A stretch of 64,000 nt of DNA, taken from the NCBI GenBank assembly GCA_964017185.1, contig OZ024874.1, positions 33,890,721-33,954,720 of the forward strand, read 5' to 3'. Positions 1 to 64,000 of this stretch are shown here, piece after piece (the stretch's first letter is position 1; every line of letters starts with the position of its first letter). This stretch comes from Rugalucina vietnamica (Eukaryota; Mollusca; Bivalvia; Lucinida; Lucinidae). The translations under genes and the position numbers were made by a program. The notes below the pieces were generated by a model. It saw nothing but the letters and a program-made list of their open reading frames with translations. It was not told the DNA's origin and did not search any database.

Positions 1-270
1 CTTCCCGTTGCACTACGGACCGCCTCCACATTTTGCTACGTACTGTTACGTTCTGTCACGGTGTGTTACGTTCAGCGCGTTTTATCACGGCCCATTACGT
101 TTCTCATTTCCGCCGTGGCTGCCGTGGCAGATTTTTAAACTGTCAAAAAATTTGTCACGGTGTCCACGGTTATCCCGGTGTGCTACGTTTGCCTATCCGG
201 TTCCCCTGCGTTGCCTCACGGTTATCCCGTTTTGCTCACGGTTGTCTGAAACGTGGCCGCCGTGACCTCC
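1..270. repeat. Short-unit degenerate array (TGTCACGG / TGTTACGT)
   Basis: The stretch is a run of short phrases ending in CACGG or TACG, spaced about 8-17 bases apart and closing with GCCGCCGTGACCTCC near 256-270. It looks like one arm of a short-unit fold-back element whose other arm lies before the window. The overlapping open frames here come from the repeat and are not genes. Confidence 0.45.
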
Positions 271-545
271 AGGAACATAGTGTAAACGCAGTATAACAGT
301 TCTTTTATGCTCTGTGTCAAAAATGGCCCAAAATTGTAATGCTATACTGTTCTTTCCCCATTGCGACCAATGAGATGGCTGCATTTGGAGTAATCCAGTA
401 ACATTTTGGGTCACATGGTTAAATGCTTAGCTACTATGTCATTGGTTCCATTTTGTATTGGACTTATTATATGATATCTAGGATACCTACAATGAAGACA
501 ATGAAAAGGTACATTGAGATAAATAGATTTATAATTAGTATTCAG
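271..545. other. Intronic sequence without recognised features
   Basis: AT-rich sequence upstream of the first visible exon, containing that exon's acceptor region. I recognise no gene, repeat family or RNA. Confidence 0.5.
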
Positions 546-721
546 GTGTGGACGTTAAATTTTCCAGGCAGTATGTGACAAGAGAATTGTGTGCTGAGAA
601 TGTGTCAACGATACAGCGCCATGATCTCACACTGTTTCCCACAGTTCACGATCTCAAGAATCAGATACATCAAGCCATCAAAGATATAGAGAATGGAACT
701 CTACCTCTCACAGCTTCTACT
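546..721 (+). CDS. CARF: Internal exon of a CARF-like transcription factor
   Basis: CARF is a nuclear DNA-binding activator, known in mammals for calcium-dependent activation of BDNF. The exon follows an AG at 544-545 and ends at 721 before a GTAAGC donor. It has two leading bases of a split codon and then 58 whole codons ending ...TAST, so it leaves in phase 0. The stretch RHDLTLFPTVHDLKNQIH, preceded by YVTREL, matches the conserved block of vertebrate CARF around its FFPTVNDIKNHIH motif, as I remember it. The open frame runs on past 721 into intron to about 784, but similarity stops at the donor. The next compatible exon starts at 42641 in phase 0, which supports this 3' boundary. Upstream exons (the DNA-binding part) lie outside the window. 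The polypyrimidine tract before the acceptor is weak (TAATTAGTATTCAG). The exon itself is well supported; orthology rests on recall, without an alignment. Confidence 0.82.
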
Positions 722-912
722 GTAAGCCACATTGTGATATCAGACAATAATAGTAAAGTAATCAAATATTTTGACTGTTTTTAAACAATGTCAGTAAAAG
801 TCAGTTCCAATTAGTTCTAATGAAATGTTTTTTGTCATGTGACAAACTGTTGCATTGGAAACAATTTTAATTAATACCAAATTACAATAAAAAATGTTTA
901 GAAACATTCGCT

Positions 913-1719
913 ATTTTTCGGTTACCTGAGCCGAAGGCTGACAAGATTAGCTTATAAGATGATACTCCTGCCGGCGTCCGTCCGTGTGTCCATCCACACT
1001 TTCAAACATGAATATCTCTGAAGCCACTGTGATCCAATTTTTATCTGAAGTATCATTGAGGTGGGGGAAAGCTTGCATTAGGTTTTGGGCCAGGTCGGAT
1101 CAGATCTCTGGTTTCCATGGCAACTGATAGCTCGCATAGACTTACAATGGGGAAAAATATAAAAGAAATTCTCCAAGACCACAAGGCCCAGAGTTTAATA
1201 TTTTGTGTGTTGTATATTCCTATTTAAAAATCCTGCCAACCATATCCTTAGGGTCCATACAGACCCTGCCCCGGGGGCGTCATTATCTGACATAGGCTTA
1301 TGATGGGAATGCTTGAAAAATCTTCTACCATACATGACCCAGGGGTCAAAAATGGCCCCACCCTTTGCGGGGGTGTCCTTAGTTCCCATAGACTTAGAAT
1401 TGGAAAACATGAAAAAATCTACTCTGAAACTGCAAGGCTCAGAGCTTTTGTATTTTGTGCATAGCAATGTATAGTGATCTTCATTGTAAATTCTGCCAAG
1501 CATGCCCGTGGGTCTATACAGGCTGGCCAAGCCCCCAGGACTTCATTAACTGCCATAGGCTTATAATTGGAAATACATGAAAAATCTTCTCTGAAACCAC
1601 AAGACCCAAAGCTTCTATATTTAGTATACAGCAGCAATTTTTACATAAGTCATGGGGTTATTAGTTTCTATATACTTATAAAAATATCTTCTTCTCTAAA
1701 ACCATGAGCCTAAAGTTTT
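913..1719 (+). mobile_element. Old D-type Helitron-like copy
   Basis: The start, TTACCTGAGCCGAAGGCT, and the following CCGGCGTCCGTCCGT match the 5' head of the other elements with mutations. The body contains diverged units of the D payload (phrases such as CCATAGACTTACAATGGG, CTGAAACC, CCCCGGGGG). No 3' hairpin tail was found, and it abuts the next head at 1720. It appears older than the copy at 44298-46140. Confidence 0.6.
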
Positions 1720-2892
1720 TAGCTCACCTGAGCCGTTAGGCTCACAAGGTGAGCTTATAGGATGGCCATGATCCGTCGTCCGTTGTCTGGTGTCCATCAC
1801 CGTCGTCCACCATTTTCAAAGATCTTTTTCTCTGAAATCGCTAGGCCAATCGAAGCCAAATTTTATATGAAGCATCTATGGGAAGGGGAACCAATGTGTT
1901 TATAAATAATCTAGGTCACTTGACCAAGATGGCTGCCATGCCCATATATGGTAAAAACCCTTCAAAAATCTTCTTCTCAGGAAACACTTAACTGATTACA
2001 ACAAAACTTTGCATAAAGCATTGGGGACAAAAGCACTACAATGTGATAATAATTCATGACCTTGTGATGACCTTGACCTATTTTACGGCAAGGTCTATGC
2101 ATAGGTCATCTATGCATAGGTCGTCTATGCATTTGAATATGGAAAACTGTTAAAATGTCATTTGAAGGTGAAAACTTGCTGGAAATGGGCAAATGGACTG
2201 AATATTTATGATTCTGAAAACATTTGGACTCCAGGGGTTAGTCTGTCCCCACCGCGGGGCAATATACTTGTATATTACAAAAATATTCAAAGATCTCCTT
2301 CTCTGAAACCACTTGCCCAATCACACCGTGTCCATTCGAAACGCATGAAAAGAGGTCGTAACGCATGATCGGCGGCATTTTCACGTATGATTGCGGTAGT
2401 TTCCTTCGGATTCGCCGCCATTTTTAGAGGAAACTTTAGCGGTAAGTTTTTACAAACCTTTATTTGAATTATTTAAATAGACCTTTCCAACGAACGATCT
2501 AGCCTATCCGGATCTACATACATGCCTCTAATTGCCGAGTGTTCTACTGATGCATAGGCTTCGATAGGACTCGCAAACATTCGAGGAGATTATTGTTTTG
2601 CAAGTTCGGCCATACACGAAAATAACATTCGCCCAAAAACGTTTCGTACTTTTCTCATTTTCTTCAAAGTTTTGACTAACTGTTGGATGATTTTGCTTTT
2701 TGACATCACACTTTAACTTAAGAAGCCAATTTCTCATGATTTTTTTCCCGAACAACCACGGGTTAAAACAAAATACGTCAAAATTAAAGTAAAGCACGAT
2801 AATACGGCAACCTGGTCTTTCGAACTTTTCAAGTATTTACAATGAATAACATATTTTAAGGGGTAAAAGCAAGCCAAATGCTCATTTGTTGT

Positions 2893-5389
2893 CAATTCCC
2901 GTTGTAGTTTGAAGTAAGGTCCAGGTTACTTCATTTCCAGGTGTAATATCTTACTGAAGTTGCATTCCATCCCTTGTCCATAAACAGCATATCTTTTGGG
3001 AATCTTTTTCTGATTGCGCCTTTTCCTGATCTTTGCCTACTTGTACCTTTTTATAAAAGGGCTTCAACAATTTATGAATGTTGACTCTGTGCGACGTCTT
3101 ATTTATTTTAACATTAATTAACATTCCATAGTTTAATCTTAAATAAAATACCGTATCATGTGCTTCTGGACTATGAGGGCAGCAAGGTCTGAGGTCGGTA
3201 GCCAATAGAACAAAAGCCAATCTTTGTAAGAGGCATGCGCGTAAATTTTGTTTGTCCTCTTTTTCGTCAATCTCTGTGTCAATCTTGATGAGATAAACAT
3301 AGGTCATATTAACATAGTGTGTTCATGTGCCAGGTGCATGTGCGAGTTGGTTATGGACCCCTGGTCTAGAGCGCATTGCATAAATAGTCACACCGCATAT
3401 ACGCTCAATCATCTTTGCACAATGTATATTCAACAAAAGTTAAGCTTTTCCAAGAGATGCTCGCAATCTCACATCGCTATCTTAAGTGTATGATCATGTG
3501 TCAACCATCATCAATAGCAGAATAGTCAAAGATCAGGAAAGGCTCGGGCAGATCTCTCGGCATGCGCGTATGGCCTACTGCAATTGCATGGTCCAATCAA
3601 GATGACCAGAAGTCGGTGGCCGTTTAACCACAAGTTGTGAATACTGTATTCTATTTATGCCCAAATAATAAAACAGTTTCAGATTTGTTTCAATGTTTCT
3701 TTCACGCAGCCAGGATGGTGTATTATAGGGGGGGGGGGGGGGGTACCACCTATACATACATGCTACAGCCTTATCTAGAAGTGTATGCGGCGAGTCAACA
3801 GCGGCAATCGATTAAAAGAATTCACAATCGATAGTCAGTAAGTCAGTATATATAGTAAGAAAGAAAGAAAAGAGAAAAAAGATGATTTTCATGAAAACGA
3901 AAGTAGCACACTTCTGTGTAAATACTGATATATTGAGCAATGATTAAATCCCTCCCAAGTACAATTGATTGACTGATGGTTTAATTTGAGTTGAATTTTT
4001 ACAGGTTTTACTATTCGGATACCATTTGATTTATATCAGTCTTTTGATTGACTGCATTGCTGAAGCTTGAAATTACTGTACATATTTTATCTGTTCATTG
4101 CCAGTTTATTCAGGGTCACTGAGGAGAATTTATTACTCGAAACAGATCTGTCTGGCCCAACCTCTTCTTTTGAATTTTTACATAGCTCAAGGGAACTCAA
4201 TTTTAGATCATTATTGGTATTCATCATGGTATTTCCGTATCTACGGCACCGTAGAACATAACTATTTTTAGAGCTATTTATAGCAGTGCCGAGCCGAGCT
4301 GCAAGAGTCCTTTTGGTCACGGTATACGTGGTCATACACTGAAAAAAGTGCTGAGAGATCGCAAGCTTTTTTTGAAAAGCTTATACTTGGTATATATTAG
4401 AGTCATGCTGTTTAGGTAGCAGGGGATAGTTTCGTACTTTGACCCCCTTCGATTTTTTTAACTATTTTACTACCTACTATTTTACTACTTGGCTTGGAAA
4501 TTGCTGACTCTAGAAAAAGAAGTCTTATAATTGTTTATTGTCTTTTCCTGTTTGTAGAGTGTTATAATATAGTACCTCAACACACGGATTTGTGCTCAAG
4601 AGCAGGTCCACAGATTGTTGGACGGTTCAAGGTCATGTCGGCACCTCTAAATTTCTCTGTTACCGCCGTGCTTGAAAAGGTGGTATAATTTCAAGACTGA
4701 ATGCTGGAAAAGTATACTAGTCGTGACACCATTTACTTTCTACTTTTGAAATTGCCTTCTGTTGCTGTATAAATGTAAGGCGGTGTGAATGTCCAGGTGT
4801 TTGCAAATAACTCTCCACATTAGGGGCAACCTGTGTAGGGTCGGTCTGATTTTCGTACGGAAAATTGGAGGTCTGGTGTACTAATACTTGGTAGCTGACA
4901 GCTAGCAATGCATTCCAGATGTAATTCCCCCGGGGGCTAATCTGAGAGTTGCTGGATTCCAGCACCTACCTTGCTCTGTACAATCTTAAAATAGCGGGTA
5001 TGACAGTCTATCCCCCCCCCCCCCCCCCCAATTAATGAAATCTTAACCTTTTCAAAAAGATATTTGAAATTGCAGAAAAAAGCAATGAAAAACAACTTAA
5101 ATTTGACATTAAACAAACCCCTGCCCCCCCTCCCCCCCAAAAAAAATAAGAAATAAACAATGGGCAACAAAGTATCCATTTAAATCTCCCTAGCCCCAAG
5201 ATAGCCATTTTTTCTGAAAACCCCCAAAATACCGAAATTCGAAATGTTGACTAAAAAAAATAGGCCATGCCTATGTATAGAGATGGCAAAAATGTCAGAG
5301 TACCCACTCGGGGTCATTCCAGTAATTTATATGACTCGGTCAACATCAGAATATAGATAAATTGTAGAAAGGGAGGAGGTTTGTCCATA
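2893..5389. other. Interior of the 5.2-kb fold-back, no recognised gene
   Basis: Mostly AT-rich sequence with a G homopolymer at about 3727-3743 and a C homopolymer at about 5010-5030. The open frames here (up to 118 codons) have no motif I recognise and no transposase signature. Confidence 0.5.
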
Positions 5390-6712
5390 TACCGTATTCA
5401 CATGCGTATAACACGCACTTTTTTGCTCAGATTGTGGTGTACAAAATTTGGTGCGCATTTTGTATAAGAACACCAAATTTCAGACTTTTTTTTCGTAAAA
5501 TTTGCCGGTCTCGAAAACCCATGACAATGACAAAAATGAATTATAATGAGCTTCTAACTGCATACAAATGCCAATCGATGTGAGAAAACGTAAAGGTCGG
5601 TGGATTTCCAAGGTTTCCACTGATTTCTATTGAGTAAAATCATTGTTCATGTATATTTTGCATGTGACGCGATGTTTTATGGATGATCGACCGCCATTGT
5701 TGTAAGAAGGATAACTCTGCGTGTTGTTAGAATAGAATAGAATATAGTAGAGCTCCGCCGTTGACTTTTCGGTGCACCCGGACTTGAATCACTTTTACCT
5801 TTACAATAACGATACCGTATTTACAATGCGCCGTTCTCAAGCGCAAAAGAAGAAGTACATTATCCAAAAAGGTAGATTAATACAAGATTTAGGCGTCCCA
5901 ATTTTTGGACTTCAGTAATCACTGAACGAAAACATCGAGCAACGTTGCGTAACATGTGTCATTAATAGCCTTCAGCAACCTTTGTTTATGGTCACGTTAC
6001 GGTCTATCGATAATCCCCTAGCAAGTTATTGTGCATCGCTTGCCTTATTTTCACAGCTTTTGTCACTAATCTTAAGAAAACAATGTGTCTGACATTCACG
6101 CTTTGCTAGCATTAAACTGTGTTGTCTAAAAATGACAATTATCACTTGTGAATACACAAGCTATTTAGGCAGCCGACACGGTTCATACACACATTATGCT
6201 TTATACTAGAAAAGATGAGTTTTTAAGTTTTTTAATGCCGGAAAATACGTAATAATACTTCATTTCATAGTACCATAAAGAAAAACTGTTAGAAAACAGA
6301 ACCTTGGCGATGCCTGGCAAACGATTTTTTTTCTTCTTTTCTCATAGAACCATAAAGAGAAACTGAAAGAAAACTGCACCTTGGCGAATGCCTTGCAAAC
6401 GATTTTTTTTTCTTTTTTTTTTTTTTTTTTTTCTTTTTTTTTTTTTCTTTTTTTTTTCTTTTCTTTTTAATTTTCTTTTTCTTTTCAATTCATCATTGAT
6501 GAGATATCAGTGTCGTATACTACGATGGGTGATTGAAATCGGTGAGGAAGAGTAATTTGAACTTAAAATGCTCAGTTTAGTACAGCCACGATCTGTGGTC
6601 CAAATCTGCCGCGTGTTATGTATAGGAACAGGACTTTTTTCACCAGATTTGACCCCCAAAAATTGAGTGCGTGTTATGCACGAGTGCGCATAATACATCG
6701 TGAAGTACGGTA
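5390..6712. mobile_element. TIR element with TACCGTA ends, nested in the 5.2-kb fold-back
   Basis: The left end TACCGTATTCACATG with the internal GCGTATAACACGCAC phrase is mirrored at the right by GTGCGTGTTATGCACG and GTGAAGTACGGTA. A second TACCGTATTTAC phrase occurs near 5815. The region also holds a T-rich tract (6404-6490). No transposase frame was seen; I regard it as a MITE-like derivative of unassigned superfamily. Confidence 0.5.
6404..6490. repeat. T-rich homopolymer tract
   Basis: Nearly pure T with scattered C, possibly the degenerate tail of a retroposed sequence on the - strand. Confidence 0.7.
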
Positions 6713-7541
6713 TTTGATTTAATCTCTCTGTAATTTATTACTGACAGTCTCAAAGTAATGGACTAACTATATGCTCAAACGGTAAGAGAGAGACCCTTGG
6801 TTCGTGCCCTGGTCGGGCCACATTCTTCTTCTGCTTCTTTGATAGCTATGCCAACAGAGCTACCGAGCAACATGGTCAGCAAATTACTGTTTTACAGCAA
6901 GGATTCAGCTTTGTACGATTGACGAGCACCAAACGTGTAAACTGGAGACAAATGAGCGTTTGGCTTGCTTTTACCCCTTAAAATATGTTATTCATTGTAA
7001 ATACTCGCAAAGTTCGAAAGACCAGGTTGCCGTATTATCGTGCGTTACTTTAATTTTGACGTATTTTGTTTTAAGCCGTGGTTGTTCGGGAAAAAAATCA
7101 TGAGAAATTGGCTTCTTAAGTTAAAGTGTGATGTCAAAAAGCAAAATCATCCAACAGTTAGTCAAAACTTTGAAGAAAATGAGAAAAGTACGAAACGTTT
7201 TTGGGCGAATGTTATTTTCGTGTATGGCCGAACTTGCAAAACAATAATCTCCTCGAATGTTTGCGAGTCCTATCGAAGCCTATGCATCAGTAGAACACTC
7301 GGCAATTAGAGGCATGTATGTAGATCCGGATAGGCTAGATCGTTCGTTGGAAAGGTCTATTTAAATAATTCAAATAAAAGTTTGTAAAAACTTACCGCTA
7401 AAGTTTCCTCCAAAAATGGCGGCGAATCCGAAGGAAACTACCGCAATCATACGTGAAAATGCCGCCGATCATGCGTTAAGACCTCTTTTCATGCGTTTCG
7501 AATGGACACGGTGAATCGAAGCCAAATTTTACATGAATCAT

Positions 7542-8482
7542 TAGCTCACAACCATCATGACCCACCCTGGGTGACCTTGAGGTCAAGGTCACGGACTTAG
7601 AAATTTTGTGTTTTAATAAGTTTTTGGTTTAAGTTTTTGTAAGTCTATATCTCTTGACCATATTGATGTATTGAGTTGATACTTTGCATGTTGCTAGATA
7701 TTGGTCTGAAGTTTTACGCAGTGCCATCATGACCCACCCTGGGTGACCTTGAGGTCAAGGTCACAGACTTAGAAATTTTGTGTTAAAGTTTTTGGTTATT
7801 TTTTTGTAAGTCTATATCTCTTGACCATATTGATGGATTGAGTTGATACTTTGCATGTTGCTAGATATTGGTCTGAAGTTTTATGCAGTACCATCATGAC
7901 CCACTCTCGGTGACCTTGAGGTCAAGGTCATAGACTCAGAAATTTTGTGTTTAAGTTTTTGATTTAAGTTTTTGTAAGTCTACATCTCTTGACCATGTTG
8001 ATTGATCGAGTTGATACTTTGCATGTTGGTAGATATTGGTCTGAAGTTTTATGCAGTACCATCATGACCTACCCTAGGTGACCTTGAGGTCAAGGTCACA
8101 GACTTAGAAATTTTGTGTTAAATTTTTTGGCTAAAGTCTTAATCTCTTGAACATGTTGATGGATAAAGTTGATACTTGCATGTTGATAGATATTGGTCTC
8201 AGGTTTTATGCTGTACATCACAACTCACCTGGATGTTCTTGAGGTCAGGGTCACAGACTTGGAAGTTTTGTGTTTAAGTTTTGGTTAATGTTTTTATAAG
8301 TCTATATCTCTTGAACATGTAGATTGATCAAGTTGATACTTTGCATTGGTCTGAAGTTTTATGTTGTACCATCATGACCCACCTGAGTGACCTTGAGGTC
8401 AAGGTCATGGGTCATAGATTTTAACAGATGTAGTGGCAAAGCACAAGTCAGGCGAGCTACGCTGTCCTGCGACAGCTCTTAT
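7542..8482 (+). mobile_element. B-type Helitron-like element (about 170-bp units), 5' truncated
   Basis: Five to six tandem units of about 170 bp, each with ACCATCATGACCCACC, a TGACCTTGA-GG-TCAAGGTCA palindrome, TATATCTCTTGA and TTGATACTTTGCATG. The 3' end has CAGGCGAGCT, the hairpin GCTGTCCTGCGACAGC and CTCTTAT. The 5' head is reduced to TAGCTCAC. It sits inside the A element at 1720-8921. Confidence 0.7.
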
Positions 8483-8921
8483 TTTTAAGAAGTGGGAACC
8501 AATGTGTATATAAATAATCCAGGTTTCATTACCAAGATGGCCGCCATCCCCATACAAGGTAAAAACCCTTCAAAATCTTCTGCTCCGGGACTGCTGAACC
8601 TATTGCAATGAAACTGGACGTGTAGCAGTTGGGACCTGAGTACTACAATGTGTTTATAAATTATAAATTATGACCCTTTGATGGCCTTGACAAATTTTAA
8701 GGCAAGGTCACATATTGCAGAAAGCTATTAAAATGTCATTGAAGGGAAAAACTTCAGGAAATGGGCAAATGGACAGAATATTAATGATTTTGAAAAAGAA
8801 ATTGACCCTGCCCTGGAGCTATATACATACATGTATACATATGAACATTATAGTCAAGCAAATTTATTGGTATATATCTCAGATCTCAGGTGAACGTTTA
8901 CTGGACCATTGGTCCTCTGGT

Positions 8922-9346
8922 TATATTGGATGTTTGATATTGGCGTGCGACGTTAATCAATTTTATTCTCATGACGTTGACATCATCGGTCATGGTATAG
9001 TCAGAACTATTTCATTCTGTTTTTACAATATGGTTGCTTGGTATAATATTTACGTTTTTATTGGAATCGCCCTAGATGAAAGTATCTGTCTTGATGTTCT
9101 TCATTTCCCGATGAAAAACATTAAGTCATGTGATTTAGAGGTCATGCCTATGGACAGGGGAGACTTCAAAACAAGCCAATTACGTTTGTTTACTCTTATC
9201 GCCATGATGTTAAGCGCAAAATTTTGACATTTTGGCTGTTCCAAAATTATGTTAAGTCGGAATTAATGTCAAATAACATGAAAATGAGCAAGGATATGTG
9301 CAATCAAAAATCTGATTGATAATATAAAATGTATTTAAATATAAGT
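8922..9346. other. Intronic sequence without recognised features
   Basis: An open frame of 170 codons (8715-9227, +) starts in the A element tail and runs into this region. It has no recognised motif and half of it is repeat, so I do not annotate it as a gene. Confidence 0.45.
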
Positions 9347-9752
9347 ATTGAAATTCAGATTTTAGCTTTCACTGGATGATGGAAAACATTAGTTGTGTCT
9401 CAAGAATAAGCTGACAGTACCACTATGCATTTTGAAACAAGGGCGGAGGGGGGGGGGAGGGGGGAAGAGAGGGAAATAGGTGAATGCAAATTCATTCAAA
9501 TTTGACAGAAAATATGGTGATGTTGCAAGAAAACATGCAAAATCACGCATTTAAGATGCCGACACAAAATCTCCCTAAAGTAGACCCCAATCTCCCTGAA
9601 ATGAAATCCAAATCTCCCACTTCCACACCAGAAGCTCATCACATCTATGCACACTTTGTCCAGTGGCTGTACTTGTTGACTCTCAGGTGAGTGATTGTTG
9701 CCCTTGGGCGACTTGTTCATCATCCAGTGAAAGCTAAAATCTGAATTTCAAT
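9347..9752. repeat. 35-bp perfect inverted repeat around a C-type tail fragment
   Basis: The arms 9347-9381 and 9718-9752 are exact reverse complements (starting ATTGAAATTCAGATTTTAGC). The loop contains a G-rich tract (9442-9465), a stretch with ATCTCCC phrases, and a C-type Helitron-like tail (CTCAGGTGAGTGATTG, CCCTTGGGC, ACTTGT) near 9680-9715. Confidence 0.75.
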
Positions 9753-10048
9753 CCTTAAGTGAAAACTGGACTGGCTGGTGACGTCTTATTAGTCCTGTTG
9801 CATGCATTTCACGTGCCATTTTAAGTACTAATTTGTGCAAATAGCCAAAACAATTCAATTTTTTTATATATTTTTTTATATTTGGGTAATAATGCCTGAT
9901 CATATGATACATCACATGACTGCAATGTTACAAGGTAACAACATGTAATAGTACCAGGCAATAGAAAATTTATTGACTGTCCAACTCTCTATTGCCCGAT
10001 CATATGATATGAATGTGACCATGGCTGCAATGTAATTAGTTGAACAGT
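9753..10048. other. AT-rich intronic sequence with a repeated GATCATATGATA phrase
   Basis: The phrase CTGATCATATGATA / CCGATCATATGATA occurs twice, about 100 bases apart. No gene, RNA or known element was recognised. Confidence 0.4.
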
Positions 10049-10187
10049 TATTTCATGCTTCAGCAGACAATAGTGCGAAAAAAAATGTTTCCCCTCAGTG
10101 TAGGTACTGACTTGACAAGCCTGCCAAGTAAGTACCTGCACCTTGGGGATAAATATTTAACACTATTGTCTGCTGAAGCATGAAATA
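10049..10187. repeat. Hairpin with 27-bp perfect arms
   Basis: The arms 10049-10075 and 10161-10187 are exact reverse complements (TATTTCATGCTTCAGCAGAC...). The pairing partly continues inward (CCCCTCAGTGTAGGTAC against GTACCTGCACCTTGGGG). A MITE or a small-RNA hairpin are both possible. Confidence 0.7.
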
Positions 10188-10299
10188 GCTATACTATCAT
10201 ACTTTTGTGTAGATTTCCTATGTGTAACTTCCACAAGCAAAGAATGAAAATTCTTACTATCACCCTGTGATAATTTCAACTTTCACAAGATAAACTGGC

Positions 10300-10375
10300 T
10301 GGGATATCTTTTCCCCCGGGGGCCAAGCTGCCCGCGAGTATCTTGGCCCCCACCTGAAATTGGCTAATGCGTTAA
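10300..10375. repeat. TATCTTGGCCCCCA short-unit fragment (left part)
   Basis: The phrases CCCCCGGGGGCCAAG and GAGTATCTTGGCCCCCACC occur here, and the same unit recurs twice at 12460-12600. The C element at 10571-12425 lies between, so this may be one short-unit array split by that insertion. Confidence 0.4.
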
Positions 10376-10570
10376 AAAAAATTATGCATCTTTATGTTCA
10401 TTTGTTAATACTACTGAAAGTAAAGAATTATATAGCAATTTCAATTATATGGCCAGGGTATATGATGAAATTCTATAATTGACTTATGAGTTAAAAAATG
10501 TCTTGCCTTTAATTGGATTTTTTTATTAAATACTATGGATATTATAGAATTATATAGCTATTTGGATTAT

Positions 10571-12425
10571 TAGCTCACCTGAGCCGAAGGCTCACAAGGT
10601 GAGCTTATAGTATGGTAGTCGAGCCGTCGTCCGTGCGTCCATCCGTCCACACATTCAACAACAAATATCTCCACAACTAGTCAGTCAATATTATTAATTG
10701 CAATCAAATTTTATCAGAAGCATCATTGGGGTGGGGGAAAGGTTACATAAGGTTTTGGGCCAGGTCGGATCAGGACTGGTTTCCATGGCAACAGATAGCT
10801 CCCATAGGGTTACAATGGGAAAAATGTTGTGAACACTCTAGCGCCTACATTTTTTATAGGATCTTCTTCATTCTTGCAGGTAATGAGGACAGTCATGAGA
10901 TCTCGGATGAGTTCGAAATTCGAGTAGATTCGACCATGGACTGCGGAGTTAGCTGCCCTTGAGCGTTTGAAAAAATCCCCATAGACTTACAATGGGAAAG
11001 ATGTTGTGTGAGCACTCCAGCGCTTTCATTTCTGATCAGATCTTCTTCATTCTTGCAGGTAACAAGGACAACCATGAGATCTCAGATGAGTTCGAAATTC
11101 AGCAAGATTCGACCATGGACTGTGGAGTTGCCTGCCCTTGAGCATTTGGAAAATGGCTGTTAATTGTTGTGAACACTGTAGCACCTACATTTTTTATCAG
11201 ATCTTGTTCATTCTTTCATGTAACAAGAACAGCCATGAGATCTCGGATGTGTTCGAAATTCGGCAAGATTCAACCATGGAATGCGGAGTTCACTGCCCTT
11301 GAGCGTTTGAAAAAATCCCCATAGACTTGCAATGGGAAAGATGTTGTGAACGCTCCAGCGCCTTCAATTCTTATGGGATCTTCTTCATTCTTGAAGGCAA
11401 CAATGACAGCCATAAGATCTCAGATGAGTTTGAAATTCAGCGAGTTTCGATCATGGACTGCGGAGTTACCTGCCCTTGAGCATTTGGAAAATGGCTGTTA
11501 AGTGTTGTGAACACACTAGCGCCTTTGTTTTTGATTGGATCTTCTTCATTCTTTCATGTAACAAGGACAGTCATGAGATCTCGGATGAGTTCGAAATTCG
11601 GCACGATATAACCATGGACTGTGGAGTTAGCTGCCCTTGAGCTTTTTAAAAAATCCCTATAGACTTACAATGGGAAAGATGTTGTGAACTCTCCAGCGCC
11701 TTCATTTCTAATGGGATCTTCTTCATTCTTGCAGGCAACAAGGACAGCTATAAGATCTTGGATGAGTTCTAAATTCAACAAGTTTCGACCATGGACTGCG
11801 GAGTTACCTGCCCTCGAGTGTTTGAAAAATTGCTGTTAAGTGTTGTGAACACTCTAGCACCTACATTTTTGATCGTATCTTCTTCATTCTTTCACGTAAC
11901 AAGGACAGCCATGAGATCTCGGATGAGTTCGAAATTCGGCAAGATTCAAGCATGGACTGAGGAGTTAACTGCCCTTGAGCGTTTGAAAAAATCCTCACTG
12001 ACTTACAATGGGAAAGATGTGAACGCTCTAGCGCCATCATTTCTGATTGGATCTTCTTCATTCTTGCAAGTAACAAGAACATCCATAAGAGCTCAGATGA
12101 GTTTGAAATTCAGCAATACTGGACCCTATACTGGGAGTTACCTGCCCCAGAGCATTTTGAAAATGGCTTTTAAGTGTTGTGATCACTCTAGCACCTACAT
12201 GTTTTATCGGATCTCATTCATTTTTTCATGCTACAAGGACAGCCATAAGATCTGGGATGAGTTCGAAATTCAGCGAGCTATTCTGTATATGTAACTAAGG
12301 TTTCCAGGTCACATGACCAAGATGGCCACCATGTCCATAAATGGTAAAAATCCTACTTATTCTTTTGTCCAATGACTGTACTTCTTGACTCTCAGGTGAG
12401 CGATCGTTGCCCTTGGGCCACTTGT
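10571..12425 (+). mobile_element. C-type Helitron-like element (about 165-bp units)
   Basis: The head TAGCTCACCTGAGCCG and GCTCACAAGGTGAGCT forms a hairpin, followed by a GTCCGT-rich stretch. The body is a tandem array (about 10800-12290) of units with TGTTGTGAACACTCTAGCGC, GATCTTCTTCATTCTTGCAG, GATCTCGGATGAGTTCGAA and CCATGGACTGCGGAGTTA. The tail is CTCTCAGGTGAGCGATCG, the small hairpin GCCCTTGGGC and ACTTGT. Open frames through the array are repeat translations. Confidence 0.75.
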
Positions 12426-12715
12426 ATTCAAACATGTTATCCATTGGACCAACTATGAAAGAGGATGGGGGTAAAGATGCCCCGGCCAGGGTATCTTGGC
12501 CCCCATCCTCTATCTTCGGCAAAAAAAAGAAGAAAAATTCCAATTTTTGGCTAGGAATACGGGGCCGGGGTATCTTGGCCCCCCACCCAGATATATACTG
12601 TTTTGATCAGAAAAATGTCATAAGCTGGCAGAACTGTTGTCAAATAATCACCCCCTATTCCTAGCCAAAAAGTAGAAAAAAAAAAATTGCCTACAACATA
12701 TAAAACTTATGTTTT
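12426..12715. repeat. TATCTTGGCCCCCA units and a small inverted repeat
   Basis: GGGTATCTTGGCCCCC appears near 12508 and 12568. TTTTTGGCTAGGAATA near 12543 is mirrored by TATTCCTAGCCAAAAAG near 12655. It probably belongs with the fragment at 10300-10375. Confidence 0.4.
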
Positions 12716-13693
12716 TAGCTCGCCTGTACGAAAGTACAGGAAGAGCTATTGCAATCACCCCGGCGTCGGCGTTCGTGTTCGCGTTCGCGTTGCTCAAATG
12801 TTAAAGTTTTTGATTAAAGTTTTTATAAGACTATATCTCTTGAACATGTTGATGGATCAAGTTGATACTTTGCATGTTAGTAGATATTGGTCTGAAGTTT
12901 TATGCAGTACCATCATGACCTACCTTGGGTGACCTTGAGGTCAAGGTCACGGACTTGGAAAATTTGTGTTAAAGTTTTTGGTTGAAGTTTTTATAAGTCT
13001 ATATCTCTTGAACATGTTGATGGAACAAGTTGATACTTTGCATGTTAGTAGATAGTGGTCTGAAATTTTATGCTGTACCATCATGACCCACCCTGGGTGA
13101 CCTTGAGGTCAAGGTCACGGACTTAGAATTTTTGTGTTAAAGTTTTTGATTAAAGTTTTTATAAGTCTATATCTCTTGAATATGTTGATGGATCAAGTTC
13201 ATACTTTGCATGTTGGTAGATATTGGTCTGAAGTTTTATACAGTACCATGGTGACTCACCCTGGATGACCTTGAGATCTAGGTCACAGACTTAGAAATTT
13301 TGTGTTAAAGTTTTTGGTTAAAGTTTTTATAAGTCTACATCTCTTGAACATGTTGATGGATCAAGTTGATACTTTGCATGTTGGTAGATATTGGTCTGAA
13401 GTTTTATGCAATACCATCATGGCCCACCGTGGGTGACCTTGAGGTCATGGTCACAGACTTAGAAATTTTGTGTTAAAGTTTTTGGTTAAACTTTTTATAA
13501 GTATTTACATCTTGAACATGTAGATGTATCAAGTTGATACTTTTGTTTGTAGATATTGGTCTGAAGTTTTACGCTGTACCATCATGACCCACCTGAGTGA
13601 CCTAGAGGTCAAAGGTCATTCGTTATAGATTTTGATAGATTTAGTGGCAAAGCACAAGTCAGGCGAGCTACGCTGTCCTGCGACAGCTCTTAT
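12716..13693 (+). mobile_element. Complete B-type Helitron-like element
   Basis: The head TAGCTCGCCTGTACGAAAGT continues as ACAGG and GAGCT, forming a hairpin. It is followed by the CGGCGTTCG-rich stretch and five units of about 170 bp with the TGACCTTGA/TCAAGGTCA palindrome. The tail has CAGGCGAGCT, the hairpin GCTGTCCTGCGACAGC and CTCTTAT. The head CTCGCCTG and tail CAGGCGAG are complementary. Confidence 0.78.
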
Positions 13694-14790
13694 TAGCTCA
13701 TAGGATGGCCATGATCCAGCGTCCGTCTGCCGTCTGTCCGTCCACAATTTCAAAGATCTTCTTCTCTGAAACCACTTGGCCAAACAAAGCCAAATTTTAT
13801 ATGAAGCATCTATAGGGGGAACCAATGTGTATATAAGAAATCCAGTTCCCATGACCAAGATGGCCGCCATGCCCATATATGGTAAAAACCCTTCAAAAAT
13901 CTTCTTCTCCAGAACCGGTGGACTGATTTCAATGTGTATATAAATCATGACCCTGTGATGACCTTGACCTATTTTACAGCAAGGTCAACATAGGTCGCCA
14001 ATGCATTTGAATGGGAAAACTTTTAAAATGTCATTTAAAGTGAATGTCTTGCAGGAAATGGGCAGTAGGACTGAATATTAATAATTCTGAAAAAAATTGG
14101 ACTCCAGGGGCTCATATGCCCCCACCCCGGGGCAATATACATGTATATTACCATAATATTCAAACATCTTCTCCTCTGTAACCACTTGGCGAATCAAGGC
14201 CAAATATTATGTGAAGCATCTATGGAATGGGGGAATCAATGTATATATAAATTATCTAGTTCACATGACCAAGATGGCTGCCATGCCCATATATATGGTA
14301 AAAACCCTTCAAAAATCTTCTTCTCCGAAACTGGTGGACAGATTTCAAAGAAACTTGGCTGAAGTACTACAATGTATATATAAATCATGACCCTGTGGTG
14401 ACCTTGACCTATTTTATGACAAGATCAACATAGGTCGCCAATGCATTAGAATGGGGAAAACTTTTAAAAAGTCATTTGAGGTGAAAATCTTGCAGGAAAT
14501 GGGTAGTTGGACTGAACATTTGGGTAGTAGGAATTAATATTTATGATTGTGAAAAAAAAATGGACCCAAGGGCTCATATGCCTACATCCCAGGGCAATAT
14601 ACATGTATATTACCATAATATCTTCTCCTCTGAAACCACTTGACCAATTGAAGCCATTTTATTTGAAGCATCTATAGGATGGGGGAACCAATGTGTATGT
14701 TGATAATTTAGGTCACATGACCAAGCTGGCCGCCATGCCCATATATGGTAAAAATCCTTCAAATATCTTCTTCTCTGAAACCAATAGATT
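13694..14790 (+). mobile_element. A-type Helitron-like fragment
   Basis: Begins TAGCTCATAGGATGGCC with the head hairpin deleted, directly abutting the B element. It contains two full A units (AAGATGGCCGCCATG, CCATATATGG, TGACCTTGACCTATTTTA) and ends inside a third at about 14790, with no tail. Confidence 0.7.
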
Positions 14791-15228
14791 GCAGGGCCCC
14801 TAGGGGAACCTTTAAAACCTTTAAAAACCTTTATTTTAATGGAAATCCTTTAAAACCTTTATTTTGTTCCAAAATCCACCAAAAAGCCTATAATTTTATT
14901 CTCAAACCTTTATTCTGTGATGATTTTAACTAAATAGCCTTTATTTTACATATTGCTATCAGGAAATGCTGAAATTGTAAGGGAACTCGAGGCTTAGTAT
15001 TTGGCTTCTGGGGGCCGGGGCCCCCTGGCTTAATTAAGCTTTATGCTTCACTCATACTTTTACAAAGGGGGGACTCTTCTGGGTTATTTCACAAAGAGTT
15101 GAAGTGGTAAATAGGTGTTGCTGATCTCTAAAAACTATTTCACTGTGTTGTTAGCAGACCACACTGTGCTCTTTATTTTCTCAAAAATCTGTCTTAAAGA
15201 GCCTTTATTTTGGCAAAAATAGCCTTTT
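14791..15228. repeat. ACCTTTATTTT-rich repeat
   Basis: Starts at AGGGCCCCTAGGGGAACC and contains many CCTTTATTTT / CCTTTAAAA phrases at both ends (14800-14945 and 15170-15228). It looks like a further short-unit element, but I could not define its ends. Confidence 0.4.
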
Positions 15229-16124
15229 GGTCTAGGAGCCAATCTGAGATATATAGGTTATTTTTTAAGTTGGTTCCTCCCCCCCCCCCCCCCACCCCCT
15301 AGGAAGAAAAACTTTGTTACTGTCAGTGTTCAGGGACATGTCTCTGGTTCTTAGAAAAACATGTTTTACTAAGTTCTCTGTGGTCATAAGTCTGTAAATG
15401 GCTTGTAACCTACGTAACCCGCAAACCTTGTGTTCTCATGCAGTGACAACACACCATACTTGTTTTGTTTGTAAAAGTCAAGGAAAAACACCACTCTTGT
15501 CAAGTTTTACTGTACACTTGATAAATCAATGTTTCCAACCAGATTTGAAAGTTTTGCTGTACATAGTTGTTACGTATGTTACATTTTTTCCAAATGGCAG
15601 CTGAAATAAGCATCTCTTAATTTGCATATTATTTTTTTAATCTAAATTAAGGATCTGTGATTGATATAAGGCTATAAATGTACTGTTCTGTCACTAGATA
15701 GATTTATCCAACAAATTGATTGCAATTGATTTTTTATCATGTGGCCAGTGTAAGATTGCAAACATTATATTGGAATCAGACAAAAAAGGACCAAAAATGT
15801 AGTACATGTAGGTCCAGTTATACAAGATTATTTAATTATTTAAGGTACAAGATTGGTATAAATTTTCCTAACGAATGCAGTGTACATTCAATTGGAAAAT
15901 AGCTTTCCATACGTGATTGAATTCACAGGTTGTCACATATGTAACATACGTGATAAATGATTGTGTGCCCCAATAGAAGTTTTGAGTGTCACTTTAATAT
16001 ATTTTGAAATCAAATTTGGTTATTGAAACTCATTGCTTGCATTGCAAACTTAGAAGGAAACATTAATGAATTTCTTGTGCTAAATGTGTATAACGTTGTA
16101 ACGGTGTAACACCAACGTGCTTAT

Positions 16125-19124
16125 TAGCTCACCTGAGCCGTCAGGCTCACAAGGTGAGCTTATAGGATGGCCATGATCCGGCGTCCGTCCGTCCGTCCGT
16201 CGTCCGTCCGTCGTCCGTCGTCCACCATTTTCAAAGATCTTCTTCTCTGAAACAGCTTGGCCAATCAAAGCCAAATTTTACATGAAGCATCTATGGGAAG
16301 GGGGAACCAATGTGTATATAAATAATCCAGGTCACATGACCAAGATGGCCGCCATGCCCATATATGGTAAAAACACTTCAAAAATCTTCTTCTCCGGAAC
16401 CACTGGACCGATTTCAACGAAACTTGGCATGAAGCATCGATGGCTCAAGCACTACAATGTGTATATAAATCGTGACCCTGTGATGACCTTGACCTATTTT
16501 ACGGCAAGGTCAACATAGGTCACCAATGCGTTTGAATGGGGAAAAATTTTAAAATGTCATTTCAAGTGAAAATCTTGCAGGAAATGAGCAGTAGGACTGA
16601 ATATTGATGATTCTGAAAAAAATTTGACCCCAGGGGCTCATGTGCCCCCACCCCGGGGCAATATACCTGTACATTACCATAATATTCAAACATCATTTCC
16701 TCTGAAACCGCTTGGCCAATTAAAGCCAAATTTTATGTGAAGCATCAATAGGAAGGGGGAACCAATGTGTATATAAGAAATCCAGGTCACATGACCAAGA
16801 TGGCCACCATGCCCATATATGGTAAAAACCCTTCAAAAATCTTCTTCTCCAGAACCGGTGGATCGATTTCAAAGGAACACATGACCAAGATGGCCACCAT
16901 GCCCATATATGGTAAAAACCCTTCAAAAATCTTCTTCTCCAGAACCGGTGGATCGATTTCAAAGGAACAGCATCGATGGCTCAAGTACTACAATGTGTAT
17001 ATAAATCGTGACCCTGTGATGACCTTGACCTTTTTTTACGGCAAGGTCAACATAGGTCGCCAATGCATTTGAATGGGGAAAACTTTTAAAATGTCATTTA
17101 AAGTGAAAGTCTTGCAGGAAATGGGCAGTAGGACTGAATATTAATGATTCTGAAAAAAATGGACCCCAGGGGCTCATCTGCCCCCACCCCGGGGCAATAT
17201 ACATGTATATTACCATAATATTCAAACATCTTCTCCTCTGAAACCGCTTGGCGAATCAAAGCCAAATTTTATGTGAAGCATTTATGGAATGGGGGAATTA
17301 ATGTGTATATAAATTATCTAGTTCACATGACCAAGATGGCTGCCATGCCCATATATGGTAAAAACCCTTCAAAAATCTTCTTCTCTGAATCTGGTGGATC
17401 GATTTCAAAGAAACTTGGCATGAAGCACCAATGGCTGAAGTACTACAAAGTGTATATAAATCATGACCCTGTGGTGGCCTTGACCTATTTAAGACAAGGT
17501 CAACATAGGTCGCCAATGCATTGGAATGGGGAAAACTTTTAAAAAGTCATTTGAGGTGAAAATCTTGCAGGAAATGGGTAGTAGGACTAAATATTAATGA
17601 TTCTGAAAAAAAATGGACCTAAGGGCTCATATTTTATAAATAGTATACCCATGCTCCGTCGTCCGTCCGTCGTCCGTCCGTCGTCCGTCGTCCACCATTT
17701 TCAAAGATCTTCTTCTCTGAAACAGCTTGGCCAATCATAGCCAAATTTTACATGAAGCATCTATGGGAAGGGGGAACCAATGTGTATATAAATAATCCAG
17801 GTCACATGACCAAGATGGCCGCCATGCCCATATATGGTAAAAACCCTTCAAAAATCTTCTTCTCCGGAACCATTGGACCGATTTCAACCAAACTTGGCAT
17901 GAAGCATCGATGACTCAAGTACTACAATGTATATATAAATCATGACCTTGCGGTGACCTTGACCTATTTTACGGCAAGGTCAACATAGGTCGCCTTTGCA
18001 TTTGAATGGGAAAAATTGTTAAATTGTCATTTAAAGGAAAAATCTTGCAGAAAATGAGCAGTAGGACTGAATATTAATGATTCTGAAAAAAATTTGGCAC
18101 CAGTGGCTCATCCGCCCCCACCCCGGGGCAATATACATGTATATTATCATAATATTCAAACATCTTCTTCTCTGAAACCGCTTGGCCAATCAAAGCCAAA
18201 TTTTACATGAAGCATCTATGGGAAGGGGGAACCAATGTATATATAAATAATCCAGGTCACATGACCAAGATGGCCGCCATGCCCATATATGGTAAAAACC
18301 CTTCAAAAATCTTCTTCTCCAGAACCGGTTGACCGATTTCAACGAAACTTGGCACGAAGCATTGATGGCTCAAGTACTACAATGTGTATATAAATCGTGA
18401 CCCTCTGATGACCTTGACCTATTTTACGGGAAGGTCAACATAGGTCACCAATGCATTTGAATGGGGAAAACTTTTAAAATGTCATTTAAAGTAAAAGTCT
18501 TGCAGGAAATGGGCAGTAGGACTGGATATTAATGATTCTGAAAAAAATTGGACCCCAGGGGCTCATGTGCCCCCACCCCGGGGCAATATACATGTATATT
18601 TCCATAATATTCAAACGTCTTCTCCTCTGAAACCGCTTGGCCAAACAAAGCCAAATTTTATGTGAAGCATCTATAGAATAGGGGAATCAATGTGTATATA
18701 AATAATCTAGGTCACATGACCAAGATGGCCGCCATGCCCATATATGGTAAAAACCCATCAAAAATCATCTTCTCTGAAACCAATAGACTGATTTCAAGGA
18801 AACTTGGCGTGAGGCATTGATGGCTAAAGTACTCCAATGTATATATAAATCATGACCCTGTGATGACCTTGACCAAGTTTATGGCAAGGTCAACATGGGT
18901 TGCCTATGCATCTGAATTGGGAAAACTGTTAAAATGTCATTTGAAGGAAAAAGCCAACAGGAAATTGGCAAATGGACAGAATATTGAAGATTCTGAAAAA
19001 AGAAAATGGCCCAAGGGCTTCATCTGCCCCTGCACTGGAGTTAAATACCATAATATTCAAACATGTTTATTGGTATATGCAGCTGATCTCAGGTGAGCGT
19101 TTACAGGACCATTGGTCCTCTGGT
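16125..19124 (+). mobile_element. Complete A-type Helitron-like element
   Basis: The head TAGCTCACCTGAGCCG at 16125 is followed by a GTCCGTCCGTC microsatellite. Six to seven A units of about 455-480 bp follow, one of them with an 89-bp local duplication near 16785-16965. The tail is GATCTCAGGTGAGCG, the hairpin GGACCATTGGTCC and CTCTGGT. A second partial head (GTATACCCATGCTCCGTCG) lies at 17645-17695. The element is inserted in the left arm of the 7.8-kb inverted-arm element. Confidence 0.8.
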
Positions 19125-21960
19125 ATTTCTTCTGTAATTTGACAACGTTGCATATATCCAAGAGGTCAATTTGACCTACACAATTGATTTAATATGAGCT
19201 ATGATTGTGATTCAATATATTTTAGCTTTAGACTGATAATTGTCAATACATAATCTAATTAAAAGACTGTTAATTTCAATTCGGGTACATATGTAACACA
19301 CACGATAAGCAACTGTATGGTGCCACTATTGAGCAGCTATTGAAGTGAGATGGTCACAGTGATAACTTGGCCAGAACTAATAAAATGCAAAGGGCTGAAA
19401 GAACATCAAAATTATATTCAGGTGGCCACAGTCATCCGAAATAAGACTTGTTATTGGAGTAACTTGAAAAAATGTGAACCACTGCAGCAGTACCGCCTTG
19501 GAAAACGTTAAATTGGTGTATGTAACAGACTGTTACAGGCTACTGCTTAAACACACAGAGAGCAAATATCACTCATTAGACATAGCTTCAGTTGTTTTTT
19601 AAGATAGGATTTATTTAAAAAATTCCCTGTGTAGAGATTTAAGCCTTTTGACATTCGGCTATGTATATTGTCTTTCATTGTTCATAACAAGCACATGTAT
19701 GTTACATATGTGACACTCGGGAGAAACATCTGTGAACATTGGTACATGTATTTAGTTACACACTTTCAGAGATTTGTGTCATATGAGAAATGAGCAAGAA
19801 AGTATAAAATGTTTATGTATAAGTACCAGTAGTAAGTATACTTCACATGCATAGCAATACAATATTTGGGCGACATATGGAACTGGGGTTTGTGTCGCTT
19901 AATGCATCACTTATTTAAGATAATGTATAACACACTGGGAGTAAACCTTGTTTATCTATCTAGGCTTACGACAATAAATCTAATAGATTTGACAATATTA
20001 ATGAAGCAACAATAAAAGTAAATAGTACCACTCAAAACTGCTATTTTCAAAAGCTATTCTAATTTACGTAACAAACATTACAGACAGTGGGGACCAAAGA
20101 TTTGTTCAAACAACTTTGATAGGAAGAACAGGCATGGGGCAAGCAGACTATATGAAGAACTTGAGTAAAATGATTAAAAAATAACATTTTCTGTAGTCAA
20201 GACATCATATCATAATTACTCGTACTTAATTTCGATAAGGTAACATATGTAACAGGTTGTTTCAGGATAACACCCAATTTTCGAAGCGAAAGCCAAGCAC
20301 CTCTTATTTGACACAGCTTTATGTGTATTTCAAGATATGTATGTCTGCAAAAGTCCCTTCTGTGGGCGGGGCATTTGATTGTGACCCTCAGGCATGCTAC
20401 CTTTATGTCGTTTATCTTGATATATATGCACATACATGTTATATGTGCTACTAGCTATGAGTGTTAATTCACATACTTATGTATTTCAAGATAGAATATG
20501 TCTGCAAAAATCCCTGTGGATGGGACATTTGACTGTGACCCTCAAGCTTGCTTCCTTGATGCTGTTTACTATGATATTTATGCACATACATGTTATATAC
20601 GCTTCTAGCTATAAGTTATAATTCACACCCTCTTCTGTGCTCTACTAGCTATAAGTTATAATTAACAAATCTATGTATTTCAATATAGAATATGTGAGCA
20701 GAAGTCCCTTCGGGACATTTGATTGTGACCCTCAGGCTTGCTTCTTAGATGTTGTTTACCATGATATATATGCACATACATGTTATATATGTTAGCTATA
20801 AGTTATTATTCACACACCCTTCTGTGGGCGGGGCTTTTTATTGTGACCCTCAGGCTTGCTACCTAGATGTCGTTTGCAATGATATATATGCACATACATG
20901 TTATATACGTTACTATCCACAACTTATAATTTACACACTCAAACACAATACATGATGATTAAAAACAAACCTGAAATTCACACAATTGTCTAGCAAATGA
21001 ACCAGTATTGTACACAATGAACGCATGTACAGATTTTATCCTGTAACCCTGTGTTTGTTTTAATTAGTGTTTTATAATGCAAATGTGATTTTTTTGTTTA
21101 TTATTAATGTCCCTTGCAGAATTGTGTCCTATAAAGCTGTTTGTTTTCTTATAAAAGAGTTGTAAATTTTATACCTAGATAAATCAATATAAAAATAGTA
21201 TTCACATGCACCAAAACGCAATTGTTTCTGGTGCTGTCTTAAAACTAGGTACACTCACTACAATGTGTATAAAAGGTCATGTAAGTAACATGCCTGACTG
21301 ACCAAATGTTTCAAAATTGTTATTGTATTATATTTTAAGCATATGAACACAAAACAGTAATTTATTATTCTGTAAAATTGATAAATAGTAAAATATTATT
21401 CACATAATACCCGTTTATACTTTATTACTGGCTCATTAACTTTTCATATTAATATGCTCACTGCTCTTCAAGGAGCTCAGTTTTATTTTTATTTATTGCA
21501 ATCAAAGCTGTGACATACTTTTAGGATCTTAGTTTTAATTTTATTTTATTAACATATCTATTATGAATTCGAAACACTTTCACAAGTAAGTTATTTAGTA
21601 TTTGGTGTAAACAAAAAGTCTCATTCATTTATGATAATACATGTACCTCTTTTAATACATGTGCCTCTTTGTTAAGACATTATGAATTAAATAAGCGTTG
21701 TTTACTCACTGCCTGTGTAATGCTAGAATATGTATATCACAATCATACATGTAGCTTTATATTAAATCAATTTTGTAGGTCAAGTTTGCCACTAGGGTAT
21801 AAGTAACATTGTAACACTACGTTATATATACTAGAAATGAAAATGATACATGACTATTGTGTCCTTCTAAATTTACTGCAAGCAACGAGTTCCAATGAAA
21901 AAAATTGATTTCGACATGTATAAAGCTGACATCAAAACTTCTATTGTGGCATATAGTAAT
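19125..21960. other. Interior of the 7.8-kb inverted-arm element
   Basis: AT-rich sequence with no recognised gene. It includes the continuation of the left arm (19150-19310) and a separate tandem array at 20340-20940. Confidence 0.5.
20340..20940. repeat. Four diverged tandem units of about 120-190 bp
   Basis: Each unit has GATTGTGACCCTCAGGC, a GATATATATGCACATACATG segment and CTATAAGTTATAATTCAC. The GTGACCCTCA phrase starts near 20380, 20536, 20726 and 20843. Confidence 0.7.
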
Positions 21961-23022
21961 TTATCACGTATGTAACATACATACCCAAACTGAACTTCGC
22001 AGCCATTGATTTCAATTTTGTATGGAAAATTATCTTTCTAAAGCTAAAATATGTTGAATCACAATTATAGCTGCATATTAAATCAATTGCATAGGACGAA
22101 TTGGCCTCTGGGGTATAAGTAACATTGTACCAGTACAGAAAAAAATATAAATAACTTTGGTGTTACGCCGTCACAAGATTATACACATCTAGCACATGTA
22201 ACTAATACATATGTCCTTCTAACTTTGTATTGCAAGCAATGGGTTTCAATAATCAAATTTATTTTAACATCTATAAAGCTGACAGTCAAAACGCAGTCAT
22301 TTATCAGGTATGTTACATATGTTACCGAATTGAAATTCACAGCCTGTAAATTCAATTATGTATGGAAAGCTATCCCTCTGTTCCATGTACATGTTCATTA
22401 CATTCATAAGGAAAACTTATACCAATCTTATACCTAAAATAATTAAACGTTCTTGTATTAGTAGACCTACATGTACATTTATGTCATGTTTGTCTAATTC
22501 CAATATAATATTTGCGATCTTACATTGGCCACAAGATAAGAAAAATAAATTGCAATCAATTTGTTGGATAAATCTATTATTTTAAAGTGACAGAACAGTA
22601 CCATGATAGCCTTATATCAATCAGATCTATAATTTAGATTGCAAAAAAATAATATGTAAATGGAGATGCTTATTTCAGCTGCCATATGGAAAGATGTAAC
22701 ATACGTAACAACTCTGAACAAAAAAACTTTCAAATCTGATTGGAAACATTGATTTATTATGTATACAATTAAATATGACAAGAGTGGTGATTTTTCTGAC
22801 CTTAAACAAGCAAATCAAGTATTGTATGTTTTCACTGCACAAGAACATGAGGTTTGCGGGTTACCTAGATTACAAGCCGTTTACAGACTTATGACCACAG
22901 ATAACTTAGTAAAACATGGTTTTTTAAGCACCCTAGATGTATGCCTGATGCATGGTACCAATGGAACTTTTCTTCCTAGGGGGGGAAACGGGACGATTTT
23001 TTTTCGGTTTGGCTCCTAGACC

Positions 23023-25517
23023 ATTTATAACAAGAAAAGCTTTAACATGTTTACACATGTATAAAAATAGGCGGTGGGGTTAGGATGGTATAAATGAAAA
23101 CTAAATTATGTATTTTGTTCTAATTTATTGTTATGAGCACATGATAGTTCACTGTCACTGCTTATCTATTTAACTGAAATTGACAAGTACTCATGTCAAT
23201 CAGAGGACCAATGGTCCAGAAATTACCCCTGAGAGTATTTTGAGCAACACAATGATTTGCAGTTTTGTAAATATGTATTTAAATTCTAAATTTTCATTTT
23301 TCAAACCTGACCATCTTTTGTGTCATCACAGGCTGGTTAGAATCCTTGAAGAACAGTTTTGAGGTTAAGAGTTATTATTATTTCATATGTGCTGCATGAT
23401 GAGAATGTTAGCATTTTTGTATACATATATGAAAAGAAAATTTGCAGGATAGTTTTTTTTATCAGTATATGTGCATGTGATGTCATTTCTGTTCTTAAAT
23501 GCAAACAACAAGGTTTTAGCATTCTGTGTGACTTTTCCCAATTTGATATTTGTATTTTTGTGTTGGTTCTATCATTTCATCATGCAGCTCATACTGCTTC
23601 TTCAATTTTCAGAGAAATTAGTCTTCCATGATATTCACTAATAGAATTTACACAGTTTCAAAGGCAGTTAAGGTACACTAGACTACAGTTAATGATTGCA
23701 TAATAAGAAACATTTCATAATGCATATTAATTGTTGAAAACTTAACATATAAACCGACGTCTTTCATATGAGCTGCATCATAAATAATAACACTCAACAG
23801 CTGTGAAACCTTTCATACAGAAGTTAAAGTGACTAGTATTCGTATCTGACACATTGTTGTAAAATTTTCAACTTTTATTGAAATCCTGATGATGATATTT
23901 CACTTGACACAGCTCATATCTATCTACTTTGTATCAATAAAATGAGTCTCTCATGATTTTTTTTTCAATGTTGAGCTTAAGATAAGATAAGATTTATTTT
24001 GAGTCGGCAAGTATCACAACAGTACAATATAAGCTCTGATGAGCTTTTTAACCGACTTAACGCTTGTAATTCCAGTTTTCATACAGTCAGACAACAATGC
24101 ATATAAAGTTACATTCAGAAGATGAACTATTTTCTAAATAAAACTAGAAAAAGTGCCTTGAGAGGCATGTATACCCCTGGCTGGTAGCCACCAAGCTTAA
24201 GAAAATCAACAAATTTTGCACAGAAAACTAGACAATCTGGAGATGTTTATTAATGACAAATCTCTGGGGTTGACTGTCTGAGAAAGCAACGACACACCAT
24301 TATTGTCAAGCCAAGATTAAGTTCTGCATGCATGTCGTTGATATCCGCCACCAAGAATGCTTAGGGTCTATTGTAATTGTGTGGCCTACATGTACTTTGC
24401 GTAAGGTCTGTTGTGTTGTTCCTAAAGGATTAAGTTGTCAATCTATCCAACCATCTCAAGTTTTTACATGACACAGCTCAAATTGTAGGACTTTCACACC
24501 TTAAAACATTTATTGAAAGCAAGCAATGCTTTCTTCTCAACTGTAATCAACAAAGTGTCACTTAAATCAACAAAGTGTCGCTTGAATCAACAAAGTGTCA
24601 AACTGTTAATTGAGTACTCTCAATCTGCAAGTGTTGACCATCTTGAATTACTCAACAGACAAACTGGTCATATTACTTTTCGACTTTTGGCCTTAAATTT
24701 GAGTCCTCCTTTAAACTGATACATGACAATATTGCAGGTTAAAAATTATGCGAATATTCGAATCCAGAAATCACATTCGAATATTCGTATGAAATGCGAA
24801 TATTCGAACATTTGAATATTCGTTTACATCCCTAATATTTTCATTCTGACAATTATTCATCAAACATGGTAATTGTTGCAATCAATAAAAGGAGCAGTTG
24901 ATCATCTCACTGCTGTGCCTGGTGTCTGCCCTGCACCGGGCACATGTGAGACAAGCCAAGTTCTGCTTGCAGATGTGCCAGGTGGTTTTTCTCGGGTTCT
25001 CCTGTTCTCCTGTTTTCATCCCACCTACTGATTGGCCCATCTCATATGAGCTGAAATAATCTTGAAAGGACTGTAAAACTGAATTTAAAAAAAAAAGAAA
25101 AGAAATTGGGTTCATTGGGTGTGACCTTGATTGGCAGTTTGTGGCTTCCAGTCTCAAGGAGTAATTTTTAAAAAAATTTCTTTGATCGGGACTGGCAAAA
25201 TACTTCGGAAAAAAAAAAAATGTAATAAAAATAAAAAAAATAAAAAAAGATAAAAAATTGAAAAAAAAAAATGATATCATGAATTGCAGAAATTTCTGGG
25301 ACCAACAGACTGATGTCTTTAAAAAATCCAGTACGGTAGTTTTGAATGATCGGCGTTCAAATTACCAAATTCAGTCTGTAACACTTAAAACGCACACAAA
25401 CAGATTCACAAAGTCAAGGAAACATTCCGGTGCCACTACAGGTGTCTTTCAAGAGAAAGTACTGTTTATTTCTTTTGTCCATGATTTTGGTACCATTGTA
25501 AAGACAAAATATATGTA
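23023..25517. other. Intronic stretch with few features
   Basis: AT-rich. It contains a GATAAGATAAGATTTATT phrase near 23980, a three-copy 21-bp tandem (ATCAACAAAGTGTCACTTA-like, 24545-24600), a CGAATATTCG-rich patch ending in CATCCCTAAT (24750-24834, reminiscent of a hAT-type end) and A-rich tracts at 25208-25272. No gene is supported. Confidence 0.5.
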
Positions 25518-25526
25518 TAATTCAAC

Positions 25527-26088
25527 GGTATCCGGACAAAATCCCCCCCGGACAGAATCCCCCCCCCCCACTCTTTTTTGATAACTAGGACAGAATCCCC
25601 CCAAGTATATCTTGCAAATAGGACAGAATCCCCCCACCCCTTCTCAGACAGAATCTACTTCAATAATTGAGCAATCTTTGAATTTATTTAGATATTATTA
25701 AGTTGACTATAATAAGTGGTGATTAGAGAAAATTAAATATGACAATTTGCGATACCTTTTACTATAACTTAGTAAATTACTCAACACATAGAAGTTTGTC
25801 TCACCTCATTTTTGCTATTAGCAGTAATTATAACATATTAATATGCAGCTTTCTTTAAAAAATAAAAACCAAACAACATAATTATCCAATCATTAGCAAA
25901 CAATGAATAAATAAACTTTTTTGATGCAAAAATAATTGACCTATGTAACAATATGATTATGGAGATTCTGCCTGGGAGTGTGGGGGGGATTCTGTCCTAT
26001 TTGCAAGATATACTGGGGGGGATTCTGTCCTCGTCAACAAAAAAGAGTGTGGGGGGATTCTGTCCAGGGGGGATTTTGTCCTACACTC
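25527..26088. mobile_element. Fold-back element, unit GGACAGAATCCCCCC, 9-bp TSD
   Basis: Flanked by the exact 9-bp repeat TAATTCAAC (25518-25526 and 26089-26097). The ends are GGTATCCGGACAAAAT and, read from the other side, GAGTGTAGGACAAAAT. The inverted arms (25527-25655, 25960-26088) contain four to five copies of the unit, separated by matching spacers. The 300-bp core is AT-rich with no frame. The 9-bp duplication suggests a Mutator-like superfamily. Confidence 0.88.
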
Positions 26089-26097
26089 TAATTCAAC

Positions 26098-26463
26098 ATC
26101 GCAAAGCTGCTGCAATGTTGTATGACTAATTTTTAACCTGTCCATGATTTCTGTACAACAGGACTATCTTGCAGCAGATATGCGACAGCTTTGTTTTCTT
26201 TTTTCTACCTTCTTGCTGCAAACACTACAATCTTCAAGATGTTCATGTAACTGTCTTGCAATGTCTACAACCTGTCTGAACATTTGCCAAATTTTCTACA
26301 ATTTACGTAAGGCACCTGTCATCTGTGACATTGCATGTGAATCAGGCTAAAAGGCTGTCACTTCTTTCACTATTTTTGATAATTCAGCTATAAATATGGT
26401 GAATTACAATTACTGTGTGTAAATAAGAAACACCTTTACAAGTTGGTCATTCAAAAATGGAGC
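26098..26463. other. Intronic sequence between fold-back elements
   Basis: No repeat family, RNA or conserved frame recognised. A 68-codon open frame at 26144-26350 has no recognisable motif. Confidence 0.45.
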
Positions 26464-26546
26464 TCAAAAGTCGAGTGTAGGACAAAACACCCCACGGACA
26501 AAACACCCCACGTCCATTTTGTTATAGGTGGACAAAAACCACCACA

Positions 26547-27286
26547 TTTCGCCTACTCCCATTTCGCCTACTCCCGTTTCGCCTATGATTTGTCCCATTT
26601 CGCCTACTCCCATTTCGACTACTCCCATTCCGCCTACACTAGAAATGTTCACTATTCCCGTTTCGCCTACTCATTCAATATAGATGAATAACAAGGTAAA
26701 ATGTTGTTTTAAATCATGATATGCATTTAAATATATATGCAAATACAATGTAAAATTTAACATTGTCATATTTTATTTTATTTACTTATTTTTTGTATGT
26801 GAAGAAAATGATTATTTAATGGGCTTGTGCAAACATTATAAACATTGCAAACTCATTGATTAGTGATCTAAATTAAATTTGTTTATTTTCACAATTAACA
26901 TTTTTATCTTATTTACTTATCTGTTTTGTTTGTGAAGAAAATGATTGTTTAATGAGTTTGTGCAAACATATAAACATTGCATGAATTAGTGATCTAAATT
27001 ATATTTGTTTATTTTAACAATTAAAACAAATGTACAATATTCACATAAAATCACATACAATATTCACATATTTGCATGTATATTCACTATAAAACATGTA
27101 AAATACAAATAAATGATAGTAAGTTAAAGAAAAAAGAAAAAAAAAATGTTTGCCGACAAAAAGTGCAGAGTAGGCAAAACGGGAATTCATTGAATGTCCA
27201 GAGTAGGCGAAACGGGAGTAGGCCAAACGGGAATAGGCCAAACGGGAGTAGGCGAAATGGGAGTAGGCGAAACGGGAACAAATTAT
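26547..27286. mobile_element. Fold-back element, unit TTTCGCCTACTCCCG
   Basis: The left arm 26547-26682 has about seven copies of the unit; the right arm 27165-27282 has the complement GTAGGCGAAACGGGA in about seven copies. The core between is AT-rich, with a duplicated phrase (GTGAAGAAAATGATT near 26800 and 26935). The ends and target duplication could not be resolved because it abuts other repeats on both sides. Confidence 0.65.
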
Positions 27287-27628
27287 TACCTTTGGATGAC
27301 CTTGACCTATTTTACGGCAAGGTCAACATAGGTCGCCCATGCATTTGAATGGGAAAAATTGTTAAAATGTCATTTGAAAGGCAAATCTTGCAGGAAATGG
27401 GCAAATGGACTGAAGGTAGGTAATTCTGAAAAAAATTTGGACCCTAGGGGTTGGTCTGCCCCCACCCTGGGGCAATATACATGTATATTAAAAAATATTC
27501 AAAGATCTTCTCTGAAACCACTTGGCCAATCAAAGCCAAATTTTATATGAAGCATCTATAGGAAGGGGGAACCAATTTGTTTATTAATAATCCAGGTCAC
27601 ATGACCAAGATGGCCACCATGCCCTTAT

Positions 27629-30600
27629 TAGCTCACCTGAGCCAAAGGCTCACAAGGTGAGCTTATAGGATGACCATGATCCGGCGTCCGTCCGTCGTCC
27701 GTCCGTCGTCCGTCGTCCGTCGTCCACAATTTCAAAGATCTTCTTCTCTGAAACCGCTTGGCCGATCTTGTTGAAATTTTATGTGGAGCCTCCTTGGGTA
27801 GTGGCATTTCAAGTTTGATCGCGAAATCCAGGTCACATGACCAAGATGGCCGCCACGCCCATATATGGTAAAAACCACTCAAAAATCTTCTTCTCCAGAA
27901 CCGGTGGGCCGATTTCCACGAAACTTCGTATGTAGCATCGGGGACTTCAGCCCATCATAGTTTGATAAAATGATGACCCTTGGATGACCTTGACCTATTT
28001 TACGGCAAGGTCAAATTTGGAAACATAGGCTTTTACATGGGAAAAAGTGAAAACTATGGATTTTTTGAAAACTATTGCAGCCTGAGGCCTGAAAAGTGGT
28101 AGATGCAAACAACTAATGGAGTAGATGAAGGTATGTGATTAATATAGGTCAAGGTCATATCTTGACCTTGGCCAGTCTGTTGTCCATACACACTTTTCAA
28201 AGATCTTCTTCTCTGAAACGGCTTGGCCAATCAAAGTGAAATTTTATGTGGAGCATCCATGGGTAGGGGAGACGAAAGTTTGATCGCGAAATCCAGGTCA
28301 CATGACCAAGATGGTGGCCACGCCCATATATGGTAAAAACCTCTCAAAAATCTTCTTCTCCAGAACTGGTGGGCCGATTTCCACGAAACTTGGTATGTAG
28401 CATCAAGGACCTCAGCCCATCATAGTTTGATAAAATGATGACCTTTGGATGACCTTGACCTATTTTATGGCGAGGTCAAATTTGGAAACATAGGCTTTTA
28501 CATAGGAAAAAGTGAAAACTATGGATTTTTTGAAAACTATTGCAGCCTGAGGCCTGAAAAGTGGTAGATGCAAACAACTAATGGAGTAGATGAAGGTATG
28601 TGATTAATATAGGTCAAGGTCATCTCTTGACCTTGGCCAGTCTGTTGTCCATACACACTTTACAAAGATCTTCTTCTCTGAAACTGCACGGCCAATCAAA
28701 GTGAAATTTTATGTGGAGCATCCATGGGTAGGGGAGACGAAAGTTTGATCGCGAAATCCAGGTCACATGACCAAGATGGCCGCCACGCCCATATATGGTA
28801 AAAACCACTCAAAAATCTTCTTTTCCAGAACTGGCGAGCTGATTTCCACGAAACTTGGTATGTAGCATCGGGGACCTCAGCCCATCATAGTTTGATAAAA
28901 TGATGACCCTTGGATGACCTTGACCTATTTTACGACAAGGTCAAATTTGGAAACACAGGCTTTTACATAGGTAAAAGTGAAAACTATGGATTTTTTGAAA
29001 ACTATTGCAGCCTGAGGCCTGAAAAGTGGTAGATGCAAACAACTAATGGAGTAGATGAAGGTATGTGTTTAATATAGGTCAAGGTCATCTCTTGACCTTG
29101 GCCAGTCTGTTGTCCATACACACTTTTCAAAGATATTCTTCTCTGAAACTGCTTGGCAAATCAAAGTGAATTTTTTTGTGCAGCATCCATGGGTAGGGGA
29201 GACGAAAGTTTGATCGCGAAATCTAGGTCACATGACCAAGATGGCCGCCACGCCCATATATGGTAAAAACCTTTCAAAAATCTTCTTCTCCAGAACCGGC
29301 AGGCCAATTTTCATGAAACTTGGTATGTAGCATTTGGGAATCCAGTCCATCATAGTTTGTTGAAATGATGACCCTATGATGACCTTGACCTATTTTACAG
29401 CAAGGTCAAATTTGGAAACATAGGCTTTTACATGGGAAAAAGTGAAAACTATGGATTTTTTGAAAACTATTGCAGCCTGAGGCCTGAAAAGTGGTAGATG
29501 CAAACAACTAATGGAGTAGATGAAGGTATGTGATTAATATAGGTCAAGGTCATCTCTTGACCTTGGCCAGTCTGTTGTCCATACACACTTTACAAAGATC
29601 TTCTTCTCTGAAACTGCACGGCCAATCAAAGTGAAATTTTATGTGGAGCATCCATGGGTAGGGGAGACGAAAGTTTGATCGCGAAATCCAGGTCACATGA
29701 CCAAGATGGCCGCCACGCCCATATATGGTAAAAACCACTCAAAAATCTTCTTTTCCAGAACTGGCAAGCCGATTTCCACGAAACTTGGTATGTAGCATGG
29801 GGGACCACAGCCCATCATAGTTTGATAAAATGATGACCCTTGGATGACCTTGACCTATTTTACGACAAGGTCAAATTTGGAAACACAGGCTTTTACATAG
29901 GTAAAAGTGAAAACGATGGATTTTTTGAAAACTATTGCAGCCTGAGGCCTGAAAAGTGGTAGATGCAAACAACTAATGGAGTAGATGAAGGTATGTGTTT
30001 AATATAGGTCAAGGTCATCTCTTGACCTTGGCCAGTCTGTTGTCCATACACATCTTCTCTGAAACTGCTTGGCAAATCAAAGTGAATTTTTTTGTGCAGC
30101 ATCCATGGGTAGGGGAGACGAAAGTTTGATCGCGAAATCTAGGTCACATGACCAAGATGGCCGCCACGCCCATATATGGTAAAAACCTTTCAAAAATCTT
30201 CTTCTCCAGAACCGGCAGGCCAATTTTCATGAAACTTGGTATGTAGCATTTGGGAATCCAGTCCATCATAGTTTGTTGAAATGATGACCCTATGATGACC
30301 TTGACCTATTTTACAGCAAGGTCAAATTTGGAAACATAGGCTTTTACATGGGAAAAAGTGAAAACTATGGATTTTTTGAAAACTATTGCAGCCTGAGGCC
30401 TGAAAAGTGGTAGATGCAAACAACTAATGGAGTAGATGAAGGTATGTGATTAATATAGGTCAAGGTCATATCTTGACCTTGGCCAGTCTGTTGTCCATAC
30501 ACACTTTTCAAAGATCTTCTTCTCTGAAACTGCTTGGCCAATCAAAGTGAAATTTTATGTGGAGCATCCATGGGTAGGGGAGACGAAAGTTTGATCGCGA

Positions 30601-33600
30601 AATCCAGGTCACATGACCAAGATGGCGGCCACGCCCATATATGGTAAAAACCACTCAAAAATCTTCTTCTCCAGAACTGGTGGGCCGATTTCCACGAAAC
30701 TTGGTATGTAGCATCAAGAAGCTCAGCCCATCATAGTTTGATAAAATGATGACCCTTGGATGACCTTGACCTATTTTACGGCAAGGTCAAATTTGGAAAC
30801 ATAGGCTTTTACATAGGAAAAAAGTGAAAACTATGGATTTTTTGAAAACTATTGCAGCCTGAGGCCTGAAAAGTGGTAGATGCAAACAACTAATGGAGTA
30901 GATGAAGGTATGTGATTAATATAGGTCAAGGTCATCTCTTGACCTTGGCCAGTCTGTTGTCCATACACACTTTACAAAGATCTTCTTCTCTGAAACTGCA
31001 CGGCCAATCAAAGTGAAATTTTATGTGGAGCATCCATGGGTAGGGGAGACGAAAGTTTGATCGCGAAATCCAGGTCACATGACCAAGATGGCCGCCACGC
31101 CCATATATGGTAAAAACCACTCAAAAATCTTCTTTTCCAGAACTGGTGAGCCGATTTCCACGAAACTTGGTATGTAGCATCAAGGTCCTCAGCCCATCAT
31201 GGTTTGATAAAATGATGACCCTTGGATGACCTTGACCTATTTTACGGTAAGGTCAAATTTGGAAACATAGGCTTTTACATAGGAAAAAGTGAAAACTATG
31301 GAATTTTTTGAAAACTGTTGCAGCCTGAGGCCTGAAAAGTGGTAGATGCAAACAACTTATGGAGTAGATGAAGGTATGTGATTAATATAGGTCAAGGTCA
31401 TCTCTTGACCTTGGCCAGTCTGTTTGTTGTCCACACACTTTTCAAAGATCTTCTTCTCTGAAACTCAAAGTGAAATTTTATGTGGAGCATCCATGGGTAG
31501 GGCAGACGAAAGTTTGATCGTGAAATCCAGGTCACATGACCAAGATGGCCGCCACGCCCATATATGGTTAAAACCACTCAAAAATTTTCTTCTCCAGAAC
31601 CGGTGGGCCGATTTCCACGAAACTTTGTATGTAGCATTGGGGACCTCAGCCTATCATAGTTTGATAAAATGATGACCCTTGGATGACCTTGACCTATTTT
31701 ACGACAAGGTCAAATTTGGAAACATAGGCTTTTATATAGGTAAAAGTGAAAACTATGGATTTTTAGCTCACCTGAGCCGAAGGCTCACAAGGTGAGCTAA
31801 TAGGATAGCCATGATCCGGCGTCCGTCCGTCGTCCGTCGTCCGTCGTCGTCCACAATTTCAAAGATCTTCTTCTCTGAAACCGCTTGGCCCATCTAGTTG
31901 AAATTTTATATGGAGCCTCCATGGGTAGTGGCATTTCAAGTTTGATCGTGAAATCCAGGTCACATGACCAAGATGGCCGCCACGCCCATATATGGTAAAA
32001 ACCCTTCAAAAATCTTCTTCTCCAGAACCGGTGGGCGGATTTCCACGAAACTTGGTATGTAGCATCGGGGACTTCAGCCCATCATAGTTTGATAAAATGA
32101 TGACCCTTGGATGACCTTGACCTATTTTACGGCAAGGTCAAATTTGGAAACATAGGCTTTTACATAGGAAAAAGTGAAAACTATGGTTTTTTTGAAAACT
32201 ATTGCAGCCTGAGGCCTGAAAAGTGGTAGATGCAAACAACTAATGGAGTAGATGAAGGTATGTGATTAATATAGGTCAAGGTCATCTCTTGACCTTGGCC
32301 AGTCTGTTGTCCATACACACTTTTCAAAGATCTTCTTCTCTGAAACTGCTTGGCCAACCAAAGTGAAATTTTATGTGGAGCATCCATGGGTAGGGGAGAC
32401 GAAAGTTTGATCGCGAAATCCAGGTCACATGACCAAGATGGCCGCCACGCCCATATATGGTAAAAACCACTCAAAAATCTTCTTCTCCAGAACCGGTGGG
32501 CCGATTTCCACGAAACTTGGTATGAAGCATCAAGGACCTCAGCACATCATAGTTTGATAAAATGATGACCCTTGGATGACCTTGACCTATTTTACGGCAA
32601 GGTCAAATTTGGAAACATAGGCTTTTACATAGGAAAAAGTGAAAACTATGGATTTTTTGAAAACTATTGCAGCCTGAGGCCTGAAAAGTGGTAGATGCAA
32701 ACAACTAATGGAGTAGATGAAGGTATGTGATTAATATAGGTCAAGGTCATCTCTTGACCTTGGCCAGTCTGTTGTCCATACACAGTTTTCAAAGATCTTC
32801 TTCTTTGAAACTGCGCGGCCAATCAAAGTGAAATTTTTTTTGAAGCATCCATGGGTAGGGGAGACGAAAGTTTGATCGCGAAATCTAGGTCACATGACCA
32901 AGATGGCCGCCATGCCCATATATGGTTAAAACCACTAAAAAATCTTCTTCTCCAGAACTGGTGGGTCGATTTCCACGAAACTTTGTATGTAGCATTGGGG
33001 ACCTCAGCCCATCATAGTTTGATAAAATGATGACCCTTGGATGACCTTGAATTATTTTACGGCAAGGTCAAATTTGGAAACATAGGCTTTTACATAAGAA
33101 GAAGTGAAAACTATGGATTTTTTTAAAACTATTGCAGCCTGAGGCCTGAAAAGTGGTAAATGCAAACAACTAATGGAGTAGATGAAGGTATGTGATTAAT
33201 ATAGGTCAAGGTCATCTCTTGACCTTGGCCAATTTGTTGTCCATACACACTTTTCAAAGATCTTCTCTGAAACTGCTTGGCAAATCAAAGTGAAATTTTA
33301 TGTGGAGCATCCATGGGTAGGGGAGACGAAAGTTTGATCGCGAAATCCAGGTCACATGACCAAGATGGCCACCACGCCCATATATGGTAAAAACCTTTCA
33401 AAAATCTTCTCCAGAACGGGCAGGCTAATTTTCATGAAACTTGGTATGTAGCATTTGGGACTCCAGCCTATCATAGTTTATTTAAATGATGACCCTATGA
33501 TGACCTTGACCTATTTTACGGCAAGGTCAATTTTGGAAACATAGGCTTTCACATGGGAAAAGGCGAAAACAAACTGTTGCAGCCTGAGACCTGAAAGTTG

Positions 33601-36600
33601 CTAGATGCAGACAACTAATGGAGTCAATGAAGGTAAGTAATTAATGAAGGCCAAGGTCATGTCTTGACTTTGGCCCAAGGTCATTTAAATATCAAAATTA
33701 AAATTATGGTTTTCTCAGAAATCACTGGGTTTGGAAACTATTGCAGCCTGAGACCTGAAACTTTGCAGATGCAGACAACTTATGAAGTCACTAAAGGTGT
33801 GTGAGTATTCAAGGTCAAGGTCATTTCATTATGACTTAATACTCCAAGATCAGGCTTCAGGTGAGCGTTCTCAGGACCAATGGTCCTCTGGTTTGAAAAC
33901 TATTGCAGCCTGAGGCCTGAAAAGTGGTAGATGCAAACAACTAATGGAGTAGATGAAGGTATGTGTTTAATATAGGTCAAGGTCATCTCTTGACCTTGGC
34001 CAGTCTGTTGTCCATACACACTTTTCAAAGATATTCTTCTCTGAAACTGCTTGGCAAATCAAAGTGAAATTTTTTGTGCAGCATCCATGGGTAGGGGAGA
34101 CGAAAGTTTGATCGCGAAATCCAGGTCACATGACCAAGATGGCCGCCACGCCCATATATGGTAAAAACCTTTCAAAAATCTTCTTCTCCAGAACCGGCAG
34201 GCCAATTTTCATGAAACTTGGTGTGTAGCATTTGGGAATCCAGTCCATCATAGTTTGTTGAAATGATGACCTTATGATGACCTTGACCTATTTTACAGCA
34301 AGGTCAAATTTGGAAACAAAGGCTTTTACATGGGAAACAGTGAAAACTATGGATTTTTTGAAAACTATTGCAGCCTGAGGCCTGAAAAGTGGTAGATGCA
34401 GGTATGTGATTAATATAGGTCATGGTCATCTCTTGACCTTGGCCAGTCTGTTGTCCATACACAGTTTTCAAAGATCTTCTTCTCTGAAACTGCTTGGCCA
34501 ATCAAAGCGAAATTTTAAGTGGAGCATCCATGGGTAGGGGAGAAGAAAGTTTGATCGCGAAATCCAGGTCACATGACCAAGATGGCGGCCACGCCCATAC
34601 ATGGTAAAAACCACTCAAAAATCTTCTTCTCCAGAACCAGTGGGCCGATTTCCACGAAACTTGGTATGTAGCATCAAGGACCTCAGCCCATCATAGTTTG
34701 ATAAAATGCTGACCCTTGGATGACCTTGACCTATTTTACAGCAAGGTCAAATTTGGAAACATAGGCTTTTACATAGGAAAAAGTGAAAACTATGGATTTT
34801 TTGAAAACTATTGCAGCCTGAGGCCTGAAAAGTGGTCGATGCAAACAACTAATGGAGTAGATGAAGGTATGTGATTAATATAGGTCAAGGTCATATCTTG
34901 ACCTTGGCCAGTCTGTTGTCCATACACACTTTTCAAAGATCTTCTTCTCTGAAACTGCTTGGCCAATCAAAGTGAAATTTTATGTGGAGCATCCATGGGT
35001 AGGGCAGACGAAAGTTTGATCGCGAAATCCAGGTCACATGACCAAGATGGCGGCCACGCCCATATATGGTAAAAACCACTCAAAAATCTTCTTCTCCAGA
35101 ACTGGTGGGCCGATTTCCACGAAACTTGGTATGTAGCATCAAGGAGCTCAGCCCATCATAGTTTGATAAAATGATGACCCTTGGATGACCTTAACCTATT
35201 TTACGGCAAGGTCAAATTTGGAAACATAGGCTTTTACATAGGAAAAAGTGAAAACTATGGATTTTTTGAAAACTATTGCAGCCTGAGGCCTAAAAAGTGG
35301 TAGATGCAAACAACTAATGGAGTAGATGAAGGTATGTGATTAATATAGGTCAAGGTCATCTCTTGACCTTGGCCAGTCTGTTATCCATACACACTTTACA
35401 AAGATCTTCTTCTCTGAAACTGCACAGCCAATCAAAGTGAAATTTTATGTGGAGCATCCATGGGTAGGGGAGACAAAAGTTTGATCACGAAATCCAGGTC
35501 ACATGACCAAGATGGCCGCCACGCCCATATATGGTTATAACCACTCAAAAATCTTCTTCTCCAGAACCGGTGGGCCGATTTCCACGAAACTTGGTATGTA
35601 GCATCGGGGACCTCAGCCCATCATAGTTTGATAAAATGATGACCCTTGGATGACCTTGACTTATTTTACGGTAAGGTCAAATTTGGAAACATAGGCTTTT
35701 ACATAGGAAAAAGTGAAAACTATGGAATTTTTTGAAAACTGTTGCAGCCTGAGGCCTGAAAAGTGGTAGATGCAAACAACTTATGGAGTAGATGAAGGTA
35801 TGTGATTAATATAGGTCAAGGTCATCTCTTGACCTTGGCCAGTCTGTTGTCCATACACACTTTTCAAAGATCTTCTTCTCTGAAACTGCTTGGTCAATCA
35901 AAGTGAAATTTTATGTGGAGCATCCATGGGTAGGGCAGACGAAAGTTTGATCACGAAATCCAGGTCACATGACCAAGATGGCCGCCACGCCCATATATGG
36001 TTAAAACCACTCAAAAATTTTTCTCCAGAACCGGTGGGCCGATTTCCACGAAACTTGGTATGTAGCATCGGGGACCTCAGCCCATCATAGTTTGATAAAA
36101 TGATGACCCTTGGATGACCTTGACCTATTTTACGGTAAGGTCAAATTTGGAAACATAGGCTTTTACATAGGAAAAAGTGAAAACTATGGAATTTTTTGAA
36201 AACTGTTGCAGCCTGAGGCCTGAAAAGTGGTAGATGCAAACAACTTATGGAGTAGATGAAGGTATGTGATTAATATAGGTCAAGGTCATCTCTTGACCTT
36301 GGCCAGTCTGTTGTCCATACACACTTTTCAAAGATCTTCTTCTCTGAAACTGCTTGGTCAATCAAAGTGAAATTTTATGTGGAGCATCCATGGGTAGGGC
36401 AGACGAAAGTTTGATCACGAAATCCAGGTCACATGACCAAGATGGCCGCCACGCCCATATATGGTTAAAACCACTCAAAAATCTTCTTCTCCAGAACCGG
36501 TGGGCCGATTTCCACGAAACTTGGTATGTAGCATCGGGGACCTCAGCCCATCATAGTTTGATAAAATGATGACCCTTGGATGACCTTGACCTATTTTACG

Positions 36601-37437
36601 ACAAGGTCAAATTTGGAAACATAGGCTTTTACATAGGTAAAAGTGAAAACTATGGATTTTTTGAAAACAATTGCAGCCTGAGGCCTGAAAAGTGGTAGAT
36701 GCAAACAACTAATGGCGTAGATGAAGGTATGTGTTTAATATAGGTCAAGGTCATCTCTTGATTTTGGCCAGTCTGTTGTCCATACACACTTTTCAAAGAT
36801 CTTCTTCTCTGAAACTGCTTGGCAAATCAAAGTGAAATTTTTTGTGCAGCATCCATGGGTAGGGGAGACGAAAGTTTGATCGCAAAATCCAGGTCACATG
36901 ACCAAGATGGCCGCCACGCCCATACATGGTAAAAACCTTTCAAAAATCTTCTTCTCCAGAACCGGCAGGCCAATTTTCATGAAACTTGGTTTATAGCATT
37001 TGGGACTCCAGTCCATCATAGTTTGTTGAAATGATGACCCTATGATGACCTTGACCTATTTTACGGCAAGGTCAATTTTGGAAACATAGGCTTTCACATG
37101 GGAAAAGGCGAAAACAAACTGTTGCAGCCTGAGACCTGAAAGTTGCTAGATGCAGACAACTAATGGTGTCAATGAAGGTAAGTAATTAATGAAGGCCAAG
37201 GTCATGTCTTGACCTTGGCCCAAGGTCATTTAAATATCAAAATTAAAATTATGGTTTTCTCAGAAATCACTGGGTTTGGAAACTATTGCAGCATGAGACC
37301 TGAAACTTTGCAGATGCAGACAACTTATGAAGTGAATAAAGGTGTGTGAGTATTCAAGGTCAAGGTCATTTCATTATGACTTAATACTCCAAGATCAGGC
37401 TTCAGGTGAGCGTTCTCAGGACCAATGGTCCTCTGGT
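27629..37437 (+). mobile_element. F-type Helitron-like element with a ~465-bp satellite
   Basis: The head TAGCTCACCTGAGCC is at 27629 and the tail CTTCAGGTGAGCG, hairpin GGACCAATGGTCC and CTCTGGT end at 37437. The body has about twenty tandem units of about 465 bp, each with GCCAGTCTGTTGTCCATACA, GTTTGATCGCGAAATC, AAGATGGCCGCCACG, CCATATATGG, TTGCAGCCTGAGGCCTGAAA and GTCAAGGTCATCTC. Identical 62-codon frames at 28620, 29550 and 30932 are repeat translations. A second element (31764-33892) is inserted in it. Confidence 0.82.
31764..33892 (+). mobile_element. Second F-type element nested in the F satellite
   Basis: It has its own head (TAGCTCACCTGAGCCG) and tail (GGACCAATGGTCC, CTCTGGT). Taking it out as T31764 to T33892 restores the run of six T in GGATTTTTTGAAAAC found in every other unit, so insertion left no target-site duplication. 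It contains about four units. Confidence 0.8.
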
Positions 37438-38677
37438 ATGGTAAAAACCCTTCAAAATTCTTCTTCTCAGGAACCAGCATCAGGGATTAGAGTACTACAA
37501 TGTGTTTATAAATTATGACCTTTGGATGACCTTGACATATTTTACGGCAAGGTCAACATAGGTCGCCCATGCATTTGAATGGGAAAAATTGTTAAAATGT
37601 CATTTGAAAGGCAAATCTTGCAGGAAAAGGGCAAATGGACTGAAGGTAGGTAATTCTGAAAAAATTTGGACCCTAGGGGTTGGTCTGCCCCCCACCCTGA
37701 GGCAATATACATGAATATTACAAAAATATTCAAAGATCTTCTTCTCTGAAACCACTTGGCCAATCAAAGCCAAATTTTATATGAAGCAGGGAACCAATTT
37801 GTTTCTTAATAATCCAGGTCACATGACCAAGATGGCCATCATTCCCTTATATGGTAAAAACCCTTCAAAATTCTTCTTCTCAGGAACCACTGGACCGATT
37901 TCAAGGAAACTTGGCATGAAGCTTTGGGGACTAGAGTACTACAATGTGTTTATAAATTATGACCTTTGGATGACCTTGACATATTTTACGTCAGGGTCAA
38001 CATGGGTCGCCAATGCATTTGAATGGGGAAAACTTTTAAAATGTCATTTTAAGTGAAAGTCTTGCAGGAAATGGGCAGTAGGACTGAATATTAATGATTC
38101 TGAAAAAAATTGGACCCCAGGGACTCATTTGCCCCAGCCCCGGGGCATTATGCATGTATATTACCATAATATTCAAACATCCTTTCCTCTGAAACCGTTG
38201 GCCAATCAAAGCCAAATTTCATATGAAGCATCTATAGAATGGGGAAATCAATGTGTATATAAATAATCCAGGTCACATGACCAAGATGGCCGCTATGCCC
38301 ATATATGGTATAAACCCTTCAAAAATCTTCTCCGGAACCGGTGGACCGATTTCGAAGAAACTTTGCATGAAGCATCGATGACTCAAGTACTACAATGTTT
38401 GTATAAATCATGACCCTGTGATGACCTTGACCTATTTTAAGGCAAGGTAAACATGGGTTGCCTATGTATTTGAATGGGTAAACTGTTAAAATGTCATTTG
38501 AAGGGAAAAACGTATGGACAGTATATTGATTATTCTGAAAAAAAAAATGGCCCAAGGGCTTCATCTGCCCCTATACTGAGACTATTTTCTATATCATTCG
38601 TATATACAGCAGATCTCAGGTGAGCGTTTACAGGACCATTGGTCCTCTTGTTTTTATTTTCGACTATAGGTGTGTGT

Positions 38678-39327
38678 GGGGGACGGACATGTTCCCCCTC
38701 GGACATTTGCCCCCTGTCCAAAAATGGCATGTAAGGACATTTGCCCCCTAACTCATCTAAGGGTTTGGACATTTGCCCCCTCATCAAATGTATAAAGGTG
38801 GACATTTGCCCCCCTCTCCCCAGTCAGGGGACGGACACACAGACAGTAACATTCTATTAGAGCTTTTGTCACAGAATTGCAAGAGCAATTACAAAGTTTG
38901 AGAACCAAGCTGATTTGCTAACCTGATTAGGCTTAACATTGCATATTGTCATTTTAGAATTATCATAATGTTTATACATGTAATTATTATTTGGAATGAA
39001 GTTTAGTACTATACATGCTGATTAAAATTGTTTTGAAATTACAGAAATATATAATTATTAGGACTCACTATTACATGTATTAACATCACTCAATTGTATG
39101 ATTTTAATTTGATAACTTGTCAGTGAAAATTGCACTTGCCCTAATAATTGTAAACCAAGCTTTAAATCCATTGATCAGGTGTAAACAGGGAGGGGGCAAA
39201 TGTCCTAGGTATGCACATTGATGAGGGGGCAAATGTCCAACTCTGCCAATCAGTTAGGGGGCAAATGTCCTTACATGCCATATTTGGGCAGGGGGCAAAT
39301 GTCCGGGGGGGAACATGTCCTACACTC
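38678..39327. mobile_element. Fold-back element, unit GGACATTTGCCCCCT, 9-bp TSD
   Basis: Flanked by GGTGTGTGT at 38669-38677 and 39328-39336, although both lie in GT-rich sequence. The ends are GGGGGACGGACATGTTCC and GAGTGTAGGACATGTTCC. The arms of about 150 bp pair closely, including matching spacers (GGCATGTAA between the same units). The core is AT-rich and non-coding. Confidence 0.82.
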
Positions 39328-39336
39328 GGTGTGTGT

Positions 39337-39731
39337 GTGTGGGGGGGGGGGGGGGGGGGGGGTAGGGGTCGAATCCGCTGGGTAGCCGTGTTGTGTCTTT
39401 GAGCAAGCAAATAACATTTGAAATGCTGACTGGGATGTGACGTAAACAAAAAATTAGTCGCCGTGATTATTGATTACTTTAATTTGACGCTAAATGGCAT
39501 AATGTGAGCTTTAAGTAATTGATAATTAAATCATTGGCATCATTAAAAACAAATATTTCAGATGGTTGATGAACCCTTGGTTAAATTAGATTGTTTGGCT
39601 CATTATGGTGATATGCGTTATCATCTTATTTTGTTTACCCATTTGATCACAAACACTTTTAGTGGCCAATTGAAAATTAACGACATTATAATTACTGCAA
39701 TTGTTGTCATAACTTCCATTTTAACAAATAT

Positions 39732-39774
<43 letters not shown>

Positions 39775-40214
39775 TCCAGGCCCTGGATTGAATTTGTGAT
39801 TGAATCACAAATTACAGATATGAAAAAATGAAAATAAGAAGAAAACAAAAACAGTTTGTGTATGATTGATGCAATACGTTGGCTGAAATTCCAGAACCAG
39901 ATGGGATAGATACAATGTAACGCCGACAACGAGCAAGTATATACAGAGGACAATGAAGATACAAACTACTCCATTTTATTTCTAATTGTAAATGTCGTAT
40001 TTATTACCTATTTTCAAATTTCAAAACAGCAAAGCAACGACTTGTTATTTTTTATTCAGGTTCTATATTTTGTTCAATGTTTCATGGCTAGCCTTGATAA
40101 ATTGACCCACATGTGGAATATCATTTAAATATTGAATAAAAGATATTTCTTTAATAATATGGACTTTTTATTCCTTCCTTTTTAAGAAAACGTTTGCATT
40201 ATCACTGAAAAATA
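39337..40214. other. Intronic sequence with microsatellites
   Basis: Starts with a GT/G tract (to 39362) and includes a TTTA microsatellite at 39729-39776. An 89-codon frame at 39562-39831 runs through the microsatellite and is not a gene. Confidence 0.5.
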
Positions 40215-40216
40215 CA

Positions 40217-40496
40217 TTTGCGCGAACAGTCCCGTGGGTGAATTGTCCCTTAATTTAAGAAAAAATAAGAACAAAACATTTTTCTCAGAAAAATCAAAGA
40301 TAAAAAATACATTTCCATTAAGTCCATAATTAGTTTAACATACACATTGCATTTACTTGATTAATTTTGATAACCAAAACCTTGAAATCATTTTTTGAAA
40401 AATGCGCGAACCGTCCCGGGAGGAAACGTCCCGTTCGAAAAATATTTTTTGCGCGAACCGTCCTGGGAGGAACTGGTTTTTGCGCGAAACGTCCTG
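40217..40496. repeat. GCGCGAACCGTCC short-unit array
   Basis: Copies of GCGCGAAC(C/A)GTCC lie at 40220, 40404, 40453 and 40482 with GGGAGGAA spacers. All are in the same orientation; I found no inverted partner arm. It abuts the inner left arm of the composite element at 40497. Confidence 0.5.
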
Positions 40497-40736
40497 GAGC
40501 CTGACAAAACACCCCACGCCCAAATGTATAATGTGGACAAAACACCCCATGCAGATTTTAAAATTAGGACAAAACCCCCCTCATGTTTTTGCAGTGTAGC
40601 AGATGGAAGCAGACAGGAGCATCCTAATGCAAACAACATGCATTTTCTGGTAATATCACTTCTTTTTCCTTATTTCAATTCTGTGTAGATGAATTGATAT
40701 TTTCTTTGATGCCATTCCAATTATCACTTATTTTAA

Positions 40737-41445
40737 ACCAGAGGACCATTGGTCCTGAGAACGCTCACCTGAAGCCTGATCTTGGAGTATTAAGTCATCA
40801 TGACATGACCTTGACCTTGAATACTCACACACCTTTATTGAGTTGTCTGCATCCGCAAAGTTTCAGGTCTCAGGCTGCAATAGTTTCCAAACCAAGTGAT
40901 TTCTGAGAAAACCATAATTTTAATTTTGATATTTAAATGACCTTGGGTCAAGGTCAAGAAATGACCTTGGCCTTCATTAATTACTTACCTTCATTGACTC
41001 CATTAGTTGTCTGCATCTATCAACTTTCAGGTCTCAGGCTGCAACAGTTTCCAAAATATCCATTGTTTTCGCCTTTTCCCATGTAAAAGCCTATGTTTCC
41101 AAAATTGACCTTGCCGTAAAATAAGTTAAGGTCATCCTAAGGTCATCATTTCAACAAACTATGATGGGCTGGAGTCCCAAATGCTACATACCAAGTTTCG
41201 CGTAAATCGGCCAGCCAGGTTCTGGAGAAGAAGATTTTTTGAGTGGTTTTTACCATAGTTGGGCATGGCGGCCATCTTGGTCATGTGACCCGATTTTGCG
41301 ATCAAACTTTTGTTCCCCCTACCCATGGACGCTCCACATAAAATTTCACTTTGATTGGCCAAGCAGTTTCAGAGAAGATCTTTGAAAAGTGTGTAAGGAC
41401 GACAGACTGGCCAAGGTCAAAAGATGACCTTGACCTAAATTACCT
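40737..41445 (-). mobile_element. Inverted 3' fragment of an F-type element
   Basis: Reads as the complement of the F tail (hairpin GGACCATTGGTCC, AGGTGAGCG reversed) followed by about one and a half F units, including GATGGCCGCCATGCC reversed. The 5' part is missing. Confidence 0.78.
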
Positions 41446-41709
41446 GTTCATTAAAAAAGTTTAAATCTTAAAGAAGTTCATATGCAGCTTTCATTCACTA
41501 ATGTAAAGAAATAAATACAATTTGGCCATGGTTTCATGTCCAAGTCATCAATTTTGTTATGTTATATGGGGAGCTAAAACATAAGACATTCTTATTGAAA
41601 TCAAATTTGGTTATGGTTTTTTGTCCAAGTCATCAATTTTCAGTCATGTTATATGATTCATATTGTCTTTGATAAAGAAAATCTAAGATTTGGTTACGCC
41701 TAAATTTTC

Positions 41710-42316
41710 GGTGCACGACACTTTGCCGAAAACCACTTCGCCGAAAAGACATTTCGCCGAAAAGACACAATGCCGAAAATTCTTCTCCGGTGCGACACTT
41801 CGCCGAAAGTTTTAAATGGTTAACAATGAGTCATGCTTGAGGGAAACATGTTATTAGATGAGCCTTAATTGTTTTAATGGGGACTTAATATCAGTTCCTT
41901 ATAATTACGTTTTATGTTTGTTTTACTTTGTTTGTTTATTTATGAAGTAAAATGTGCTCTTGCCAATTATAATACGATTAATTAATTAGGTTTATCGCCA
42001 TGTTTTGAATTGCTCATATATTAATTAGTTGATCGTCATAATTGGTCATTGATGTACCTAATCATTTCTTAATTACTTAAGAATTTAGAATGTCTCTTTT
42101 TATAGATTTATACAAATTTAATCGTTAAAATAATTCTAATGCTGTAGATTTAAGTAAAAGTTATGAAAAAATCACATTGTATGAAATACTCTTTAAAACA
42201 TCTTTCTCGGCATTTTTGCCGAATTTCGGCAATATTTCGGCGAAGTGTCGCATTCGGCAAAGTGTCGTTTCGGCGAAGTGTCTTTTCCGCAAAGTGGTTT
42301 TCGGCGTCACGGACCC
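41710..42316. mobile_element. Fold-back element, unit GACACTTCGCCGAAA, 9-bp TSD
   Basis: Flanked exactly by TAAATTTTC at 41701-41709 and 42317-42325. The ends are GGTGCACGACAC and GGGTCCGTGACG. The inverted arms (41710-41815, 42205-42316) contain GCCGAAAAGACA and GACACTTCGCCGAAA phrases; the core is AT-rich. It is nested in the core of the composite element at 26473-42542. Confidence 0.85.
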
Positions 42317-42640
42317 TAAATTTTCCACCCATCAATTTTCAGTCATGTCATATGGGGAACAAAGAAAAACATGAGGGGGGTATTGTCCTAATTTTGAAAT
42401 CTGCATGGGGTGTTTTGTCCACGTTATACTATTGGGCGTGGGGTGTTTTGTCAGCCTTCAAAAAAACATGTGGTGGTTTTTGTCCACCTATAACAAAATG
42501 GACATGGGGGGTTATGTCCGTGGGGTGTTTTGTCCATATACCTCAAAAGTCATGTGCACATGCAAAAATATAAAATGTAATATGCATAAGAGTTTTCTAT
42601 GTTTCTTGATTCTGATTTTATGCTTTCATCTTGTTTCCAG

Positions 42641-42770
42641 GTAAATGTTGAGTTGCTAGGTAACACAGGTGATGGTATGATGAATGTTGACCCATCTCTA
42701 TGGCAACAGAACATTGGCACACCTCAAGCTGTACCGGAAACTGTCACTGTGACCTTGACCCAGAACCCAG
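42641..42770 (+). CDS. CARF: Internal exon of the CARF-like gene
   Basis: The exon follows a good acceptor (ATCTTGTTTCCAG ending at 42640) and opens in phase 0 with GTA AAT GTT, fitting the phase-0 end of the exon at 546-721. It encodes about 43 residues, from VNVELLGN to VPETVTVTLTQNP. The VPETVTVTL part corresponds to the LKETMTVTF segment of vertebrate CARF. Two donors are possible: GTGAAG at 42771 and GTCAGT at 42777. Both end in phase 1 with a G that pairs with AT at 63006 to give Asp, so the second would add only Gly-Glu. The frame continues into intron until a stop at 42827-42829. The middle of the exon, rich in N, Q, D and G, is poorly conserved and probably a disordered linker. The exon sits 98 bases downstream of the right end of a large fold-back element. 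Confidence 0.8.
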
Positions 42771-42776
42771 GTGAAG

Positions 42777-43196
42777 GTCAGTGCCATATTGCAAGCTTAT
42801 CGTTTCATCAGGATAACTTGTCTGTGTAACCTATAGCCACTTTACAGCCCATTTCAAATTCACCTCTAGTGTGAAAATTTCATGTGAAGCTTCCCTGTGA
42901 AGTACCTGTACATTTTATATAAAAGGACAAGGTCTTATGACAAGAAATGGCCGCCATGCCCAGCCTAGGATCTTTTAACTTGGCATGAAGCATCAGAGTT
43001 TTAATCTTTACAAAGTGTTTATAAATCATGACCTTGGGATGGCATTGACATAAATCATGGTGAGGTCAACTTAGGCTACTCAGGTACCCATTTGAATGGG
43101 AAAAAATTGTAAAATGGAGGAAAACTTGCTGGGAATAGGAAAATGGATAGAAGATTTATGAAAAAATTTTACCTAACCCTGTCCGGGCTTAATACG
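42777..43196 (+). other. Old, diverged A-type remnant after the exon
   Basis: From about 42850 there are decayed A phrases (CATGTGAAGC, ATGGCCGCCATGCCCA, GACCTTGGGATGGCATTGAC). No head or tail is visible. Confidence 0.5.
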
Positions 43197-43296
43197 TACA
43201 GTTCAACCCCCTCATTTCAATGTGTCTCATTATAGTGCGTTTTTCAATATAACACGGCCATGTCATGGCTCCCAAAACAATTATTTTGCTAATTGT
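43197..43296 (+). mobile_element. 5' half of a pogo/Tigger-like MITE
   Basis: CAGTTCAACCCCCTCATTTC and the following TATAACACGGCCATGTCATG match the intact copy at 55473-55659. It is cut by the A element starting at 43297. Confidence 0.65.
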
Positions 43297-46200
43297 TAAC
43301 TCACCTGAGCCGTTAGGCTCAAAAGGTGAGCTTATAGGATGGCCATGATCCGGCGTCCGTCCGTCCGGCGTCGTCGTTGTTGTCCACAATTTTTCAAAGA
43401 TCTTCTTCTCTGAAACCGTTTGGCCAATCAAAGCCAAATTTTATATGAAGCATTTATAGGAAAGGGGAACCAAAGTATATATAAATAATCCAGGTCACAT
43501 ATCCAAGATGGCCGCCATGCCCATATATGGTAAAAACCCTTCAAAAATCTTCTTCTCTGGCACCGGTGGATCGATTTCAAAGAAACTTGTCATGAAGCAT
43601 CGATGGCTCAAGCACTACAATGTGTATTAAATCATGACCTTGTGATGACCTTGACCTATTTTACGGCAAGGTCAACATAGGTCGCCAATGCATTTGAATG
43701 GGGACAATTTTTAAAATGTCATTTAAAGTGAAAGTCTTGCAAGAAATGGGCAGTAGGACTGAATATTAATGATTCTGAAAAAAATTGGACCCCAGGGGCT
43801 CAATTATGCCCCCACCCGGGGGCAATATACATGTACATTACCATAATATTCAAACATCATCTCCTCGGAAACCCCTTGGCCAGTCAAAGCCAAATTTTAT
43901 GTAAAGCATCAATAGGAAGGTGTAACCAATGTATTTATAAATAATCCAAGTCACATGACCAAGATGGCTGCCATGCCCATATATGGTAAAAACTCTTAAA
44001 AAAATATTCTTCTCCGGAACCGGTGGACAGATGAAACTTGGCATGAAGTATTGATTGCTCAAGTACTACAATGTATATATAAATCATGACCCTGTGATGA
44101 CCTTGACCTTTTTTATGGCAAGGTCAACATAGGTCAACAAGACATTTGAATGGGGAAAACTTTAAAAATGTCATTTACAGTGAGTCATGCAGGAAATGGG
44201 CAGTAGGACTGAATGTTAATGATTCTGAAAAAAAAAATGGACCCCAGGGGCTCATCTGCCCCCACCCCGGGGCATTATACATGTATATTACCATAATTAG
44301 CTCACCTGAGCCGAAGGCTCACTGGTGAGCTTATAGGATAGGCAGGCATCCGTCGTCCGTCGTCGTCCGTCCGTCCGTCCGTCGTCCGTCCGTCGTCCGT
44401 CCACAATTTCAAAGAAGAATATTTCTGAAGCTAGTAGGCCGATCTTGATCAAATTTAATGTGAACCATAATTGGGTTGGGGGATTGATGGCATTAGGTTT
44501 TGGAGCAGATTGTATCAAAATTGTGGTTTCCATGGCAACAGATAGGTCCCATAGACTTACAATGGGAAAAACTAAAAAAATCTTCTTCTCTGAAACCACT
44601 AGGCCCACAGCTTTGATATTTGGTATGTAGCAATGGCTAATGGTCCTCTACATAAATTGTGCCATTCGTGCCCCTGGGGTCAAATTTGGCCACGCCCCGG
44701 GGGTCGATAGTCTCCATAGACTTACTATGGGAAAAAAATTAAAAAATCTTCTTCTCTGAAACCACAGGGCCCACAGCTTTGATATTTGGTATGTGGCAAT
44801 GGCTAATGGTCCTCTACATAAATTGTGCCAGCCATGCCCCTGGGGTCAAATTTGGCCACGCCCCGGGGGTCGATAGTCTCCATAGACTTACAATTGGAAA
44901 AACTAAAAAAATCTTCTTCTCTGAAACCACAGGGCCCACAGCTTTGATATTTTGTAGGTGGCAATGGCTAATGGTCCTCTACATAAATTGTGCCAATCAT
45001 GCCCCTGGGGTCAAATTTGGCCACGCCCCGGGGGTCGATAGTCTCCATAGACCTACAATAGGAAAAAAACTAAAAAAATCTTCTTCTCTGAAACCACTAG
45101 GCCAACAGCTTTGATATTTGGTATGTAGCAATGGCTAATGGTCCTCTACATAAATTATGCCATTCATGCCCCTGGGGTCAAATTTGGCCACGCCCCGGGG
45201 GTTGATAGTCTCCATAGACTTGCTATGGGAAAAAAATTAAAAAATCTTCTTCTCTGTAACCACAGGGCCCACAGCTTTGATATTTTGTATGTGGCAATGG
45301 CTAATGGTCCTCTACATAAATTGTGCCAATCATGTCCCCGAGGTCAAATTTGGCCACGCCCCGGGGGTCGATAGTCTCCATAGACCTACAATAGGAAAAA
45401 CTAAAAAAATCTTCTTCTCTGAAACCACTAGGCCCACAGCTTTGATATTTGGTATGTAGCAATTGCTAATGGTCCTCTACACAAATTGTGCCATTCATGC
45501 CCCTGGGGTCAAATTTGGCCACGCCCCGGGGGTTGATAGTCTCCATAGACATACTATGGGAAAAAAAATAAAAAATCTTCTCTCTGAAACCACAGGGCCC
45601 ACAGCTTTGATATTTGGTATGTAGCAATGGCTAATGGTCCTCTACATAAATTATGCCATTCATGCCCCTGGGGTCAAATTTGGCCAGGCCCCGGAGGTTG
45701 ATAGTCTCAATAGACTTGCTATGGGAAAAACTAAAAAAATCTTCTTCTCTGAAACCACAGGGCACACAGCTTTGATATTTTGTATGTGGCAATGGCTAAT
45801 AGGCCTCTACATAAATTGTGCCAGCCATGCCCCTGGGGTCAAATTTGGCCACGCCCCGGGGGTAGATAGTCTCCATAGACTTACAATGGGAAAAACTAAC
45901 AAAAATCTTCTTCTCTGAAACCAAAAGGCCCAGAGCTTCTATATTTTGTATGTAGCAATGTTTGGTAGTCCCCATTATAAATTGTGCCAGTCATGCCCCT
46001 GGGTCAAATTTGGCCATGCCCCGGGGGTCAATAGTGTCCATGCATAGACTTTCATTGGTCGATTCTCATTTAGTTTAAATCTCATGAGCTTACAATGTGA
46101 TAATCTCTCAGGTGAGCTACAGGACCAATGGTCCTCTAGTATTTAAACATCTTCTCCTCAGAAACAGCTTGGCCAATCAAAGCCAAATTTTATGTGAAGC

Positions 46201-48067
46201 ATCTATGGAATGGGGGAATCAATGTCTATATAAATAAATTAGTTCACATGACCAAGATGGCCACCATGCCCATATATGGTAAGCAACCTTCAAAAGTCTT
46301 CTTCTCCGAAACAGGTGGACTGATTTCAAAGAAACTTGGCATGAAACATCTATGGCTAAAGTACTAAAATCACTACAATGTATATATAAATCATGACCCT
46401 GTGGTGACCTTGACCTGTTTTATGACAAGGTCAACATAGGTCGCCAATGCATTTGAATGGCGAAAACTTTTAAAAAGTCATTTGAGGTGAAAATTTTGCA
46501 GGAAATGGGCAGTAGGACTGAATATTAATGATTCTGAAAAAAAAAATGGACCCAAGGGCTCATGTTCCCACCCTGGGGCAATATACATGTATATTACCAT
46601 AATATTCATAATCCACTTGGCCAATTAAAGCCAAATTTTATGTGAAGCATCTTGAAATTTGGCATGAAGCTTTGAGGACTCAAGCTGTACAAAAGCTCTA
46701 CAAAGTCATGACCCGGAGATGACGACCTGTTCCATGGCAAGGTCAACTTAGGTTGCCAATGCATTTAAATTGTTTAAATGTCATTTAATTGGGGAAAACT
46801 TGCTAGTAATGGGCAAATGGACAGAAGATTTATGTTTATGAAAAAATTTTGTCCCCAGGGGGTTGTCTGCTCCTGCCCAGGGGCTATATACATGTATATG
46901 ACCATAATATTCAAACATCTTCTTCTCTGAAACCTCATGGCCAATCAAAGCCAAACTTTATGTGGAGCATTGTTAGGAAGGAGCAATGAAAGTTTTTATA
47001 GATGGTCAAGGTCACATGACTAAGATGGCCACCATGGCTATAAATAGCAAAAACCTTTTAAATCTTCTACTTCAGAACAAGAAGGCCTATATCTTGAAAC
47101 TTAGCATGAAGCATCAGGGAATGAAGTGTGTATAAGTCATGACCCTGGGATGACCTTGACTTATTTTATGGCAAGGTGAACATAGGTCGTCCATGCATTT
47201 GAATGGGGAAATTTGTAAAAAAAAATGTCATTTGAAGTGAAAAACGTAATGGAAATGGGCAAATGGACTGAAGATTCATGATTCAAAGATCTTCTCCTCT
47301 GAAACCGCTTGGCCAATCAAAGCCAAACTTCATGTGGAGCATTCTTAGGAAGGAAGAATGAAAGTATATATAAATGGCCAAGGTCACATGACCAAGATGG
47401 CCGCCATGGCTATAAATAGCAAAAACCTTTAAAAATCTTCTTCTCCAGAACCAGAAGGCCTGTGATTTTGAAACTTGGCATGAAGCATCAGGAAGAGGTG
47501 CTCTACAAAGTTTATATAAATCATGACCTTGGGATGACCTTGACCTATTCTATGGCAAGGCCAACATAGGTTGCCCATGCAGATGAATGGGGAAAATTAG
47601 TAAGATGTAATTTGTAATTAAATGGGGGGAAATGTGCTAGGAGTATTCAAATGGACACAAGATTTATGTTTATGACAAAAATGTCCCCAGGGGGTTGTAT
47701 GCCGCTGCCCCGGGGCTATATACATGCATATGACCATAATATTCAAACATCTTCCCAGAAACCGATTAGCCAATCAAAGCCAAACTTTATGTGGAGCATC
47801 GTTAGGAAAGGGGAATCAAAGTTAATGTTAATGGTCCAGGTCACGTGACCAAGATGGCTGCCATGGCTATAAATAGCAAAAACCTTTATAAATCTTTTTC
47901 TTCAGTACAGAAAGACTTTGCGTGAAGCATTAGTGAGTGGAGCTCTACAATGTTTGCATAAATCATGACCCCCAGATGACCTTGACCTATAATTTTATGG
48001 CAAGATCAGCTGAGGTCGCATATCCCAGATCTCAGGTGAGCGTTTACAGGACCATTGATCCTCTGGT
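43297..48067 (+). mobile_element. A-type Helitron-like element with a nested D element
   Basis: The head is TAACTCACCTGAGCCG (one mutation) and the tail CTCAGGTGAGCGTTTACAGG, hairpin, CTCTGGT. Units up to 44297 are A type; after 46140 units gradually change to a subtype with CCATGGCTATAAATAGCAAA in place of the CCATATATGG phrase. The D element at 44298-46140 is inserted in it. Confidence 0.78.
44298..46140 (+). mobile_element. D-type Helitron-like element (about 166-bp units)
   Basis: The head TAGCTCACCTGAGCCG is followed by a CGTCCGT microsatellite. Nine or so units of about 166 bp follow, with ATCTTCTTCTCTGAAACCAC, AATGGCTAATGGTCCTCTAC, CCCCTGGGGTCAAATTTGGC and GCCCCGGGGGTCGATAG. The tail is CTCAGGTGAGC, hairpin GGACCAATGGTCC, CTCTAGT. 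Removal restores CCATAATATTTAAACATC, matching the CCATAATATTCAAACATC of other A copies. Open frames of up to 111 codons are translations of the array. Confidence 0.82.
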
Positions 48068-48166
48068 TTATTTTTTTATTTTTATTTTACTTTTTTCTTT
48101 GGCAGTTTCACCCGTTTGGAGACCCTAACGATATGCTCATGCAATTACTTTACCCTTAAAACCTTT
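48068..48166. repeat. Pyrimidine tract and FGDPND-type repeat, copy 1 (5' part)
   Basis: A T-rich tract ending TTTCTTTGGCAG is followed by TTTGGAGACCCTAACGATA. The same sequence occurs inverted at 62706-62850. The repeat continues at 55342-55390 (CCTCAATCAACCCTC, ATGGGCTACTA) after the A element that splits it. Origin unknown. Confidence 0.6.
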
Positions 48167-48967
48167 TAGCTCCCCAGAGCCTAAAGCTCACAGGAGAGCT
48201 TATAGGATGGCCATGCTCCGCCGTCCATGCGTCTTCCCCTCTAAAACCACTTGGCCAATCAAAGCCAAACTCCATGTGGAGCATCCTTAGGAAAGGGAAC
48301 GAAAGTTTGTATAAATGGTCCAGGTCACATGCCCAAGATGGCCACCATGGCTACAAATAGCAAAAACCTTTAAAGAAAACTTACTCTCCCAAACCAAAAG
48401 GCCTATGATTTTGAAACTTGGCATGAAGCATTAGGCTATGGAGCTCAACAAAGTTTGTATAAATTATTACACTTTAATGACCTTGACCTATTTTATGGCA
48501 AGGTCAACATAGGTCACCCATGCATTTGAATGGGGAAAATTAGTAAAAATGGGATAAAACTTGCTGGGAGTATGTAAATGGACAGAAGATTAATGTTTAG
48601 GAAAATATTTTGTCCCCAGCTGGGTTGTCTGCCTCTGCCATTATGGCTATATACATGTATATGACCATAATATTCCAACATCTTCTCTGAAACCGCTTGG
48701 CCAATTAAAGCTAAATTTTATGTGCAGGGGTGTCCAAATCATTTTGCCTTGTAGCAAAAGTAAAATGTCTTGTAGCAAAACCACTAAATTAAGATCAATA
48801 ATTTCGGTGCGCGGTGCCATTATAAACGTTTTTTCCCAGTATGCTCTCATAATGCTAAATAGCAGCCTTAGTACTTGCATTCTTTATAAAGTGTACAAAT
48901 CAGATGAAAAAAAGAAGAAACATATACATTATTTCTTTGATATTTTATGTATCTCTTAAAGTAAATA

Positions 48968-49450
48968 AAACAAGCATAATATTCAATATTTCATGCAAAC
49001 TGAAACAGTTCTAGACAAAAAGTTTAGACCCCAGACTACTTCTTCAAAAGCAATGATCACGCTGTCTTCAGTTCAGTTTTTACAGTTTTAATACAATAAA
49101 TTGAAAGCTAAAAAAGAAGAAAATTTATAGTTTAAAGTCACTGCAAAGTATGCACTATTATCAGTATTTATTTTATACTTTACAGTGAAACCCAATGTAT
49201 ACATATCAAAACTTGATAAAATTGGTATTTTCATTGATATGAAATTTCACTGATATCAAATCTCACTGATATCAAAAGTCACTAGTGACTGATATCAGCC
49301 TATATCGTCACTGTAATGATGTCAGATTTTTTTGATTACTTCTGACATTTCCATTTACTTGACGTCATTAAATGTGTCTCACTTCAGAAATTCAAACACC
49401 TATAACTCCGTTATCTATGAACGAAAACATAAAGTGTGGGTATTCATTTT
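48968..49450. other. Interior of the hAT-like element, left of the A insertion
   Basis: AT-rich, non-coding. TTTAAAGTCACTGCAAAGT near 49131 resembles TTTAAAGGCACTGCACAGT near 51782, and there is a CACTGATATCAAA short array at 49230-49310. Confidence 0.45.
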
Positions 49451-51431
49451 TAGCTCACCTGAGCCGAAGGCTCACAGGTGAGCTTATAGTATACCCATGC
49501 TCCGGCGTCCGTCGTCAGTCGGCGTCGTCCGTCGTCGTTCACAATTTCAAAGATCTTCTCCTCTGAAACCGCTTGGCCAATCAAAGCCAAACTTCATGTG
49601 GAGCATCCTTAGGAAGAGGGAACTAAAGTTTATATAAATGGTCCAGGTCACATGACCAAGATGGCCGCCATGGCTATAAATAGCAAAAACCTTTAAAAAT
49701 CTTCTTCTCCAGAACCAGTGGGCCGATTTCCACGAAACTTGGTATGTAGCATCGGGGATGCAGGCCCATCATAGTTTATATAAATCATGACCCTAGGATG
49801 ACCTTGACCTATTTTATGGCAAGGTCAACTTAGGTCGCCAATGCATTTGAATGGGAAAAAATGGTAAAATGCTATTTAATGGGTAAAACTTACTGGGAAT
49901 AGGCAAATGGACAGAAGATTAATGTTGATGGAAAATTTTAGCCCCTGGGGGGTTGTCTGTCCCTGCCCCGGGGCTATATACATGTATATTTTCATAATAA
50001 TGAAACATCTTCTCCCCTGAAACTGCTTGGCCAATCAAAGCCAAACTTCATATGGAGCATCCTTGGGAAGGGGGAAAGAAAGTTTATATAAATGGTCAAG
50101 GTCACATGACCAAGATGGCTGCCATGGCTATAAATAGAAAAAAACTTTAAAAATCTTCTTCTCCAGAACCAGAAGGCCAATGATTTTGAAACTTGGTGTG
50201 AAGCATCAGTTACTGGAGCTCTACAAAGTTTATATAAATCATGACCCTGGGATGACCTTGACCTATTTTACGGCAAGGTCAACATAGGTCGCTCATGTAT
50301 TTGAATGGGGAAAAGTGTTAAAATGTCATTCGTAGGGAAAAACTTGCAGAAAATGGGCAAATGGACTTAAGATAGATGATTCTGAAAAAAATTTGGACCC
50401 CAGGGGTCTGTCTGCCCCCACTCCGGGGCAATATACATGTATATTACAGTGATATTCAAAGATCTTCTTTTCTGAAACTGCTTGGCCAATCAAAGCCAAA
50501 CTTTATGTGGAGCATTCTTAGGACGAGTGAATGAAATTATATATAAATGGTCAAGGTCACATGACCAAGATGGCCGCCATGGCTATAAATAGCAAAAACC
50601 CTTATAAATCTTCTTCTTCAGAACCAGAAGGCCTATGATTTCGAAACTTGGCATGAAGCATCCGGCAATGGAGCTCTACAAAAGTTATATAAATCATGAC
50701 CCTGGGATGACCTTGACCTTTTTTTACGGCAAGGTCAACTTAGGCCGCCCATGCATTTGAAAGGGAAAAAATAGGAAAATGTCATTTAATGGCAAAAAAA
50801 CTTGCTAAGAATGAGCAAATGGACAGAAGATTTATGTTTATGAAAATATTTTGGGCCCAGAGGGTTGTCTGCCCCTGCCCTGGGGCTATATACATGTGTA
50901 TGACCATAATATTGAAACATCTTCTCTGAAACCGCTTGGCTAATCAAAGCCAAACTTTTAAGCGGAACATTCTTAGGAAGAGTGAATGAAAGTTTGTATA
51001 AATGGTCAAGGTCACATGACCAAGATGGCCGCCATGGCTATAAATAGCAAAAACCCTTAAAAATCTTCTTCTCCAGTACTAGAAGGCCTATGATTTTGAA
51101 ACTTGGCATGAAGCATCAAGCAATGGAGCTCTTCAAAGTTTATATAAATCATGACCCTGGGATGACCTTGACCTTTTTTATGGCAAGGTCAACTTAGGTT
51201 GCCTTAGCATTTGAATGGGGAAAATTATTATAATGTTATTTGAAGGGCAAAACTTGCAGTAAATTTGCAAATGACTGAATCTTTATGATTTATTAAAGAA
51301 ATTGACTCCAGAGGTTGCCCTGACCCTGCCCTGGGGTAATATACATGTATATTACCATTCTAGTCAAACAAGTTTATTGGTATATATCTCAGGTCTCAGG
51401 TGAGCGTTTATAGGACCATTGGTCCTCTGGT
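49451..51431 (+). mobile_element. Complete A-type Helitron-like element (CCATGGCTATAAATAG subtype)
   Basis: The head TAGCTCACCTGAGCCG, four units, and the tail CTCAGGTGAGCGTTTATAGG, hairpin, CTCTGGT. The units have AAGATGGCCGCCATGG and TATAAATAGC instead of the CArG-like phrase. Confidence 0.8.
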
Positions 51432-51562
51432 CTTAGTTAGAACATAAGGAACAATGTGGTACCAAAATTATTTGTGTTTTCAAAAAATTTTTGTTTTTGC
51501 ATTTTCACCGCCTACCTTGTGCATTGGAAAATGCCTGTGCATTGTATAAAATAAAAAGAAAA

Positions 51563-51668
51563 TTTGCTTTTTTTCGGTGAATACCAAATATATTTCATCT
51601 TGTGAAAATTCTGATGTTTTCAACTCACTTGATGAAATATATTTGGTATTCACCTCAAAAAAAGCAAA
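51563..51668. repeat. Hairpin with arms of about 37 bp
   Basis: The arms 51563-51599 and 51631-51668 pair almost perfectly (GTGAATACCAAATATATTTC core) around a 31-base loop. This could be a MITE remnant or a structured transcript. Confidence 0.7.
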
Positions 51669-52500
51669 TATCCTCTATATCCAATGTAGACAGGTAGAAG
51701 AATATAAATGTTCAAAGCCACTTCAACACTAGTATATTCATTTGAAAAAAAAAAAAATACAGTTTTTGCTTGAAAATAATGTTTAAAGGCACTGCACAGT
51801 CTACACTATCATCAGTATATCCATTTGTAGAACTATGAGTCCACTGTTGTTTGAACATGCTGATAGTCCTTCTTCTGTCAGACCCACTGGCATTAACTGC
51901 ATCATCGACTGCATCAGGAACATCACAACTTATAGACCTGTTAAAAGAAAATAAATGAAAGATTTAGTGACACATACTATTATATATGTACACTCTATTA
52001 CATTATTTGGTAAACAACAAATTATCAATTAATGGACAGAATGTGCACTTGGTACTGGTAAACTGCTTCTAGGAGGCTTGCCAAAGAACAGCATTAACTG
52101 ACCAGTTATCACATAGGATGTGACCTGTTAAAACAGGTTAAAACAGAGAAGGGCAAAACATGCTTGCTCCTGAGATAAATGTCAAATTTGGTCTGGAAAA
52201 TAAACAATGCCTTACCTTGTATAATTACCTTCCTCTGCTACTTAATCTCAAAAGATTCAACCTTTGTCGGCATTTTCTAAAGGAAATACAGGTAAACAAC
52301 AAACAAAATAACTGTCCATCATTGAAGTCAATCACAAACACGGTTGAGTGGTTTTACCTGTATTGGTTCCCGGCTTACGATAGGAAAATCGATACGCTCT
52401 ATCGGTAGCAATACAGTACCAGTGTATTGACAAATATTCAGAGGTTCAGCACAGGATAAAATACAATGAGGTCAGGTAGGGAAATTGCAAAATTTTAGCA
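51669..52500. other. Interior of the hAT-like element, right of the A insertion
   Basis: AT-rich. The 82-codon frame at 52160-52408 has no motif I recognise. Nothing else seen. Confidence 0.45.
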
Positions 52501-53480
52501 TTTTTTCGACGAAATCGCACCAAATTCGCAAAACCACCATTCGCATTTTCTAGAAGTCAATTCGCAAAATAATGCGAATTTGCGACAGATGGACATCCCT
52601 GATGTGGAGCATGGTTAGGAAGGAAGAATGAAAGTTTGTATAAAGTTTGATCAAGGTCACATGACCAAGATAGCCGCCATGGCTATAGCAAAAACCTTTA
52701 AAAATCTTCTTCTAAAGTTCTTCAGAACCAGAAGGGCTATGATTTTGAAACTTGGCTTGAAGCGTCAGACAATGGAGCTCTACAATGTTTATATAAATCA
52801 TGATGCTGGGATGACCTTGACCTATTTTACAGCAAGGTCAACATAGGTCTCCCATTAATTTGAATGGGGAAAATTGTTAAAATGTCATTTGAAGCGCAAA
52901 ACTTGCAGGAAATGAGCAAATGGACTGAAGATATATGATTCTTAAATACATTAAAACCCCCCACCTGCCCCCACCCTGGTGCAATATACATGTATATTAC
53001 CATAATATTCAAAGAATGATTTCTTCTGTGAAAATGCCTGCCAATCGAAGCCAAAGTTTATAGGAAGCATCTATATAAAGCGGGAACCAGTGTGTTTATA
53101 AATAATCCAGGTCACATGACCAAGATGGCCACCATTGCCCATATATGTTATAAACCCCTTCAAAAATCTTCTTCTCTGGAACAGATGAACAGATTTCAAG
53201 GAAACTTGGTATGTAGTATTAGAGAATAGAGTATGACAATGTGATTATAAATCCTGAACCTGTGATGACCTTGACCTTTTTTAGAGTAAGGTCAACATAG
53301 GTTACCTAAGTATTTGAATGGGGAAAACTGTTAAAATGACATTGGAAGGGAAAAACTTGCAGGAAATTGGCAAATGGACAGAATATTGATTATTTAATAA
53401 AAAAAAAAAACAAGTATGGCCCCAGGGCATCTTCTGCCCCTGCACTGGGGTAATATTCCATAATATTCAAACATGTTTAT

Positions 53481-55287
53481 TAGCTCACCTGAGCGGAAGG
53501 CTCACAAGGTGAGCTTATAGCATAGTAGTCGAGCCGGCGTCCGGCGTCCGTGCGTCCGTCCGTTCACATTTTCAAACTTTAATATCTCTGAGACAACAAG
53601 GCTGATCGCAATTAAATTTTATCTGAAGCATCATTGAGGAGGGGGAAAGGTTGCATTAGGTTTTGGGCCAGGTCGGATCAGAACTCTGGTTTCCATGGCA
53701 ACAGATAGCTCCCATTGAGTTATAATGGGGAAAATGTTGTGGCCACTCTAGCAACTTCATTTTTGATTGGATCTTCCTCATTCTTGCAGGTAACAAGGAC
53801 AACCATAACATCTCGGATGAGTTCGAATTTCGGCCAGGTTCGACCTCGGAGTTAGCTGCCCTTGAGCGTCTGGAAAAATCCCCATAGACTTATAATGGAA
53901 AAAATGTTGTGGCCACTCTAGTGCCTTCATTCTTCTTCATTCTTGCAGGTAACAAGGATAACCATAATATCTCGAATGGGTTCGAATTTCAGCCAGATCC
54001 GACCTCTGACTGTGGAGTTAGCTGCCCTTGAGTGTTTGAAAAATCAATATTTTGTGTTGTGGCCACTCTAGCACCTTCAATTTTGATTGGATCTATTTCA
54101 TACTTGGAAGTAACAAGGATAGCTATAACATCTTGGATGAGTTTGAATTTCAGCCAGATTCAACCCTTGACTGCAGAGTTATCTGCACTTGACTGTGTGA
54201 AAAATCAATATTTAGTGTTGTGGCCACTCTAGCGCCTTCCATTTATTTGGATCTTCTTTATTCTTGGAAGTAACAAGGACATTCGTAACATCTCAGATGA
54301 GTTACAATTTCGACTAGATCCGCTCTCTGACTGCGGAGTTATCTGCCCTTGAGTGTTTGAAAAATCAATATTTAGTGTTGTGGCCACTCTAGAGCTTTCA
54401 ATTTTGATCGGATCTTCTTCATACTTGGAAGTAACAAGGATAGCCATAATATCTCGGATGATGTCGAATTTCAGCCAGATCCAACCCTTGACTGCAGAGT
54501 TATCTACCCTTGACTGTGTGAAAAATCAATATTTAGTGTTGTGGCCACTCTAGCGCCTTCGTTTTTATTCGGATCTTCTTTATTCTTAGAAGTAACAAGG
54601 ACATCTATAACATCTTAGATGAGTTCGAATTTCGACCAGATCGGGCCTCTGACTGTGGAGTTATCTGCCCTTGACGGTTTGAAAAATCCATATTTTGTGT
54701 TGTGGCCATCTTTGTTTTTCAGTGTATCTTCTTCATTCTTGCAGGTAACAAGGATAACTACAATATCTCGGATGAGTTCAAATTTCGACCAGATCCGACC
54801 TCTGACTGCGGAGTTATGTGCCCTTGAGTGTTTGAAAAATCAATATTTTGTGTTGTGGCCACTCTAGCATCTTTGTTTTTCAGTGGATCTTCTTCATTCT
54901 TGCAGGTAACAAGAATGACTACAATATCTCAGATCGAATTTCGGCCAGATCTGACCTCTGACTGCGGAGTTAGCTGCCCTTTAGTGTTTGAAAAATCAAT
55001 ATTTTGTATTGTGGCCACTCTAGCGCCTTCAATTTTGATTGGATCTTCTTCATTCTTGGAAGAAACAAGGATAACCATAACATCTTGGATGAGTTCGAAT
55101 TTGAGCCAGATTTGACCCTGGACTGCAGAGTTAGCTGCCCTTGAATGTTTGAAAAATCAATTTTTAGTGTTGTGGCCACTCCAGTATCTTCAATTTTGAT
55201 CAGATTTTCAAAAAAAAAAAAAAAAAAAGTCCAGTGACTGTACTTGTTGATTCTCAGGTGAGCGATCATTGCCCTTGGGCTACTTGT
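53481..55287 (+). mobile_element. C-type Helitron-like element, second copy
   Basis: The head TAGCTCACCTGAGCGG, the GTCCGGCGTCCGT stretch, about nine units of about 165 bp (TGTTGTGGCCACTCTAGCG, GATCTTCTTCATTCTTG, GACTGCGGAGTTA), and the tail CTCAGGTGAGCGATC, GCCCTTGGGC, ACTTGT. A-rich tract at 55208-55228. The subrepeats have diverged from the copy at 10571 at many sites. Confidence 0.78.
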
Positions 55288-55341
55288 TTGTAAATATAGC
55301 AGATCTCAGGTGAGCATTTACAGGACCATTGGTCCTCTAGT

Positions 55342-55470
55342 CAAACAGTCCTCAATCAACCCTCGCCTATGGGCTACTATACTGACAGACTTTGAAAATG
55401 CAACACTTTACATTGGTTATAATTTGCTTAAAACTGATTTAACTGATTAAAACTGAAGCAAAAATAAACA
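55342..55470. repeat. FGDPND-type repeat, copy 1 (3' part)
   Basis: CCTCAATCAACCCTCGCCTA and GGGCTACTATACTGACAG continue the sequence interrupted at 48166; compare the inverted copy at 62706-62850. Confidence 0.55.
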
Positions 55471-55472
55471 TA

Positions 55473-55659
55473 CAGTTCAACCTCATTATAACGCGTCTCA
55501 TTATAGTGCAGTTTTCAATATAACACGGTCATGTCATGGCTCCCAAATCAATTATTTTGTTATATGCCTATTGTAAATAACCTCATTATAACACGGTTCA
55601 CCTATAACACGGTCTGTTTCCATGGACCCCAAAGATAGCGTTATAATGAGGTTGACCTG
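55473..55659. mobile_element. Intact pogo/Tigger-like MITE, TA target
   Basis: The ends CAGTTCAACCTCATTATAAC and, read inward, CAGGTCAACCTCATTATAAC are flanked by TA at 55471-55472 and 55660-55661. The length is 187 bp with no frame. CAG ends and TA duplication are typical of the pogo group of Tc1/mariner. Confidence 0.82.
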
Positions 55660-55661
55660 TA

Positions 55662-56141
55662 GTATCTTGAATCTTAACGCCATACACAATATTTATCCAT
55701 AAAAAAACTGTTAGCTGAATTCTTTGCTAAAGCTGCTATCTTTAGCGTCATCTAGACATATCCTTTTTATGAAGAAAATCTAACATTGGCTATAAGAAAG
55801 GGATTTTATGAAAGCAAACCATCTTTGGTGATAGGTAACAACCTAAAGAAAAAGCAAAATAAACTCTGGCACTTTCTTTCAATGTTGTTTAAGATACTAG
55901 TGTTTTTCGCTGACGTCAAACGTAATATTCAAAATTAAAATATTCAAAATTAAAGACACGCTTTCTCTAAATATAAACAATCAGGTTGGTTTGGTCATAG
56001 CATAATGGCCAAGTGTTTGAGTCATGTTTGGTCGGGGCCAAAGTCTCCTGTGTACTTAGCCAGTACTGTGTGGAGCTGAAAGTACCGTGCTCAATGACAC
56101 CACACAGCAATGATAAGTATCGAACCTGATTAGCAAATGTA
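55662..56141. other. Intronic sequence without recognised features
   Basis: AT-rich, no conserved frame, RNA or repeat family recognised. Confidence 0.45.
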
Positions 56142-56149
56142 GTACAAAA

Positions 56150-56589
56150 GGATCCATGACGTTTCGTCTAAATGACATTTCGTCTAAAAACCATTTCGTC
56201 TAAAGGACATTTCGTCTAAATGACATTTCGTCTAAAAGACGTTTCGTCTAAAGGACATTAATTTTCGTCTAAAAGACATTTCGTCTGAATGCCATTTCGT
56301 CTAATGGACATTTCGTCTAATACGACATGTCGTCTAAAAGTGTCTAAAAATTTGGTCTAAAATCCTTAATTATTCATTAGTTCTTAACTTTTATTTAGAC
56401 CAAATGTCACACCTGCTTGATTTTTTAGACGAATTGTCCATTAGACGAAATGACCTTTAGACGAAAAGTCATTTAGACGAAATGTCCTTTAGACTAAATG
56501 TCCTTTAGACGAAATGTCCTTTAGACAAAATGGCTTTTAGACGAAATGGCATTTAGATGAAATGGTTTTAGACGAAATGTCCTGCACCC
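56150..56589. mobile_element. Fold-back element, unit GACATTTCGTCTAAA, 8-bp TSD
   Basis: Flanked by GTACAAAA (56142-56149 and 56590-56597). The ends are GGATCCATGACGTTTCGTC and GGGTGCAGGACATTTCGTC. The left arm has about a dozen copies of the unit (56150-56362); the right arm has the complement TTTAGACGAAATGTCC (56405-56589). The core is only about 40 bp. Confidence 0.85.
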
Positions 56590-56786
56590 GTACAAAAACA
56601 CACCTATTGATGACAGAAGATCCTAAAAAGGAGAACAACATGGTGTCTTTGGATACGATGATACCGTCCTCTAGTCTAAAAAAATCTCTATTCAAAACTT
56701 TTCAAACACAATATGTATAGGCATGGAATTAACATACAATTCTTATAAGTTTTGACGCTGTAATCGAATGCCTCTGTGCTTTGAGG

Positions 56787-57874
56787 TTTATCAAGAAAAG
56801 GCCTAGGGAATTTAAGGCCTGATTTCGGCCTCATGTGTTGGTAAAAAATGAATTTTGGAATTTTGAGGAGAGAAGTATTGCAAATAGCAAGTATAGGTCC
56901 CTGCTTATAAATTCTAGCAAAACTACCACATTCAACTACACATGTTGCCATGGCAATGCTCCGAAAAGCATAGAAATACCGCTTTTTGCAATTTTGGGTC
57001 TATTTTTCACCATTTAGCATCATTTTCAACTACCAGCCCACGCACCGAACAATTTCTTATTATGAAATAATTATGAAGTATTATCCAGAGATATTGTATG
57101 CTAAGTATCATTTCGTTCGTTGTGTGGGCTGGCACTTAAAAATAAAAAAATGTGTTCAGAAATGGTCAAAAATATACCAAAAAGTGCAAAATGTGCTTTA
57201 TCTGTGGTTCTTCTGGATGTTGCCATGGCAATGCTTGTAGGATAAATGAAGTACGTGTTCTTGTTTTTAATAGAGGAGACATATCGTTGGCTCGTTGACA
57301 AAACCTGGTAACTGCAAAAAAACAAATTTTTCAGGAGAAGCAAAAAACTAAAACTTGTATATAAATGATATATAATTGTGCATGTTTACAAATTGTCGTC
57401 TATACAAAACTTGATAAATGAAAACTAGAAGCAGATTCTTATGATGAATTAAATAATGCATTTATGAGAAATCATACATATGCAACTTTTGCATATCTAA
57501 AAGATAATGATTTTCTTGTATTTAAATTTTTTTAAATTGCATATACGAGGTTTTGTCACCTTTTTTCAAGTCCGTTTACCGTTTGTAGTTACGAGGTTTT
57601 GTAAGGTCATCGAAAAACTAACTTCCCATTGGACATAATCTACAAGGCTTTGTCACAAGCTGAATTTGAATGTTTTGAATCGCGCCATGTGAAAAAACGA
57701 TTTTTTGAAAAAAGTGCAGTTACGAGGTTTTGTCAACGAGCCAACGATATGACAGTTTTAAGGAATAGTTATCTCACCTAAATTCCAGAATTTATTTTTT
57801 AGCAAAATCTGAGGCCGAAATCAGGCGTTAAATGCCCTAGTCCTTTAATATAAGTATTAAGTTTTCTTGATAAA
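56787..57874. mobile_element. Two-level inverted-repeat element
   Basis: The outer arms run TTTATCAAGAAAAGG and CCTGATTTCGGCCTCA (from 56787), mirrored at 57775-57874. Nested inside are arms ATATCGTTGGCTCGTTGAC (57282) and the complement ending 57750, with several copies of TACGAGGTTTTGTCA on the right side only. No gene recognised. Confidence 0.65.
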
Positions 57875-58089
57875 CTTTAAACTGATGTAATTTAACCATG
57901 TTTTTAATGCAAATGAAAGTCAACCAACAGCATTTGTTTGGGTTGTGTTTCTTCCCAGAAATCATGTTGGACAATAAGAAATATTTTTGTTCCCATTGAC
58001 CTATTATGCAATTTGTTTTTGTTGAATTTTGGTAATGCTTGAAATGACGTTAATCATGGACACTGGCATTTCGATTTTTGATGGAAGTT
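57875..58089. other. Intronic sequence without recognised features
   Basis: AT-rich, nothing recognised. Confidence 0.4.
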
Positions 58090-59130
58090 CCCTACTGAAA
58101 ATATGAGTGAAATATCACTGAAATTTCAGTGATATTTCAGTGAATTCCAATGGAACCCTTTTTAGCAATGAAGTGTCACTGAAATTTCAGTGAACTTTTA
58201 TTTTTCAATGGAATGTCAATGACATTTCAGAGAAATGTCAATGATATTTTCCACTGAAATTTCAGTGAAATATCAATGAAATATCACTGAAATTTCCAGT
58301 GATATTTCAATGAAATTTCAATGATCACATGACCAATAACCACATTACCCATAATGCCATGATCTCTGACCCTACTTCCTTTTCCTGTTGCACATAATTT
58401 TGAGAGGCAAACAAAAATTTAATCTGAACTAAATCTTCAAACATCTAAGGCATCAGAATGCCTACAAACTAGAAATTTGAAGACAAAACTGCAGACAAGT
58501 TCAGAGTTAGTAACAGGAAGAGGATATTGCAAAAACTTTGATGGGAAGTGGTCTAGTGGATGTTTATGTACATGACATGAGGGAATGCGAGAAAAATCAT
58601 GGATAGAAAAGATAATAAAGGCTATATAGGGCTAGTATATGTAAGTTTCTTTGAAGAACTATTATTTTTAACATATGAAAATAATGTGTGCATGTTGCTC
58701 TCAACACATATAAAAACTTCTTATATAATAACTTATTTGTATTTGTTTGCATGTTCTAACCAGTCCTGCAGACTATTGCAACTAGGTGTACTCTAGCAGG
58801 GGTTTAACTGAAATTTCAGTGCTATTTCATTGAAATTTCACTGACATTCACTGAAATTTCAGTGCTATATCATTGAAATTTCAGTGCTATATCACTGAAA
58901 TTTCAGTGAAATGAGGGGGAATTTTTACACTGAAATTTCTGTGATATGAAATTTCTGTGATATTTCAGTGATATAGCACTGAAATTTCAATGATATTCAT
59001 TGAAATTTGATTGATATAGCACTGAAATTTCAATGATATAGCACTGAAATTTCAGTGAAATGAGGGGGAATTTTTGCACTGAAATTACACTGAAATTTCA
59101 GTGAAATTACAGTGGATATTTTTAGTAGGG
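58090..59130. mobile_element. Fold-back element with self-palindromic CACTGAAATTTCAGTG units
   Basis: The ends CCCTACTGAAAATAT and, read inward, CCCTACTAAAAATAT. The arms (58090-58330, 58805-59130) are runs of TGAAATTTCAGTGATATTTC-like phrases in which the unit is its own reverse complement. The core 58331-58800 is unique and non-coding. The target duplication is not clear. Confidence 0.75.
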
Positions 59131-59162
59131 TTAAGCAATACAATACAATAATACAATACAAT

Positions 59163-59560
59163 AAATGTTGTTGTCATTCAGATTTGTCGTATTTGCCTTA
59201 TAAAAGAACCTAGCAACTGCCTTCACAGTTGGGCCATCGGAATTCAAAAGATAGTTGAATTTCTCAAAACCGTTTAATTCTTTGAATCTGGGGCACTATA
59301 AACTCATCCACGTAGGCAAATAATTCATTTCTGTATACATCATACCGAGGACAGCGTAATAAGATACGCTTTTCATCTTCTATGTCTGATTTTGAACGTT
59401 GTTTACAATACGTTGTTTATTAAACCTGCCGGTCTCAATAGCGAGCCTGTGATTACTTATCCGTATCTTCGTGTATTGCACCCTATGTTCTCTATTCGAA
59501 ATTTTATCGAGATAATCTTCCATATCAAAGCAGACTGATTGTTCTTTTCAGTTCAACAAG
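59163..59560 (-). pseudogene. 3' end of a non-LTR retrotransposon ORF, decayed
   Basis: Reading the - strand, conceptual translation in changing frames gives pieces such as KIRISNHRLAIETGRF, SDIEDEKRILLRCPRYDVYR, and then AVARFFYKANTTNLN. The EDE..(H/I)LLRCP.Y...R pattern and the R(I/L)S(N/S)HRL.IE.GR pattern are what I expect from the C-terminal segment downstream of reverse transcriptase in many invertebrate LINEs. At least one frameshift and internal stops separate the pieces, so it is dead. An AATAC-rich tract lies at its 3' side (59135-59165), compatible with a LINE tail on this strand. The clade is not determined. Confidence 0.65.
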
Positions 59561-59639
59561 TATTTTTCTGAACTATTCTTTATTCTGAGAGGAAGAATCT
59601 ATAATGCAAGTGTTGCTTTTTTTAAGTCCGTGAGTATAG

Positions 59640-62180
59640 ACAAGGTATTGGAGGATCAATTTTTCTAAGCTTAGAGGATCAATTTTTCTAAGCTTATTAC
59701 ACTGTGTTTTTTCTGTTATATACCCTTAATAAATGTTTCAAAATTAATACCATAAGAAGACCTACCTTTTAGAAATGCAATTTATTTGATTAAAAAGCCC
59801 TTTTCCTTATCATTCAGTTTTATACCCTCAGTTACATAGGCGGGGGTGAAGCTGTCCAGGGCGGTTTATCTCGCCCCCCGCCTAGGTATATTGGATGATA
59901 AAATTTTCTAGGCTTATTACAACTGTTTCCAGTTAATACTTAAGAAGAATTATTAGTTTTACCTGCAATCCATTTTATTATCAAGACATTTTCCTCGTCT
60001 TTCCATTCTATACCCTTAGTTATACAGGCGAGGGTGAAGCTGTCCAGGGCGGTTTATCTTGCCCCCCACCTAGGTATTGGAGGATCAATTTTTCAAAGCA
60101 TGTTACACTGTTTAAAAATTAATACCATAAGAAGGTCTCCCTTTTAGAAATGCAATTTATTTGATTAAAAAGCCCTTTTCCTCATAATTCAGTTTTATAC
60201 CCTCAGTTACATAGGCGGGGGTGAAGCTGTCCAGGGCGGTTTATCTTGCCCCCCCGCCTATGTATTGGATGATAAAATTTTCTAGGCTTATTACACTGAT
60301 TAAAAATTAATGCAGTAGTTTTGAATACATCACCCTTTTCCTCCTCATTCAGTTCCTATCTTCACTTTCTCAGGCCGGGGCGAAGCTGTCCAGGGCGTTT
60401 TATCTCGCCCCCCCCCCCCCCACCTAGGTGTTGGAGGATAAATTTTTCAAAGCATGTTACACTGTTTCAAAATTAATACCATAAAAAGGTCTACCTTTTA
60501 GAAATGCAATTTATTTGATTCAAAAGCCCTTTTCCTCGTAATTCAGTTTTATACCCTCAGTTACATAGGCGGGGGTGAAGCTGTCCAGGGCGGTTCATCT
60601 TGCCCCCCGCCTAAGTATTGGATGATAAAATTTTCTAGGCTTATTACACTGATTAAAAATTAATGCAGTAGGAAGAATTATCAGTTAGAAGTTCATTTAG
60701 TTTGAATACATCACCCTTTTCCTCCTCATTCAGTTCCTATCTTCACTTTCTCAGGCGGGGTGAAGCTGTCCAGGGCGGTTTATCTCGCCCCCCGCCTAGG
60801 TATTGGAGGATAAAATTTTCTAGGCTTATTACACTGATTAAAAATTAATGCAGTAGGAAAAATTATCAGTTAGAAATGCATTTAGTTTGAATACATCACC
60901 CTTTTCCTCCTCATTCAGTTCCTATCTTCACTTTCACAACGGCCCTGGACAGGTTACCCCCCACCCCTGTACCAATAAGTTTCTTCTTTTCTGACACTGA
61001 AAACAAGTTTATAGGGCTTATCTTGTGATTTAAATCCAATATTATTTTATATTAATAAGGTTGTTCAAATGATGGTGAAGAAAAAAAAATCAACATCAAA
61101 AACCTAGGTGGGGGGCAAGACAAACCACCCTGGACAGTTTACCCCCCACCCTTGTACCAATTACATGTAGTTTCTTCTTTTCGGACATTGAAAAAAGTTT
61201 ATAGGACTCGTCTTGTGATTTTAAATCCACTTTTATTTTAAATCAACGTGGTTCAAATGATGGTGACGAAAAAAATATCACTATCAAAAACCTGGATGTG
61301 GGTCAGTTCAAACCGCCCTGGACAGGTTACCCCTCCACCCTTATAACAATTAGTTTCTTCTTTTTGGACATTGAAAACAAGTTTATAGGGCTTGTCATGT
61401 GATTTAAATCCAATATTATTTTATATTAAGGTTGTTCAAGTGATAGTGAAGAAAAAAAAAATCAACATCAAAAACCTGGTGGGGGGGCAAGATAAACCGA
61501 CCTGGACAGGTTACCCCCCACCCTTGTACCAATTACAAGTAGTTTCTTCTTTTCTGACATTCAAAACTAGTTTATATGACGTACTTGTCTTTTGATTGAA
61601 ATCCAATATTATTTCATATTAAGGTTGTACAAATGATGATCAAGACAAAGAATATCAACATCAAAGTCTGGGTGGGGGGTAAGATAAACCGCCCTGGACA
61701 GGTTAACCCCCCTCCCCCCCCCCCCCCCCCCCCCCCCATCCTTTTACCAATTAGTTTCCACTTTTGCGACACTGAAAACAAGTTTATAGGATCTGTTTTG
61801 TTATTTTTATTCAATATTCTTTTATATGCAGATGCTTTGTATAGAAAATATAGTTATAATTGGGTGGGGGGGGGCAAGATAACCTGCCCTGGACAGGTTA
61901 CCCCCCAATAAGTTTCCACTTTTGCCACACTGAAAACAACTTTTTAGGACTTGTCTTGTGATCTTAATCCAACATTTTCATTTCTGGATAGTTAAAAAAA
62001 TGTGTATAAAAATCAATCACAACCAATACTTGAAACTGGGTGGGGGGCAAGATAAACCGGCCTGGACAGCATGCCCCCCGGGGCTGAAGATATCCAGGGT
62101 GGGGGCAAGATTTCCCGGGACAGCTTACCCCCCGGGGGGGGGGGGGGGGGGGTAAGCTGTCCAGGGGGTAAGATAAACTT
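59640..62180. repeat. Head-to-head array of about 185-bp units (GCTGTCCAGGGCGGTTTATC)
   Basis: About six units in one orientation (59640-60930, GGTGAAGCTGTCCAGGGCGG, GCCCCCCGCC), then about eight in the other (60940-62180, GGGGGCAAGATAAACCG, CCTGGACAGGTTACC). Unit starts are about 150-200 bp apart. C and G homopolymers occur at 61717-61738 and 62135-62152. No clear terminal motif or target duplication. Open frames here are G/C-run artefacts. Confidence 0.7.
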
Positions 62181-62705
62181 GGACACCGGTCCAAATGCAG
62201 TGTTCTAGTGATATTGGGGTCACAGGATTCCCCGCATCTCAAAGTCGTACTTCACCCTTTACCATTATTTCAGTGCTGGTTTTCTACTCATGAGTGACTT
62301 TGTTAAAAATCACATCCATTGCCTTCATCCAAAATAAGCATCACTACCTGTAAAAACTAACAATTACAGCATTCTACAAAATTAGAGGGGATCCTAAATG
62401 AAATCTGCAAATTGAACTGTGACATTGCTACAAATACACTGACCACACAAAATTTTATGTCCGCATGTTACATTGGTTTTCATTGATTGTTTGAATAAAT
62501 ATTCAGTCCAAACCGGTCCAATACTGTAATATCGCTTTGTGTTGTAGCATCATGGCAACAATGCTACAATTATCCAATAGGATTGATTCTTTTAAACAAT
62601 ATTTGCAGTGACCTCAGCTTGATTTCTAGAAACAACAGGTCACCATACAAAAAAAACCCAAAAACATTCGGGATGCCATAATCAGACCTGTGTTCGATTA
62701 CTTTG
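62181..62705. other. Intronic sequence without recognised features
   Basis: Begins with GGACACCGGTCCA; otherwise AT-rich with no recognised element or gene. Confidence 0.45.
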
Positions 62706-62850
62706 AAATGTAATTCATTACACCACGTTTCTGGCCTTGTCTGTGTAGTAGCCCATAGATGAGGGTTGATTGAGGATAGTTAGGAAAGGTTTTAAGCAAT
62801 TGCTTGAATGTATCGTTAGGGTCTCCAAAGGGTGAAAATGAAAAAAAAAA
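62706..62850 (-). repeat. FGDPND-type repeat, copy 2
   Basis: On the - strand a pyrimidine tract is followed by TTTGGAGACCCTAACGATA, CCTCAATCAACCCTC and ATGGGCTACTACACAGAC. This matches copy 1 (48105-48166 plus 55342-55385). A frame with GDPNDTFKQLLKTFPNYPQS is open here. Could be a fragment of an unknown coding element. Confidence 0.55.
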
Positions 62851-63005
62851 AAAGGAAAAAAAGAAAGAAAAGAAAATGGTCCAATCGTCGAGCATCTGTG
62901 ATAATGATAGCAAGTCCATTCGTCACAAATTTGTTTAAGTATTAAGAATATTGTATTGTCAAAGTTAGACATTGTCACTTTTTAAACAAAAACCTGTTGT
63001 TTTAG

Positions 63006-63145
63006 ATGGTAGTCATGTTATATCAAGAATAGAGACCCACCTCAGTGATGGTACAACGCAGATAAGCACATCCTTAACACCAGAAACTGCTCAACTCCTA
63101 GCCAGGCTCAACCCTAACATGTTCCCTGCTGGAAGTCTACTTCAG
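63006..63145 (+). CDS. CARF: Internal exon of the CARF-like gene
   Basis: The acceptor is TTGTTTTAG ending at 63005, and the donor is CTTCAG then GTGAGG at 63146. The exon opens with AT, completing a GAT codon with the G left by the 42641-42770 exon, and ends in phase 0. It encodes about 46 residues including GSHVISRIETHLSDG, TSLTPETAQLLARLNPNMF and AGSLLQ. This corresponds to the vertebrate CARF stretch with ITTKVETNQ and LSPEPTHLLSSL. Continuous phase over three exons separated by 42 kb and 20 kb is the best internal evidence that they form one gene. The final exons lie beyond the window. I see no sign of decay: no stops, and consensus splice sites. Confidence 0.83.
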
Positions 63146-63259
63146 GTGAGGTATTAGTGTATTTAACTCTTGGTTTAAACACAACTTTATTCAAGAAAAT
63201 CTTTACATTCATACAAAATAAAAACATAGAATAACAAAACAAGCTACAATGAAGCTTAT

Positions 63260-63583
63260 ATGAATCTAAGTAATAGATCCCAGCAAGTCCAAGTCTCTGG
63301 CAAACTCTCCAAGAACAAAGAGATTAAAGCAGGTGACCCTCAGGGTTCAGTACTTGGACCACTGCTGTTTTTACTTTATATCAATGACCTGCCATCATAT
63401 ATTAAATACTGTCTTTTGGACTTGTTTGCAGATGATGGCACACTGCACACTTCTAGTGTCTATCTTCCAACCATAACAACCTTAATAAATGCAGATCTAG
63501 ACAACTTCTCAGATTGGTGTGATGATAATGATATGAAAAAGAATACTTCAAAATTCAAAGTTTATACACAAAAAACAAGTTGA
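63260..63583 (+). pseudogene. Reverse-transcriptase fragment of a non-LTR retrotransposon
   Basis: The frame contains AGDPQGSVLGPLLFLLYIND and LFADDGTLH followed by LNNFSDWC-like residues, i.e. the central fingers/palm segments of RVT_1 with the FADD catalytic motif. About 100 residues remain of a domain of more than 250; the start and the C-terminal parts are missing. The open frame starts at an internal Met and stops at TGA soon after KVYTQKTS. It lies 114 bases after the last visible CARF-like exon on the same strand. It is a 5'- and 3'-truncated remnant, not an active gene. Confidence 0.85.
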
Positions 63584-64000
63584 TAAATTTAGACATGGTT
63601 TATTCAATTATCACAAACAAAATACTAATCATATCTCTAAAGCTTAAAACTTAACACAAGAAACAATATGTACACACTTCTACCATTTACATAAAATAAA
63701 AATAACAACTTTGGCTCTTTCTTGGGGGCAGCTCACTTCTACTATCTTGAATTGCTTTGGCTAACCTGGGGATCAACCCTACAGTCGGACTACTAAACTA
63801 TGAATGCCGTTCAGCATCAGTGAATCGATTCCTCTTTTAGGCTGTAGCAAGCATGAAACGGTGCATGAAAAGTGGTCTTTCCAAGCATAATAGCAATGCA
63901 TGTCATGGTATTGTCTGAGTATGAACAGATGTGAATAGGTCATCTAGACTTTGATGGTTAATGCTTGCTTGCCTTTTATATATAAGCTCGACTCCGAATT
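63584..64000. other. Intronic sequence without recognised features
   Basis: AT-rich to the window end. No exon of the CARF-like gene was recognised here. Confidence 0.4.

What the first reader, a model, noticed from the sequence alone, without database searches (positions are those of the whole stretch)
25527..56589. A fold-back superfamily with shared ends but element-specific short-unit arms
Five elements (25527-26088, 26473-42542, 38678-39327, 41710-42316, 56150-56589) each have inverted arms built from a different unit of about 15 bp, yet their ends agree. Taking boundaries from the flanking direct repeats, nine of ten ends start with G and have GAC at positions 9-11; the tenth has it at 8-10. 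Three ends are exactly GAGTGTAGGACA and a fourth is GGGTGCAGGACA. Direct repeats: TAATTCAAC, TCAAAAGTC, GGTGTGTGT and TAAATTTTC (9 bp), GTACAAAA (8 bp). 9-bp duplications are a Mutator (MULE) hallmark; assignment to that superfamily is inference. The pattern suggests one transposase accepting very different arms as long as about 12 terminal bases are kept.
Basis: partly seen in the sequence, partly recalled or inferred. Interest (0 to 1): 0.9.

Follow-up and report, generated by a model that had tools for sequence, protein, structure and literature searches.

The report
Fold-back transposons sharing asymmetric end tags
The five fold-back structures are small defective jumping genes of a known kind (Mutator-type, with zinc-finger transposases), and several families in this genome differ in their arm sequences but keep similar short end tags and a similar spacing of repeated sites.

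Summary
All five elements belong to multi-copy transposon families. GAGTGTAGGACA occurs 495 times in this 1.09-Gb genome, 38 for the reversed control. Of 48 consecutive hits, 24 have an exact 9-bp duplication 7 bp outside the opposite arm's GGAC. E4's duplication is 8 bp and its first base is C. E2 is a family-B element split by ~14 kb and by E4. Ends are asymmetric: one GAGTGTA-like cap, one family-specific cap.

Mutator assignment is now direct for family A: a MULE gene lies between family-A arms, caps GGTATCC/GAATGTA, with a 9-bp duplication; its 96%-identical sister shows FLYWCH and MULE domains. "One transposase for all arms" is not supported: family C and E4-type ends accompany other MULEs, 30–38% identical to A's. 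None was found by the listed B or E5 ends.

Geometry is also shared: GGAC sites at 8, 24, 58, ~90 in A, B and C, continuing to ~123 and ~155 in B and C, though A and C spacers match at only 12/51. Tm1 and Muta are the known kind.

The parts
25527..26088 (.). E1: family-A non-autonomous fold-back; caps GGTATCC (left) and GAGTGTA (right, reverse strand); unit GGACAGAATCCCCCC
   Evidence: family genome-wide; GAC of sites at 9, 25, 63, 96 (left) and 9, 25, 60, 93 (right)
25518..25526 (.). 9-bp target-site duplication of E1, left copy TAATTCAAC (right copy 26089-26097)
26473..26547 (+). E2 left arm, outer part: family-B element start, cap GAGTGTA, unit GGACAAAACACCCCAC
   Evidence: aligns to positions 1-75 of the 1,074-bp B copy L042 at 100%
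26548..40501 (.). ~14-kb insertion/rearrangement inside the E2 left arm: another fold-back (CGCCTACTCCC units, 26545-27277), 465-bp satellite arrays, E3; on the right a one-armed array (about 40405-40501) with cap-like end GGCTCCAGGAC on the reverse strand. Right boundary uncertain between 40494 and 40501
   Evidence: no simple duplication seen; 7-14 bp of the B arm is missing depending on the boundary
40502..41708 (+). E2 inner left arm and interior (family B)
   Evidence: L042 positions 83-329 and 597-860 align to 40495-40737 and 41444-41709; inverted partner 42365-42460 (I4)
42317..42542 (-). E2 right arm, cap GGTATAT (reverse strand); 9-bp duplication TCAAAAGTC at 26464-26472 and 42543-42551
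38678..39327 (.). E3: family-C fold-back; caps GGGGGAC (left) and GAGTGTA (right, reverse strand); unit GGACATTTGCCCCCT; 9-bp duplication GGTGTGTGT inside a GT-rich stretch (weak by itself)
   Evidence: family members L032 and L037 have 9-bp duplications in non-repetitive sequence
41709..42316 (.). E4: fold-back inserted into E2's interior; caps CGGTGCAC (left) and GGGTCCGT (right, reverse strand); unit GACACTTCGCCGAAAA; 8-bp duplication TAAATTTT at 41701-41708 and 42317-42324
   Evidence: empty-site sequence GGCCTAAATTTTCCAGCC in family-B copy L029
56150..56589 (.). E5: fold-back with caps GGATCCAT (left) and GGGTGCAG (right, reverse strand); 16-bp unit GACATTTCGTCTAAAT; duplication GTACAAAA (8 bp) at 56142-56149 and 56590-56597
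   Evidence: 189 exact matches of its right-end 19-mer genome-wide, 0 for the reversed control

Best explanation
These are non-autonomous, cut-and-paste Mutator-like (FLYWCH-MULE, Phantom/Muta-type) fold-back transposons of five families. Each element has an asymmetric pair of 7-8-bp caps followed by an array of GGAC-headed ~16-bp sites. The proposed mechanism is as follows. The transposase's DNA-binding part reads several arm sites at fixed spacing. Its catalytic core acts at the cap next to the first GGAC and leaves 8- or 9-bp target duplications. Different arm families have or had different MULEs. Caps and site spacing stayed alike by descent and constraint, while units and spacers diverged together with the transposase. 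Shown: insertions, duplications, caps, the family-A MULE element, the family-C MULE relic, E4-type ends (by position) around four MULE loci, and site positions. Inferred: arm sites as binding sites, co-divergence as the cause, membership of B and E5 in the same group (by architecture only), and any present-day activity.
For: GAGTGTAGGACA 495 vs 38 control hits; 24 of 48 exact 9-bp duplications at the predicted offset. Family-A MULE: left arm starts GGTATCCGGACAAAATCC with CTCTAAGAC before it. The prediction TACAYTC+CTCTAAGAC had exactly one match in the genome, 7.1 kb away on the same contig in the right orientation, 0 for the reversed control, and the letters there are the expected arm and end. 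MULE match at this locus over cut-off (35.5 bits); FLYWCH E=2.2e-10 and MULE E=4.7e-8 in the 96%-identical sister copy. Family-C element C2:21982260-21983351 has GGTCATTTC at both ends and a MULE C-terminal match inside. E4-type caps: 5 of 100 listed places (of 158), at four loci, have a MULE match on the inner side within 10 kb, 0 on the outer side, about 0.08 expected on each. GGAC sites at 8, 24, 58, ~90 in A, B and C, and at ~123 and ~155 in B and C. Muta families of Aedes: 8-9-bp duplications, FLYWCH in 13 of 14 families, 9-15-bp subterminal repeats in 10 of 12 long-TIR families (PMC5225508, passages).
Against: No MULE was found near the listed ends of B (100 of 129) or E5 (100 of 189); one MULE lies 4 kb outside an E5 end. 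In family A the MULE's C-terminus faces the GGTATCC cap, whereas in C and the four E4-type loci it faces the GAGTGTA/CGGTGCAC cap, so cap polarity is not constant. The family-A MULE's right end is GAATGTAGGGC, two bases off GAGTGTAGGAC. E4-type MULE association rests on position only; no letters were read there. One control place (GAGTGTAGGACT, C5:68062643) also has a MULE match 4.2 kb inside. A fold-back in the same window, 26545-27277, does not follow the cap rule. The window's E4 right arm is off the site grid. No binding or transposition was tested.
Confidence: 0.8

Rival explanations
1. One transposase mobilises all five families; only about 12 terminal bases are needed and the arms are free to change.
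For: Families A, B and C share GAGTGTAGGAC exactly; no MULE was found at the listed B or E5 ends, so these may borrow another family's transposase.
Against: C and E4-type ends are associated with MULEs only 30-38% identical to A's in the C-terminal part; unit heads and, in A-C, site spacing are kept, so the arms are not free.
Confidence: 0.12
2. The caps are shared because recombination or gene conversion among nested elements swaps ends, not because the transposase demands them.
For: Elements are nested in one another here (E4 in E2, E3 in the E2 insertion), and the arms are tandem arrays.
Against: Each family keeps its own second cap (GGTATCC, GGTATAC, GGGGGAC) while sharing the first, in 24 insertions with 24 different duplications.
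Confidence: 0.08
3. Fold-back elements of another superfamily: Rehavkus (MULE outgroup, PHD finger) or Galileo-like P elements (THAP).
For: Both can have long inverted arms; Rehavkus makes 9-bp duplications (PMC6446971, table passage).
Against: The family-A gene has FLYWCH and MULE domains; no PHD or THAP match in the six pieces scanned, which do not cover the whole gene.
Confidence: 0.03
4. Non-mobile hairpins or satellite fragments whose flanking repeats are chance.
For: The window is rich in satellites and simple repeats; E3's duplication lies in GT repeats.
Against: 24 of 48 and 12 of 21 exact duplications at fixed boundaries; an unoccupied counterpart of the E4 target in copy L029.
Confidence: 0.01

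Closest known systems
Tm1 (Mutator/Foldback, Phantom-type) of root-knot nematodes, PMC3169594 (passages, section 5 and part 1 of section 11 read)
   Same: Asymmetric 7-bp motifs A1 and A2 at the two ends, GGA at positions 8-10, then a ~14-bp unit array beginning with C; 8-10-bp, mostly 9-bp, duplications in 45 of 53; FLYWCH+MULE transposase; mostly non-autonomous copies.
   Different: Cap and unit sequences differ; Tm1 is described with one unit consensus, whereas here several unit types share a cap. The direction in which A2 is printed is not certain from the text, so no letter-by-letter claim is made.
Muta1-Muta14 of Aedes aegypti, PMC5225508 (passages only)
   Same: Many MULE families in one genome (13 of 14 with FLYWCH), short subterminal tandem repeats of 9-15 bp in 10 of 12 long-TIR families, 8- or 9-bp duplications from one element, 8-10-bp terminal motif, hundreds of non-autonomous derivatives.
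   Different: The passages seen do not describe a cap shared across families, asymmetric caps, or a fixed site grid; Muta1 repeats follow each other with 3-4-bp spacers, whereas A-C here skip every second step after the first two.
Phantom clade of MULEs, PMC6446971 (passages only)
   Same: 8-10-bp duplications, variable TIRs (18-613 bp), FLYWCH in some members.
   Different: Clade placement of the MULEs here was not tested by a tree.
Galileo (P superfamily), PMC3688188 (passages only)
   Same: Long repetitive arms; [quoted passage not shown]
   Different: THAP domain and P-type transposase.
TU elements of sea urchin (recalled, 1980s papers; not found in the library)
   Same: Recalled: fold-back arms of ~15-bp repeats, 8-bp duplications, modular structure.
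   Different: No sequence could be compared here.

Membership tests
FLYWCH-MULE fold-back (Phantom/Muta type) | MULE transposase domain between the arms | tested here: met
   PF10551 at C2:47335856, 35.5 bits over cut-off 27.6, between family-A arms; E=4.7e-8 in sister copy L069. Met for A; C has a C-terminal relic by similarity; E4-type by position; B and E5 not found.
FLYWCH-MULE fold-back (Phantom/Muta type) | N-terminal FLYWCH zinc finger | tested here: met
   PF04500 E=2.2e-10 on L069:6728-6928 minus strand, upstream of the MULE exon; family A only
FLYWCH-MULE fold-back (Phantom/Muta type) | 8-10-bp target duplications | tested here: met
   9 bp in 24 of 48; 8 bp in 12 of 21 E4-family members; family-A MULE element CTCTAAGAC at both ends; E5 only in the window copy
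FLYWCH-MULE fold-back (Phantom/Muta type) | Subterminal short tandem repeats inside the inverted arms | tested here: met
FLYWCH-MULE fold-back (Phantom/Muta type) | Transposase placed in the Phantom clade by a tree | not tested
   Full transposase sequence was not put together and no reference set was held
Tm1 | Asymmetric 7-bp caps, GGA at 8-10, unit array | tested here: met
   GAGTGTA/GGTATCC + GGAC in A; GAGTGTA/GGTATAC in B; GAGTGTA/GGGGGAC in C. In E4 and E5 the cap is 8 bp before GAC
Tm1 | Tm1 cap sequences CGGTTAA and CCTACCC | tested here: not met
   Caps read differ; hence same architecture, not the Tm1 family
Rehavkus | PHD finger transposase | tested here: not met
   No PHD match in six scanned pieces of the family-A gene (not the whole gene); FLYWCH instead
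Galileo / P superfamily | THAP domain transposase | tested here: not met
   No THAP match in the same six pieces

The most novel reading that the evidence does not exclude
The transposases of this group read a fixed ruler: an asymmetric 7-8-bp cap for the catalytic step and GGAC sites on a ~16.4-bp grid for the DNA-binding step (steps 0, 1, 3, 5 in A, B and C, and 7 and 9 in B and C; consecutive steps over the first ~50-100 bp of the left arms of E4 and E5). Ruler and cap are held fixed while the letters of sites and spacers drift together with each transposase. Several families can then coexist in one genome without cross-mobilising each other.
Probability: 0.33. Interest if true: 0.6.

Novelty: new member of a known kind. 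Interest (0 to 1): 0.45.

Why it matters
Fold-back elements are often described one family at a time, and a 2013 paper calls it untested whether the tandem repeats of Foldback and Phantom elements are transposase sites (PMC3688188, passage). A genome with several families that share caps and site spacing but, between A and C, hardly any spacer sequence, and with different MULEs attached to at least A and C (and, by position, E4-type ends), helps separate the part of the arm that must be kept from the part that may drift. The host was not identified; if it were a mollusc, this would give defined ends where a 2019 survey table lists none for MULE-Mollusca (PMC6446971, passage).

Tried and rejected
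Single 16-kb element for E2: rejected, because a 1,074-bp family-B copy aligns to four separate pieces of it. 9-bp duplication for E4: rejected in favour of 8 bp. One transposase: not supported. MULE locus C7:25860805 first looked like an E5 partner because an E5-type element lies 4 kb away; the E5 cap faces away from it, and the gene's own arm is family A. Long family-B copies as carriers of a B transposase: L031, part of a 9.7-kb pair of B ends (C1:63616842 and 63626502, pairing assumed), holds a reverse-transcriptase ORF, and no MULE match or 55 lies there. Other matches of the cap-free duplication scan, mainly at 58.1-59.1 kb and 28.4-36.5 kb, are palindromic or satellite arrays. The Pfam scan of three other long ORFs gave retroelement domains only.
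Full report
What was checked. The five elements are present with the flanking repeats reported. Within 3 bp of the stated boundaries the matched flanks share 9, 10, 10, 11 and 8 bp, and the 20 mismatched combinations share at most 6.

GAGTGTAGGACA has 495 exact matches against 38 for the reversed pattern. I took the first 48 in contig order, without selection (L001-L048). 42 of 48 are followed by a short-unit array: 21 of type A (GGACAGAATCCCCCC), 16 of type B (GGACAAAACACCCCAC), 5 of type C (GGACATTTGCCCCCT); 6 have none, where the control predicts 3.7. An opposite arm (24 of 40 bases alike) was recognised in 33 of 48. 24 of 48 have an exact 9-bp duplication placed exactly 7 bp outside the opposite GTCC (13 A, 9 B, 2 C; 24 different duplications), and all 20 other offsets together give 1. 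Without the arm filter 27 were found. Four more have one mismatch (L009, L022, L030, L048); L030 and L048 share the same flanks and look like one event. The cap is tied to the following A: GAGTGTAGGAC followed by any other base is only mildly enriched, 201 against 147.

Asymmetry of the ends. In the 24 exact-duplication copies the end opposite GAGTGTA is GGTATCC in family A, GGTATAC in B and GGGGGAC in C. The window copies agree, E2 having GGTATAT. E4 and E5 are likewise asymmetric, CGGTGCAC/GGGTCCGT and GGGTGCAG/GGATCCAT. The shared GGAC at 8-11 is the head of the first arm unit, so the cap proper is 7-8 bp.

E4 and E2 corrected. Twenty relatives of E4 were read whole with 40-bp flanks. E4's cap 13-mer occurs 158 times, 4 for the reversed control. 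Family-B copy L029 shows the unoccupied E4 target GGCCTAAATTTTCCAGCC. Family-B copy L042, 1,074 bp, aligns to the window in four pieces, showing that E2 was split by ~14 kb in its left arm and by E4 in its interior. The left-arm insertion begins in a sixth fold-back (CGCCTACTCCC units) and ends near 40494-40501 in a one-armed array with cap-like end GGCTCCAGGAC, whose last 7 bases may belong to the B arm; no simple duplication is seen. The sixth fold-back does not follow the cap rule in the window or in L010.

The MULE of family A. The genome has 59 PF10551 matches. Two loci, C7:25860805 and C2:47335856, are 96% identical over 2.8 kb. At C7 a family-A arm ends GAATGTAGGGCAAAATCC beyond the 5' side of the gene, and no opposite arm was found in the 9 kb read. 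At C2 the 3' side has the left arm GGTATCCGGACAAAATCCCCCCCGGACAAAATCC preceded by CTCTAAGAC, and the 5' arm is broken by another insertion. From the left flank I predicted the right end as TACAYTC followed by CTCTAAGAC. It has one match in 1.09 Gb, at C2:47340696, 7.1 kb from the left end and correctly oriented, and the letters there are the expected arm, ending GAATGTAGGGC. Exons of the C7 copy give FLYWCH (E=2.2e-10) and MULE (E=4.7e-8) domains; four other pieces gave no family. Whether either copy is intact was not asked; the match between them stops inside the gene's 3' part on the C7 side.

Other families have other MULEs. The 207-residue C-terminal part of the A protein was searched in the genome: 48 matches. 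A 37%-identical match at C2:21982596 lies 0.5 kb inside a GAGTGTAGGACA end carrying family-C units. The other end, predicted as GGTCATTTC+GGGGGACGGAC, was found 1.09 kb away at C2:21982251. With up to 2 mismatches there were two further matches, one exact at C3:43254032 (a duplicated locus, by the look of it) and one with 2 mismatches, and 1 for the control. Of 100 listed E4-type caps (of 158), five, at four loci, have a MULE match within 10 kb on the inner side and none on the outer side; about 0.08 was expected on each side with 84 MULE loci. Their matches to A's C-terminal part are 30-38% identical. The same count for the first 100 GAGTGTAGGACA gave 1 inside (the family-C case), for 100 of 129 B ends 0 and 0, for 100 of 189 E5 ends 0 inside and 1 outside, and for the control cap 1 inside (C5:68062643). 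In the five C and E4-type cases the MULE's C-terminus faces the GAGTGTA/CGGTGCAC cap; in family A it faces the other cap. I cannot explain that.

A shared ruler. Sites ([GT]GAC[AG], counted from the element end) peak at 8, 24, 58 and 91 in A (21, 15, 11 and 8 of 21 GAGTGTA-side arms), at 8, 24, 58, 90, 123 and 155 in B (16, 13, 12, 12, 12, 12 of 16), and at 8, 24, 58, 90, 123 and 156 in the 3 C arms on the other side; of 5 C arms on the GAGTGTA side only 2 show 23, 57 and 122. The A MULE's left arm has 8, 24, 59, 92, 125, 158. These are close to steps 0, 1, 3, 5, 7, 9 of a ~16.4-bp grid. E5's left arm has GAC-type heads at 9, 25, 41, 57, 73, 89, 105 and then 126; E5's right arm at 9, 40, 72, 88, 104, 120; E4's left arm at 9, 24, 40, 56; E4's right arm at 9, 35, 51, 68, off the grid. 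A and C spacers are 12 of 51 identical, near one in four; A and B 21-22 of 51; B and C 17-18 of 51; two C subtypes 17 of 51. Copies out of register were left out of these consensus sequences (kept: 10 of 21 A1, 6 of 15 A2, 12 of 16 B1, 8 of 9 B2, 3 of 3 C2), no shuffles were run, and A consensus beyond about 105 is no longer arm. Kept spacing with drifted letters fits transposase sites read at fixed distances, as binding assays suggest for Galileo's tandem repeats (PMC3688188, passages). For MULEs it is inference.

Comparison with the known. Tm1 has the same plan: asymmetric 7-bp caps, GGA, a ~14-bp unit array, 9-bp duplications and FLYWCH+MULE (PMC3169594). Muta families of Aedes show many MULE families in one genome with short subterminal repeats and 8- or 9-bp duplications from one element (PMC5225508, passages), which fits the mix of 8 and 9 bp here. 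So this is a new set of members of a known kind. Seven library searches listed no paper that, from title, abstract start or the passages read, describes a cap or site grid shared across such families; most subscription papers are not held, and the Phantom paper itself was not read. Tetris (PMC4079207) and the bivalve transposon survey (PMC10294476) were seen in listings only.

Noticed in passing
window 27730-37220: Arrays of a ~465-bp satellite lie inside the E2 insertion; a fold-back (E3) lies just beyond them.
   Followed up: no
window 58100-59114: Arrays of the palindromic unit ACTGAAATTTCAGTG, inverted onto themselves; they make up much of the cap-free duplication scan.
   Followed up: partly
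window 59734-62200: ~185-bp units with GTCCAGGGCGG followed, in opposite orientation, by GGACAGGTTACCCCCC-type units: possibly another large fold-back family.
   Followed up: no
window 26545-27277 and L010 (element positions 937-1528): A sixth fold-back with CGCCTACTCCC units; in L010 it sits in family B at about the same place where E4 sits in the window copy.
   Followed up: partly
window 40405-40501: One-armed array of GGACGTTTCGCGCAAAAA-like units whose end GGCTCCAGGAC fits the cap rule; no partner arm was seen, and the last bases may be family-B arm.
   Followed up: partly
L031 (C1:63616642-63622842): A family-B end with a 902-residue reverse-transcriptase/endonuclease ORF behind it; a matching opposite end lies 9.7 kb away at C1:63626502, pairing assumed.
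   Followed up: partly
C2:46932505 and C2:46941863: The E4-type cap CGGTGCACGACAC occurs in inverted orientation on both sides of a MULE, 9.4 kb apart, unlike the asymmetric small copies; could be one element or two.
   Followed up: no
L071 from about position 158 (C2:47338157): The right arm of the family-A MULE element is interrupted by a repeat beginning ATAGCCCCGCTTTGAAAAAGTGGGGCTAT, itself an inverted repeat.
   Followed up: no
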